From positions 124,001-188,000 of the forward strand of contig JAKSYS010000016.1 of the NCBI GenBank assembly GCA_022925895.1: a DNA stretch of 64,000 bases. Reading direction: 5' to 3'. Positions within the stretch are counted from its first letter, which is position 1. Every line of letters starts with the position of its first letter. This document shows positions 1-64,000 of this stretch, one piece after another. The notes beneath the pieces are model-generated. The model was not told where the DNA came from and made no database searches. It saw only the letters and a list, made by a program, of their open reading frames with translations. The stretch comes from Fragilaria crotonensis. Lineage: Eukaryota; Bacillariophyta; Fragilariophyceae; Fragilariales; Fragilariaceae. The translations under genes were made by a program, and so were the position numbers.

Positions 1-2529
1 TGGGCAAAGCGTGCAAACAATATCTACTCATGGAACAAGGTCATCGGATCCGCGAAGGCAAAGCGTCGCACCCAGATCGCCAGGAAAACATCCTCTGGGC
101 CAAAGAAGATGTCAATCGCTCTTAAGACAACAGACCTCTTCAAACAACAACTTGCATTCACTACCCCTCCAATTCCAGAAGAACTAGACGACGAACCGAT
201 GGATGTGGAAATGCCAGGAGTCCCAGCACAAACACTTCAAACGCCCACTCCAAAGTCCCACACAACTCCGCTCCCACCAGTAACCAAACTACACCCACAG
301 ATCAACAACCCGCCACCAAAAAGCCACCCACAAGGACATGAAGAAAAGAACAAGGAGTCGAATTCTACTACATCGTCCGCGGATGGAAAAATGTCGGCGC
401 TGATTCCAAACTCGAACATTCCTATTAATGATGGCACTATTCGTATCTCGCTTCGTTGGAAAACGACGGCAGACGTCGTCTCGCTTGCCTTATCTCAGCA
501 ATCGCAGAAATTATCCGTTGCAATCCACTCGCTTCTCAACGATATCTTCCGAGACGAGGATGGCCTTCTATACCTGTGGAAAGACGAAGGAACTGAAAAT
601 TACAACTCCTTATCAAAAATGACGCCAGAGGAAGTCCGATCGTACATTGCTCCTTCCCTATCGGTTCTACCGTCCCAATCGCAAATCATTATTGCGCTTC
701 GGTTCGGATTCACTGATAAACCGTCTTTCTATTGGAAAACCAGTCGAGAGTGCAGGAAGCACTCACAAGGAACAAAGTCTCAGTGATGTTTTCAAACTCC
801 AAAAGCACCAGCGGCGATCAGGTCATTTCGGGTTATATACTTCTCAAAGCTCCTCGCACAACTCATCGCACACGTTTCCTCCAAAGCTTACGCAGCAAGC
901 TTCCCGCCACGACTCCTTTTTCGACATTTTCCTTCATCGACGAACTCCATTTGATCAGGACATCAATCATCTGGTGGTACAATGTGGAAAAACCACGTTC
1001 ATTCTTTGAGCCAGACGCTACTTTCTGCACTGGACGGATCTGGAGCTGGAGTTTACATTCCGAGATTTGCGTTCGCGAAAATGACGACGGCCGAGGCAAT
1101 GAATTTATTTGACAAGCACGACTCTTATATCAAGTCCTTCAGATATATCCAATTGTCTCCACTGATTAACAATTTAGACACCATGAGGACAGAGTTTTTC
1201 CCGGATGGCACAACAATGGAGAGAACCACAAGAGACTGGGCCGCATCCATCCTATCTGCCGACGGAAACGAATCAGCACATGTCGATGTCGTTAATGGAG
1301 GCTACGATCAAAAATCTTTCCTACTCATGGCTCCTCAGCACGAAGTCATTGTTCGTCAAGCGTTTGAAGAGTACCGTCGCCGAGTCTTTCCTTTCTCGAT
1401 CAGAGAAGAACGGTTCAGAGAAGCAATCGGTCCTCCTCCATCAGTTATACATGTGTTCTCTAAAGTAAATGAAAATTTGTCTTCTATTGACAAATTATTC
1501 TCTTCAACGGAATCGTGGAAGCAAACATCAGTTCAAGGCGACGAGTCATTTGCAGAATCAGGATCGAAAGCTGATTCTTCTCTGACACCCGGCGGAGCAG
1601 CCGACCAACCTGTATCTACAACAAACGATTCATCCTCTGAAACAGGAGGTTCTAAAATTTCCACGGAACAGAAAGAAATGGCTAAGTCAAAGGCTCCACC
1701 GACATCATTGGATTCACTTCGGGAACAATATGGTCTGCGTTCCACAGCACAGACAACAGCATCAACTGACTCGAACAATTCTGCCACTTCCCGATTGTCT
1801 TCAATGTCAACGTCCACAGCCCGATTCCAAGAAATAGAAGCTCGAATCCAACGTCAACAGAAGGAATTTGATCGGAAGGATCGTATCAATACGGAGCGAC
1901 TGGAACGCATGGAACGACAATTTACAAGATTTGACGATATGGATCACAGGTTCGACACTATGCAAGGCAATCTCATGAATGTTATGGAAACACAAGCCGG
2001 AGTCGGCGGAACTATGAACAAACTCAGCGACAAACTATCGGCTCTAATGGACATGATCGCTATAACAAACATGAACACCGGTCAAGCACTTGGCATTTCA
2101 CCATTGCTCAATGACACCAACTCCACCGCAACCGTGGCAAATACCAACCAACAGTCCTTTCCGTCCCCGTCGGATTCATCAAATCGTCAGCTGGATAGGG
2201 AGTCCTTCTCGTCACCCATCAAAAAGAAGTATCGAGCTGGTTTCCACAAAGACGACATGGAGGACATCGGCATGAGCCACGACAAAGACGACAGCAACGG
2301 ATCCGTCGACGGAGTTTTACAACCTACAATCATGGTCACCACGATTGATGAGATGTCCGATGATCCCAATCTGGACAACTTGCATCCTTTCTCCCAGGCC
2401 GTACATACACCATTGCCACCAGACGACAACGCCGAATCTTCACCATCAACAGATATGGATGAGATCACCACCGACCTTGAGAGTCGATACAAAGAACATA
2501 GCTCTCAAGGCGGAGGGGACGCGACATGA
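1..2529 (+). pseudogene. LINE ORF1-like protein, broken
   Basis: An open frame runs from base 1 to 786 (Pro-rich; first Met at 109). It continues in two short shifted segments (about 780-1010) and then in a long one (982-2529). The long part holds a conserved-looking block (around VYIPRFAFAKMTTAEA), a linker rich in Ser/Thr, and a charged segment encoded at about 1820-2060 (EIEARIQRQQKEFDRKD) that looks like a coiled coil, as LINE ORF1 proteins use for multimer formation. I see no zinc knuckle or RRM. Nucleic-acid binding is inferred from position only. At least three frame changes separate the segments. Confidence 0.6.
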
Positions 2530-2547
2530 GTTTCCCATTGGACAACA

Positions 2548-5500
2548 GTGAGCTGCGGACGATTTCTGCAACACGAAATCGACCGCGGGGAACCCATGTT
2601 TCAGAAAATTCTACGTCTTCCAAGTCTTTTAGTTATCGCAATCTTCCCATCGATTCATCCATTCCCTTCTTCCAATTGGCCATTTATGTCCATTCCTAAT
2701 CGCCCTGGACGCCGCATTTGCCACAATCCCTTAGATTCCTTTGCGTCAAAGTCATATGGAGATGCCATCATTCAAAAATCCAACAATACAGTGCGACTCT
2801 TCTTCCAAAACGTACACGGTTTAAGTTCCTCTCTGGGTAGCGACGACTACAGGTATTTTATGAACTCACTTCAATCACTCCATGTCGATGTTGCTGGTCT
2901 TGCTGAGACCAACACGTGCTGGCAACATTTTCATCTACGGGATGATTTCAACAACGTGGTACGCAGGTTTCACAGGCAGAGCAAAACTGTTTTCGGTTCA
3001 CCATCCAACGATATTGATCCGATACCTTCTTCAGAGACGTATCAAGCTGGGGGGACACTTACATTTGTGGTGGGTTGTCTAGTTTCCCGAGTACATGGCC
3101 AAAACATCCTTGATCCTACGGGTCTCGGCAGATGGTCTGGAATCACTTTCTCGGGCTCGGAGGCACAAAACTTACCGTGATTACAGCTTATCGCGTCTGT
3201 TCTGGGTCCATTCGCTCCGCGCCGCTCGGCAGTTCCTTTGCCAGAGAATATAATTATTTCCACTTGTCCACCAAGCAATCAGTCAATCCCAGAAGACTTT
3301 TCCTTCGCGATCTTCAACAACAAGTACTTCAACTTCAAGAACAGGGCCATGCGATCATAGTCATGATGGACGTTAATTCCACTCTGCAATCCGATACTCA
3401 CTTTGCTGATTTTCTTGATCACTGCACACTTTTCGATCTTCATGCTAACGATCCGGCGGAGTCAACATACATTGGAGCTGAATCTCGTCGAATTGACTTC
3501 ATCCTGGGCTGTCATCATGCACGACAATTCCTGGAAAGATCAGGAACATTATCGTATAACGAGGGCCCACAGTCAGACCATCGCGGTCTTTACGTGGATC
3601 TCAAGCTGGATTTTTCAGAGGTCTTCGGCAATATCTCTACCCTCGTCTCGCACGGTGCATACAGGCAATCCAGAACTTGTCGCGAAATACAATGACAAAG
3701 TCGTGGAGTATTACACCGCACACCGTATGGTAGAGCGAATAAACGACCTGCACAATAATTACCATTCCATGTCGCGGGATGATATTCGCGCCAGACTAGT
3801 TGGATGGGATAATGACAAGGGCAGAGCAATGAAGGCAGCGGAGAATGTTTTAAAACGACCTCCAAAAAAATGTCGTTGGTCCCCGATCCTCCGCAACAAA
3901 GCATTTACTCGTTTATATTGGAAGCTTCGATTACGAGAACTTCAAGAAGGAAAAATTACTCTGCAACATTCACACGATGGCAAGGTCAGCTCCGACAGCA
4001 CGATCAAAACTTTTTCTTCCCCTTTCTCAATGAGGAACTACTCTCGAAGAAGTCCGTGCGCAGTTTAATAAAGCGTCGTCAGAGTTTTACAAATGTCAAG
4101 CTGATGCCACGCCAATGCGGCTGAAATGCTACGAAGATTTGATTGTCAGGTATGAAACAGACACCAATCCTGCAACTATGACAGCGTCTCGACACAAAGC
4201 AAAAGTCGTTCGGAGGACAATCGACGGCGAAACGGTTCGGAATAAATTTCGCGAAATCCGTCGCACGGTTAAACCATTTACAGCATCTAGTCTCTCAAAA
4301 TCTTGGTTCCATCAGGATCCTCGGCTCTCGATCAAGATGGGGAAGAGGCATCAAGTGCTTATCACATTCTTCAAACTCAAGATCCATCCGATGTCCTCTG
4401 GGACACGGTGATCGAAAGGTCCCAAATGGAAGCGCATCTTCTGAAGTACAATAGAGACTCATTCAGGGCAGCAAGTGAATCACCGTTTGGCAATGGTCTA
4501 TTGTACGACGCCATCACATTTTCGGGATTATCTCTGGCATCCGACAAGATACTCGACGGTATGCCACCATGTGAATGGTCACATGAGGATCAGGCACTAC
4601 GCGAGTTTCTCGCATCTTTACAATTCCCCTCGGTTAAGGTAAAGGGATATATCGAGACTGCAATCAGCCATGACGATGTTCGAAAAGGCTTTCAATCCTG
4701 GCGCGAAACAACATCCACTTCACCGTCGGGACGCCATCTGGGATTATATAAGTCCGAAATACAACATCCAGTCCTATTGGACTGTTTCGTAAAATTCATG
4801 AACATAGCGATTGGCAGCGGGATTTCTATTCCGAGATGGAGTCAGGCTGTCAATGTATTAATTGAAAAGGATGTGGGTAGGCCACGCATTAATCGGCTTC
4901 GAATTGTGCATCTATTTGAGGCGGATTTCAATTTTTTCTTAAAACTTCAGTGGGGGCATCGTCTGGTTCGCCGAGCCTTATCGCTTGATCTGCTACACAA
5001 TGGTCAACATGGTTCCATTCCAGGTCGTATGTCACTTGATCCCATAATGCTCACTCAGCTATCAAGCGATCTTTGTCGGATTCTGAAGCATGACTATGCT
5101 CGCTTTGACAATGACGCTTCTTCGTGCTACGATTGCATAATTGTCGGCCTGGGGATGCTTGCGGCTCGAAAATGTGGCATGCCGAAACATGCAATCAGAA
5201 CACACGCCGAGGCCCTACAATTCATGAAATACACCGTGAAAACAGTCTACGGCATATCAGAGGAAAATTATCATGGGACGACATTTTCTCCTCTTTTCGG
5301 AACAGGTCAAGGGAGCGGAGCCTCCCCTGCTGTCTGGCTTTCCCTCGTTGTCATTCTATTGCAAACGTTGGACCGCTTGATACCTGATCGCGTGAATTTC
5401 TCGTCGATTTCGGGGGATATGGTTCACACCAGACTATCGGACGCTTTTGTCGACGACACTTCTCTCAGTTTCACATCATCATCGGATACCAATAATATCG

Positions 5501-8268
5501 ACGATCTAATTGCCCGCCTGGAAAAGATTGCGCAGACGTGGGAGCATCTATTACATCTGTCCGGTGGAAAACTTAACCTGGCAAAGTGCTCATGGTTTAT
5601 AGTTCGCTGGGAGTGGACAAAGGGTCGTCCCGTAATTAGACCAATTGCGGCGACGGACAGAGAGGTCAAGATTTATCACGGCACGGAAAAACACAACCCA
5701 TCCATCATCACGCGGACAAAACCCGATGAGTCTACACGTATGTTAGGCGTTTTCATGAATCCCTTGGCGACTTTGGTTTTCACCTGAAACAGATGAAGAA
5801 AAGGCAGACATCTTTGCGACTCGCATCATGTCGCCCCGTTTATCTGCGGCAGACGTAAGCATTTTCATCGGACCACATATGTACCTTCTATGAGATACGG
5901 ATTGGCAACTGTCGCACTTGATGAAGAAGAGCTGAGTACCGTACAATCCCGCATTATTCCAGCCATCCTAAAGAAGCTGCATGTACAAAGCACTATCTCT
6001 ACAGCTATTAGACACGGACCCCGTGAGCTGGGAGGTTTAGATCTTTATGACCTACGGACAGAAGCGGGAATTGAATCGTTGAAATTCTTCCGAGATGCAA
6101 TCTACAGTGAATCTGAGAACGGCAAGTTGCTTCGATTGAATCTGCAATACTCTCAACTTGAAGCTGGCATTGGCGAAGACCTCCTACAGTTTCCGAATAT
6201 ACACCTCTCCTATCTTACCCCAACCTGGATTCTCTCCCTTCGGCAATTCCTATCGCTTCACAATATGTCCGTTACGGTGAGCGATCCATTTCAGATTCCA
6301 CTTCGAGGTGATTCGGATGAGTATATAATGCAAGAATCTCATCTTGCACGGTATTCCACTGCTCAACAAAAGGACATTAACCTTGTTCGATTGTTTCTCC
6401 AAGTGAATACCCTTGCCGAATTAACAGATGGTTCGAATCCCAAGGCAATTAATTTGTCCTTCTTGGATGGCAAAAGACCGCTGAGCTTTCTTGCGAATCA
6501 ACAATGGCCGCGACAACAGACCCCGTCTAAGCAACAGATTCGTCTATGGAAGGGATATATTAAGTCATCGTTTCTTCGCTACATTCCGTATTGGAAAAAG
6601 TTCCCGTCCCTAAATCTCCGGCTACTACAACTCAAACTCGGCATTCGTCTCCGTCTACCTTCGACAATCTTATGGAATACCTCTCGAGTCTCCCACAATC
6701 ACATCGACGGATGATAGACAGTCTCGAACAGATATCGACGGATCTCCAAGTGTGGAAATCATTTCGGGCTCGCAAGCGACTGTATGTTGCCACTGATGGA
6801 GGTCTTCTGAATAATCAGGAACACACGGCTGGGTAATCTCAACCGGCTCCCACGTATTATTTCGATGCGCGGGTCCAGTAGATGGGCCCTTCGATACATC
6901 TTCATCGACGCGATGTGAACTCTTCGGATACGCCTCTGCCTTACTCTTCATTGATCATCTTTCCAGGTTTTGGGGTCTTCGGCATAAATCCAAGTTTACA
7001 TGGATCTGCGATAGCAAAGCGGCAATTTCTCGAGTGAGACGTTTTGCAACACGTCGTCCATCAAGGCGCATGCCATCTGATGCAGACCTTATTTCGCTCA
7101 TTCGGATGCATCTTGCTTCAATTAAATGCAAATTCAAACACTGCTGGGTTAAAGGACATCAAGATTCCTCCTCCAGAACACGGATACTTTCGGTGTCAGC
7201 AACCTTAAACATTGCGGCAGATTCTCTCGCTTCGGATATCGCACGACGGGTTCCTTGACGTCTCGTCAAGGCTGTGATCACGTTCCATTTCAACAATGCT
7301 CCATTTCTATTAACAATCAACGTCTCACTGGCCAGTATGATGAATGTATACGCTATCATGTGAATGGCTATCACCTTCGACGCTACATGCAGGACCAGAA
7401 CGGCTGGTCGGACGATGTTTGGAACATGATTGATCTTCAGCTTTTTGGTAAGCACTATTGTCGTCTTTCGTCACGACATCAGATCACTCGCACAAAATTT
7501 GTCCATGATCAGCTTCCCCTGGGCGTTCGTCGTCTTCGCCAAGCTCCGGTCAAAGATCCGATGCTGAGTCTATGTCCCTGTTGCAAAGTTGCTGTTGAAA
7601 ACTCCGAACATCTCCTGCGTTGTCCTGCAGTTCCGCAACGTGCTAGTCATGTCGCACAATTGCAAGCAGCCATTCGCACGAAAGACACACACCCGGCGCG
7701 GTACGTTATTGCAGCAGGGCTTCTTCACTGGTTGGAACACGGAGCGTCTGTCCCCTTCAATCCCAGTCTATCGGAATATGATCCCGCGTTTGCTCCTCTC
7801 CTTCAGGCTGCCATTCAATCCCAAGAAGCAATTGGGTGGGGTAATGCTCTTAAAGGGTTCTTCAGCACACTTTGGTGCACGACTGCCAGCCATGACTTTC
7901 ATAATCCCACTCGTGCGAACTCAGCGAGCGGCGATGCCCGATTACGTTCTATTATTGAGGCGACCCACAATTTTTCGAGGTCTATCTGGCTCTCAAGGAA
8001 CTCTGCCCTCCACGATCAGGCAGACGACGAAGTGCGACAGACTAGAGACACCGACATCGCGGAGATCCGACTCTATCACGGCATGCCCCATCTTTTGCTT
8101 CCACGTGATCAGCATTACTGCTCTCGATCCTTAGATAAACTTCTTTCTGGGTCCGCGTCGACTCGTCGAAGATGGTTGCGCATTGTGAAACAATCCATGG
8201 ACGATTATCGGAAAGAGAGCTCTCAACAAACTCTGATGACGTCCTATTTTCCACGCCAGGCGTCCTGA
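2548..8268 (+). pseudogene. LINE ORF2: endonuclease, reverse transcriptase, RNase H, Zn finger; broken
   Basis: Encoded in order are four domains. An EEP endonuclease spans about 2790-3640: FFQNVHGLSS, GLAETN, then MMDVNSTL, RRIDFILG and SDHRGLYVD, which match the catalytic Asn, Glu, Asp and His motifs. A reverse transcriptase spans about 4680-5500: RFDNDASSCYD, GTGQGSGASP and the FVDD active site at about 5445. An RNase H lies at about 6780-7160: VATDGG, CDSKAAI and KHCWVKGHQD. A terminal CPCC...H...RCP cluster lies at about 7575-7630. The role would be target-primed reverse transcription. The frame changes at least seven times, including near 3150, 3690, 4070-4300, 5790, 6700 and 7255. This is far more than in the neighbouring DNA transposons and implies an older copy. 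Confidence 0.85.
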
Positions 8269-8425
8269 CATTGCGCCACACGATAAGAAAAGGTCTTAGT
8301 CGCGCTACTAGATATCAATAAATCACTCCGCGGTACGCCGCCGGGTGTGGGTACACAGTACTGGCCTACCGGCTGGTACATGGTGCAAACCCTATAATTA
8401 GGTTACATTTTATTTTATTGTACCA

Positions 8426-9103
8426 GGTTCATGGTTCATGGTTCATGGTTCATGGTTCATGGTTCATGGTTCATGGTTCATGGTTCATGGTTCATGGTTC
8501 ATGGTTCATGGTTCATGGTTCATGGTTCATGGTTCATGGTTCATGGTTCATGGTTCATGGTTCATGGTTCATGGTTCATGGTTCATGGTTCATGGTTCAT
8601 GGTTCATGGTTCATGGTTCATGTTCTAGTTCATGGTTCATGGTTCATGGTTCATGGTTCATGGTTCATGGTTCATGGTTCATGGTTCATGGTTCATGGTT
8701 CATGGTTCATGGTTCATGGTTCATGGTTCATGGTTCATGGTTCATGGTTCATGGTTCATGGTTCATGGTTCATGGTTCATGGTTCATGGTTCATGGTTCA
8801 TGGTTCATGGTTCATGGTTCATGGTTCATGGTTCATGGTTCATGGTTCATGGTTCATGGTTCATGGTTCATGGTTCATGGTTCATGGTTCATGGTTCATG
8901 GTTCATGGTTCATGGTTCATGGTTCATGGTTCATGGTTCATGGTTCATGGTTCATGGTTCATGGTTCATGGTTCATGGTTCATGGTTCATGGTTCATGGT
9001 TCATGGTTCATGGTTCATGGTTCATGGTTCATGGTTCATGGTTCATGGTTCATGGTTCATGGTTCATGGTTCATGGTTCATGGTTCATGGTTCATGGTTC
9101 ATG
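8426..9103. repeat. GGTTCAT heptamer tandem array, left part
   Basis: About 97 nearly perfect copies of a 7-bp unit GGTTCAT, with one visible interruption near 8620 (TTCATGTTCTAG). Because 7 is not a multiple of 3, all three plus-strand frames stay open as MVHGSWF repeats; these are not genes. The array begins immediately after the T-rich 3' end of the LINE and stops at the left inverted end of the 10-kb transposon. It resumes in exact register after the transposon. Confidence 0.97.
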
Positions 9104-9127
9104 CATCAGAAGGTGCGTATTGTTTAG
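9104..9127 (+). repeat. Left terminal inverted repeat of 10-kb transposon
   Basis: It begins CATCAGAAGGTGCGTATTG and matches the right end in inverse orientation except at positions 12 and 16. Confidence 0.92.
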
Positions 9128-9492
9128 TTTTTTTAGATGTTTAGTTCCAAACATTAAATTATGACCGATCAGTACCTTTTCACTATTTTTGGTTATGAAT
9201 AAAACAAATATTGCGCAACAGCTTCATAAAGTTGATTTGCAATTTATTTGTCTCAAACAAAACAAGCACAAAACATATTTGTTGAGATTAAAACGTTTAT
9301 GTTACGTACTCAGCAATTACATCAATTTATAAGAGTCGGTTCATAATCATATTATGTTTAATTCAAACTATAATTGGTACATCACCGTCATCCATATATG
9401 TTCTGAACGCAACATCCCTTGCACATAGATACCGTGTATTACTATCTTATCGATTCTTTACTTTCTTTTGTCGTTCAGCAAAACAGTCGTTC

Positions 9493-11433
9493 TCAATCAT
9501 CTAAATCCCATGCCGCCTCAACAAAGGTTGCAGTCATTGCTGCTGGCACTGCAGTGTCATTGTCTTGTTCTCCTCCTCGTGCATCTCGTCCATGCACTAG
9601 ACCTGCCTGACTCATGCAAAACGCCAGTAATTGCTTCTCCATTGCCTCTGCTTGGGTGCATTGCCTGTCTTCCTGCACAAGGCTGTAAAGTTCATTGAAT
9701 CGTGCGATTCCCTCATGACTCCACCCACCGTATTTGCAGTGCCCACTTTTTGTTCGTGTGTATGCTCCTCGCTGTCTAGGTTTCGCTTTCTTCTTTCGTT
9801 GTCCTTGCTCTGAATCAGAATCTTCGGCCTCATCAGCAACAGGAGGCATGGATTTCCACTTATCAATATAATTTTCAAACATTAGTAACGCAAATGCCTC
9901 GTCACTTTTTGTGACAATTCTGCCACGACCACCGGGCTCTCTTGCTTCCGAAATCAACTGCCTTGTCTTGTGCTTTCCCCAATACCTCCTTCCGCACACG
10001 CATTCCAAGTATGTTCCAAAAAACCAATAGAAAGCTTGCAACTCGCGTTCCGTTGTGGCTCTTCTCAGCTTACAGAGCTCGTCCATTGTGAACAATTCCT
10101 CTCCAGTCAATTTAAACTTGGCGATGGTTTCTCGAACAATCTTTCCACCCGATTGCTCACAAGAACTTCGTTTGGTGTTCAAGGCTTCATTAAACACGCT
10201 CTCGTATAGCATCTGGAAATGACCACGCTGCTGTTCCGGCACATTCTCATGATCCATCACCAACCTGATTGCCTGTTGAAAACTCGCATCACTGTTTATA
10301 AACTTGATCTTCCTGAAGATATCGGATTTGACAAATACTCGTACACGGTCAGTGACATGTTTTTGCCGATTTTTAATTGACTGCGATCGCGACATCCCGC
10401 GTATGTGGAGCGTTTCACCATCAAGTCCCAGAGTTGATGCGGCAGCACTTGTTGGTGCTTTGGCAACAACCGCAACCGTTGGGATTTTACTGGCTGTATG
10501 ACCCGTAGTATACTCGTTGTCCCTACGCCCCCTTGGCCTTTCGTACTCCTCGTCGCTTGAAGTTGACAAATCCTCCTGATCACAATCCACCACTGCTTCT
10601 TCATTTTCATTGTCCACAAGAATGTCATCGTCATCATCTGATGATGAATGGTCAGCAGTATGGTAGCTAGTTTCATATTCCTCGTCATCATCAACATCGT
10701 CCCTATTGACATAGCGTGGTGGATCTGGTGAATGATTAGCAGCGGAGTTTTGCTCTTCTTCTTCCTCTTCCTTTACACGTGGTTTTGGATTATGTTTCGT
10801 ACCCACTGTACGTACCAAAACAATTTCTGCCACCGATGATTTATCGTCATCCGATGTTTGCTCTTCCTCTTCTTCAGGTGGTGCCGGGTTACGCCTTGTC
10901 ACCACCCTACGTGCCACCGTCTTCTTCACAAGTTTTGCCACTTTTGCTGCGCCCTTACTCGATTTGTTGGTAGTATTCGTGCTTACCTGCGGGTTCTTGT
11001 TCTTCCTCTTCTTGTCGTCGGTATTAAGTGAATCAGCAGCAGCGGTTCGCTCATCAATTGGAGCCGCAGCAGTGGTTCCCTCATCATTCTGGTTGGTACT
11101 AGTACTTACAACATTCTTCTTACTTTTTTCATTCGTCTTGTTCGTACCTTTTTCATTCGTCTTGTTCGTACCTTTTTCATTCGTCTTGTTCGTACCTTTT
11201 TCATTCGTCTTGTTCTTTGGATTCTGGTTCAGTTGCCTCCTTGCAGTCTTCTGGAACTCCTCCTCAATCGCCGCCACTCTTGTCGCCTTCGCTTCTTTTT
11301 TACGGGTGCGAGGGGACTTGCGACGAGGAGGAATCATCATCTCCTCCGGTGGACCCTCGTCTTCCGAAGCTGTCTCCTCCGGTGGACCGTTGTCTTTCGT
11401 AGCTGGCAATGGACCCATGATGGATGTACACAA
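9493..11433 (-). CDS. Transposon accessory protein of unknown function, 646 aa, low-complexity N-terminus
   Basis: Intact open frame beginning at ATG 11433 (a second Met follows five codons on). The N-terminal half is basic and then very acidic, with Lys/Arg clusters, four copies of TNEKGTNK (24-bp DNA repeats), runs of Glu and Asp-rich patches, so it is probably disordered. From about residue 350 the sequence is ordered-looking, with a segment around FVKSDIFRKIKFINSD and, later, CVCGRRYWGKHKTRQ and HCKYGGWSHEGIARFNELY. The last segment resembles a motif I associate with other diatom mobile elements, but I cannot name a domain. It lies in the left third of the element and is transcribed toward the left end. 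A nucleic-acid or chromatin-binding role is only a guess from the charge pattern. Confidence 0.7.
   Translation of the reverse strand: MCTSIMGPLPATKDNGPPEETASEDEGPPEEMMIPPRRKSPRTRKKEAKATRVAAIEEEFQKTARRQLNQNPKNKTNEKGTNKTNEKGTNKTNEKGTNKTNEKSKKNVVSTSTNQNDEGTTAAAPIDERTAAADSLNTDDKKRKNKNPQVSTNTTNKSSKGAAKVAKLVKKTVARRVVTRRNPAPPEEEEEQTSDDDKSSVAEIVLVRTVGTKHNPKPRVKEEEEEEQNSAANHSPDPPRYVNRDDVDDDEEYETSYHTADHSSSDDDDDILVDNENEEAVVDCDQEDLSTSSDEEYERPRGRRDNEYTTGHTASKIPTVAVVAKAPTSAAASTLGLDGETLHIRGMSRSQSIKNRQKHVTDRVRVFVKSDIFRKIKFINSDASFQQAIRLVMDHENVPEQQRGHFQMLYESVFNEALNTKRSSCEQSGGKIVRETIAKFKLTGEELFTMDELCKLRRATTERELQAFYWFFGTYLECVCGRRYWGKHKTRQLISEAREPGGRGRIVTKSDEAFALLMFENYIDKWKSMPPVADEAEDSDSEQGQRKKKAKPRQRGAYTRTKSGHCKYGGWSHEGIARFNELYSLVQEDRQCTQAEAMEKQLLAFCMSQAGLVHGRDARGGEQDNDTAVPAAMTATFVEAAWDLDD
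11117..11216. repeat. 24-bp tandem repeat, 4 copies, inside accessory gene
   Basis: A unit beginning TTTTTCATTCGTCTTGTTCG occurs four times. On the minus strand it codes for the NKTNEKGT repeats of the 646-aa protein. The unit is a multiple of three, so copy-number change keeps the frame. Confidence 0.9.
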
Positions 11434-12361
11434 GAAGGAGAGTGGGAAGTGGTAGTCTTATCAAACTATTAAACTATTGATGAACAGCAAATTCTATGCG
11501 ATATGTTGCAAGGCTACTATTGCGTGCTTAGTATGTTTTTGCCTTGTTTGAATGAAGTCGTGCATTGTTGAACAATCTTGTGAACATATCTTTTTGAAAT
11601 CGCATATATTGACCCTTGTATAGTGATTATGTAATTAATCCACCTTAAACTTCAATCTGTATTGTAATATAGTTTGTTTATTGTCAGTTGATGTTTCATA
11701 ATGTTTCGCGTGACAAGTTACTTCGACTAATTTGGGTACTAATCATACTATTCAAGTAACATGTGTTTTGGCATTGTTTCTGTAAATATGGTGCGTCCGT
11801 TACATTTTATATCATATTAATCATTATAATGTTACATACGTTCTTCCATACGCCACAAATTTTTTTCGCGATACAAAATAATATCACATTAGTACATATT
11901 AAATTTTTCTATCTACAATACTTTGGTATACTACTCTGCGTAGTATACATCTGCATTGTTGTTTATCACATATCGGTCATGTGATAAACACACTCATTTT
12001 TTACGGCGTAGCTATTTGGTATGCACCGACCATGTGCTCGCCACCCTTGCCGTGTGTATTGAGAGTACTTAGAGTGATTTCTGTGCTCCTGAACTTTTTG
12101 GGTCAAGTCACATGGTATACATTACCTATAAAATGTATGCATTAAAAAAATGTACTTAGAGTAAAGTACTCAGAGTAATTTTTTAAGTCTTCAGTATGTG
12201 TCGTACACGCTGTACTACGTCGTTGCCATTCGCAAGTGTATGGCTTTCTATCACTCACAGTTTGTACACAACCTTTCAAATTGTGTTCTTTGAAGCACTT
12301 TGCAAGAAGTAGCTTATCACTGTCGGATCGTTCTCTTGTGTTGTTGTCGCATCCTTTCCTC
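11434..12361. other. Non-coding interior of 10-kb transposon
   Basis: About 930 AT-rich bases separate the divergently transcribed accessory gene and dioxygenase-like gene, so they probably hold both promoters. I see no ORF worth naming and no clear hairpin. TTTGGTATACTACTCTGCGTAG near 11930 is partly palindromic. Confidence 0.5.
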
Positions 12362-12473
12362 CTGCCATACAGCGGAGAGTGGAGGTTGTTTCATCCATCA
12401 CGCGCTCGTTGCACTGCCATACAGCAGTGAGAGGTTCTGAACAAGACATTTTTTCCTTTTCCTGCCATACAGC
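12362..12473 (+). promoter_or_regulatory. Three copies of CTGCCATACAGC upstream of dioxygenase-like gene
   Basis: Exact copies lie at 12362-12373, 12414-12425 and 12462-12473, spaced 52 and 48 bp, the last ending 15 bp before the ATG at 12489. Nearly the same word (CTGCCATNTAGC) is repeated four times before the homologous gene of the MULE at 32288. The spacing and conservation point to protein-binding sites or 5'-leader elements; which of these is not shown by the sequence. Confidence 0.7.
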
Positions 12474-12488
12474 GGGAAGAGGAATACC

Positions 12489-13007
12489 ATGTCGTCCAAT
12501 CGACGTGATAGTGATCTGATTGCGAAGTCGAAGAGAACATCGCCTTGCCAGGCATCAGTTTTGAGCATGGGATCATCGCCGCGGCTCTCGAACGACGAAC
12601 AAGACGCCGCTGGAGATGGGGATACTTCGGTTCCAGAGGGACGTAGTCCACGTGAATATCTGCCGTCCCAAAATCAGGCGATGGCACTCTTGTCTAGGGC
12701 TCTGATCCCATCAAAGCGAGAGGCATTTACTTTGCGCTTTCAGCAGAGTGTGACGAAGGAAGACAATCGGATTCTTGGTGAGCCCACAATATGCAACACT
12801 CCCACCAGATGGATTGCTGATGCTTTTGGATGCGACGAGCCTTTCCGTCTCCGTGAGATGGGTGACATGTTCCTAGTCATGGAACTATGTCTGATTATCT
12901 CGAAGAATTTTACGTCATGGACGTCATTCTTAACCGGCACCTTCGCCCCAAAGGAAAACCAGCAAGGAGTTTTCCCGAATGGGAAGTCTGACAAGGATGA
13001 CAACAAC

Positions 13008-13063
<56 letters not shown>

Positions 13064-14882
13064 CGTTAACATGAACGATGTCACTGACGATCCATATGGA
13101 GGCGACGACAATGATTGCTTGTTTGCGGGTAAGGGCGGGGATAAGAATAATAGTAAACTTCCCGTTGATCCGGACAAAGTTGTAACGGTCTGGTGTTACA
13201 AACCTGAGGACCTCAACGATGCATTCGATTACAAGTTCAGGACAATGATTCTGTTTATGCCTCAGTGTGGCGTGTTTTACTGTGCACGGGAGCGCCGCAA
13301 AGGTGATGCGGGGGTTGCAAAGTCACTCATTCCTCTCGACATGAGCTGGCTGCGCATGAAGAGAACGGTGACGCCGCTATCCAGCAGTGGTGTTACAGGA
13401 GTTGCCGAAGTCACGTACACATTTGGCAAGGATGGCTACGTGAAAAGGTTTTCGGATACCCGATGGTCTGCAAAGTACTATCGCGACTTCAACCGTGTGT
13501 CGGCTTGGAGGATTTCACTCCACAAAACAATTGCACGACGACAGAATCGCATAATCTATAGGGCAGTACAGTGTCATGACAGTGATGGTCCCATGCTGCC
13601 ACCGGACATTTTCAACGGCCAGGATATTGGCTGTTGGCCGCAAGGTGTTTTGAAGGCTGAGTATAACCGCCGTCTGGCGAGGTCCAACAGTGCGAGGATG
13701 AATGGCCGCCACTATGCCATGGGTTGCCACCACTTTAGGCTCCCTGAACAGTGTTGGATCATCGATCCAGCACTCGATCACTACGTGGATGTTTGGATTG
13801 ATGTTGACACTGTGGGTCATTGTGCTGATCGGCAGTCGGTGGTTATGATCAGGAACCTGATGGTCGTTGATGGCGAAGCCGACCGACAATCTGCTATGTA
13901 TCGTGACGAATGGGACCACCACACGCACCTACTTGGGGCATTGAACCACATCACATTCCACAACACTGTGTTGAACCGTCGACTGGGAAAGGGTGGGAGT
14001 GTGAGGTCTAAAGGTGGTGATGTTGGCACAATGCACGCCATTGGTACTGGCTTTGACTTTAATGGTGCGATGCGTCCCTATGCTTCGAATCTGATGGTTC
14101 CCGAGCGCCTTCTGCGAAATATGGTCCTTTGTTTGGCACGATGTGGGGGAAGTTTTCTTCCCTCAGGTGCTGGCTGTGATGAGGGACACGGAATCCGATA
14201 CTGGTCTCCAGCCTATCTCACCAATGGAAGGTGACCCCCATAAAAAACGTAGCGCAGGATTTACTATTGACATGAGTGTCAACCTTGGTAATTCGTCGCA
14301 CTTCGACGTGCACGACGCTTCACAAGGCTACAGTGTTTGGACGGAAGAGATTCCCGGCTGTGGTGCCAACTGGTATTTTGTTCTGCCGAACGTCCACGGC
14401 AAACGGGCACCCCGGCGGGGGGCACATGGAGAGCAATTGGAGGGGAAACCTTTCGCTGGCCTGGCTATTAAACTTGGACATGGTGTGGCAATCAGTTGGG
14501 ATGGTCGTGTAATCAGACACTGTACGTCGATCTCCCAGCCTGACGGACTCAGCGGTGGAAAAGTTGGTTTCGATCGCAAGAAGTTTGGTAACAAGCTGTA
14601 TGGAACGTTCACCGCCGCGAAGGAAAAGGTAGTGAAGGCAGGGGGAGAGCGCAGTGTCAGGCAAGCAACAAGTTGGGTGTTGTTGATTCTTGCGAGAAAG
14701 AAGTTGGCGATCATCAGAATGGAGACAGTAGCGTTCGTGGTGGCCATGACGAGGATGGTGCCGACAATGCGCATGAGCAGCATGATCCACAAGCGCATGC
14801 ACCAGAGGCCAAGGAGGCGGGGCCCTTGTCACAACAAGAGAACATTGATAACTACAGGATTCCAAAGAAGAGGCGTACATGA
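12489..14882 (+). CDS. Transposon-borne 2OG-Fe(II) dioxygenase-like protein, two single-base frame breaks
   Basis: Homologous to the protein at 32288-34687 over most of its length. Shared blocks include PTRWIADAFGC, the EYNRRLA..N..R..GRHYA..C stretch, GDVGTMHAIGT and a C-terminal block. That block (about 14270-14530) holds SSHFDVHDASQGYSVWTEE, NWYFVLPN and AISWDGRVIRHCTS: an H-x-D followed by a distal His and Arg, the layout of the double-stranded beta-helix dioxygenases. This assignment is my inference. An Asp tract (GAT repeat) sits at about residues 175-195. The frame changes at the G5 run 14145-14149 and again at the G5 run 14641-14645. After both changes the C-terminus ends in a basic PKKRRT, a likely nuclear signal, at 14882. 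The substrate is unknown; a DNA or histone base would suit a transposon gene. Confidence 0.65.
13009..13062. repeat. GAT/GATGAT trinucleotide microsatellite in coding sequence
   Basis: About 18 GAT units encode an uninterrupted Asp tract in the dioxygenase-like protein. The MULE homologue lacks it, so it is not required by the fold. Confidence 0.9.
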
Positions 14883-14966
14883 CGAAGTCCGCCACTTACT
14901 ACTACAGGATGATCGCAGGCTTCGAAATGTCATTCATGAATAAATGCTTGTCTATTGTTGGATTCT

Positions 14967-17900
14967 TTAGTACCTCCTACGCTTCTTCTTGTTCGCGTAA
15001 GGTTGCACCACTACCCCATCAGAATCTTCTTTGTTGTGGACGCTGTCATATTCATCATTGGCACCATCCTCCTCCTCGTTGTCGCCATCACCTTCGTCAT
15101 CAACATCACCTTCTTTGTCATCAACATCATCTTCGTCGTCATCAACATCATCTTCGTCGTCAACATCATCTTCATCATCAACATCATCTTCGTCGTCACC
15201 ATCATCTTTGTCATCAACATCATCTTCATCATCAACATCATCTTCGTTGTCAACATCATCTTCGTCGTCAACATCCTCTTCATCATCAACATTGTCTTCA
15301 TCGTCAACCTCTTCCTCCTCGTAGTCACTTTCTAACGAAGGTGAATCTCGCGATTCATGACACTTGTTGATCATCGAGTCCCATGACGTTACCCATTCGT
15401 CTTTCCTCCGGAAAAGGAAAAGGTAATACTCCTCCGCTCCGACATCGCGAATGCCTATGGTTGGTGCGACAAGGTTGTTGACGTTAACCATGAACAATGT
15501 TGGCTTTGATTTCGCATCCTTGCGATTTAGTTTGTAACGACCTATCATTGTGTTGGAGAATTCCCTCACTTCCTCGTCGATTGCATCAAAGGAGTGTATG
15601 AGAGCGTACACTCCTGCTTCTTTTATTGATGGCTGTCCCGATTCTTGAAGGGCAATCCGTGCACCTCGGGGCAAGTGACGAAGGTCAACAAAGGTGTGGA
15701 TAAATGCCGGTAGTGGATATTGGAAGCCGTGCCACTCAACCATTGCATGGTCATTCCAAGGTTTGCCATCGTATATGCTTGGATGTGCACGATACTTATG
15801 CCCATTGACGCAAATGAACTCTGTGAAGCATGGAAGCTTCCCATCGGTCAAAAAGGGCAGCAAACAATGTTGCCCAAGGAAATGCATTGCACTGCGAGAC
15901 AAGGAGTCGCCACCAGGATTGTCTGTGGGATACGTCCGATTCCAGCGGAAGCTAGGGCTTGGATCCCCAACCCTCCGTGAGATTGTGAATTGTCGGCCAG
16001 ACATTGTTGGAAGTGCATCGTCTTCACCGGACTTTCCAGCAGCAGTCGCAAAAGAACTACCGCCCTTGTGAATGATATCCTGCTGCATGTCTTGCCATGC
16101 GGAGGCAATAGCAAGGTTTTCGATGTACCTGTGTGCCGCCTGCCTTGTGAATGTCTTCGCACGTTTTTGGGTGTTCCTTGCCGTGATCTTTGATAGAGGT
16201 ATGTGTGCTGATTCGGCATAGGCACTATTAACGTTCTCAGGAACCCCATGATCGAGGATGTCTTCGCTGAGGTGTAGGACCAAGTGGGTCTTGATAGTGT
16301 TATTGCCCATTCCACTCGCTCTCGGTGAGACACTTGCCATTTGACGCATCAGCCACTGCACTGCACAATGTGATTTTGTGACTTGCGCTTTTGAAATGGT
16401 GGATTGCTTCATCCATTGGTGCCACTGGAGGAGGGATGATACAACGAGTATCCAATCCGCAAGATGTGCCTCGTTGCTCAGCCTTTGTAGTTCTGGGTCC
16501 TTAACTTTCAACTTCTTTGGGTCCTTGACTTTCGACTTGTTCTTCGACTTCTTTGCACCGTTTTTGGGTGGCAGGGGCGGTGTGAATATTTGTCTGAATC
16601 TGGTTGTGTGCATTGCAAACAACTTCACCAACAGGCATCCTGTTATCTCGTGCCCCATCAAATTGGTGCCGGAAGAAAATCCTTTTGGGAAGTTCATTCT
16701 TGGGAGATCGCGGTCGCTGTGTCGTGACAATCGCCCACCAATGGAAGCACACAGTCGATCATAATATTTCAGGGACAAGGAGTCGCGACCGCCTGCTTGA
16801 GCTGCGAACGCTTCGAGACAGTATTTAAACCAGCCCAAGGAAATGAGGTGCAACATCTCACCAGGACACGCCCCAAATATTCCCCTCTTATTATGGAGAC
16901 CAAAACGAACCTTGTCAAAGCCGTTGACCAGATAGTTCTGCGACATTGCTTTCAGCCCTTCCAAATCACCCGATCTGACCAGCTTGTTGATAGCAGCTGG
17001 ATTCCTGTGGCGATACTTCGCCTTTGAGTATCCAGATTCAAGGGTGGGACATTCGCACACGCGACAAAGTTGCTTAACGGAGCTGAAGCGAGCTGTATAA
17101 TGCCCACATAGACGATCATGGCCCTCAGTATCGCCAATTATGAATGGGATGTAAGGATGCAGTACAATGGGATAAACCTTCCCATCGTAATGTAACATCC
17201 AATTGAATCCCTTGCGTTGCAAGTCAAGGAAGCCGGATTCTTCGAGGATGAACTTGATCTGCATGTGCATCTCGTTAAGGATGTAAGTGGACCAGCTCAC
17301 ATTGGGAATAGACTTCAGTGCAACTTGACCAATAACAGTGCCGTCAGGAACATCGGCAGCCATGGTGGGAGCAAACCCAGACTTTCTACCTTTTTTGCTT
17401 GTCGGCTTGTGTGCTGGAAATTGGCATATATAGCCAAGGATTCGCATTGCGCTATGCTGCGATCGAACACCATGCTTGAGAAGGCCATGAGATATAGTCA
17501 TGGGTTCCATCTGCATCCGACCATATGTGTCTACTTGTGTCTTGTCCATTGCTACGACTGTTGGTAAAATCATGTCGACACCCTTTTCTTGACAAGTTCT
17601 TTGTACGTCCTGCGGTAACAACGACCTGTATTGATGTCTCCAATGTCACCAGACTTTGAGGGTTCAACAAAAGGATCCTTATGTTCATGAAACAAATAGT
17701 TTTCGTCGCGATTCAGAAGAGGGCACGAGAGGAGAGATGCGAAGACTTGAGAGGCATCAAAATACACCATGGATACGATCCTCTTTGAATAAGGCAGATA
17801 GAGCTGCTTCTCCTTTGGTATTAATCCCTTCATGTTGTACCTGCAATACAACTTTTGTACAACCTTCTCTCGGGATGGTTGGCAGTCCACCTGGAATATA

Positions 17901-18567
17901 TGTCCATTACTGTTGGCTTGAGCTGACCAATTAAGAATACGAGTAAATGCATTGAGAGGTGCATTTAGCTCCTTGAGAAGGTGTAGCAATTCAATATGGA
18001 CCTTTTCCTCTCGAGAGAATCGGTCGAGGCCAAGTGGATTTGAACGCAACTCAAGCAGTTCCTCATACAGTTTCAGCACACATCGATCGGGTGCCCCTTC
18101 TCCGTCAACGTGAGGATCTTCTCCTCATTGTTCCAAGGAAGTGCATCATCTAATGATGGGAATCCATCCTCGCGATCATCTTCAATCTTACCATCCTCGA
18201 AACAACGCTCTTTGCTAGTCCTGGCTATACCTGATGATGCGTCCACTTTTGACGATTGCACGTTCGTCTTTCGAGTCAATGCTGGACCATTTGCCGGCTT
18301 CCTTGTCGAAGAAAGATTCCCAGAAAGTGGATGAGTCACAGATGACAAATCATTTGATGAAAGCCGTCCGCTTCTCCTTAGTGGTGAGGATTGTGTTGCC
18401 GCATCATTGTTACGAAGAACACTACCAGAAATGAACTCGTGGCATGTTGTGTAGAGCTGCTCGCAAATGGGACTCTGAGCAATGTGAGTTGAAAGCCTCT
18501 TGAACAATCGATGACAACCAGCACATCGCGAAGAAGAGGTAATACCACTAGTTGAGCCCGATGCCAT
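14967..18567 (-). CDS. Plavaka/CMC-like DDE transposase, frame broken twice
   Basis: Read from ATG 18567. The N-terminus has a Cys/His cluster (CAGCHRLFKRLSTHIAQSPIC), the small zinc finger that opens transposases of this type, then a basic linker. The second segment (18079-17570) carries the block ending GDIGDINTGRCYRRTYKELV. The third (17621 to 14967) holds VVAMDKTQVD (probable first catalytic Asp), MEPMTISHGLLKHGVRS, CPGEMLHLISLGWFKY and AESAHIPLSKITARNTQKRA, typical of this transposase family as I know it. The C-terminus is a long Asp/Glu tract. The frame changes near 18073 and near 17600, the latter at a GGG run. The role is excision and integration of the element. Its end converges on the dioxygenase-like gene. 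Confidence 0.85.
15040..15325. repeat. Acidic trinucleotide-rich tract (Asp/Glu/Val repeats)
   Basis: Plus-strand CATCATCTTCGTCGTCAA-type repeats encode alternating Asp, Glu and Val at the C-terminus of the transposase. Long ORFs on the other strand here are side effects of the repeat. Confidence 0.85.
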
Positions 18568-18573
18568 TTTCAA

Positions 18574-19078
18574 GAAACAATTTTAGAAACAAGCTGTGAG
18601 ATTTTGCATGTGCACAAAAAATGCTGTAAAATGAAACAAATGCCTTGAAGATATAAAATAAGAATTGCGACGAGTAAAGAAACCACTTGGCAGGAATTCA
18701 CAATTCTATTTCAATAGCCTCGAGGAAAATGGTAAGAAAACGAAAGATGTTTTCGAAGATGCGGGAAAATGTTGAGGCTTTGAATCGACAATTGAGTAAT
18801 CGAAAATCAAACAATTTTATGAAAGAACTCAATGTTGTTAAGAAATCATCCACTGTTGTTTTGATCATCATAATTGTGATATACTGAACAAAATTTTCTT
18901 CTATTTGTTATCATTACAACACGAATGCTATACATCCAATAGATGTTCGTTAAGACAAACATTAAAGTGTCGGAGACTTACAAAAGACGCCGTATTAATG
19001 TATGAAACCGCCATAAAATAATACATATCAAACAAATATTGTGAATATGCAACAAATTTCTCAATAAAAAATGACAAC
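18574..19078. other. Non-coding right end of 10-kb transposon
   Basis: About 500 AT-rich bases between the transposase start and the right inverted end. This is the expected transposase promoter and subterminal region. A 66-codon plus-strand ORF (18687-18887) has no recognisable features. Confidence 0.5.
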
Positions 19079-19102
19079 CTAAACAAAACGTACCTTCTGA
19101 TG
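19079..19102 (-). repeat. Right terminal inverted repeat of 10-kb transposon
   Basis: It ends ACGTACCTTCTGATG and is the inverse of 9104-9127 with two mismatches. TG follows, then the heptamer array in register. Confidence 0.92.
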
Positions 19103-19104
19103 TG

Positions 19105-20019
19105 GTTCATGGTTCATGGTTCATGGTTCATGGTTCATGGTTCATGGTTCATGGTTCATGGTTCATGGTTCATGGTTCATGGTTCATGGTTCATGGTTCA
19201 TGGTTCATGGTTCATGGTTCATGGTTCATGGTTCATGGTTCATGGTTCATGGTTCATGGTTCATAGTTCATGGTTCATGGTTCATGGTTCATGGTTCATG
19301 GTTCATAGTTCATGGTTCATGGTTCATGGTTCATGGTTCATGGTTCATGGTTCATGGTTCATGGTTCATGGTTCATGGTTCATGGTTCATGGTTCATGGT
19401 TCATGGTTCATGGTTCATGGTTCATGGTTCATGGTTCATGGTTCATGGTTCATGGTTCATGGTTCATGGTTCATGGTTCATGGTTCATGGTTCATGGTTC
19501 ATGGTTCATGGTTCATGGTTCATGGTTCATGGTTCATGGTTCATGGTTCATGGTTCATGGTTCATGGTTCATGGTTCATGGTTCATGGTTCATGGTTCAT
19601 GGTTCACGGTTCACGGTTCACGGTTCACGGTTCACGGTTCACGGTTCACGGTTCACGGTTCACGGTTCACGGTTCACGGTTCACGGTTCACGGTTCACGG
19701 TTCACGGTTCAGGGTTCAGGGTTCAGGGTTCAGGGTTCAGGGTTCAGGGTTCAGGGTTCAGGGTTCAGGGTTCAGGGTTCAGGGTTCAGGGTTCAGGGTT
19801 CATGGTTCAGGGTTCATGGTTCATGGTTCATGGTTCATGGTTCAGGGTTCAGGGTTCATGGTTCAGGGTTCAGGGTTCAGGGTTCAGGGTTCAGGGTTCA
19901 GGGTTCAGGGTTCAGGGTTCAGGGTTCAGGGTTCAGGGTTCAGGGTTCAGGGTTCAGGGTTCAGGGTTCAGGGTTCAGGGTTCAGGGTTCAGGGTTCAGG
20001 GTTCAGGGTTCAGGGTTCA
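19105..20019. repeat. Heptamer tandem array, right part, with three variant blocks
   Basis: About 130 copies of a 7-bp unit. The block to about 19605 is GGTTCAT (with GGTTCATAG variants near 19260 and 19305). About 15 copies of GGTTCAC follow (19606-19710), then GGTTCAG to 20019, with a few GGTTCAT units mixed in at 19798-19862. Only one position of the unit varies. Ordered blocks of a variant are what unequal exchange or slippage produces. Confidence 0.97.
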
Positions 20020-20979
20020 AGAAGTCACTCCGAGGAGTCATATTTGACGTGAAATAATATGAACATCATGCGATCATGCAAGTCCTCCAGAGTCGCACTT
20101 GTACCAGGTACTCGTACTCCGGACCAGAGGATAGTGAGGATGAGTACAGGTGTAGTGAGTACAGTGATTCTGAGTACTGTAGAGCCCAAGGCAGAAGTTC
20201 ATTAAGTTTGTTTTACCGTTTTACCGGACGTCTACAAGGTACTCGTACTGGTACAGAAGGGTCGTATACTTGTTGTTGTTTTATATGATATACCAGGTAC
20301 TCAAGTATTTTTTCATATCGCAAATGTATGATCTTCATGATTAACGATTAAAATGCATGTAGAACTCGAACTTGTATGTTGATTCGTATTACTTAGGTAC
20401 TTTCTTCTTGACCTACATGCTTGTTATTCGAAGGGGGGTCGTGGCAACTTTTTTGAATACACCAATGTACGTACGTACTGAGTATCACATATGATCTGGG
20501 ATAGTCGAGTAGTCAATGATACCGTACTGGTACTACGATTACCATGTACAATATAAAACTCAAACAAGACTTCTCTAGTAGAGTCATAGAGTCGGTGACG
20601 TAGGAGAGTCGTGTCCTCGGTTCAGTTGTCGATAGTCACGTTTCAGACATAGGTTAACTTATTTCATGTCGCATGTCGCATCTTGCATTTGCCGAAAAAG
20701 GTGTACGTCGTACTCTGAATCTCTGAATACATACAATACATATGATAGCTCCCTGGTACAACAGTATGTCATTCATATACTCGTAGTAGTTTTCTGATGG
20801 GTGCTTCTCGATGTACTCCGAGTACATACTCAGTTTGAAGTGTACTCCACGACCCTGCACGGAACTTGTACATATGTGTAGTACTCCAGTACGTTGGACG
20901 AGTTACGAACCACGTGCTCAGAGATGAACATGCTACGTAGCAGGTACTAGTACTCGGAGTACCTGGTAGCTCACAAAAA
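20020..20979. other. Intergenic, GTAC-rich
   Basis: No convincing gene. The stretch is rich in GTAC and AGTAC words (for example CCAGGTACTCGTACTCCGG near 20105, and many near 20460-20560 and 20880-20965). It probably contains the promoter of the gene starting at 20980. Confidence 0.5.
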
Positions 20980-23900
20980 ATGAGAATGCCGAAAAGCACT
21001 CCCGGTAGCATCGCGCGATTCGCCGCTGTCGTCGTTGCGACGAATCTTCTAGCCGCTTTCGCCACTCTCGTCACAGTTGTATCCTTGTATCAGAGCTATA
21101 CCAGTACTCATATCATTGATGGTCGGAGTGCATCGAACCTCAATGTCGAGCGAGAAACTCGAAAGTGTTGCAAGTGTTTCGATGCATACTTCGGTACGCA
21201 GTTCTATTGTCCTTCATTTGAAGGATCGTTTGACATCTACACTTCCGGTCTCGTCGAAGTTAGCAACTCAAATCAAAACTCTCTATGCACTATCACTGAG
21301 ATTACGAAAGATTCTTTCCTCAAGCCAGTGGCACGCTCCTACAATGGCATGAACTGGGAGGCATCACCTGGAGACTATTCCGCTGTTGCCATTGCATGTG
21401 GTGCCAGTGGGTCATGTAATGTGTCTCTACCACTCTTGCCAGCTGGCTCTCGCTTCCAGATAACAACGTTCAAGCCACCGTCCTACACTGTTTCAGATGA
21501 AGTGGCTCGTTTTCTAGAACAAGCCACGTTCGGGCCAACATTGAACGACATTTCACTTTTCACCAGCAGTAGCATACTTCAGCTGTCCTTTGCGAACTGG
21601 ATCAAGACTCAACAAGCGTCAGTTCCTCTCACTTCCCATCGTGAATACTATCGCCGTCGCGTGAACTCTCGCTTTGAATACGCGACACCGATGGCAGCGG
21701 TGGCTCATCCTTGTCAAGCAGGTGCGCGCTACAGACGATTCGCATTCGCGTCAAAGGATCTCTACAAAATCCTCACAATCCAGACAGTTGGATCGTACAC
21801 CAAGCTGATTGTGGATGGGTTTGTTCGTACTGTGGTCAATGGGCCGGTAGTAGCCGTAAGCGGAGGTGCAGTGTTCGCCGACGGAAAGTAAGTTCGAGAT
21901 CGGGATGCTACTGATGTACCAGTTGGCGTGTTTGGATAGCTCTTACCTCGTGTCGCTCACTCATTCCTTCACTTATCACCCATCGCCTAATGCACTTGCA
22001 GATACCGCATATGCGGTGACCGCACTCCAAGACCTTGGATAGGAGGCGCAGTCTATCTTGAAGACTCGCTTGTTCGTTGCATAGCGGTCAATTTCAACCG
22101 TCAAGGAGGAAATCCTACAATTCAGTTTGTAGGTGGAGACCCACCCCAGACTGTCATTAAAATTGCAACAAGTGATGCGAGTGTCATGCTTCGCGCAGTT
22201 GATCAGCAATACTACGCATCTGTTGCGAATGCAGCTACGGCCGTCCAGGACCTGCTGGTTGTCTCCAACCTCACCGATCCCATCTGCTCCAAGTTGTCTC
22301 AACCTGGAAATCCATTGGATTTGGTGCTGCTGCATTACGACGGCAATTACTGGATTCACGATCCTCGTCATGTAAGTTGTATTTGTCTCTTGACTGCAGT
22401 GGAATCTTCCGCCTCCTTATCTTATAAGGTTTGTTGGTCGCCCGCAGGAACTCCTCGATAACACGCTCGAGTCGCCCTCACCAGATGGCGGGGGAAGCGT
22501 CTCCAAGGCTACTGCCAATTTTGGAAATCCGTACTTCAGTACTCTTTGTTCCAACGTGGCGCCTTCGTTCTTGAATGGGAACAATTGCATCCTCAGCAGT
22601 AGCGCGGACACGTGCTCCGTTGGCTCTGGTTTCGTCACGAGCTCCGTAGCACTCATTCCCCTCAATGCAACCACCATGAGACTCCTGTACACGGAATCAG
22701 GCGCAGGGGATGTTGGGACGTTGTTTCTCTATGCTATCGATGGACTCAGAATTGATAGCGATGTTACAGTTGCTCCACCTTGTCAGCAAAACGCCAAGTC
22801 GCGATGGATAAAGGTAGACTGCACGAATTCAATTGTCGATCCGAGCACTCAATCCCTTTTTGGAAATTTGATAGCGACTGCCCTCAAGACCAATACGAAT
22901 CCAAATGTTCTCGATGTGACCATGCCTATGACATTCACTTGCCCAACGAGTGAAGCAACGCAAGTGGGCTTCACAGTTGCTGATCCAACTGGGCAATGCT
23001 GGCGTAATGTGCACCCTGATCACCTCAATGTCTACGATTTTACATCTTGGACAAGAAGCCATCCTGGAAACGCCCTCAATTACAACCCAATCAAGCAGGT
23101 TGCATTGGATGGCTTGACGACCCTTTCTTTCCCCAGTTGGCACGGGTTGGAGCGATGGCAAGCCAACAAAGGACGCTTTCGCCTGGTGGGTAGATTGGGT
23201 GACATGTTCAACTACTATACCATCCCCCCTGCCTATCGGACTGCAGCCTTCAACATTGGCGTTGGCTTCAATCCCGTACCGCCGGTTGTACCAAACAACC
23301 AGACTGCTGTTTCATCCATAGCACCACTCGTCTGCGGCAGCCCCAACGAAGTTGCGAACGACGCTGCATTGGGTGGGAGTGACTATTACGGGGCATTCGT
23401 CACGTGGGCTCAATATTTTTCGACCACATTTGATAATGAATTATTCAAGCAAAGAAAGTACGTTTGGTCAAGCGTTGCTCTGGAAGCCAGCGATCAATTG
23501 AGACAACGCGTCGCATGGGCGCTGTCGCAAATTCTTGTTATCAGCCCAACTGGTGTTCGGAGGGGGCTCACCATGACAGAGATTTATGTTGTTTACTACG
23601 ACATTTTCGTCAGGAACGCCTTTGGAAACTATCGGGATGTCCTCAAGGAAGTTTCCTACAGTTCCCTTATGGCTGACATGCTCACCTTCAAAGGTTCAAA
23701 ATCTACAGCGTATGAGTTCGATACGTCCGGCACAGTCAAGTACGCCGACGAGAACTATGCTCGCGAAATAATGCAGCTCTTTACCATTGGATTGTACCGA
23801 CTGCTGCCCAATGGGAATAAAGTCCGCGATGCCCAAGGTCAACCAATTCAGGTGTACTCTAACGAGGACATTGTTGAATATGCTCGTGCGTGGACAGGAT

Positions 23901-26900
23901 TCAAGAGTCAGCAGCTGAGAGGAAACATAGAAATTGACTCCGAGAATCGTGTTGATCCGATGAGCATTGACGAGACCTGGAGAGATCGTTTCCCCAAGAT
24001 GGGATTGAATCGCAGATACGTTGGTGACGGCTATCCGCTGTGCGCCGACTTGCCGGACAAACACTTCTTGTCGAAGGGTGCAACCTACACACTCCTTGGA
24101 CGATCTCCCATGCCGCTGCGTCAACGTGACCCTGCAGATTGGCTGAAAGATCCACTCGTACGTCGCCTTAAATTGCAACCAAATGGCTCGAATTCTCTCT
24201 TCGCCAAGCTTTGTGGTGCGACGACCCCAGATGCTTGTCGTTTTGTTAATCGGGTTGTTCTTGATGACAACACGCCGTGCACAGCGACTGAATGCATAGT
24301 CGACACTGTTCGAACCGTCGAAGTTGCTGATGGCATATTTTATGAGTATTCTCGACCCCCGTGTGTGTATCAAGCGTTTTATGGTAATGCCAAGCTCGTT
24401 GCCTCACCTTCAAACTTCTTGAACCGCGTCTGCGCTGATCCTCGTACGGAAGTTGCCACAACCGCTTGTTGCCCAGCTAACGGGGCGCCACGGACATGGA
24501 ACTCCACTTTCTGGGGAGAACGCAGCACCTTCGCAACAGCCTCTCGAAAGTGCTATGCGAAACTTTGTACCCACACATCGCGGCCAGCCTGCGCCGGGAG
24601 GACGATTTGCGCAGGCAACGATCGTTATTGGACCAACACGGGCTGTACTTTCCGCGTCAAGATTGATGAAAGCGGAAATGCTGCGATCTTGCACCTTCCA
24701 TCAGGTGTTGCGAATACAAGTATCGCATCATTCGTCGGCGAAAGCACCAAGACATTCTTCCGCGTAGATTGGAGCAACTCCAGTGCCGTAAGAGGTATCA
24801 TCGCGAATTGTGCATCCGTCAGTGGATGCATGATGACTGTCGACGAAATGTGCATGTGTCCAGTCTCTGTGTCTGAAAGCCAGGTATTCTTTGACGGCGA
24901 CAACCCCTCGAAGGACGACGTGCTTCGCCGACTAACTGTCGGCGCCTTCCACCCAAGCTCACTTTCTGCTGAGTACACTTCGCAACAATCCGGTGACGTC
25001 ACATGGTACAGCAGGAATGGAGTATTGTCCTCGGATTCTGTATTCAGCGTCACGGACGATGCGGGGGTGACACAACTGCGAAAGAACGTGAAGTTGACCG
25101 TGACCATTGTGAACTCGGACATTTCGTTCCGCAATCCTGTTCATTTCATGAGTTTAGAAGACCCGGAGCCACGTGATGCTCATTATGAGACTGAAGCGAC
25201 CCTGGATCATTATTTCTACCATCCCAACACCGCGCCGTTCATAGCGACTCGTTTGGCACAGCGCTTCGGTATTTCCAATCCCTCGCCCGGCTACATAGCC
25301 AGGATCGCCGATTCCTTCCGGACCGGGCTGTACAGGTTCTCAGTGGGCTTCTCTTCTGTGATGTTTGGATCTGGCAGGTATGGCGACCTTGCGGCAACAA
25401 TCGCGTGCGTATTGCTGGATCGTGAGGCCCGCACGGTGGTGTTGGACGCCGACCCCGCTCATGGTTCGCTCAGGGAACCACTGCTACGAGTCATTGGATT
25501 GATGCGGTCGATGCAATTCAAACGCTATGACGACATACCGTACGTCGACTTCGCCAGCAATGCTGGTGCTGCGATTGGGCAAATGGCACATGAGATTCCA
25601 ACGGTGTTTTCGTACTTCTTACCGGGGTACAAGGCCCCGGGCGTCGTCGCACAGTCGTCGCTCGTTGCACCAGAAGCTCAAGTCGCAAGTGGTCCAAAAT
25701 TGGTCAATTTGGTCAACGGCATGTTATCGTTGATCAAGTATGGTTTCGATGGGTGTAATGGCGGTCTTGGAACTGTGACCGGCAGGCGTTCCTGCAGTTC
25801 ACTGAAGATTGGGGACTCCCTCAAAACCTTTGGGCGTCTGACATACGCGCCATCGTCGACATCTAGCGAAGTGATCGTGAACGAGCTGGCTACACTTCTG
25901 ACAGCTGGAAGACTAAGTGCAGAAAGTCGTCAAACTGTCCGAAAGGTTGTGGCAAACGAAACGGACCCAAGATTGGCTCTCATCAAGGCGCAGAGCCTCA
26001 TCGTCACATCACCCGAGTTTCATAGCAACACTATTGTGAAAAAGAGTGGAGACATCCGTCCCAAACCGCAGGTTCCCCCTTCCCCTCTCAATAGCTATAA
26101 GGCAGTTGTTTACGTGGTTCTTGGCGGGGGAGTTGACTCGTTCAATATGCTCGTACCACACTCCTGCAGCAGTACCAACGAAGGGGGCCAAACTCCGCGT
26201 GAGCAGTACAATGCCGTTCGAACGACCCTTGCGTTTACAGATGACGAGCGCACACGCATCATTGACGCGAGTGGACAGCCCTGTGAGCAGTTTGCGATCC
26301 ATCCTAATCTGGGAGTCGTCGAGAGATTGTACAAGAGCGGGGACCTTGCATTCTTTGCTAATGCCGGTGTCGTGAATGCTCCATCGAGATTCAGCAACTT
26401 CACGAGAGTTACCAAAACTATCCTGTTCGATCACAATTCCATGAGAGCAGAAGCGCAGAAGATCGACCCTTTCGATCGGGCATCTGGAACTGGTATCTTG
26501 GGTCGTATGTGCGACAAAATGAAGGAGAAGGGGTTCGTTGCGTTGCCCTTGAACGTTGAGGACATTGCAATAGCAACCAACGGCGTACCCGGAAATGGAG
26601 TCTCTCCTATCACGGTATCGTCGGCAGGTGTGCGTTCGTTCAATCCGAAGCCAGCTAGTGAGACTTTCGACCCTACAGCGCCTCTCCTTGAGTTGAATGG
26701 CAAGCCCAGGCTTCAGAGCAGTATCTTTGGTGAGACTTGGTCGAATGGACTTGTTCAGGCACTATATGACACTGCAAAGATTCGTGAAGATCTATCAAGT
26801 GTCAAGCTGCAACAGGCTTGGGTTGGAGACGGATATGTCTCGAAGATGAAGACAGTCGCCAATCTCCTTCTCTCTAACGTTCAACGCGGTTCCGATCGTG

Positions 26901-27443
26901 AAGTTATGTATGTGGAATTAGGTGGTTGGGATCATCATGCAGTAAGTACTGAATCTACCCGATGCCTTGGATGCATTTTATTCCGGAAATGCTCATAATT
27001 TTTGTTCGGTTCAGGATTTAAAAGTTTCCCTAACTTCCTACTTTGGGGAGCTCAATAAGTCATTAACTTACTTGGCGGACGAACTCATCGGTCAGGGATT
27101 GTGGGACAATGTAGCCCTGGTCGTTGCATCCGACTTTGGTCGCACACTGACTGTCAATTCACGCGAAGGAAGCGATCATGGATGGGGAGGCAACTATTTC
27201 ATGATGGGCGGCTCAGTCAAGGGAGGACAAGTCTACGGGCAATATCCCCTGGACATAACTGAAACCAGTCCTATCAATTATGGCCGTGGTCGAATCGCTC
27301 CAACGACTAGTTGGGATTCTATCATGAACAGTGTTGCAGACTGGATGGGCATTGAAGACGATGCGGGGCTGGATTACTGCTTGCCTAACCGTCGCAGAAC
27401 AGGCACAAAGTTATTCAAGAAAGAAGAGGTATTTGCCGTTTGA
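20980..27443 (+). CDS. DUF1800-DUF1501 fusion protein, four exons, about 2,066 aa
   Basis: Exons are 20980-21887, 22002-22371, 22448-26941 and 27015-27443. The GT-AG introns of 114, 76 and 73 bp join in frame. A hydrophobic N-terminus (FAAVVVATNLLAAFATLVTV) suggests a signal anchor. DUF1800 begins near residue 174 (DEVARFLEQATFGPT) and continues after an insert near 760-880 (LRQRVAWALSQILVIS, NYAREIMQLFTIGLY). A Cys-rich insert follows, and the last DUF1800 part is near 1320-1440 (PFIATRLAQRFGISNPSPGY). DUF1501 starts near 1643 (VVYVVLGGGVDSFNMLVPH) and runs to the end (DFGRTLTVNS, GSDHGWGG). In bacteria the two domains are usually neighbouring genes; here they are one. DUF1501 belongs to the sulfatase/alkaline-phosphatase-like fold (family knowledge). 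Substrate unknown. Frame is intact throughout. Confidence 0.9.
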
Positions 27444-27779
27444 GAGCACCCAACGATAAAGGAAGCCAAACCGTTCGTGTTTTATGTTATTTTAGACGGG
27501 GATACATCAAATTAGTTTTATCGTTCTGTCGAACATTTCTTGCTTTGGATCGCTTTCTTATTTCTGCTTGTATTGGACCCACTAATAATATGCAATTCAC
27601 GTTCGATTATAGATTATATGCAGTGTGTTTAAACTTCATGTATTGTGGCAGCAGAGCGTCGTATGATGATGAAATGTCATGGGTGTCTACGGTAGTGTCT
27701 ATGTCGTGGTCAATTCTGTGACGATGCGTGAAGGAGGGGAGATTGCATGCATAGATGTATCATAGTATCATAGATTAAT
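27444..27779. other. 3' flank of DUF1800-DUF1501 gene and MULE target
   Basis: No gene seen. Its last nine bases before the MULE (27771-27779, TAGATTAAT) nearly repeat at 35317-35325 as the target duplication. Confidence 0.6.
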
Positions 27780-28261
27780 GCGGAAATTACAATATCACGC
27801 ATTTTTTTGCCACTTTTCAATATAGTACAATGACTTACTATCCACAAATTCGTATTTTACTATATACTACATTTACAATTGTATTTTACAATATCACGCA
27901 TTTTGAAAAGAGACATTTACAATATCACGCATTGTTTTGCCCCTTTTTACTATATCGCGCTTTTGTCGCCTGCCATGCCCGACCTCCACGGACGTCATGG
28001 TACACCATCTCGTAATATTCATCAAAGATGGTTCACACTCATCGCTCCACCATGTCGTACATACGCAACGAACATCATCATCACTCACTTCTCATCTGTC
28101 GTTCGTTTACTAAGCGTCATACTTTGAGTGTGGTCATAATTCTTCTCCCTGCTCTTTTGTTTCAGAACAACAACTCAATCTTCATCTATATGGTCAACAA
28201 AATGGCACCAAATCTGAGATCAACAGTAGTCCCATACACAATCTGCGTCACGGTACTGTAC
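27780..28261 (+). repeat. Left terminal inverted repeat of MULE
   Basis: 482 bp matching 34835-35316 in inverse orientation. It contains several ATATCACGCATTTTG words near the tip (27790-27960), possible transposase-binding repeats. Confidence 0.93.
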
Positions 28262-28344
28262 GACCTATTGAAGCAAATTTCCAATCTTACATAAACAATG
28301 ATCTCATCGTGGCATGCTTCATGATGTACCCGTTCTCGTTTCTT

Positions 28345-30418
28345 CTACTTATTGTCATTGTTACCAACTAGTGCACTAGGACAAGTTCTTCGGTTGTGCC
28401 CTCTTCTTCCACAAATGGAACATTTCACAGGAGAATCCTCGCTTTCAATGAACTTACTGCGTTTGCGAATTCGTTTTGTTTTCGGTCGTCCAGATTGCCG
28501 TTTTGGCACGTTTGGTTCCTTTGTTTCACCATCATATACAGTCGTCTCCAAGCATACAGGGAAAACGTTCTTCTTGAAAGTGTTGTGCACGAACTCAAAT
28601 GTGTAGAATGGATGGACCAAACTTCTCAGAACATAACTGAATTCCTTTTCCTGCCATTTCCTGAAGACTGCACATGCATGTCGACACGGGTACAGGAAGT
28701 CTTGCCATACCCCGCAGCTGCACCACTCCAAGTATGGTTTGACAACAAGGACACGGTCTGGATCTCCATAGGATCGTGCCATCCGTTGCACATTGTCATC
28801 GCCATTTTCATCAACTATCGATATTGGTTCCACCACCTTGAAGTCACCACACCCCACCTCCAACTCATCGACCGTCATAGACGCAGCGGCATCCCACCTA
28901 CGTTTTAGAATCTGGGCAACTCTAGGCACCACCTCCGATCCATCTCGTTCAGCATACTTCTTTCGGCAAGCACACACTCTCGTCGTCATTATGTCAAGAA
29001 TTTTGTTCACAGCCTCCAGCCATCCAAGATTCCTTGCTTCCGATAACATACTGTTCGCCGACTCGGAAGTGTTCGAAGTTACAATCCCATACCTTGGAGG
29101 CAACTGAGCAGGTGACGGTGACGGTGAATCTGAGTACCACTGAGTACTCTGCCACAGAACACCCGACGCCGTTATGCCTTCCAAATATGTGGCGGCCTCT
29201 GGCTTGACCTTTCGAATCTCATCTAGCAACAGGCTGGCATTTCGTGTTGAGAATGATTTGGCTATTGAACACACAAACTTCGAACACTGCTTTCCATACT
29301 TCTGCGTTACATTCGCTTCGATGTGTCTAGCACAGCTCATTTCGTACTTATTCGGGAACACCGATTTCAATGCCTCCTTCAGGCCTTTGTCTCTGTCTGA
29401 AATGAAAAGAAACGGCGGCCTAACAACGCCATCCGTGTCAGTGTCGCCATAGCCCTGATCATCAATGATTGGACACGCTTTTTTCAACAATTCAAGCATC
29501 TTTTTCCACGTTGCTCCATCCTCGTTTCCGGCGGAGATCATAAACCCAATGGGGAAGATGTCATTGCACCCACTGAGAACTGATGCTATGTACAGAGTTC
29601 CCTTGTGTTCGCTCCTCAAATGTGTAGCATCCAACGACACTACTGGTCGAACAAACTTCAGCAACCCATTCATGATACCAGGAAATACATGAAGATCGAC
29701 AAGTCTCTTCTCCTCATCCCTAGTATACCCAATCACAGAACCAGGATTCGTTTTCTTCAAGCCCTCCAAAAATGGGATGACCATTTCGAAGTTTTTCACG
29801 GAAGCATTTCTCATGCTACTGGTTTGAAAGCGTAGCGCCCTGTACGCTGTCATGTACGAAACGACAACCCCGACTTCGTCGCAGCTGTCTTCACAACGTC
29901 CGCCGGTGTTGGAGCTCCTTCTTCGTGCGAACTATCTGATCGATAACATCATCAAGCACTGCATTTCGCCTCTTCTTCCACTTTCTCCCATCAGCTGCCT
30001 GTTTAGGTCGGCACACCTCACTGTGCATACCCGTAATCTTTCGGACGCAGAACATACCGTCGGATCGCCGCCTAGATATCAACACACGAAACGGACAGTC
30101 GACGTGCTCCATACATTGAAATTGTTTGAAACGGTCGCAAATGGAACGTTGCACTCTCAAACGATTACCCGATCTGACCTCATACTTTTCAATAAACGGT
30201 ACCACCTCTTCCAAGGTTGAGAAGCAGTCAACGTTCGCGTCATCAAGGATGTCATACAATACATAATCCTTTGTAGCCACTGAATTTCCTGCTTTCTGTC
30301 GACTTCCTCTCCTGTCAGGGTGGAAGTGCCGACGCTGTGATCGTGCTTCTCCTTGCCATCGGATTGCAACTGTACTCGTCACTGCTGTCGCAGGTGACGT
30401 AGTCATCATCATCATCAT
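28345..30418 (-). CDS. MuDR/MULE DDE transposase, two single-base frame breaks
   Basis: The upstream segment (30418-29891) starts after a poly-Asp stretch and carries a WRKY/FLYWCH-like DNA-binding block (VQRSICDRFKQFQCMEHVDCPF...GMHSEVC). The main segment (29853-28345) has VVSLDATHL (first Asp), FLFISDRDKGLKEAL (second Asp), TSNTSESANS (Glu), a SWIM zinc finger (CSCGVWQDFLYPCRHACAV) and a terminal CCHC knuckle (CSICGRRGHNRRTC). The bridge at about 29910-29855 reads as PADVVKTAATKSG in the third frame. Two one-base shifts, next to short A and G runs, are therefore needed between the parts. Its stop lies 84 bp inside the left inverted repeat. Confidence 0.88.
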
Positions 30419-30474
30419 CTCCTCAGCCCTGTCGTCGTCGTCGTCGTCATCGTCGTGATTCTCATTCCTCTTCT

Positions 30475-31602
30475 CTATCCTCGCCTGCGCTCTGTCTGCT
30501 GTTTTGCCGATAAAACGTTACTCACCCTGGCAGGACGATCTGCCTCCTCAGCCTGCAACGTTGTCAACACCAGGACAGCAGCACTCACATCACTGTCGGA
30601 ACTGAGCCTTCGTTCCTTCTTTGGTTCTTTATGAATGACCTCCAGCCCAAAACTGTCTAAGATGCTACTTCCGCGCAACTTAGGAAAGCAATCACGCACA
30701 ACCTGACTTGTTGTTCCCAAGTCAGCACCATCCCCCCCAAATACTGTCACCAGCCTACTTCGCAGTTTGGTGACGTCTTGTTGCCGAAACGTTTCTCTCG
30801 TGACATCAATGCCCTCGATGAGGTGTAATACAACACCCACTGCAAACAAGCCGCAGTCAAACCCATTCTTCTGGATGGGACAATCACAATAATGCACCCT
30901 GCCAATCAGCGCCGCGTCACTTTCCCTTAGGTGTGCATGTTTTTTCTCGTGTAGAATGAAATTGTGAATGAATAAATTCACAACCTTTACGATGCAAAGG
31001 ACATCGGGGTGAACCTGACGTGTGCGGCGTACCAGGGAATCATAAAACGTCATGTCATTTACGAACTCCGGCGTTGAGATCGAACAGTCCAGGCATAGCA
31101 CAAAAAAATGATTTCCCAACACAATCGGGATAAGCAGCCTGTTGAGAGTACGCGGCGATCCAAAACAAGCTTTCATTTGTTGCCGAATACGAGCGACGTT
31201 CCGACTGCGAGCAAGTTTACGTCCTCTCGTCGTCTCGTCTTCCACGAGTTCTGGATTATCATTGATCAAGTCATTACATGAATTGAAGTACTCATAGGTG
31301 CCAAGGCTTCCTATGTGAGATACATTCGTGGAAATTACCTCCTGGGGAGGGACAGATCGCTGCAATATACAGTCCAATAACAAAGTGCTCAGCCAAGCAT
31401 TCGTTGACAGCGCAGAAGTGTCATCACTGCTGGGTGATATCCATCCAGAAAAGCGAGGATCTCCCGGGAAACGTGCCTCCTTCATGGTATGTTTGTGGTG
31501 ATCACAACACAACTCCAAAGACACCCTCAAAAGAGGAAGATGACAACCGATGGTGGCTTGAGAATTCGATGTAAAAGTGGTACTTGTACGCTTCCGTAGC
31601 AT
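30475..31602 (-). CDS. Ulp1-like (C48) cysteine protease encoded by MULE
   Basis: The first ATG in the open frame is at 31602, giving about 375 residues. The catalytic layout is complete: His in VLGNHFFVLCLD (about residue 165), Asp in TFYDSLV (about 188), and Gln plus Cys in CPIQKNGFDCGLFAVGV (about 244 and 250). This family removes SUMO/ubiquitin-like tags; in MULEs the role is unknown. It ends just upstream of the transposase on the same strand. A GTGAGT near its end (about 30515) leaves open that the two ORFs are spliced into one transcript. Confidence 0.88.
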   Translation of the reverse strand: MLRKRTSTTFTSNSQATIGCHLPLLRVSLELCCDHHKHTMKEARFPGDPRFSGWISPSSDDTSALSTNAWLSTLLLDCILQRSVPPQEVISTNVSHIGSLGTYEYFNSCNDLINDNPELVEDETTRGRKLARSRNVARIRQQMKACFGSPRTLNRLLIPIVLGNHFFVLCLDCSISTPEFVNDMTFYDSLVRRTRQVHPDVLCIVKVVNLFIHNFILHEKKHAHLRESDAALIGRVHYCDCPIQKNGFDCGLFAVGVVLHLIEGIDVTRETFRQQDVTKLRSRLVTVFGGDGADLGTTSQVVRDCFPKLRGSSILDSFGLEVIHKEPKKERRLSSDSDVSAAVLVLTTLQAEEADRPARVSNVLSAKQQTERRRG

Positions 31603-32045
31603 TACGTCTAAGTGCAACGCTTAAGTGTTACGTCTAAGTAAAATACCTAAGCCTAGTAAGTGTTATTCATTTCAATTCATTTAAGAACGTGCGTGCGTTT
31701 TGCTATGAAAAAACAAGATTTCTGTAGGGGGTTGGTGTGTACTATATTGCCAAGTCACTATACACTAACCTACATGACTAGAGATAAATATCAAAATTTT
31801 GCTGTCTTTGGCGCGTTTGTTGGCTAGTTAGTAGTACTTTCGCGCGCTGGTAGGCTAATTAGTAGTCCATGATTCAAATTCACGCGAATTTCAACGTAAA
31901 ACATGTACTAACCAAAGAATTGCGCGCGGAGTTCTATGTCTTCTCAAGTCAAGTTTACTTCTTCTTCGTCTATCATTCCGAACAATCTTCGCATTCACCT
32001 CTTAACCTGAGGCCACCTCACTACCAGGAGCGCATCATCATTTCC
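31603..32045. other. Divergent promoter region inside MULE
   Basis: Non-coding stretch between the protease (minus) and dioxygenase-like gene (plus). It is AT-rich, with a duplicated short phrase (TTGGCTAGTTAGTAG / TAGGCTAATTAGTAG near 31820-31865). No other feature seen. Confidence 0.5.
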
Positions 32046-32255
32046 CTGCCATCTAGCCGGGAATGCTTGTTGCGTCGACAGAGTACTTTCTCCTGCCATT
32101 TAGCTTGGAGCTCTAAGTATTTGGTCACCTTAGTAGAACGAGGTGTCCTTGACGTAGGGTTAGAGTTGTTTCACTGAAACAAATTCCATCTGCCATCTAG
32201 CCGACGGAGTTCGTTTTGCTGTCAACAAGTTTACTGTACTCTCCTGCCATTTAGC
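32046..32255 (+). promoter_or_regulatory. Four copies of CTGCCATYTAGC upstream of dioxygenase-like gene
   Basis: Copies lie at 32046-32057 (CTGCCATCTAGC), 32093-32104 (CTGCCATTTAGC), 32190-32201 (CTGCCATCTAGC) and 32244-32255 (CTGCCATTTAGC), the last 32 bp before ATG 32288. They differ from the three words before the homologous gene at 12489 only in the two bases after CCAT (AC there, CT or TT here). Confidence 0.72.
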
Positions 32256-32287
32256 TGTGAGTGTATAGTATTGGCAAACCATTTGCC

Positions 32288-34687
32288 ATGTCGGACTTGA
32301 TACCAAACGAAGACAACGAAACGTTGAAGGCGCGATGTCGGACGTCCATTTGTCGGTCAACTATGCTCAACTTTGGAAAGGAAAATCCACGTGTGGTAGT
32401 GGTGGATCCTTCAAGAAAACGGTTAAGTAACAAGATGCCGAAAAAACGCAAGCAGAGGAATTACTTTCCTTCCAGTCCAAAGGTGTTGGCGCTTCTACTA
32501 AAGTGCTTCCCCTTGAACGGCGGTAATTTCAGTGAAGGTCGGGAATTTGCGACTGCGTTTCGCGATGCAACGAAAACAGGGACGATGAAGGGCGAGGTCG
32601 AGATATGTGGGACACCCTTGCGATGGATAGCGTATGCGCTTGCTTGTTCATTCGGTATCAACAACGATTCGGATCGTAGTACTGCCATCACGCAATTGCG
32701 GTCTCTGGATGACATGTTCATGAAGCACGGATCATCCTCCGAATTCCTTTCGGAATTCATCCTAATGGATGTCATCTGTAATCGGAGGATTACCCCGACG
32801 GCTGCCGCGGCATTGGGTATAAGTGACTCAAGTTATGGTAACTTGGGTGAAGACGACGTCATTATGGCACCTGCGTCTGAAGAAAAAGACCTGGATGATG
32901 TCAACGACTTCAAGTACAGGACTCTCCTTGCGTTCCTCCCGGGGGCGGGTGTATTTTACGCTGTAAGGGACTGGCGAAGAAAGTCAGAAGGTGTAGAAGG
33001 TTCCAGGATTGCCATGGACATGAGTTGGTTTCGTCTAAAGACTGGCATGGAGCAGTCGCCGCAGTCGGACTTGCAATTTGGTGGGGATGGTTACGTTAAA
33101 AGGTTTGCCAGCATTACGAGAAAGGGGTCGCCACAGTCTACTTTTGTGTCTGCGTGGAGAGTTGCGTACCATCCCGCCACAATAAATTTTCCGCGTGAAG
33201 TGTTCACGTCAACACAATGCGCGGATCACGAAGGCCCAAGGATGCCACCAGATCTTATCTCTGGCCACGATGTGGGTGCGTGGCCAGTTCCTGACCGAGC
33301 TCAGGAATACAATCGCCGCCTTGTCAACTCTAATTCCACAAGGGTGGGTGGTCGTCATTACGCTCCTGGGTGCTTGCATCTTAACATCCCCGATACTTGC
33401 TGGATTGTTGATCCTGGGGAACGCCCATTCGTTGACATCATAGTCGACATTGCACCACCAGTGCCAAGCACAATTGGGAGGAAGTCTGTCATCATGGTCC
33501 GAAGCGTTCTTGACGCATCACTCAAGTCGCGGTATTGTCATCTGAAGCAACAATATGACGTTGTCGGTTGCCTAGACGCAATTGTGGAACACAACTCACT
33601 TCTGCGTCGGAATGTACCTGTTGGCACGGCGAGACAGAACAAAGGAGATGTTGGGACAATGCATGCCATTGGGACACGAGTGCTCCTTGACGGATCGGGT
33701 ACTGTTGGATACGCCGCTAACTATAAGGTGCCGCAAACAGTACTGAAAAGGTTTATTGCGGCGTTCGCAACTATCGGTATGTGCTGTTTTCCCGATGTGC
33801 TGTCTGTTGTTCAACACATGGAAGCCGATTCATCTCTTCCACCCATTGCTCCGATGGGTGAAAATGACTGCAATGGGATCCGGGTGGGCTACACGATTGA
33901 TATGAGCGTTGACCTAGGAAATGCGTCGCATTTCGACGTAAACGACGCGTCGCAGGGCTTTAGTGTGTGGACAGAGGAAATGCCCGGTTGTGCATCAAAC
34001 TGGTACTTGATCTTCCCCAATTTGCACGGAAGGAGGCCATGCGGAACGGAGTACAATGGCATTGCCGTCAAGCTTTATCATGGGACAGCCATAAGCTGGG
34101 ACGGACGTGCTGTGAGACATTGCACGTCGGTGTCTCGACCGGATGGGCAAGGTACAGCACCAGTACGCTCGGGTTGTTGGAATGGCAACAATCACTTATA
34201 TGGCACCTTCACGGCAGCCAAGGAAAAAGTTGTGGCGGCAGGTCGACGTCGTGCTTCAGGAAGTAGTGCGGCAGCAGATGTTGTCACGAATGTGGCACAA
34301 TCAAATACAGGGCGCCCGAAGAGACTATTCCACGAGGTGAAGGAGAAGGACGACGAAATGAAGAAGATCACCTCTGGATCACATGACCGTGATGACAGCA
34401 ATGACGAGGCAGAAACATACATTCGTCGTTGTATTCAGCATGGTTGTCGTTACAACGATGACGACGACGTTGTAATCGCTACTGCAAGAGGGATGCGGGA
34501 GGAGGAAGGGATGGCACGTCAATTCCAGTCTGACTTGGAAATGACAAGTGACGAAGACTGTCCTAGAGTGCAGGCACGGAGGAGGCAGGCAATGCGTAAT
34601 CGTTTGTTGGGTCTGGATTTGTACAGACCTGACGACGATAAAGAATGCTGTTCAAAAGATACTGATGACAACGATGAAGACAATTGA
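32288..34687 (+). CDS. Transposon-borne 2OG-Fe(II) dioxygenase-like protein, intact
   Basis: Open frame of about 799 residues from ATG 32288; the basic N-terminus includes KMPKKRKQR, a likely nuclear signal. It shares many blocks with the gene at 12489, including PLRWIAYALAC, EYNRRLVNSNSTRVGGRHYA, KGDVGTMHAIGTR and the C-terminal GYTIDMSVDLGNASHFDVND. The last part has H-x-D (His 33929-33931, Asp 33935-33937), NWYLIFPN and AISWDGRAVRHCTS with a distal His and a following Arg. That order fits iron and 2-oxoglutarate binding in the beta-helix dioxygenases; the function is inferred and not proven. The C-terminal tail is acidic and disordered. It is the only plus-strand gene of the MULE and is an undamaged reference for the broken copy. 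Confidence 0.7.
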   Translation: MSDLIPNEDNETLKARCRTSICRSTMLNFGKENPRVVVVDPSRKRLSNKMPKKRKQRNYFPSSPKVLALLLKCFPLNGGNFSEGREFATAFRDATKTGTMKGEVEICGTPLRWIAYALACSFGINNDSDRSTAITQLRSLDDMFMKHGSSSEFLSEFILMDVICNRRITPTAAAALGISDSSYGNLGEDDVIMAPASEEKDLDDVNDFKYRTLLAFLPGAGVFYAVRDWRRKSEGVEGSRIAMDMSWFRLKTGMEQSPQSDLQFGGDGYVKRFASITRKGSPQSTFVSAWRVAYHPATINFPREVFTSTQCADHEGPRMPPDLISGHDVGAWPVPDRAQEYNRRLVNSNSTRVGGRHYAPGCLHLNIPDTCWIVDPGERPFVDIIVDIAPPVPSTIGRKSVIMVRSVLDASLKSRYCHLKQQYDVVGCLDAIVEHNSLLRRNVPVGTARQNKGDVGTMHAIGTRVLLDGSGTVGYAANYKVPQTVLKRFIAAFATIGMCCFPDVLSVVQHMEADSSLPPIAPMGENDCNGIRVGYTIDMSVDLGNASHFDVNDASQGFSVWTEEMPGCASNWYLIFPNLHGRRPCGTEYNGIAVKLYHGTAISWDGRAVRHCTSVSRPDGQGTAPVRSGCWNGNNHLYGTFTAAKEKVVAAGRRRASGSSAAADVVTNVAQSNTGRPKRLFHEVKEKDDEMKKITSGSHDRDDSNDEAETYIRRCIQHGCRYNDDDDVVIATARGMREEEGMARQFQSDLEMTSDEDCPRVQARRRQAMRNRLLGLDLYRPDDDKECCSKDTDDNDEDN

Positions 34688-34834
34688 TGTTGATGTTAAT
34701 GATAACTAACTTGCACATCAAGTGCGAAGTATAATGGTAGCAAAGTGAGTTAACAGCAAAAAGCAGTGAACACACTGGTAAGATAATGGCATGTTGCCCT
34801 TCATGGGCTTCGCTACGTCAGTAGGTTGTTTGTG

Positions 34835-35316
34835 GTACAGTACCGTGACGCAGATTGTGTATGGGACTACTGTTGATCTCAGATTTGGTGCCATTTCGTT
34901 GACCATATAGATGAAGATTGAGTTGTAGTTCTGAAACAAAAGAGCAGAGAGAAGAATTATGACCACACTCAAAGTATGATGCTTAGTAAACGAACGACAG
35001 ATGAGAAGTGAGTGATGATGATGTTCGTTGCGTATGTACGACATGGTGGAGCGATGAGTGTGAACCATCTTTGATGAATGTTACGAGATGGTGTACCATG
35101 ACGTCCGTGGAGGTCGGGCATGGCAGGCGACAAAAGCGCGATATAGTAAAAAGGGGCAAAACAATGCGTGATATTGTAAATGTCTCTTTTCAAAATGCGT
35201 GATATTGTAAAATACAATTGTAAATGTAGTATATAGTAAAATACGAATTTGTGGATAGTAAGTCATTGTACTATATTGAAAACTGGCAAAAAAATGCGTG
35301 ATATTGTAATTTCCCC
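34835..35316 (-). repeat. Right terminal inverted repeat of MULE
   Basis: Inverse copy of 27780-28261. It is followed by TAGATTAAA, the target duplication. Confidence 0.93.
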
Positions 35317-35655
35317 TAGATTAAATACTCCGTACCGGTACTGTATACCTGGGTACTGTAGTACTCGGTTGTTCACTGTATCATGTACCCGTACCCCGTA
35401 CTTATGGTCTGTCAGTACTTGGTACTCTAACGAACTTGTACATATTAGTACGATACTGTCGTACTATAGTTCTACAGTAGGTTGAATAACGCGTCTGGTA
35501 TCGTCCGTCAACATGTGCCTTCCAATCAAAAATCGAATGAAGGAATTTCTTCCATTTTTTTTTCACTGCGCCATTGACGGATCCGCTCTCAAATACTACG
35601 ACCTGGCACTGTTTACGAAGCGATAACAAAACTTATATCAAGGACACAACGAGCA

Positions 35656-38569
35656 ATGGCAATCGGAGGAGGAGGATCGAAAGGAAATGGAAATGGCTTT
35701 CAAGCCATGGGCTTGTCCGACCCTGTCTTCCGAGGTGTTGTTCGCATGGGATTTCGGGTGAGTGTATTTGCCGCAACTGGTGTTCATTTTACAGGACTGC
35801 AGTACCCTGTAGCATATCCTTTGAACTCGTTCGGCGCAGTATAGATGGATGATGGATGACTATGACACTACTCAAAATCGAACAACACCTAACCTTTTAT
35901 CCAAAATCCTAACATTTGCTTGTTGTTGTATTACTAGATGCCAACGCCAGTTCAACGAAAGGCGCTTCCTGTCATTTTGACGGGCAGCGACACCGTCGTC
36001 ATGGCACGGACTGGTTCTGGAAAGACAGCTGCCTTTGTCATTCCAATTCTAGAGAAACTCATTGAAACGCAGGATTCGACGGCATCGCAAACAAAGTGTC
36101 GCACCGTCATTCTCTCGCCCACACGCGAATTGTCGTTGCAAACACTCAAAGTTCTCAACAAACTCGCGCATTTTTGCAATATTAGAGCAATCGGAATTAA
36201 TGGTGGTGAAGGGATGGAGAAGCAATTCAATGCATTGGCATCCAAACCGCATGTCATCGTGGCGACGCCGGGCCGGTTGGCACATCATTTGACAGAGATT
36301 GCAGATTTCGATTTAAAAGCGTGTCAGATGATGGTACTCGACGAAGCGGATCGACTGATTGAAATGGGATTTGCGTCGCAGATTAGGCAAATTTCATCGA
36401 CTTTGCCTGATAATTGTCAGAAGGTATTACTCAGTGCCACCATGCCCAAGATATTATTGGAATTCACAAAATCAGGATTCACGACAGATCCTCAAGTGGT
36501 TCGCCTGGACAATGAAGCGACAGTGTCGGAAGAATTGCGAATTGCCTTTATCACCTGCCGAAGCGCCGATAAGGATGCCGCACTACTGCACGTGCTGGGG
36601 CATATCCAACGAGATCAAGCTGAGAACCAAGCGCACCGCACTGGTCTCACCTTGATTTTCGCTGCGACTCGGCATCATGTCGAGTACATTTCAACACTAC
36701 TGGCCGCATCGGGAATCGATTCGACGCTGATTTATGGAACACTCGACCAAGAAGCCCGCAAAGCTAATTTGGCGGCCTTTCGATCCGGTAAAAGTCGGTT
36801 CTAGTCGTCACGGATGTGGCTGCCCGCGGTATTGATGTTCCTCTCATTGATCATGTAATTCATTACGCCTTTCCTCCCAATGCTAAGCTATTCGTACATC
36901 GGAGCGGTCGTGCGGCCCGCGCAGGACGCATCGGATATTGTTGGGGGTTGGTCGATCCCGAGGAGATGCCCTATATGGTCGATTTGCATTTATTTTTGGG
37001 TCGACGTCTCAGTACAGGTGGTGGTGATAACGATGAGACGACTACCTATACTCTGAATGAAATGACGCCCGACCACGTCCATTATGGATGTGTTCCTGAA
37101 GCGATTCTCAACCGTGAAGTGGAGAACGTTCGTCGCATCATGGAATCCGAACTGACTGGTTCCAATCAAGCTGAATCTCTTAGAAATCTTACCAAAGTTT
37201 GTGCCAACGCCATGAAGCAATATCGTCGAACTCGTCCGGAAGCATCGCGGGAGGGTGTCCGACGTGCCAAGGCTATTTTGGAAGGCGAGCGACTCGATTC
37301 TGGACAACGGGTTGGAGGGGCTTCGGTTGATCCGCATCCTCTCCTACTTGGAATGGAACGAAAAGATTTTGAAGAACGAAAAGCTCGTGGTGTTATTGAC
37401 AGCATTCATGATGCGGACAATCTCAAGAAAAGACAGGAATTTCTTGTGGCAATGTCCACCTTTCGACCCAAGGAAACCATATTTGAAGCGTTTGCTACTG
37501 GTGGGGGTAAAGTAACTGGCGTTGTATCTCAAGTGGACAAGGGCCGGACAATGGGGAAAAAGCACGATGCCAGTCATGCCTTCACAGCGATGAAGCACAT
37601 GCGACGTCAAATGCGATTGGCACATGACAAGGCAAACACACTCATTGTGGCGGGAACCATACCGGAGGATGATGACAACAAAACCAAACAAGACAGCCAT
37701 GGTGAAGAAGTTGTTGGTTCTGCCGAGGCCGTTCCCAAATCAACATTCGCACCAATGATCATCATGCCCGAATCTAAGAAACGCATATCGAAAGCCGAAC
37801 GCAAGCGCCGTAAGAATGGATGCGATACCTCAGCTTCTTTTACGGCTTGTGAATCTTCGGTCCAGGCAGGTACAAAAAAGACCAAGGAAATGCGTGGAAA
37901 AGATTTCCGCGACGAGGCATTCTTCATGGACAATGATTTCACGTCCAACACAGCCGAGGCACTACGAGCACGTCAAGTAGAAGCGGCCATGCAACCTTCG
38001 GCAACGGGCAACATGAAGGGTCGACAGGGTGCTGCACTTCGACTTGAAGAGGCCATGTTCGACGTGGTTGGTGATGAGGGTGCTGCATTGACACAGAAAC
38101 AGCGTATGATGAGATGGGATAAGAGTAAACGAAAGTATGTTCAGAGCACTGTGGGCGAAGAGCTCAGTGGTGATAGCAAGACGAAGAAAATGAGAACTGA
38201 AAGTGGTCAGTTAGTGAATAAGGACCGGGCCAAGCTCGGAGAGCTTTATGAGAAGTGGCAGAAGAAGACTAATCGCAGTATTGGGCGTACAGGGGTCTTT
38301 GATGATGTGACAGAAGGTGATGTGACCAGCCCACGGCAGGCGCCAAGAAGGGTGGAGCACGGGGCACGAAATTAAAGAATAGCGATGGAAATGACGCCGT
38401 GAAGAGCGCTACTCAAATTCGCAAGGAACGAGAAGCCAAGCAGAATATGAAGATTAAGAATATGAAGAAGAGTGACAGGAGGCGGGTGGAGCAGAAACAA
38501 CGTGTGTCCAAAAACACGAGCGCGAAGAACCCCTCCAAGACTCTCCCACACAAGAAGGGTCGTAGATAA
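35656..38569 (+). CDS. DBP10: DEAD-box RNA helicase DBP10/DDX54, two frame breaks
   Basis: Exon 1 is 35656-35757, followed by a 180-bp intron, then exon 2 from 35938. Motifs in order are the Q motif ([10 protein letters not shown]), ARTGSGKT (I), PTRELSLQ (Ia), TPGR (Ib), VLDEADR (II, DEAD), LSATMP (III), LIFAATRHH (IV), [12 protein letters not shown] (V) and [10 protein letters not shown] (VI). The C-terminus is the basic DBP10CT-type tail ending near [10 protein letters not shown]. The family acts in the nucleolus in large ribosomal subunit assembly. The frame shifts at 36797-36798, just before motif V, where one G seems missing. It shifts again near 38325, after which the conserved tail ([14 protein letters not shown]) continues to 38569. 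Such conserved flanks argue for sequence error in an essential gene. Confidence 0.9.
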
Positions 38570-39614
38570 ATAGCTGGCATTGGACGATGCGTTTTTTTTA
38601 GGTAACACCGCTCGCGATGACATAGAATCATGTACGATTAGCTGCAAAGCTATGTGTTCGCCGCTCCATAGAATTAATATTTGAAATGTGCATACCACTC
38701 CCACTTGCGACTTGACGCATGTGCTCCAGGACAGCGCGCAAGACCTAATGCGGAATTCATGTGACCACGGGAACATCCAAAGCATGCAAGCGCTGAAATG
38801 GGGTGACAAGCACGGCCCTGGATTCGGGGAATCAGACGGCTGATTGTAGATTATTGTCATTGGATGAAACACGGTGCATGACATCGTTGTCCCACGACCG
38901 TTGTCATCGAAAGAAGAAGAAATCAACTTCCCGATTTGCAAGCATACAACAATCGGGATACACTGGAGAAAGCGACCTGGAGCTAAGAATGCGGACGGCA
39001 TTTCTGACCGTCGGATATTTCAGAACTGGTTCAAATTGAAAAGCGACTTGTCACAAGGTCAAGAAGAAGCCAACTACCGATGCGCACGATTCTCCATACA
39101 CTCTGATTGGCGCCCGCACCCTGCGAATGCAATGGCTTGCGAACATATTGGGTAGTGGTGATGGCGAGGATCCAGAACCTCTCAATAAAATCCACCTCCG
39201 CAGAGCGAGATTTCAAGTTGTTGAAGCGTTAAAGGGTCGTGGGTTCTGAATCACCATCGCAATGATGTGGCCAACAATGCCGACTGACCAACAACTATCA
39301 AAGCGGCAGAATGCTTTCGATCGTCACGGAACGATTCTCCCGAGTTCTCCGATAGCCACATACATGCCCAACAACTACCAACAAGGCAAAAGTGCATCGG
39401 ATACCAGCACGAAGATACGGAATGGTGTTGCTACTCTCAACAACTGAAAACCGGGAAAACCCTTATGACACATCACGCTATCCACTCTGCTCCTTGTCCG
39501 AGACCCAGAGGTTAAATCTAATCAGCGTTCAGCCTCGGCTGATATTCGTACTGTACCCAATATCTGTGAATATTAAACACCTTACTGCGCCATGATTGTT
39601 GTGCGAGAAGGATG
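38570..39614. other. Intergenic, possible decayed coding fragments
   Basis: Short plus-strand stretches look weakly protein-like (SDRRIFQNWFKLKSDL near 39015 and KIHLRRARFQVVEALKGRGF near 39190), but no continuous frame or family is recognised. It may be remains of a gene or simply chance. Confidence 0.25.
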
Positions 39615-41444
39615 TTAGTATCGATCATAGCCGCCGCCTCCTCCACCGCTGTATCCACCGCCGCCGCCGCCGCGATCATCATATCCACCGCCGTAGCCTG
39701 TATTTTAGAAGAAAGAGAGCACTCGTGAGAAACGAAGAAGGCCACTCACGAGAAAAGTCACTGGATCTACGCACCACCACCGCCACCACTTGAACCGCCA
39801 TACCCTCCCCCACGTCCGCCGCCCCTGTCGTCATATCCGCCACTGTATCCGCCCCCACCACCGCCGTAACCTCCTCCTCCACTGTAGCCACCTCCACGGT
39901 CATCATAGCCTCCACTTCTGCCTCCTCCATAGCCTGACAGGCACAGCGTGAGTATTTTGAATTGGAACGACGAATGGAACTCGGCAAAGGGTGGCAAACA
40001 CGAGGTTCGACTCCACGTGCCAGGTTTCCAACCGATGGGATCGAAATGAAAAATACGATAAAGAGTACATACCTCCACCATAGCCTGCCATCGTGTGAGT
40101 ATTGGAAGGCGAATAAACCAAATCCAACCGAAAACAATTGAAACATACCTCCACCATAGCCTTGAACATACAACAAAATAAAAAACACCGTTGGAAGAAG
40201 CCGTCGCGCAAGAACACATGAACAAACATACATACCTCCTCCATAGCCTTAACGGCATCCAGTGAGTGTTTGAAACAAAAAGAAACGAAAACAAAGCAAC
40301 AGGGTTAAAATCACATACCTCCACCGTAGCCTGAGCCACAAATGGTGAGATCGACAACGAACGAAAAACAACGAGCCGAAAGAACAAGCTACATACCTCC
40401 GCTGCCACGATCGTCGTATCCTCCGCGTCCTCCATAGCCTGAAAAGGCGTGCGGTAAGTAAATGCAAACGAACAATACATACTAGGTGAACAAGATACAT
40501 ACCTCCGCCTCCTCCGCCGCCGTAACCTCCACCGCCCCCACCTCCATAACCTGAACAAAACAGAGTTGAGTGGTGGGTTCGAAATTAAAAGGCATACCCA
40601 AAGCTAGGACTCACCTCCACCGCCACCATCTCGTCCTCCTCCGCCGCCACTACTACCCTTAGGTTGTGCCTCGTTGACTCGTAGAGCCCTTCCGTCCATT
40701 TCATATCCATTCAACTTGTTGCACGCTTGCTCTGCATCAGCAGCAGGCATGGTGACAAACGCGAAACCGCGGACCTTGCCGCTTTCACGATCAGTCGGTA
40801 AAAAGCAATCAACAACTTTTCCGTACTGCTCAAACGTTTGACGAACGCTATCTTCGGTTGTATCAAACGCAAGATTTCCGACATACAATTTTACATCGGT
40901 GCTTCCGGAAGCGTTAAATCCACTGCCGCCTGGAGGGCCACGTCCGGGAGGACCATCCGGAGCGGCACTTCCCTTGGGACGGGATTCGTTGACACGAATG
41001 GTTCGTCCGTCCAATTGAGCTTGGTCCATCTTGGAAATGGCCTTCTCTGCCGCATCCCGAGTGGAAAGGGTGACGAACCCAAATCCTCGTGGGCGTGAGG
41101 TTCCGCGCTCCATTGGCAAGAACACGTCGGTAACAGTACCGAACTGGCCGAATTCATCACGAAGGCGATTCTCGTCGGTAGCTTAGAAGCGGAATGGTGA
41201 ATGAAAAAGTGAGATGGCGCATCTCGAATGTTGGAGTATTTACTGTGTCACTGTTTTACTGTAATACTGTGTACTCACCATAGTCCAAATTTCCTACATA
41301 AAGCTTCACCTCTTCGCCGGTACCAGTGTCACCATTTTGATCGCCGTTGTGGTGATCAGCGCCGCCGCCGTTGTTGTTGTTTCCGTGGGCATCGGATGGA
41401 GGACCGCCATCGTCCGTGGGCTGGTGGGAATCATTGTCGGCCAT
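39615..41444 (-). CDS. Glycine-rich protein with two RRMs and four 12-nt microexons, 370 aa
   Basis: ATG at 41444, stop at 39617-39615. Exons on the minus strand are 41444-41279, 41181-40615, 40550-40503, 40438-40397, 40330-40319, 40247-40236, 40160-40149, 40084-40073, 39933-39775 and 39697-39615. All introns are phase 1, of 64-139 bp, mostly GTATGT...AG. RRM1 has KLYVGNLDY and [11 protein letters not shown]2 has [11 protein letters not shown] and RGFAFVTM. The C-terminal tail is [11 protein letters not shown] repeats, as in hnRNP- and FUS-like RNA-binding proteins. Four consecutive 12-nt exons each read GCTAYGGWGGAG and add GYGG. The total is 1,113 nt with no frame break. Likely role: binding pre-mRNA or mRNA. 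Confidence 0.88.
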
Positions 41445-42300
41445 AGTTGAATAGGATTCTCTTCGTCGCTGCAAAGACAGAAGATATAATATTTGTTGTT
41501 GTGGGATCGATGGTTACCGACTCCCCTGTTCGCAGGTTTCATCAGACAGCTGCCATGCTGCCATCTGCAAATCCCTTGCGCAGGTTCCTGCTTTGTATTT
41601 TGGTTGCGGTGACATTCCGAATTCCAGAGTCGAAGATTCGATTGACTACGTATACGTATACGCCAATCAAGGACTTTGATACAGTACTATGAATAGTACC
41701 CAAGGACCCTCCTTCCGTAGTACTCCAGTAGACCTCTACTGAAATGACTTATAGGATGCTCTTGCATGAACTGTACGGAGTATGAGGTACGTTAGTACTG
41801 GGTAGTGGTACGTAAGAACTGGCCCTATGAAACATACCGGTAGTATGATGGTGCAAGTACAGTACATGTACGTGGTACGATACTGTTCACTCTTCATAGT
41901 ATCATAGTACACAACCACTTGGTACTCGAGTACAAGTACAAGTTCGTCATACACTGTATGATATATGCATACTTTCGTGTTGTGTCAAAAGTCAAAAGTA
42001 ATGCTTCATGCTCCAGTACTAGCTAGCTAGTACTTAGGTAGTACTGTACTTTGCACTGAGTAGTTTTGTCGTGTCATGCTTCAACAGATTCATAATAATG
42101 CATTCCGTTCATTTTGTCGACAACGATGATGTCGAGGTGCATTTCTGGCTCTCACTCGAAGTCGTAGTCCTCCTTATTTTGAGTCTCATGTCTTGTGGAA
42201 CTGGTACGCTCCGTTCCAAGCGGATTTGTCATGACATTGTCGCAGACGCAGCTGCCGTACCGGGCTCATCTATTCCACATCCCAGAACAGTGAGAAGCCG
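41445..42300. other. Intergenic, GTAC-rich
   Basis: No gene seen. 41640-42060 is packed with GTAC, AGTACT and GTATAC words. Confidence 0.5.
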
Positions 42301-43815
42301 ATGCTCTTTCTTACTTCAAAAGAGGGCTTGATTTATGTCGTTGAAGAACCTGACGACTCGGATTGCAGCCATTTCATTGGAAGTTTATCAAATATCACGA
42401 GCTCCCAAGGTGATCTTGGTTTGCTACCGATTCGGCCTCATCCGAACTTCACATCCAATCACGACATTATGATCCTAACGGATGCAACGAAAACTCACCA
42501 CAGGGGCCCCGCTTCCGATAGTTCAGATTCAAAATGAACACCACCACCCACAACCCTCGAAATTGACTTGATACCTGCGTTTCTTCCCTACGAAACCCCT
42601 GCGCCGACCAAGAATATTCATCAAGGAGGCCATATTGCCTTTTAGGAGTAACGGGATGTTATACGTGACATCTGGCGACGGAGGGAGTCTTTCTGCAGCG
42701 GCGCAACATATGAGCACATTGCTTGGAAAGATGATGTGATGGAAGGATTAAGTCAGAACAAAACAACTAGACTCGCAGCTACCGGAAGTTCAAGTGTCTA
42801 CGAAACCCTACAGCATTTCTTTACGATGCGAGTTACCTGGAGCATTGCGTTTTGAGGTCGAAATGACAAAGAGGTACTCTAGTGGCTCTTGATCTCAGTG
42901 GCGCTTCCGTTTGCTTTCAATACAGCCAGTCGATTAAGGAGACGCTCCAATCCCGCAGAAAATGATCCATAATCATCACCATGCGTCTCCATATGTTCAA
43001 GGTGGGTCCGATACACATCTGCCAAGTCCTTGTGAAGGAGAATCGGTTTCCGGTATACTGCAGCCTGAACAATAGGCCCCAAAAGACGAGTGAGGCCTTC
43101 AAAGTATTCCGGGTGCCCTGCTCTCGACAATAGGGAAAGGATGGCGTCGCAAGTTTGATACACCTCAAATTGGAATGCAGTAAAGTTGGGAATGGTATGA
43201 ATGGTGACAAACCTTTTCAAGGGCCTCGTCACTAGCCCTTCGCCAAACCGGCTGTTTGGCGAGGTGATCACGCTGAGAGGTTTGGCTGTGACTGCGACCG
43301 GAAAGACTGTGCCCCGTTCGCAACTGTTCTGGGTAGTTAATCTGCGGCATGCGGCTCACTGGCACCCATTCCTCGACCGCACCGCTGGGAATAATATCAC
43401 CTTGCTGCGTGCCCCAGCGCCTGAGGATGTTAATGCAGCAACAAATAGTTACCTGCGAGTGATCATGTATGCTGTGGACGAAATTGGCTTGACCAAAAAG
43501 ATTGTGCGTACGATCATGCCCCAGACTAGAAACGTGACATTGAAAAGTGTCCCCTCCGGACTTCGGGTTCTGGTCGATGCGTTCACTGTTGTCACGCCTG
43601 TGACAATCACAACATGGGTACTAAATCATTATCTTCTGCTCAATGTTGAAGACCAGTTTCCGTATACCTTCAAATCCTGGTCCGATAAGGGCGCTCGTAG
43701 GCACACCACCAGGATCAAAAGCACAGTTCAAACGACGACGACGCTTACTGTCAAGTTTGCGACGACAAAAAAGTCAATTGTAAGTCAAGTGCCCTTCCAG
43801 AATACGCTTGTGTAG
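42301..43815 (+). pseudogene. Glucose/sorbosone dehydrogenase (HHIP-like) remnant, split by inverted insert
   Basis: 42301-42537 reads LFLTSKEGLIYVVEE...GLLPIRPHPNF, and 42646-42738 reads MLYVTSGDGG...AQHMSTLLGK. These are the opening and metal-site blocks of the quinoprotein glucose/sorbosone dehydrogenase propeller. From about 43235 to 43815 follows a C-terminal domain of such proteins (VVNLRHAAHWHPF, YTFKSWSDKGARRHT). Most of the propeller between is missing, and 42880-43250 is instead a minus-oriented segment also present at 43957-44300. The first blocks are broken by stops; the C-terminal block is open for about 195 codons. Assignment is from motif memory. Confidence 0.5.
42880..43271 (-). 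repeat. Copy 1 of a duplicated minus-strand coding segment
   Basis: Open on the minus strand as RFVTIHTIPNFTAFQFEVYQ...LEHMETHGDDYGSFSAGLERLLNRL. It closely matches 43957-44300 in the same orientation. The family is not recognised. It interrupts the dehydrogenase remnant. Confidence 0.75.
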
Positions 43816-43956
43816 TGTAACAGCAATTAGGCTTTATGACGAACTCTGAGTCTCTAGCAAGGATCTGTACTACGTGAGTAACAAATCAGAGGGGGTTAAG
43901 ATCATCTACTGCCAAAGGACCGACTGAAGACACCTCAAGGGGTTCTTGTTCTCCAT

Positions 43957-44943
43957 TAACCTGTCGTTCGTGAGGTGGCATTTCCGGATGCCTTCAATAC
44001 AGTCAGTCGATTAAGGAGATGCTCCAATCCCGCGGAAAATGATTCATAGTCATCACCATGCATCTCCACATGTTCAAGGTGGTAGTGATACACATCCGCC
44101 AAGTCTTTGTGGAGAAGAAATTGGTTTCCGATAGACTGCAGCCTGAACAAATTGCCCCCGAAAGACGAGTAGGGCCTTCAAAGTATTCCGCATGCCCTGC
44201 CCTCATCAAAAGGGAAAGGATGGCGTCGCAAGTTCGGTACACTTCAAATTGGAATTCCGTAAAGTTGGGAATGTTATGAATGGTGACAAACCTACGCAAA
44301 GGACTTCTTACTCGCTCTTCGCCAAAGTGATAAAATTGAACTCCGGAAGAATTCAGATGGCTTGATTTGTATTCCGCTATTTACGGATACTCTCGGCGTT
44401 TCGCATCGCCGATGATACGTAGGTTGTGCGTCCCAGCAATGATATCCCGGGGATGATCGAATAGTGGTAGAATCGAAGGAAAAAGGTATTGCGGCATGAC
44501 TGGATTGACCCACATTGCCTTGGATGAGTTCGCAAATTGTTTGCAGGCATTATGAGAGACACAAAAGTGTGTTTCGCTTGCTAAAAGCCACTGCAAAACA
44601 TCATTCTTGTCGCAAGAACACGATGCCCCAATCTGATAGTCGAAACCTACCGGTAGTGCTGCTGGGCGAGATTAATTTCTGGATAACACCATAACCTTTT
44701 CCAGAACTCTGGATTGGCCGTCAAACGTAGTGTATTCCTTCTTTGCCATGCTCTGAGTAGCATACTCATACCATGATGCACTTCGTTTCTGCCGTAACCT
44801 TCGTTTGTCTCCACTGGTAATCGCAATTGTAAATTGTAAATTTGATGTGTGATCGATTGCATGAGGGCAATTGGGGCAGAGGGTAGAGCGCTAAAACGCT
44901 CTCGAGAACTTCGTAAGACTCTGCAATCTCCTTCGTAAATCAC
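43957..44943 (-). pseudogene. Unrecognised gene remnant including copy 2 of the duplicated segment
   Basis: Minus-strand protein-like stretches follow one another in shifting frames: VLRSSRERFSALPSAPIALMQS (44930 on), TANPEFWKRLWCYPEIN, HFCVSHNACKQFANSSKAMWVNPVMPQY (about 44570), then RFVTIHNIPNFTEFQFEVYRTCDAI (44299 on). The last is the parent-like copy of the segment at 42880-43271, since only here does it join upstream coding sequence. The upstream text resembles a glycosyltransferase, but I cannot confirm it. Several stops and shifts make it non-functional as read. Confidence 0.4.
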
Positions 44944-45413
44944 TTCGCGAGGTTCGTCATAATGTGTCGGTGAAGTGATGTTCGTACGTTGGAAGTTTGG
45001 ACGTTCATGACTACTCCATGAGCAACCACTCCGAGTACTACTCGAGCGACTGCACGGCGACGGGCAATCCTTGTCTTTGATCCCATGGTGTTGTCATTCT
45101 TGGAATAACCGGCAGTGCGCAACATAAATATGTAGCTGCGGATTCAGTCAAACTAATTTTTTCCATGTCACTTCTGGCTTCTGGATGACATCTCCCCGAT
45201 TTCAACGCCTCTAGTCTGTACCAAGGTAGACAAGTAGCACAAGACCCAAATAGCACACACAGCAAAACCAACTACTGTCACATTCTAACCCAGTACCAGT
45301 ACCTTGTTTTTCGGAACACAGCGCGAGAGTGATGAATGATAGTGTGCTCCGTGAGAGTCGTTCATTTTGTCGCATCCAAACCCAGTGGTTGGATTGCCAT
45401 TTGGCAAGACACG
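44944..45413. other. Intergenic
   Basis: No supported gene. It separates the remnant on the minus strand from the DEK homologue and should contain the latter's promoter. Confidence 0.5.
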
Positions 45414-46527
45414 ATGGCAGCCGACGGCAAGGAAAAGAAAAAGAACGATGAGGAATGGACAGAACAAGTCGAACCGCAACAACAACAACAAGCCAAGAGA
45501 AAGCAAAGTTTTGAACCAGGAATCCGAACTGGAAAACGACAACGCAAGGCTGCGGATACCTTCGCTCCTTCTTTGTACTATGCGGAACCCAAACAACAAC
45601 ATCGAGTTCGTGTTGTTGTGGGACGGGGTGTCAAATTAACCAAAATTCCAGAGATTCGAGAAAGCATTCGATCGTCCACGAAAGATTCCTTGGAGCTTAG
45701 GAATGCGTTCAAACTCATGTATCGAGTTCCGGGAAAGACTCCCATTCCAGAAATGAAACAGAGTCTTCTTGATTTTAGTGGGTATCTTCCGGTATTTGAT
45801 GGTAGTGAAGACCGGAAAACACAAGACAAAATGGTGGAGGACGCAGAGGTATGTTGGATGCTCCTTGTTTTCGTTTCTGTGGTCGAGCGCGCACGCACAT
45901 GAGGGCGATCTATCGGTTGGAGATCCAACTGAGTATTGTGATTTGTTGTTGTACTATATTTTGAATCCTGACGCATGTTTTTGTTGTTGTTGATGTTGCT
46001 GTTTCTTTTGTAGGCCATTGTGTCGCAACGAGCGTACAAGATGAAGCATCTAGATGTCAAAAAGTTGTGCGATTTCTTTCACTTGGATCGAAGTTTGAAA
46101 ACAACAAAGGAGGAATTGATTGATGTTCTACTGGATTTCCTTGGTGATCCGGATGTGTCACATTTGAAATCCAATTCACCCAACAAAAAAAAAGTCAAAA
46201 ACGACGATATCACGAGATAAGGAGGTTGATGACGACGAAGACGATGAGGCCAATAGTGATGAGGACGACAAGGAAGATGGCGAGGATACTAATGATGAAG
46301 ACAATGACGAGGAGTACGCTTTCGACGATTCTGAAATCATCGCCAACGGAGAGCAACGAGAAGTCAGCGACAAGGCACTTCGCCGTTGGGTCAAAGCATA
46401 CATTGCCTGTTTCAACATGGACAAGGCAACCATCCGACATGCCATTCAGACGGCATCTGATAAGTTTGGGGTGAATTTAGCGAGCAAGAAGGAGGTTTTG
46501 AAGCAGTTACTGACAGAGGAATTATAA
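45414..46527 (+). CDS. DEK: DEK-like chromatin protein, one frame break at an A9 run
   Basis: Exon 1 is 45414-45848, with an in-frame 165-bp GT-AG intron, and exon 2 runs from 46014. An ATG at 45336 is possible, but 45414 (MAADGKEKKKN) begins the typical charged N-terminus. The central part matches the DEK SAP-like region (IVSQRAYKMKHLDVKKLCDFFHLDRSLKTTKEELIDVLLDFL is the region 46014-46139). After an acidic stretch (DEDDEANSDEDDKEDGED) the C-terminus is a DEK_C domain (KALRRWVKAYIACFNMDKAT, then FGVNLASKKEVLKQLL). DEK binds DNA and chromatin in the nucleus. The frame changes at the nine-A run 46185-46193; read one base shorter, the acidic linker and DEK_C follow to 46527. Confidence 0.85.
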
Positions 46528-47272
46528 AGGCGAAGTTGAGTCGTGCGTCAGTGGGGAGGCGTTTGCCATTGCCATCCAGTCGTGCTGAGTGCTGATATCA
46601 CAGCATGCGACGTTGTGTGTTAGAAAGAATCGCACGTTAGTCCAGGGATTGCGGGGGAACCTACACCCAACATATTCATTTTCTGGGTGGTTCAGGTCTT
46701 TTATCTCATTAACTTCCGCCGTCGTGGAATAGTTATCCAACATCCAACTGTATCCACTCTCCACCTCTCCACTCCGTTGCATTCATACGAATAGATTCGT
46801 AGTCGCAACGCGAAGGTATACATAGTAGTCATTCATCACAGTACAGTACCTCTGCACTGTATGTCATACTACCGTTAGCAAGGGTTCGAGGCTCGCGGTT
46901 CGCTGTACGTGGTACTGGTACAACAAGTGTCACTATTGTATGCATACCAGTACGCGGTCAGGTGCCGACTCCCGTGGCTGTTCCATGATCAGGTTCTTGG
47001 GGGTGCGCGCCATCATTTGAACTTGCTGCGCATCGGCGCATGGGGCTTACACCTCCTACGAATTCCCTCATTTTCCGGCAAAGTACTTTAATCCGATTAC
47101 CGATTCCCAAATACATCTTCTTGTCAACTTTGTTGTGTGTGTTGTGTGTTGTGGCGTCACCAGGAACTCGTTTTACTTCTGCAACAGTGCGTACAACCCT
47201 TGGCAGTACATTTAAATCGTCGCGTGAACAAGCTGTACTCTACAATCTACACTGAACACTGCCTTCACAAAA
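46528..47272. other. Intergenic
   Basis: No supported gene. GTACTGGTACAACAAG and similar GTAC words cluster at 46840-46960. Confidence 0.5.
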
Positions 47273-47984
47273 ATGAGTCCGACGACAGTTCCTTCCTGGC
47301 CGTTAGTCTGTCTTTCCACTGCAGAGGACACTACTACAATCGAGGTGATTCGAGGCAAGAATGTTGTTGTTGGTACGTGTGATCTCGCCTCTATTGTTGT
47401 TGCACAAATCACAACGCTCACATGTATTGCTGCCTGTCACTGTGTTCTTACCCGGCACTACTCTTGTTATTGCAGACTTTTGGACCACGAAATGTACCCG
47501 TTGTCCGGCAGCGCTGGACAAACTCCAACTCATGTCACAACAATATCCACAAATTACCTTTGTATCCATTTGCTGCGATTCCTTGGATGGTGCACGTGAA
47601 ATTTTGGAACGAGATGACGAACTCAAGTGGCAAGGAATACAACACTATTACATGGCCACTGAATACAAGGAACAAGCCAAACTGATGTTTGGATTCAAGA
47701 CTGTGCCCTTTTATGTGTTTGTCAATGCCCATGGTGTTATTACGCAAACGGGTGGACCGTCCAAAATCGATTTCAACTATTTACCAGGTGGGAGTACTAC
47801 TACTATCGGTCCTACTACCGGAATGGACACGATGGATAAGGAGAATGAAGCCTACCAAAACAATATTCTACGAAAGCAAACAGAAGAACCGACGAAACAG
47901 CACGACGATGCGGTCCCTGTGTTTGATACCAGTACGGTACAAATAGAAGAACTATCGTTCGTCATTGATGACTTGGACTTTTAG
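47273..47984 (+). CDS. Thioredoxin-fold protein, CTRC active site, two exons
   Basis: Exons 47273-47372 and 47476-47984 join in frame over a 103-bp GT-AG intron, giving 202 aa. The junction recreates the fold core VVVDFWTTKCTRCPAALDKL with a C-T-R-C dithiol site. Later come ITFVSICCDSL and FKTVPFYVFV, where VP is the cis-Pro of thioredoxins. The C-terminal third is polar and unlike other thioredoxins. No clear targeting peptide is seen, so cytosolic is most likely. It resembles TlpA/nucleoredoxin-type proteins more than classical WCGPC thioredoxin. Confidence 0.82.
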
Positions 47985-48228
47985 CCCGAGAGCTATTCTC
48001 ATGGGCTCATGGATCGTTAAAAATGAACAACTTATATACCGGTAGATGAATAAAATAGCTACGGGTACTTGGATGCCTGCGGGCTGTCTCGTGTTCCGAG
48101 TATCACTTTACATGAGACTGCTCACGGCTCACTATGAGGACTCCACTGAAAGTCGTTGTAGTCATCCGGTACTGGGCAATGAGCAATGACGCAGTACATA
48201 ATATGTATCTTCTCATCTAGAGCCGATT

Positions 48229-49394
48229 TTACTCCCTTGCTCCTGGTGTAACCAACAAAATTGCCACAATGGCCATTGACGTTACCATTATTGTCATTGT
48301 TGAAGTCGTTGCTGCAGAGTAAGGACTACTCGATGTAGTACCACTACCCATTGAGTGCGATTCCCATTGGCATCCACTCTGGATTTGGCACATCGTCCCG
48401 TCCAATTGAGAACACCTCGTCGACATTCCGGAGCATCCACTCGAATCCGAATTCAAAGTACAACCGTGCGACAGACACGCATCACGAACGTCACAAGACG
48501 AAGCGGTTCCGCCACAAAATCCGACCGAGTCACCGGTAGAATCAGAGTCATCGTGCTCTTGAGAGTCACCGGTTGAGTCCGATTGGCCAGAAGAATCAGA
48601 TTCATCGTGATCGTCATTAGTGTCATCAAGCTCATCAGATTGGTCATTAGTATCATCGAGCTCATCAGATTGGTCATTAGTATCATCGAGCTCGTCAGAT
48701 TCACCGGACTCGTCCGTGGTGCTGGATCCATCGGACCCATCACGCCCCCCAGTGGTGTTATGGGAGCAATCGTCTCCCCAAGTATTGTTGTGCGAGCAAT
48801 CGTCTCCCCAAGTGCTGTTATGGGAGCCACCATTTCCCCAAGTGCTGTTATGGGAGCCACCATTTCCCCACGTGCTGTTATGAGTGCAACCGTTTCCCCC
48901 AGTGACATTGTGAAAGCAATCGTCAGCATCATCGAGATCGCTAGCATCATCGAGATCGTCAGCGTCATCGAGCTCGTCAGCATCGGGATCGTCAGCATCA
49001 TCGAGCTCGTCAGATTCATAGGGATCGTCAGCGTCATCGAGCTCGTCAGCATCATCGGGCTCATCAGCGTCATCGAGCTCTTCAGTTTCACCGGATTCCT
49101 CGGAGCCATCACATCCCCAAGTGGTGTTATGAGAGCAATCGTCTCCCCAAGTTGTGTTATGAGAGCAATCGACTCCCCAAGTGGTGTTCTGGGAGCAATC
49201 AAGGCCCCATGTGTTGTTGTGAGAGCAATCATCTCTCCAAGTGCTGTTGTGGGAGCAATCGTCTCCCCAAGTTCTGTTGTGGGAGCCATCAAGGCCCCAT
49301 GTGCTGTTGTGGAGTCATCACCTTCCCAAGCTTGGCCTCGGACAGCAACGGCGAGAATGATGGTGCCCAGGAGGTAGAGTATGAATAGATGCAT
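48229..49394 (-). CDS. Secreted, sequon-rich repeat glycoprotein with C-terminal hydrophobic tail; one frame break
   Basis: ATG 49394 starts a clean signal peptide (LFILYLLGTIILAVAVRG). After about 28 residues the sensible frame changes at 49311-49312, where one base of a C run (minus strand) seems missing. From there the protein is repeats of the form TWGDDCSHN(S/T/N)T, each with an N-x-T sequon and one Cys. Two acidic blocks of ELDDADD / DELDDTNDQ type are interleaved. A Cys-rich domain follows (CGGTASSCDVRDACLSHGC), then a Ser/Thr stretch and a final hydrophobic segment (IMVTSMAIVAILLVTPGARE), fitting a GPI or membrane anchor. Other frames across the repeats are also long and give odd Met/Leu-rich proteins; I judge those artefacts. 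Likely a cell-surface or wall protein. Confidence 0.65.
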
Positions 49395-50179
49395 CTTGTT
49401 GTAAAATCCTTTTCCTTGACTATGCGTCTTGGTGTCGCAAATTGTGTGTCTACTCGTTATGCAAGCAATCGTCTTGATTCACGAGTCACGTGAATGTGAT
49501 TGTGATTGCATTCGTTATCATGAACCTGCTACACACTGTGCAGGCAAATCGCAAAAGCGAAGCATAACGAATCAATTTACTGCAGTACCAGACTTACGGT
49601 CACGTGGCTGGTGGCTGGTGGCTGATGTTGGGGTCGATCTTGTGCTTTTCCCGTTGTACTGATGAGGCTTCGCTTTGTTTGTGGCAGAGCTTCCCTTTAT
49701 AGAAATGTGAGTCTTTGGGCGCTGGGCTTCCCAATCTGGTGACAAACAGCATTGAATTGAATACAACACTTACGCTCACGCATTAATTGAGAGCATTAAT
49801 AGATAGACATGGTGTGAGTTGTAAGTGGGAAGTTGTACAGTGTATGATAGCTCACATCGAACGTCCAAGAGATGCTCCCCGATCCCCAGCCCATGCCGTT
49901 GTGTTTTGGATTCTCAGACCCGGAAACAAATCTTTTCCAGGTAAAACATGGATGATATGATGACATAGATGATATACGTGATACTGGTACTACCCTGGTA
50001 CAGTATATGCACACGCGACGTGATGACGTGATACGGGATCCGTGATGCGTGATGCGTCATCTCGGGTGGGTATGTGGGCATGTGGGTATATCCTTGTACT
50101 GTAGCACAGTGTACTGGGGTGCACATCTACACATCCACATATGTCATACATGTAGCACACACCAAACATCCACGCAACA
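49395..50179. other. Intergenic
   Basis: Nothing recognised. GTGATGCGTGATGCGTCATC near 50040 is a short internal repeat. This region should hold the promoters of the divergent glycoprotein and glutaredoxin genes. Confidence 0.5.
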
Positions 50180-50771
50180 ATGAAGTCGGTAAAGGTCCTC
50201 GCCATCATCTCCGGCTTGTTTCTATCCGTCGATGCATTTATATCCTCTCCCGTCAAATCAAGGAATCGTTACACACCTTTGTGTGTTTCGTCCTTGGACG
50301 ATGCGATTGAAAACATTAAAGAGGATGTACAAAAGGTGTCAAAAATCATCAAGGAATCCCAACAAGAGGGTGCTGGTGTCAAACAAATTCTGGCCAACGT
50401 TTTAGCCGGTGAATACGACGCAGCTCAAGTCCGGACAAAGGTCGACACGCTTATCAATTCGGCACCGTGTGTCCTATTTACCTGGAAAAACTCTCCGTCG
50501 TGCAAGAGTGCCATGCAAGCCATGGATTCCAGTGGATTCGAGTATTCCGTAATTCGACTTGACGATCCATGGGAGGAGGGGAATAAGATACGTGCGGAAA
50601 TTGGAAAGATGGTAGGAAGAACCGCAGTCCCCATGGTTTTTATCGGAGGAGCCTATGTCGGGGGGTTCGATGGTGGCACGAACGGCGATGAATCGCCCGG
50701 ATTGGGTGGCCCTGGCGTTTCAAGGGAGGCTGCATTCGATGCTCGAAGCAGCCGGAGCTGTAAGGAAATAA
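50180..50771 (+). CDS. Plastid-targeted glutaredoxin-like protein with SPSC site; one frame break
   Basis: The N-terminus MKSVKVLAIISGLFLSVDAF is a signal peptide ending before Phe, the diatom plastid presequence pattern, followed by a Ser/Arg-rich transit-like stretch. A helical linker precedes the glutaredoxin domain (VLFTWKNSPSCKSAMQAM...GRTAVPMVFIGGAYVGGFDG). The usual CPYC site reads SPSC here: the first, nucleophilic Cys is Ser. TAVP and GGFDG are the glutathione-binding parts. After the GGG run 50704-50706 the expected C-terminal helix appears one frame over (ALAFQGRLHSMLEAAGAVRK, stop at 50769-50771). As read without the shift, the frame continues to 50800 with an unrelated tail. Confidence 0.82.
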
Positions 50772-51172
50772 CTCAGGATGGTGATGGTGTTTGGGCATGA
50801 TCGATGTTCAAGGATTATTCATCATACTGTCCGAAGCGCTCATCTCATTGGACACACACAAACTTTTGCATGATAAGAATACTGTAACGGTAACAGGGAG
50901 TACGATCTACGTTCAACTTTCAATCCTCATTTTGTCTCCTTCTGGATTCACACCAGATCATGCTTCAGGAAGCATGATTCGTCCATATAACATGTTGACT
51001 AAGGATGATGGAGTTGTTGGTGTACATGAGTGAAAACGTGAAAACCAATCCATTTCGTACGTCGACTGGGGAGATGGTTGAATTTTACGGTACTGGAGTA
51101 CTACAATGCCACGGGATACTGTATCAGTATACCAGTACCAATGATCTGCAAAACAGAAAAGATTTTGCATGA
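50772..51172. other. Intergenic
   Basis: No gene. It ends with TGA (51170-51172), the target duplication of the Harbinger element. Confidence 0.5.
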
Positions 51173-51204
51173 GGCCGGTGCTTACAGCGCACAAAAACTC
51201 TCGC
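51173..51204 (+). repeat. Left terminal inverted repeat of Harbinger element
   Basis: GGCCGGTGCTTACAGCGCAC and the following 12 bases pair with 55417-55448. Confidence 0.88.
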
Positions 51205-51446
51205 AAAACAAATTATATGTATTTTTTGAGTAAAAAGCGTCCTTACAGTCACAAAAAAATCTCACCAAAAGGTGTCTTTTTTTGTGAATCCGGGTACTTT
51301 CGAAGCGTTCTCCAAAATATTCGCAGCTGTTTGTGGAGAACCAAGTTCTCTCACAAAAAGTGACACCGGAGTACTTGCACTAGCGTGTTGTCCTATAGAT
51401 TATTCCAGTGTCCTCCAGTACCAGGTATCATACATCAATTGATCGG

Positions 51447-53351
51447 ATGTTTGATTGTGTCGAATTCGAACTTACGTCACAACCAATGACAACGGCATTG
51501 CAGTCGATTTCACAACATTGCATCACTGAAAGTATAGGTGACACCCACTTGACAATGATGTCTAACGATGATTTGAACGAAATTTGTGAGGCACTTTTAG
51601 ACAAAGATGGTTTTTTGGGTGAAGATGAGGATGAATTCATTGATGATGACGGCGCGGTCGACGATGACGCGCTCGAAGAGCATATTGCTCACCAGGACGC
51701 AGCATATGTTCGGAAGAGAAATCTTCTTTTCTCATTGATGAAAATTGTCGAAGATGAGGAGATGGACAAGACAGAAGTTGATGCGGTAGCTTTTCGAGAG
51801 CAATTTCGTCGTCAGCATCGTGGGAACAAAAAGGCGAAAGGCGAAGCGTAAGTGGTATTGTGACCCAATCACCGGGAAGATGCGAAGGTGTGTCCACATC
51901 TGAGCAACTGGTGGCTGGACTACATTCAGAATCCAGAACCAGACTGTCCTTCTTGGAACAAGGTGTTTCGTCAACGGTTCCGATTGCCGTATCCATCGTA
52001 CATTCAGATTTTGGAATGGGTGAGCGGCGACGACTGCGATGGATTGTTTGACCGATGGCGAACAGAAGCCGAAGGCTTCACTGGGAGAAGAAACAACAAG
52101 AAGGTTTCACCAATTGAACTTCTCCTCTTGGGCACGCTACGTTACCTTGGCAGGGGATGGACTTTTGACGACATTGAAGAGGCCACCAAAGTAAGTCGTG
52201 ATGTGCATCGTTGTTTTTTTCATGCATTCACGACGTTCGGTGCGAAATTTTGTATCCACGGTATGTATGCATGCCACAAAGTACTGCCGACTTGCGAAAT
52301 TGCGAGTCCGAGTATGCGGTGGCCGGGTTTCCTGGATGTATCGGTAGCACCGATGCTACTCATATCCCGTTGGACAAGGTCACTGCTTCGTTTCGACAAG
52401 CACACCTCGGATACAAGATGGGGTCAGACGCGACCACAAGGACATACAATCTGACGGTTAATCACCGCCGCCAGATTTTGCATACGACAACAGGGCACCC
52501 GGGAAGGTGGAACGACAAGACTTTGGTTCGATTTGATTCATTCATGGCTGACCTTCGCGATGGTGCTTTTGACGACATGGTTGACTTCACTTTGAAAAGG
52601 AGGAAAACAAAGGACAATACTGTTGCTGCTTCTTCTGATGTTGCTACCGAAGAGGATGACGTAGAGAACGTGACAATAAAGGGTGCCTACGTCATCGTCG
52701 ACAATGGCTACTTGACATGGCCGACCACAATTCCTCCGATGAAAGACACGTGCAATCGATCGGACTACGCTTCTCGCAGTGGCTAGAGGCACTCAGAAAG
52801 ACGTAGAGTGTACCTTTGGGATCCTCAAAGGTCGTTGGAGGATCCTCAAGACCGGTATCCGTGTCCACAACACTGAGGTGAGCGACAATATATGGATGAC
52901 GTGTTGTGCTTTGCACAACCTTTTGTTGGATGTTGACGGATTGTCACACAAGTGGGAAGAGGGTGTCCCATCTAGCTATGAGACCGATGCTGGTCAGTTC
53001 CTAGATGAGGACATTCCTGCCGCAATTCGACGTCTTGTTGACCCGACAGGAATTGAAAGTCACAGATTGCAATTGTTTGATGGTTCGCGATTTGGATTTC
53101 GGAATCGCAACGACGACGACGACGAAATCGAAAATGGAAACCGGCGGAACGAACAAAGCAATCGTAGTAGCCATTCGTCGCAACTTCCTTTAGTTCGATC
53201 AGGTACGAGTGTAAAGGCGATCGAGTTTCATCAGTTTCGGGCGATGTTGATTGATAACTTCAACATCGCCTTTCATGAAAACAAGTTGAAGTGGCCAAAG
53301 AGGTTCGCAAAAAGGACAAGGCCAGTTCCAATCTTTGCTGGCTTTAACTAG
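51447..53351 (+). CDS. PIF/Harbinger DDE transposase, several single-base frame breaks
   Basis: First ATG 51447. The N-terminal acidic segment runs to 51851; then a block reading KWYCDPITGKMRR, WWLDYIQNPEP and RFRLPYPSYIQILEWV, the N-terminal part of Harbinger transposases, is followed by FTGRRNNKKVSPIELLLLGTLRYL. Catalytic parts are GCIGSTDATHI (first Asp, about 52345), VIVDNGYLTWP (second Asp, about 52700) and RKDVECTFGILKGRW (Glu, about 52805). The frame changes near 51835-51895, near 52250 (T4 run) and near 52760-52795. Block order and spacing are otherwise complete, so the gene may be intact apart from these sites. Confidence 0.87.
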
Positions 53352-53421
53352 TAGTACTACGTAACTAAAAGTAACTGCATTTGAATACAAAAGTGCTTTT
53401 ACTACTGGTTTGTCGTTTCTA

Positions 53422-55160
53422 TCATTCGTCGTAATTGCCATCCCGAATCAATTGTTGGTTCGCGACACTTTGTGTTGCGAAACACAGTTCACACCACCAA
53501 ACATTTTCTAGCTCGCGCTGACCACAACACAACGAGCAGACACACTTCTTACACTTTCGACAAGCGTGATTTGACGGTGTTCCGCATTCAATACAGCCAT
53601 TGTTGTCCCTCTGCTTGCTGCCGTGTACGTGCTGGTCCATTGGGACAATTGTTGAAGTTGTGACAACGACGACTGCCGCATCGTCGTCATCATCTTCGTC
53701 GCTGCGACAACTTACGTCCTCCACCATCGAGTCCGCTGTTGCTGATTCGTTGAAGCTATCTGTTCCACTTGTAATCGTCGCATCAGATGATGATGCAGCT
53801 GCTAGCTCCATCGTTCGCTGATTTATCATGTTGCTATGACGACGACATTCATCACTTTGCAACTCGTCAAGTTTTTTTTCAAGCGATGCAATTTCATTCG
53901 CAATCGCATTTTGTTTGTCAAGCATAGACTGATCAGGCTTCCTCTTACTTCTATAGCAGCGATCAAGCTCTTGGCTGATCGAGTCCTCGTTGCGACGTCG
54001 CGAAGTCAGCTTGTCGCGAACATTTCTTATCATCATCTGCGCATTCCTTTGCCTTTCCTTTTCCAAGGACTCGGCATTTAGGTAATGCAAAGTCTTTGAA
54101 AGAATGGCTTGTCTCGAATCGAAAGGAGCTTGCGGTACAGAAGGAGAAGGCACAGATTGTTGACTTTTGATTCGTTCGTCTTGTCGTTGTTCCTCGGTTG
54201 AACGACGTTTCTTTCCTCGACGGTTGTCGAGAGTTGCTGCGTTTTGTTCTATCAACAGCTTGCGCATTTGCGCTCGCGACGCAGTCTTTCTTCCAACCGA
54301 TGTACTGATCTTGGCATCGCCAAATAAATCAGATTGCATGCCTGAACTGTCGTGAACGGGTATGAAACCCCACAGTGCCCACGCCAGAAAGCCGACACCA
54401 CACTTGAAAATGTAGCATCCGGATAGAAGTTGTTTTGCATCCGATAACAACGACGACGACAGTATTCCTTGTCCCTGCTGCTCCTCTACGTCTCCCAATC
54501 CGCAAAGCCCAGCATCGTCGGCCTTGTTTGCAACCGAATCTATCTTTGCTGCATCGTCTCGGTCGCATTCCTTGCCCATTTCCACCAGACACCACAGTAT
54601 ATAGTCCTCCCAGTTCGTTCCGGAAGGGAACCTACCATCTCTGTACGGTGAACCTTTTGCTTTCACGAGGCCATCATTTTTTGCAATTGCATACGACAGC
54701 CTTGGACATTCGAACCAGTGTTCGCCCTGAAACCTTCTCGCCACTCACAGCGACTGACTTTTGCGACAACATCGCCTTTTCTATCGATCCGTCGCCAACA
54801 TACACAAGAAAATTCTTATGACGGTGCAAAAATTCAGGAATGGAGAGGAGTACTTCACCAGATGCACCGTTGGATCCTGTCTGCAAAGACTGTTTGTACA
54901 GTCCCTTGAACTTGTTCAGCCCGAACATGAACTGTTCGACGTAGGTAATCATGTCCGGGTCCGGCGCGCCATTCTTATCATCTCCGTAGTAGATGGAAGT
55001 CATGACATCTTCGATCGCCGCTTCTGATAGAGAAGCTCCACGTTGGATCAGAGACGGCGAATCGAAGCAGGCGAACGCAATCGTTGCCTGCAATTCCTTC
55101 AAAAAGAACGCGCGACATGTTCGTCGAGCGTTTCTTGCGGTTTTTCGTCAAATTGCTCAT
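53422..55160 (-). CDS. Harbinger second ORF, coiled coil plus Cys-rich zinc finger; frame breaks
   Basis: Starts at ATG 55160 (SNLTKNRKKRST, basic). Segments 55102-54674 and 54744-53422 join near 54735 at a GGG run, and the basic N-terminus joins the rest near 55110 by another shift. The middle has conserved-looking WFECPRLSYAIAKNDG and NWEDYILWCLVEMGKEC. From about residue 370 there is a long charged helix (LEKERQRNAQMMIRNVRDKL, then DRCYRSKRKPDQSMLDKQ). The C-terminus is a Cys cluster (CIECGTPSNHACRKCKKCVC followed by SLCC and CELC). Known PIF/Harbinger partners are Myb-like proteins that help nuclear entry and DNA binding. I see no Myb repeat here, so this may be a different partner type. 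Confidence 0.65.
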
Positions 55161-55416
55161 GGCGGCAGATTTTCTTCTTCGACGTAAGATATGACACGGA
55201 CTTGATGTTTGAAGGAACCACTGAACCACATGATAACTATGGTATATGTTGTACGCAAGAACTCTCAACGCCCAATTTCTTTTCCACTTATACATGTCAA
55301 TATAGGAAACATAAATTGTAGTCTAATTCCCAGGTTTTGCAAGTACTACCGGGGAGTACGCCTGTAAGCACCATATTTGAACTATTCAACAAAATAAAAA
55401 GCTCTTCCACTTTTGG

Positions 55417-55448
55417 GCAAATGTTTTTGCGCGCTGTAAGCATCGGCC
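55417..55448 (-). repeat. Right terminal inverted repeat of Harbinger element
   Basis: Ends GCGCGCTGTAAGCATCGGCC, followed by TGA. Confidence 0.88.
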
Positions 55449-56237
55449 TGAGTACGCAAGTACAAGGACTGACAGATACACGTGTTCATGTGTGGGGGAC
55501 TTGCATGAGTTGGAGGCTCGGCGCACAGCCATCGAGAGAAATTTCAAATTTGGCTACCTTTAGTCCAGAGTCTAACTGTCATTTACCGCTCTTTTCAATC
55601 AACTCCGAGAGAACTAACAGGTTAACGGGATTCAGCCGCCACAGAAAATGGACCCCACAGACTCCAGTTGCTGGCGATACAGGACACAATTCTCCGGAAA
55701 ATCACTTCAAATTTGTGTTTCCTTAGACAGTGTTGTGTTTGTTCGTGTCCACATACTTTGCCATTTGCCCTTTACTACAGTGACACAAGCCTCATAACTC
55801 CGCTTCGCTTTCAAAGAGCTCCATAATTGCATCTAAATTGCATCGCATCCCAAGACAGCAGTGAGTGTGATCAGTCATGAATAATACGGGATGTGTTTGC
55901 TTTTTGTTGTGCATAATGATACCAATGGTTCGTGTTCGTCATGTCGCGTGGAGTATTCGATGCCTCGCCTTTTTCGGACAGGTTTCCGTTCGTGTATCAC
56001 GCACATCATGCGGCTCGTGAGTACGTCCTCACAGCTCACAGTTGGCAAGTGGTTCCAGACGCACCACCCTCAAACTCAGACTTGATACTCATATCGCATT
56101 CTCTTGTGCTCTTGAAATCCCACAGCAATCCACAAGCTACATCAAACAAGCGCTAAGCTATAAGGTCTCACAAACCTAGGTTCATACAGACGACGCCTTC
56201 TACGTCATACGTTAAGACAGACTGCAGAGTTCATAAA
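55449..56237. other. Intergenic
   Basis: No supported gene; short ORFs show no family signal. It precedes the epimerase gene and should include its promoter. Confidence 0.5.
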
Positions 56238-57660
56238 ATGAAGACTTCCAACAACCCCGCCGACAGCCGCGTTTCGACATCCGGAATTCCCGGGCATGTT
56301 TCGTCACTCCCTCTTCCAGGAGGTGATGCGTTACAGAATCCTCCTGTCAACCGTGTCGTCGATGATGACCCCTCAGAAGATTTAGTCAAACCAGCGTCAG
56401 TGTCGGAATCGTCAAATAATGTCAATTGCCCTACCTCGAAGTGCCAAGACGAACAACAACACGTCAAGCCAGTGCAGCCTCACGTCGGCTACAAGAAAGT
56501 TCTTGTCACTGGAGGAGCTGGCTTTATTGGAAGTCATGTTGCTGAATCCTTGCTCGCCAGAGGTGACGATGTCGTTATCGTCGATGAAATGAACGACTAT
56601 TACGACGTTGGAATCAAACAGCAGAATCTCAGATTGTTGCGTTCCAAGTATCCTTCACATGAGCGTCTCTCCATTCACATTGGAGATATCTGCGATTCCG
56701 CCTTTATGCTACCAATTTTCGAGGAGTTGCGCCCTGAATGGATTTGTCACATGGCGGCTCGTGCGGGCGTCCGACCATCGATTCAGGATCCGTACATTTA
56801 CATTCATGCCAACATTCAAGCCACAACTCAATTGATGGATTGGAGCCACAAATTTGGAGTTCAAAACTTTGTCTTTGCCTCATCGTCGTCCGTCTATGGT
56901 GGGAGCAAATCCACATTCTTTTCCGAGGAGGAACCGGTCGATCAGCCGTCGTCACCGTATGCGGCCACCAAGAAGGCATGTGAGCTCTTGGCGTACACGT
57001 ACCATCATTTGTACCGATTGAATGTTACAGGTCTTCGATTCTTTACCGTCTATGGACCGCGAGGACGTCCTGATATGGCCCCGTAAGTTGCTTTGAAAAC
57101 AGAAGTGGTTCAATTTACAGTTTGTCGATTCCTATGGGAGTGCATGGAGTGCATCTAACGAGCGTTTTTCTATTCGCTAAAAACCATGGTACAGGTTCAA
57201 ATTCATTGATCGCATCAGTCGCGGAGTCGAAATTCAACAATTTGGAGATGGGTCCTCGAGTCGAGATTACACCTACATTGATGACATTGTCAATGGTGTT
57301 GTGCGTGCTCTCGATCGGCGTCACAAGTACGAAATTTTTAATCTCGGAAAGGGATCTGGAACGTCATTGAAGGATTTTATCCAGTTGATTGAAAAGTATG
57401 TGGGTCGGACCGCCAATGTTCGAGTCATGCCGGACCAACTGGGGGATGTCCCTTACACATGTGCGAATGTGAGGAAAGCCAAACTTGTGTTGGGCTACCG
57501 ACCCACGGTTGATTTTGAAGAAGGTATCATGCGGACTGTGAAATGGTACATGGAGGCATACGCCAATCAGTCTATTGATATTTGTCCCGAGCGACAGGCC
57601 AATGGTCTTGGACGAGCGCCATCATTTGTAGACCTCAAGGAAGCAACGGTGGGAATGTAA
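56238..57660 (+). CDS. GAE: UDP-glucuronate 4-epimerase-like, two exons, 436 aa
   Basis: Exons 56238-57082 and 57195-57660 join in frame over a 112-bp intron. A polar N-terminal stretch of about 85 residues precedes the NAD-binding Rossmann motif (VLVTGGAGFIGSHVAESLL). The short-chain dehydrogenase catalytic set follows: SSSSVYG with the Ser, and SPYAATKKACE giving Y-x3-K. VYGPRGRPDMAPFKF (across the splice) and DGSSSRDYTYIDDIV are characteristic of the UDP-glucuronate/galacturonate epimerase branch. The reaction interconverts UDP-glucuronate and UDP-galacturonate for cell-surface polysaccharide. No transmembrane helix is seen, unlike plant GAEs. Frame intact. Confidence 0.92.
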
Positions 57661-58173
57661 TCGACGCTATTGATATCGACTTAATGAGGGTGGATTTCTG
57701 GAACAGACTACTAGATGACATCGAATCTACCGCTAGTATTGAGTATCACGTGGTCCTCGAGTTCAAAATACTGCTTTCTCCACTCAGTTACCTTTTCGAT
57801 GCGTCTCAGACGATAAACTTCATCACGAAAATATTGAAACGTGGCATCCGTTCTGCTGTCTGTCGAGTTGTCGTGTTTGATCCTTCGATGGAATCCAAGA
57901 CTGACAACCTCCTCATCTCCTACTTCAACTGGCTACTAGCTAGTCGCTGTTCGTTAGATGTACATCATCAGGATCAGCAGGCACGAGTGATCTTGAAAAG
58001 ATGAGAGTAATTTGGTTTTCCCAGAGACAATAAAAGTTGTGTGAAAGTTATTTGATGAGTGTAAATTTTTGATCTATAATGCATTACGCGTCTCCCAGTT
58101 GTGTCCCCAATGAGAGAATTCGCTTTTAGTGTCGTATTGATTGCAGTTTCATGCAGTCTGCGGCCTGCAGACT
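57661..58173. other. Intergenic between convergent genes
   Basis: Shared 3' region of the epimerase (plus) and DUF6824 gene (minus); AATAAAA near 58030. An ORF overlapping the epimerase end (57582-58004) has no recognisable content. Confidence 0.5.
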
Positions 58174-58743
58174 CTAGATTTCAACAACATTGTCGCAGTC
58201 TGTCGGTGCCAACGGTTGATTCTCCTGGAAGACAAAGGAAGGCATCATACGGGGAATCTCCTCCTCCAAGTCTGGCATTGTGTGCATCTCGCCTGTGACT
58301 GAAGAGACACCAGCAGGCGATTTATCGAATTCTGTCTTTTCTGTTCGTCGTCGTTTCTTCGGCAATCCAGCGTTTTCATTGTTATCGTTCGCAGAACTTG
58401 AACTGGATTCACTGTTTCGCCGAGGTGACTTTCCAGCCGCATAGGCGCGAACGTCAAGTCCTTCTCTCAAGGCCTGTGAAGTCTTTTCAGTGGCCTTCTT
58501 GTCGCCCACGTCTGTCCAAAGGCCGTCGTCCGTTCGACGCAGAAATCTTCCTCCATTCTGTCGAATCAGACGCACGATTCGTTGTGAAACAAGGGCTTTA
58601 TCCCTCTTCTTCGCCGCCAAGTACTCTGCTTGATGCTCATTCACCATCGACCTGAACATCTTATTTCCAACGTGGTTGTTCGTGGCACCGCCACGTCCGC
58701 AAAGTACATCATTGTCCTTTACGGTCTTCTCTCGTGTTGTCAT
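58174..58743 (-). CDS. DUF6824-domain protein
   Basis: I chose ATG 58743 (MTTREKTVKDNDVLCGRGG) because the conserved domain starts right after it; the frame is open further upstream to 58920 but without matching sequence. The domain spans NDVLCGRGGATNNHVGNKMF to about EKTSQALREGLDVRAY (residues 10-100). It is followed by a Ser/Asn-rich linker and a basic NLS-like LPKKRRRTEKTEF. The family is abundant in diatoms and its function is not established; the helical basic domain and NLS suggest a nuclear, DNA-related role. Length 189 aa, intact. Confidence 0.85.
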   Translation of the reverse strand: MTTREKTVKDNDVLCGRGGATNNHVGNKMFRSMVNEHQAEYLAAKKRDKALVSQRIVRLIRQNGGRFLRRTDDGLWTDVGDKKATEKTSQALREGLDVRAYAAGKSPRRNSESSSSSANDNNENAGLPKKRRRTEKTEFDKSPAGVSSVTGEMHTMPDLEEEIPRMMPSFVFQENQPLAPTDCDNVVEI

Positions 58744-58920
58744 GATCAATGCTTCTATGTTCGGTATATGATGGGACTTGTGACGCGTGCTGCTGTACCG
58801 GTACAACCTGTAGTAGTGTGCCGTGCGCATAATGCTACTTTCTGCCAACTCAAATAGTCGTAGCACGAGTACCAGGAATTCCTGCCTTGTAGTGACCTGT
58901 ACCACAACCAACTCGAACAA

Positions 58921-61102
58921 CCCAACCGGCAGGCCTAAAACCTTCCGTGATTCCGCCGTTATCAGGGAGCATTCGGGTTCGGCGAGGTTCCATGAGAAGT
59001 CCCGTTTTCAATAAAATTGCTGACAGTCATCGATTTTCCACGATTGCCCTCCAAATGCTCGGTCCTGTCCTACTTCCACCGTGATTCACTACTTCGGTAG
59101 CGGTACTGTTGTTCCAACTCGGAGTGAATGTTAATCGTGACGAAATCAAACCTGGAACGGAATGACCAAATCGGCACGAGTCACAGTCGTTCACACATAT
59201 GATACTCCTCCGAACCCAAGATAAACAAAAGAATATTCATAAATACAGTATGGATATCCATGAAGGTTTTTTGGTGTGGTCATCATCTGCACTCAGTGCT
59301 CAGAGTACAATGTACACCGAGTACAAGTATGCATAGTCTGAGTCCTGACTACTTGTACCTGTACCCAGGGATAGGGAAATAACTACTACTGAAACCGGTA
59401 ACCAAAAACTGCGGTTATTTTGCATGACCAGTAACCAGAATTTTGGATATCAGGTTAACTGTAACTTTTTGCGTCTGAGTATCAATAACCACCAACTGCA
59501 ACGTCCTGGTATACTAACCGTATACCGTAAGGTATGGTTAACAACCACCGGACAGTGGCAGTAGTTATTTTGAAATCGGTATTGTTGGAATACTGTAGTG
59601 TACAAGCTAGTACATTGAACATTAACCATGTGATTGCAGTCAATTAGTGATTGTAACATGAGGATGCAACTGAAAGAAGGTGCACTTTCTTGCATTTGAA
59701 GGATTCAGAAAGGCATCCCTCAGGGTGGTCCCCTTCAAAAGGCACAATCATCATCAACTGTGCCAGAAGATCCTGCTGCTCTGCAAGTTTTTCTTCTCCA
59801 GCACACCAGAGGAGGTATACCCAATTACCTGTAAAAAAATGGCAGGAGGGATGAATTTTCTCAACCACCTTTGAAAATGCAATGGTGAGGACTTTGTCAT
59901 TGTGCTGAGGATGTCCCTCAGAAGGAGTATAACAATAACAACAATGGTGGCCTCAGTAGTTATGAATTGAAACATAATATAGTATAGTAATGAAGAACTC
60001 ACCAGAAGGATTTCTTCTTAAGTGTAATTCTGTTTTCAAGGCATTATGAAAGCATATAATTGCACTCCTATCAAATGAGTCCATGATGGTTCTGGCTGAG
60101 CACACAAGAAGCAAGAAGTTCATTGTGGAATTTGATGGATAGAGAGATGACCTGAAGACTTGCTCCTTCTGTGTGATTTTGTGTCCTCTTTGTAGCCTCT
60201 GGCTTTCAGAAGATTTGTCACCTCCAATTATGATGTTCTTGACCAGCATTCTAACAACAAGAACTTCGGACTGGCTTTGGATTCAGCAGATCTTGGTGCT
60301 GTAGTAAGCCTGTGGTGGTCTTCCTTGGTCGTCTGCTTGCATATCTTTCTTTGGTGGCCACGGCCACGAAGTGCTTCTTTGTCCATGACTTTGGGAAGCT
60401 CCTCGGTGTGGTCAAAGTGTGGTGCATCAACATCATACTGCTGAATCAATGAGCTCATCATGAATACTGGTATATACCAAACTAAAATTAGAACAACAGT
60501 ATACTACTGAATGTCTCAAGATAACAATGGTATTATAGAATACTGACCAATGATTCAGGGGGGCATTAAAGTAACTAACCAGTATTGTTCTGGAATACTG
60601 ATAACTGACCGATACACCTGAAAACCGATTTCGGAAGGCTGCAGTATAATTTTTCCAATCCCTGGACCCACTGATACTACTGGAGACATGCTTACTGTAG
60701 TTCTGTACTGTTGTAGCCAGTACGCGTCGTAGACTACCAGTACAAGGTAGTAGTACAGAAAGAAGGGGTGTCCAGTCGGCTACTGTCATACTACCGTATA
60801 AATACTGGATAGCGGCTACTCGGAGTTATACTATACTGTACTACTATGAACAAGTGAAGAAATCGTTCTACTCACTACTCAGTATTAGTACCAGTCATAT
60901 AAAATTTTAAGTCTACACGTACAGTACCAGGTACCACTACTGTAGCACCGACTACCGGTAAATGTCGTCAATCTACTGGGATCAGTCAAGTCAAGTTTGT
61001 TCGATCTTCGACCAGGAAAGGGAAAAGTGTTCCTCTTTTCCCTTTGCCAACATCCGACGAAGTTGTGGGAGTTGGGGCAAAGAGCACATTGAGACGGCAA
61101 AC
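58921..61102. other. Long non-coding stretch, possible non-autonomous transposon remnant
   Basis: No gene can be supported over 2.2 kb. The words CAGGGATAGGGAAAT (59366) and, inverted, CAGGGATTGGAAAAA (ending about 60664) could be hAT-like inverted ends 1.3 kb apart. Inside are many TAACC/GGTTA and CAGTATTC words near both ends. However, the expected 8-bp target duplication is not visible. GTAC words dominate 60690-60960. Confidence 0.3.
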
Positions 61103-63658
61103 TTAAACGCTGATGGATATGAACGCGAGTTGACAGTTCATAGGGCCAAGCAGCCGAACTAGAATAAGCGAAAACCGGGAATCCACATCGTTCCAACCCT
61201 TCGACGCGAGAAAATTGTCGATCGGCTCCGATGGTGGTCGTGGTTTGTCTTGGTCCAGCCGTATGGAATCGCCACCTCCCCAGAGGCGAAAGCCAGAATC
61301 CACTTTGTTCCATCCTTTCCGGCGGAAGAGATCATCGGTTTCTTCCTCCTCCTTAACGTTGTCTCCTTTCATGCCATAGTAGTCTTCATTCAACTTCCAC
61401 ACTTCACTCATGCGCCCCACCATTATGGCTCGCACAGCCTCTTTACGTTGCTCCAGCTCACCAGTCTTCCAATCCAATGTCTTTGCATCTTTTAAAACTT
61501 GCAACGTGAATTGAATGTCGGCCTTTTGCAGACCAATCCGACCGCCTTTGGTCATGGTTGCCAGAATCATGTCCACGAGGGCAATATCCGGCTTTATCCG
61601 CCGTGATCGCATGTCTTGGTAAAGATCCTGCGCCTTGCGAACAGATCGCACTGTATTCAATCGGAGCTGCGAACTCATAAGGATTGAAAATGTTATAACA
61701 TCTGGGGTCAAGTAGTGTCGCGAGTGTTTCTGTGGTCCAAAGAGGTGATCAAACGTATCAAATGCAACTTTCAACTCGCCACTTCGGCAGGCCGCTCCCA
61801 AGAAAGCGTTGACGGCGATAATGTCAGGTTTCTCGATTCGTCGAAAGACATCCAGCGCTCCTTTGACGTCTTTTGCAGCTCCGTAGACTCGCAGCATGGC
61901 AGTGTTGACCTTGGCGTCGTTCACCGGTATGATGCCATCGCGTTCAAATCGTTGTACAATCGTTGTGGCTTCTCCGATTCTCGGGCTAGAGCACTTCGCA
62001 AGACATTCCAAGAGGGTTGATATTGTAATGACAGTCGGACGCACTCCTTTTGTTACCATTCGACGGAGTACTTCGATAGATTGTTCGACAAACTGAGGTT
62101 CAACTTCGTCGTTGTCAGATTCATCCCCGTTGCCAACTGGGGTGACCTCGGTCAGCGCGGAAATGAACGCATTATAAGTGACTGCCGTTGGCATGATCCC
62201 ACTGGCCTCCATAAAATCTAACAACTTCATGGCGGATTCAAACTTGCTCATTCGTGCCAGTCCTGCGATCATGCAAGTATACGTATATTCGTTGGGCATT
62301 ACGTGTAGATTGCGCATGCGTTGTAACGTTCCCAATGCCTTATCCAGCAATCCAGCCTTGGCATACCCGTCTAGAAGTCGCGTATAAGCTTCAACATTTG
62401 GATGGTCACGTCGATCGCTTACTCTGAATTCGGTGCCATTCCCGGATACTGCATACTTCGACAACACATGCTCGGCATACTCAAAGTCTTGAGAGTTCAC
62501 AGCAGCACTGACAAGAGTATTCGTTGTCACGGCGTCCCAGAGCTTTTGCTTTTCCATGTGTTGAGCCAAATTCTTCGCTTGGTGTAGCGCACCAGTAACG
62601 GCGAATCCCTTCATCATCGTGTTGTACGTTCGTATGTTAGGGATTGCCGCATCATAAGCATTGTTAGTAACCTTCTCAAACATTGCGCTGGCCTCGTCGA
62701 CTTTGTTGCAGTTGACAAGTGCGTCTAATATACTGTTGAGCATGACCGTATCTGGATCTACGCCATTGCTTTCCGCCTTTTTCAGAATCATCTCAACATT
62801 TTCTGCATCTCGTAACCGCCCATATCCCTTGAGCATAATTGAATACGTGACCGGAGTGAGTGGCGGAGCATTTGGTGTTCTCTCCTGCAATGCCACAACC
62901 TCATGTGCGACATCCATGCGGCCTGCATTTGCGACGGCATTCAAGACAGTATTAAAATCTCGCTCTGATAGACCTTGACGTGCTGTTGTTGCACCGTGAA
63001 CCTTGCGTATCCCAACTCCTGTGAGGAGACGTTGCAGAATACGAAAAGCCGTGTCTGTCGAAATAGCAGATTGTTCGTTCCATTCTAATCTGTCCTTTTC
63101 CTGAGCAATAATCGCAGAAAGAGCCCGCAATGCTTCAACAAGCAAATGTCGAGGAACCTGATCGTACGGCGACGGAAAAGATGAGAGTTGCAATTGCAGT
63201 GCCTCCAAACCGGTGTCAACGCGCCACCGATCTTTTTTGCCTCGATGCGGCTTTGAAAATGCCATTGCGGCAAATCGACCAACTGCGTCGTCCATGATCT
63301 TCAGCACCTCCGTTCGCAACGAGGAATCAACAGTTGTTTCGACAACATCCATTAAAAGTCGAATGCTGTCCAAGCCCCGCGCGTAGTCATTTCGTTTCGC
63401 AAGATCTATAGCATCATTTCGTATTGTATTTGCTTGATTTAACAATGATATTTGATCTCCGTCATTTGCATAGCTCGCAGCTACAAAGATACATTGTGAT
63501 TGTCTCAGGTTTGAATAACCGAAGTGTAACAAGGTGGTCGATCTCAATTTGAAAGAGAATGATTGCACAGGAACTGTGATGACCTCCAACCAAAGAGTGA
63601 ACATCAACAAAGGGAAGCGCACGTCAATGGAAGAACGGCCCCTTTTGTTCGCCCTCAT
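61103..63658 (-). CDS. Pentatricopeptide repeat (PPR) protein, probably plastid, 851 aa
   Basis: One intact frame. Met 19 (63604) may be the true start: MFTLWLEVITVPVQSFSF is a signal peptide ending before Phe, the plastid presequence pattern. From about residue 225 to 745 there are around a dozen 35-residue PPR units, for example TPVTYSIMLKGYGRLRDAEN, NIRTYNTMMKGFAVTGALHQ, NVEAYTRLLDGYAKAGLLDK and NEYTYTCMIAGLARMSKFES. The C-terminus has two copies of KGWN(K/D)VDS(G/R)F, a motif I do not recognise. PPR proteins bind organelle RNA to direct processing or translation. It has no DYW editing domain or Smr domain. Confidence 0.9.
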   Translation of the reverse strand: MRANKRGRSSIDVRFPLLMFTLWLEVITVPVQSFSFKLRSTTLLHFGYSNLRQSQCIFVAASYANDGDQISLLNQANTIRNDAIDLAKRNDYARGLDSIRLLMDVVETTVDSSLRTEVLKIMDDAVGRFAAMAFSKPHRGKKDRWRVDTGLEALQLQLSSFPSPYDQVPRHLLVEALRALSAIIAQEKDRLEWNEQSAISTDTAFRILQRLLTGVGIRKVHGATTARQGLSERDFNTVLNAVANAGRMDVAHEVVALQERTPNAPPLTPVTYSIMLKGYGRLRDAENVEMILKKAESNGVDPDTVMLNSILDALVNCNKVDEASAMFEKVTNNAYDAAIPNIRTYNTMMKGFAVTGALHQAKNLAQHMEKQKLWDAVTTNTLVSAAVNSQDFEYAEHVLSKYAVSGNGTEFRVSDRRDHPNVEAYTRLLDGYAKAGLLDKALGTLQRMRNLHVMPNEYTYTCMIAGLARMSKFESAMKLLDFMEASGIMPTAVTYNAFISALTEVTPVGNGDESDNDEVEPQFVEQSIEVLRRMVTKGVRPTVITISTLLECLAKCSSPRIGEATTIVQRFERDGIIPVNDAKVNTAMLRVYGAAKDVKGALDVFRRIEKPDIIAVNAFLGAACRSGELKVAFDTFDHLFGPQKHSRHYLTPDVITFSILMSSQLRLNTVRSVRKAQDLYQDMRSRRIKPDIALVDMILATMTKGGRIGLQKADIQFTLQVLKDAKTLDWKTGELEQRKEAVRAIMVGRMSEVWKLNEDYYGMKGDNVKEEEETDDLFRRKGWNKVDSGFRLWGGGDSIRLDQDKPRPPSEPIDNFLASKGWNDVDSRFSLILVRLLGPMNCQLAFISISV

Positions 63659-64000
63659 ACTTCACTTTCTGTTTCCTGGTGCTCCAGAATGTTCTAATTG
63701 ACAACTCGCGGCAGCATTCCCACACTCTTGGCAACTGAATCCTCTCTAGTGCGAGTATTGATCAGTTATAAGCAGCAGTCAGTCAGCAGTACACAGGAAA
63801 CTGCGAACAAGGATTACAATGCAGCTCAGACTCACCTTTCGTCCTTCTCCTGAAAGGTTTGCAGGTAGTATCAATCTCAGACAAATCAGTTGGTAGTCTC
63901 TTCGCTTCTCTTGCGTCAATGTCAACCAATCGAAGCTTGAACTTGCAATGTTACGATGGAACGGCCTTCGAATCGAGAATATGTCGTCCGATAGATGGCT
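63659..64000. other. Intergenic at window end
   Basis: Upstream flank of the PPR gene. An ATG at 63819 opens MQLRLTFRPSPERFAG and could be a first exon ending at GCAG/GTAGTA, but this cannot be supported further. Confidence 0.25.

Follow-up and report, generated by a model that had tools for sequence, protein, structure and literature searches.

A candidate TET/JBP-like gene family carried by two unrelated DNA transposons in the diatom Fragilaria crotonensis

Results

Two homologous genes in the window

The window analyzed in this study is a 64,000-bp stretch of contig JAKSYS010000016.1 of Fragilaria crotonensis. It contains two homologous genes, here called gene 1 and gene 2.

12489..14234, plus strand: gene 1, first frame (P0002, 581 aa), recognized by BLASTP homology to gene 2
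14143..14943, plus strand: gene 1, second frame (P0003), with the HxD...H core; the homologous part is 14143-14655
32288..34687, plus strand: gene 2 (P0001), an intact ORF of 799 aa, putatively TET/JBP-like

The two proteins matched in BLASTP at 37% over 332 aa (E 6e-69) and, in a second segment, at 55% over 172 aa (E 2e-59); an N-terminal block was also alike, more weakly (E 9e-10). This homology bears out the proposal of the initial annotation that one gene family is present at both loci. No similarity between the genes was found at the DNA level in a BLASTN search of the window against itself. Across 453 aligned codons, identity was 59% at first, 67% at second and 33% at third positions. 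Since third positions are far less alike than the other two, it is the shared protein, and not the DNA, that was conserved by selection. The codon pattern thus indicates past selection on the protein common to both genes, which may predate its capture by the elements.

Gene 1 is frameshifted: its reading passes from the frame at 12489-14234 to that at 14143-14943, with the break at or near a GGGGG run. It had been annotated as one gene at 12489-14882, which is not one open frame. The first frame stops at 14234; position 14882 is a later stop of that frame, and seven further in-frame stops lie between the two.

Gene 1 lies in a Plavaka-type element

The element around gene 1 comprises the following features.

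9104..19102, no strand: complete Plavaka-type DNA transposon, 9,999 bp (24-bp TIRs, CATCA..TGATG ends, satellite phase)
9104..9127, plus strand: left TIR, starting CATCAGAAGGTGCGTATTGTTTAG; 2/24 mismatches against the right TIR
19079..19102, minus strand: right TIR, ending in the inverse of CATCAGAAGGTGCGTATTGTTTAG; 2/24 mismatches against the left TIR
9102..9103 (left copy) and 19103-19104 (right copy), no strand: target duplication TG, from the satellite phase
9493..11433, minus strand: ORF of 646 aa, no Pfam match
14967..17621, minus strand: Plavaka-like transposase, main frame (PF18759, E 5.2e-5, under the Pfam cutoff)
17570..18573, minus strand: two frames (17570-18079, 18073-18573) upstream of the main transposase frame, assigned by position and frames

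A GGTTCAT satellite adjoins both ends of the element (8426-9103 and 19103-20019). When 9104-19102 and one TG were removed, the 7-bp satellite period was intact at 73/73 positions; the seven other offsets within 0 to 7 left the phase imperfect. Because the phase is restored exactly, the element arose from one insertion event, which duplicated 2 bp. Gene 1 and the transposase are arranged tail to tail. The main transposase frame scored 23.1 bits against PF18759, short of the Pfam cutoff of 26.3. The two upstream frames had no Pfam Plavaka match; they are probably the N-terminal part of the transposase, split by frameshifts or introns.

Passages of Kojima (2025, PMC12730594) describe PlavakaB as having CATCA..TGATG ends and target duplications of 2 or 3 bp, and place all TET-bearing Plavaka families in PlavakaB. 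The same ends and a 2-bp duplication were found at 9104-19102. The placement of the first gene in a Plavaka/CMC-like element by the initial annotation agrees with the ends, the TG duplication and the below-cutoff PF18759 match.

Gene 2 lies in a MULE

The second carrier was delimited as follows.

27780..35316, no strand: complete MULE, 7,537 bp, from TIRs and target duplication
27782..28264, plus strand: left TIR, 483 bp, 98.6% identical to the right TIR
34832..35314, minus strand: right TIR, 483 bp, 98.6% identical to the left TIR
27771..27779 (left copy, TAGATTAAT) and 35317-35325 (right copy, TAGATTAAA), no strand: target duplication, 8/9 bp alike with the element taken as 27780-35316
28345..29853, minus strand: MULE transposase with a SWIM zinc finger (PF10551, E 3.9e-9; PF04434, E 8.7e-6)
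30475..31617, minus strand: Ulp1-type SUMO protease (Peptidase_C48; PF02902, E 4.4e-9)

A MULE transposase (PF10551), long TIRs and a target duplication of about 9 bp (8/9 bp matching) were thus all present, and the earlier claim that the second gene sits inside a MULE was confirmed. Judged by its TIRs, the MULE is a young element. Each carrier transposon has its own transposase, of a different superfamily; the two transposases match different families (PF10551 and PF18759), in line with the two unrelated carriers claimed before. Both carriers have defined ends, a point that goes beyond the initial annotation. Plant MULEs may carry Ulp1-like proteases, and the MULE in the window resembles them in having long TIRs that enclose both a MULE transposase and a protease of the Ulp1 type; unlike them, it carries a third, TET-like gene.

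Family searches and structure prediction

No oxygenase match for the proteins of gene 1 or gene 2 was found in Pfam, NCBIfam or PHROGs. Tet_JBP (PF12851) gave no match, whether the full proteins were searched at E up to 1 or the cores at E up to 10. PDB sequence searches with P0001 and the alignments A2 and A3 likewise returned no oxygenase; the arenavirus GP1 chains that appeared there (E 0.012 for P0001, 0.0014 for A2, 0.42 for A3) were read as chance. A ParD match in NCBIfam (E 0.0016) fell short of the cutoff, at 18.4 bits versus 46.2; it lies in the tail, which is not conserved, and was discounted. Viral contigs (searched by protein, alignment and DNA pattern), genome contigs, plasmids and phages yielded no convincing relatives; a plasmid record at E 0.7 was regarded as noise. 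Within the window, a weak tblastn match at 2638-2796 was regarded as chance. AlphaFold2, given 3-row alignments, returned a pLDDT of 30.9 for the whole protein and 30.8 for a 208-residue core.

An HxD motif in a TET/JBP context

Profile comparison was based on four phage proteins that score above the Tet_JBP threshold of Pfam (E 8e-21 to 4e-11). A larger TET/JBP profile combined these four with 80 IMG/VR loci, giving 84 domains, of which 40 were non-redundant. HMM searches covered 4,313 targets (4,000 shuffles, 308 other ORFs, 2 reversed sequences and 3 window proteins). With the 4-phage HMM, gene 2 was the top target at 8.4 bits, and 0/2,000 of its own shuffles equalled it; residues 536-579 were aligned, with HxD on HxD and YLIFP on YLVFP. 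The second half of gene 1 (P0003) was equalled by 14/2,000 shuffles and the first half (P0002), which is without the core, by 401/2,000. With the 40-sequence profile, gene 2 ranked second, one of its 2,000 shuffles scoring higher, and P0003 was equalled by 50/2,000. HxD fell on HxD in the TET/JBP alignments of both genes.

14299..14307, plus strand: gene 1 H-F-D motif, proposed Fe ligands; invariant columns, aligned on the TET/JBP HxD
33929..33937, plus strand: gene 2 H548-F-D550, proposed Fe ligands; aligned on the TET/JBP HxD

In HHalign, the two-gene core A3 scored 28.2 and 29.5 against the two TET profiles (E 0.0011 and 0.0004), at a probability of 20% and 36% over 44-45 columns. Against either profile, the real A3 score exceeded all 300 column permutations, the highest of which were 22.5 and 21.0. 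A longer core, A6, run without permutations, gave a probability of 15% and 29%, likewise over 44-45 columns. The H-x-D Fe(II) motif was thus found in a TET/JBP context, at 0/300 permutations (A3) and HHalign probabilities of 15-36% (A3 and A6). A glycine at +9 from the HxD histidine is present in both genes, in 4/4 phage TETs and in the printed TET2 and CcTET fragments. A TET fragment gave a probability of 0.5%, and the global mode of HHalign produced no sensible alignment.

Controls on the profile match

As a positive control, two PKHD oxygenases scored 22.5 and 22.2 against the same two TET profiles, and 42 plus-strand ORFs of P-SSM2 (at least 100 aa, cut to 400) reached at best 21.7 and 18.2. 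The positive control is therefore weak, lying little above unrelated phage ORFs, and the gene pair lies clearly above it. The top P-SSM2 ORF is a phage protein without an oxygenase name. The gene pair scored at most 17.4 with the 42 P-SSM2 ORFs and 11.9 with the two PKHD proteins, so a PKHD-type identity is a poor fit.

A single-sequence test of the pair covered 29 proteins: 4 phage TETs, 6 other oxygenases and 19 unrelated Escherichia coli proteins. A phage TET ranked first (28.3), followed by PepT (24.6), another TET (22.4), NapA (20.2), AlkB (19.1) and TauD (16.4). Of the two remaining TETs, one aligned in register and took seventh place (16.3), and the other aligned out of register (13.1). 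Two unrelated E. coli proteins, PepT and NapA, accordingly ranked second and fourth, PepT above 3/4 phage TETs. The E. coli JmjC-type RoxA scored 11.7 and YbiX 9.7. Six oxygenase fragments from the PDB were also compared with both genes, with 1,000 shuffles each; the CMD1 fragment was equalled by 21 and 11 shuffles, and the other five by 89 to 831. The CMD1 match spans 32 ungapped columns.

The distal histidine and the 2-oxoglutarate arginine

In TET/JBP enzymes, the distal Fe(II)-binding histidine lies about 50-65 residues after the first metal histidine. The two genes share a histidine at +63 residues from the HxD histidine in gene 2 and +73 in gene 1.

14518..14520, plus strand: gene 1 distal His, proposed third Fe ligand; common to gene 2, weak register support
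34118..34120, plus strand: gene 2 H611, proposed distal Fe ligand; common to gene 1, weak register support

The half of the core with this histidine was equalled in score by 291/300 and 138/300 permutations, which means that the score does not support it. One of the two profiles placed H611 on the phage TET histidine in a low-stringency alignment; the other gave no alignment. The best alignment of gene 2 to the TET2 fragment put H611 on the TET2 histidine (322/1,000 shuffles equal), and in gene 1 the distal histidine was off by one residue. TauD WDNRVTQH aligned with WDGRAVRH over 11 columns, with H611 on the TauD histidine. We take these aligned histidines of phage TET, TET2 and TauD to be metal ligands.

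The alignment of the two genes contains no conserved arginine at the 2-oxoglutarate site of TET/JBP. The first arginine common to both after the distal histidine comes 44 columns on, beyond GTFTAAKEKVV, the last conserved block; in the RxS of the last core strand, R and S are invariant in 4/4 phage TETs. The dioxygenase proposed by the initial annotation gains partial support from the TET/JBP profile match at H-x-D and the conserved downstream histidine; the 2-oxoglutarate-binding arginine that it called for is absent from the expected place.

Discussion

In this study, two homologous genes were found on two DNA transposons of unrelated superfamilies. Both may code for a TET/JBP-like oxygenase, Fe(II)-dependent and far diverged, whose gene serves the elements as an accessory gene lifting their silencing; on the sequence evidence above, we consider this reading somewhat probable. 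As we infer the fold, the iron binding, the substrate and the benefit to the element, H548, D550 and H611 would bind Fe(II), and the enzyme would oxidize a silencing mark on the DNA of the element, most likely 5-methylcytosine or another methylated base. Oxidation of the mark would lift silencing, and the transposase could then be expressed. The oxygenase gene may have moved between transposon superfamilies or may have been captured more than once, in either case, we propose, because it pays its carrier. Since the 2-oxoglutarate arginine is missing, the co-substrate would be bound otherwise, or would not be 2-oxoglutarate. In the diatom Phaeodactylum, DNA methylation is reported, in a passage of PMC12344493, to be limited to transposable elements, which makes an anti-silencing role plausible in a diatom.

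The arrangement resembles that known from fungi. Passages of Kojima (2025, PMC12730594) report that TET/JBP genes are carried by 11 DNA transposon lineages in fungi, Plavaka included. In the window, too, a TET/JBP-like oxygenase gene appears to ride on unrelated DNA transposon superfamilies, one of them Plavaka, and the element at 9104-19102 shares the CATCA..TGATG ends and 2-bp duplication of PlavakaB, in those passages the only TET-bearing Plavaka lineage found. The fungal genes are described there as recognized as TET/JBP by sequence or structure, whereas the family in the window is missed by Pfam Tet_JBP. The main text of PMC12730594, which treats fungi, does not contain the words MULE, Mutator, diatom, stramenopile or algae, and in open-licence papers we found no report of a transposon-borne TET/JBP gene outside fungi. 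Against the fungal cases as described in that text, the MULE would be a new carrier superfamily for transposon-borne TET/JBP-like genes, and a diatom would probably be a new host group.

Phage TET/JBP proteins (Cr30, DLP_6, S-CBWM1 and Melnitz; PF12851) and both genes in the window all have HxD, the glycine at +9 and Y[LF]x[FL]P. Three of the four phage TETs have an additional D, at +5 from the HxD histidine. The phage proteins keep the RxS arginine of the last strand, whereas the two window proteins are without it.

The enzyme could belong to the same broad superfamily of Fe(II) oxygenases and have, in place of DNA, a protein substrate, for instance a histone or the transposase. HxD...H and the TauD-like WDGR..RH are features of the superfamily, from which a DNA substrate does not follow, and the Ulp1 protease in the MULE suggests that accessory genes may act on chromatin proteins. 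However, the pair scored 28-29 with the TET/JBP profiles and only 11.9 with the PKHD-type pair, and RoxA, YbiX, TauD and AlkB (11.7, 9.7, 16.4 and 19.1) all fell below the best phage TET (28.3), yet two of the four phage TETs were themselves below TauD and AlkB. We regard a protein substrate as unlikely.

Alternatively, the proteins may not be oxygenases: they could be transposon proteins with a different fold, perhaps DNA-binding, that match the HxD by coincidence. The lack of any oxygenase match in Pfam, NCBIfam, PHROGs or PDB sequences is consistent with this, as are the AlphaFold2 models from 3-row alignments, which have no usable fold (pLDDT 31), the place of PepT above 3/4 phage TETs in the single-sequence test and the 0.5% HHalign probability of the TET fragment. 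Against a coincidence, neither of the two profiles had its score reached in 300 permutations, and HxD fell on HxD in both genes; this explanation appears rather improbable. A further possibility, that two captures of a host gene in Pack-MULE style left the elements with a passenger that has no effect for them, is very improbable. MULEs are well known to capture genes and gene 1 is frameshifted, but the carriers are two unrelated elements, each with its own transposase genes, the 799 codons of gene 2 form an uninterrupted frame in an element that is young by its TIRs (98.6% identical), and selection on the protein, possibly older than the capture, is visible between the copies.

The TET/JBP-like reading can be extended by comparison with CMD1, the Chlamydomonas TET homologue that uses vitamin C. 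CMD1 and the window genes share, without gaps, HxDxxD followed by a block of the type [LV][IL]P[NS]. A passage of a review (PMC11065753) describes CMD1 as missing canonical 2-oxoglutarate sites, and the window genes likewise seem to be without the 2-oxoglutarate arginine. The CMD1 enzyme has been solved and its chemistry is known; no report of CMD1 on a transposon was seen. By analogy, the two genes might represent a TET-like lineage outside fungi that has lost the 2-oxoglutarate anchor, uses another co-substrate as CMD1 does, and writes a new modified base on transposon DNA that hides the elements from host silencing, as a portable anti-silencing module moving between superfamilies. This extension is speculative, and we think it improbable.

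In sum, if the TET/JBP-like reading is true, the MULE would be a carrier of such genes, and the enzyme would be one overlooked by sequence models. The absent 2-oxoglutarate arginine raises the question of the co-substrate. Because gene 2 is intact in a young MULE, its protein can be expressed and assayed. If that reading is true and the diatom case is independent of the fungal ones, the carriage of mark-erasing oxygenases by transposons would be a convergent answer to DNA-based silencing and no fungal oddity.

Genes and repeats around the two elements

The Plavaka-type transposon splits a GGTTCAT satellite into two blocks. Several frames of this satellite contain no stops, and long ORFs are therefore mimicked there.

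8426-9103 and 19103-20019: 7-bp GGTTCAT satellite, ~1.6 kb in total
9493-11433 (-): 646-aa ORF inside the Plavaka-type element
22556-26998 (+): 1,480-aa ORF, DUF1800 domain (E 5.2e-51)
30475-31617 (-): Ulp1-type protease gene within the MULE
35938-38375 (+): DEAD-box helicase gene with a DBP10CT domain, split over two ORFs
42898-43247 and 43975-44326: 352-bp direct repeat, copies 85% identical

The 646-aa ORF, which combines acidic with lysine-rich parts and found no match in a Pfam search, may be a third gene of the Plavaka-type element. The DEAD-box helicase gene begins ~620 bp past the end of the MULE, and this transposon may occupy the promoter or 5' part of the gene.

In Methylophilales phage Melnitz-3 (locus L006, 688-2872), a gene annotated as an HhaI-type cytosine methylase adjoins the TET/JBP gene; the two likely form a write-then-oxidise pair.

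The 1,480-aa ORF is also weakly similar to DUF1501. DUF1800 and DUF1501 are mainly bacterial domains, and the ORF possibly represents a gene transfer into this eukaryotic genome.
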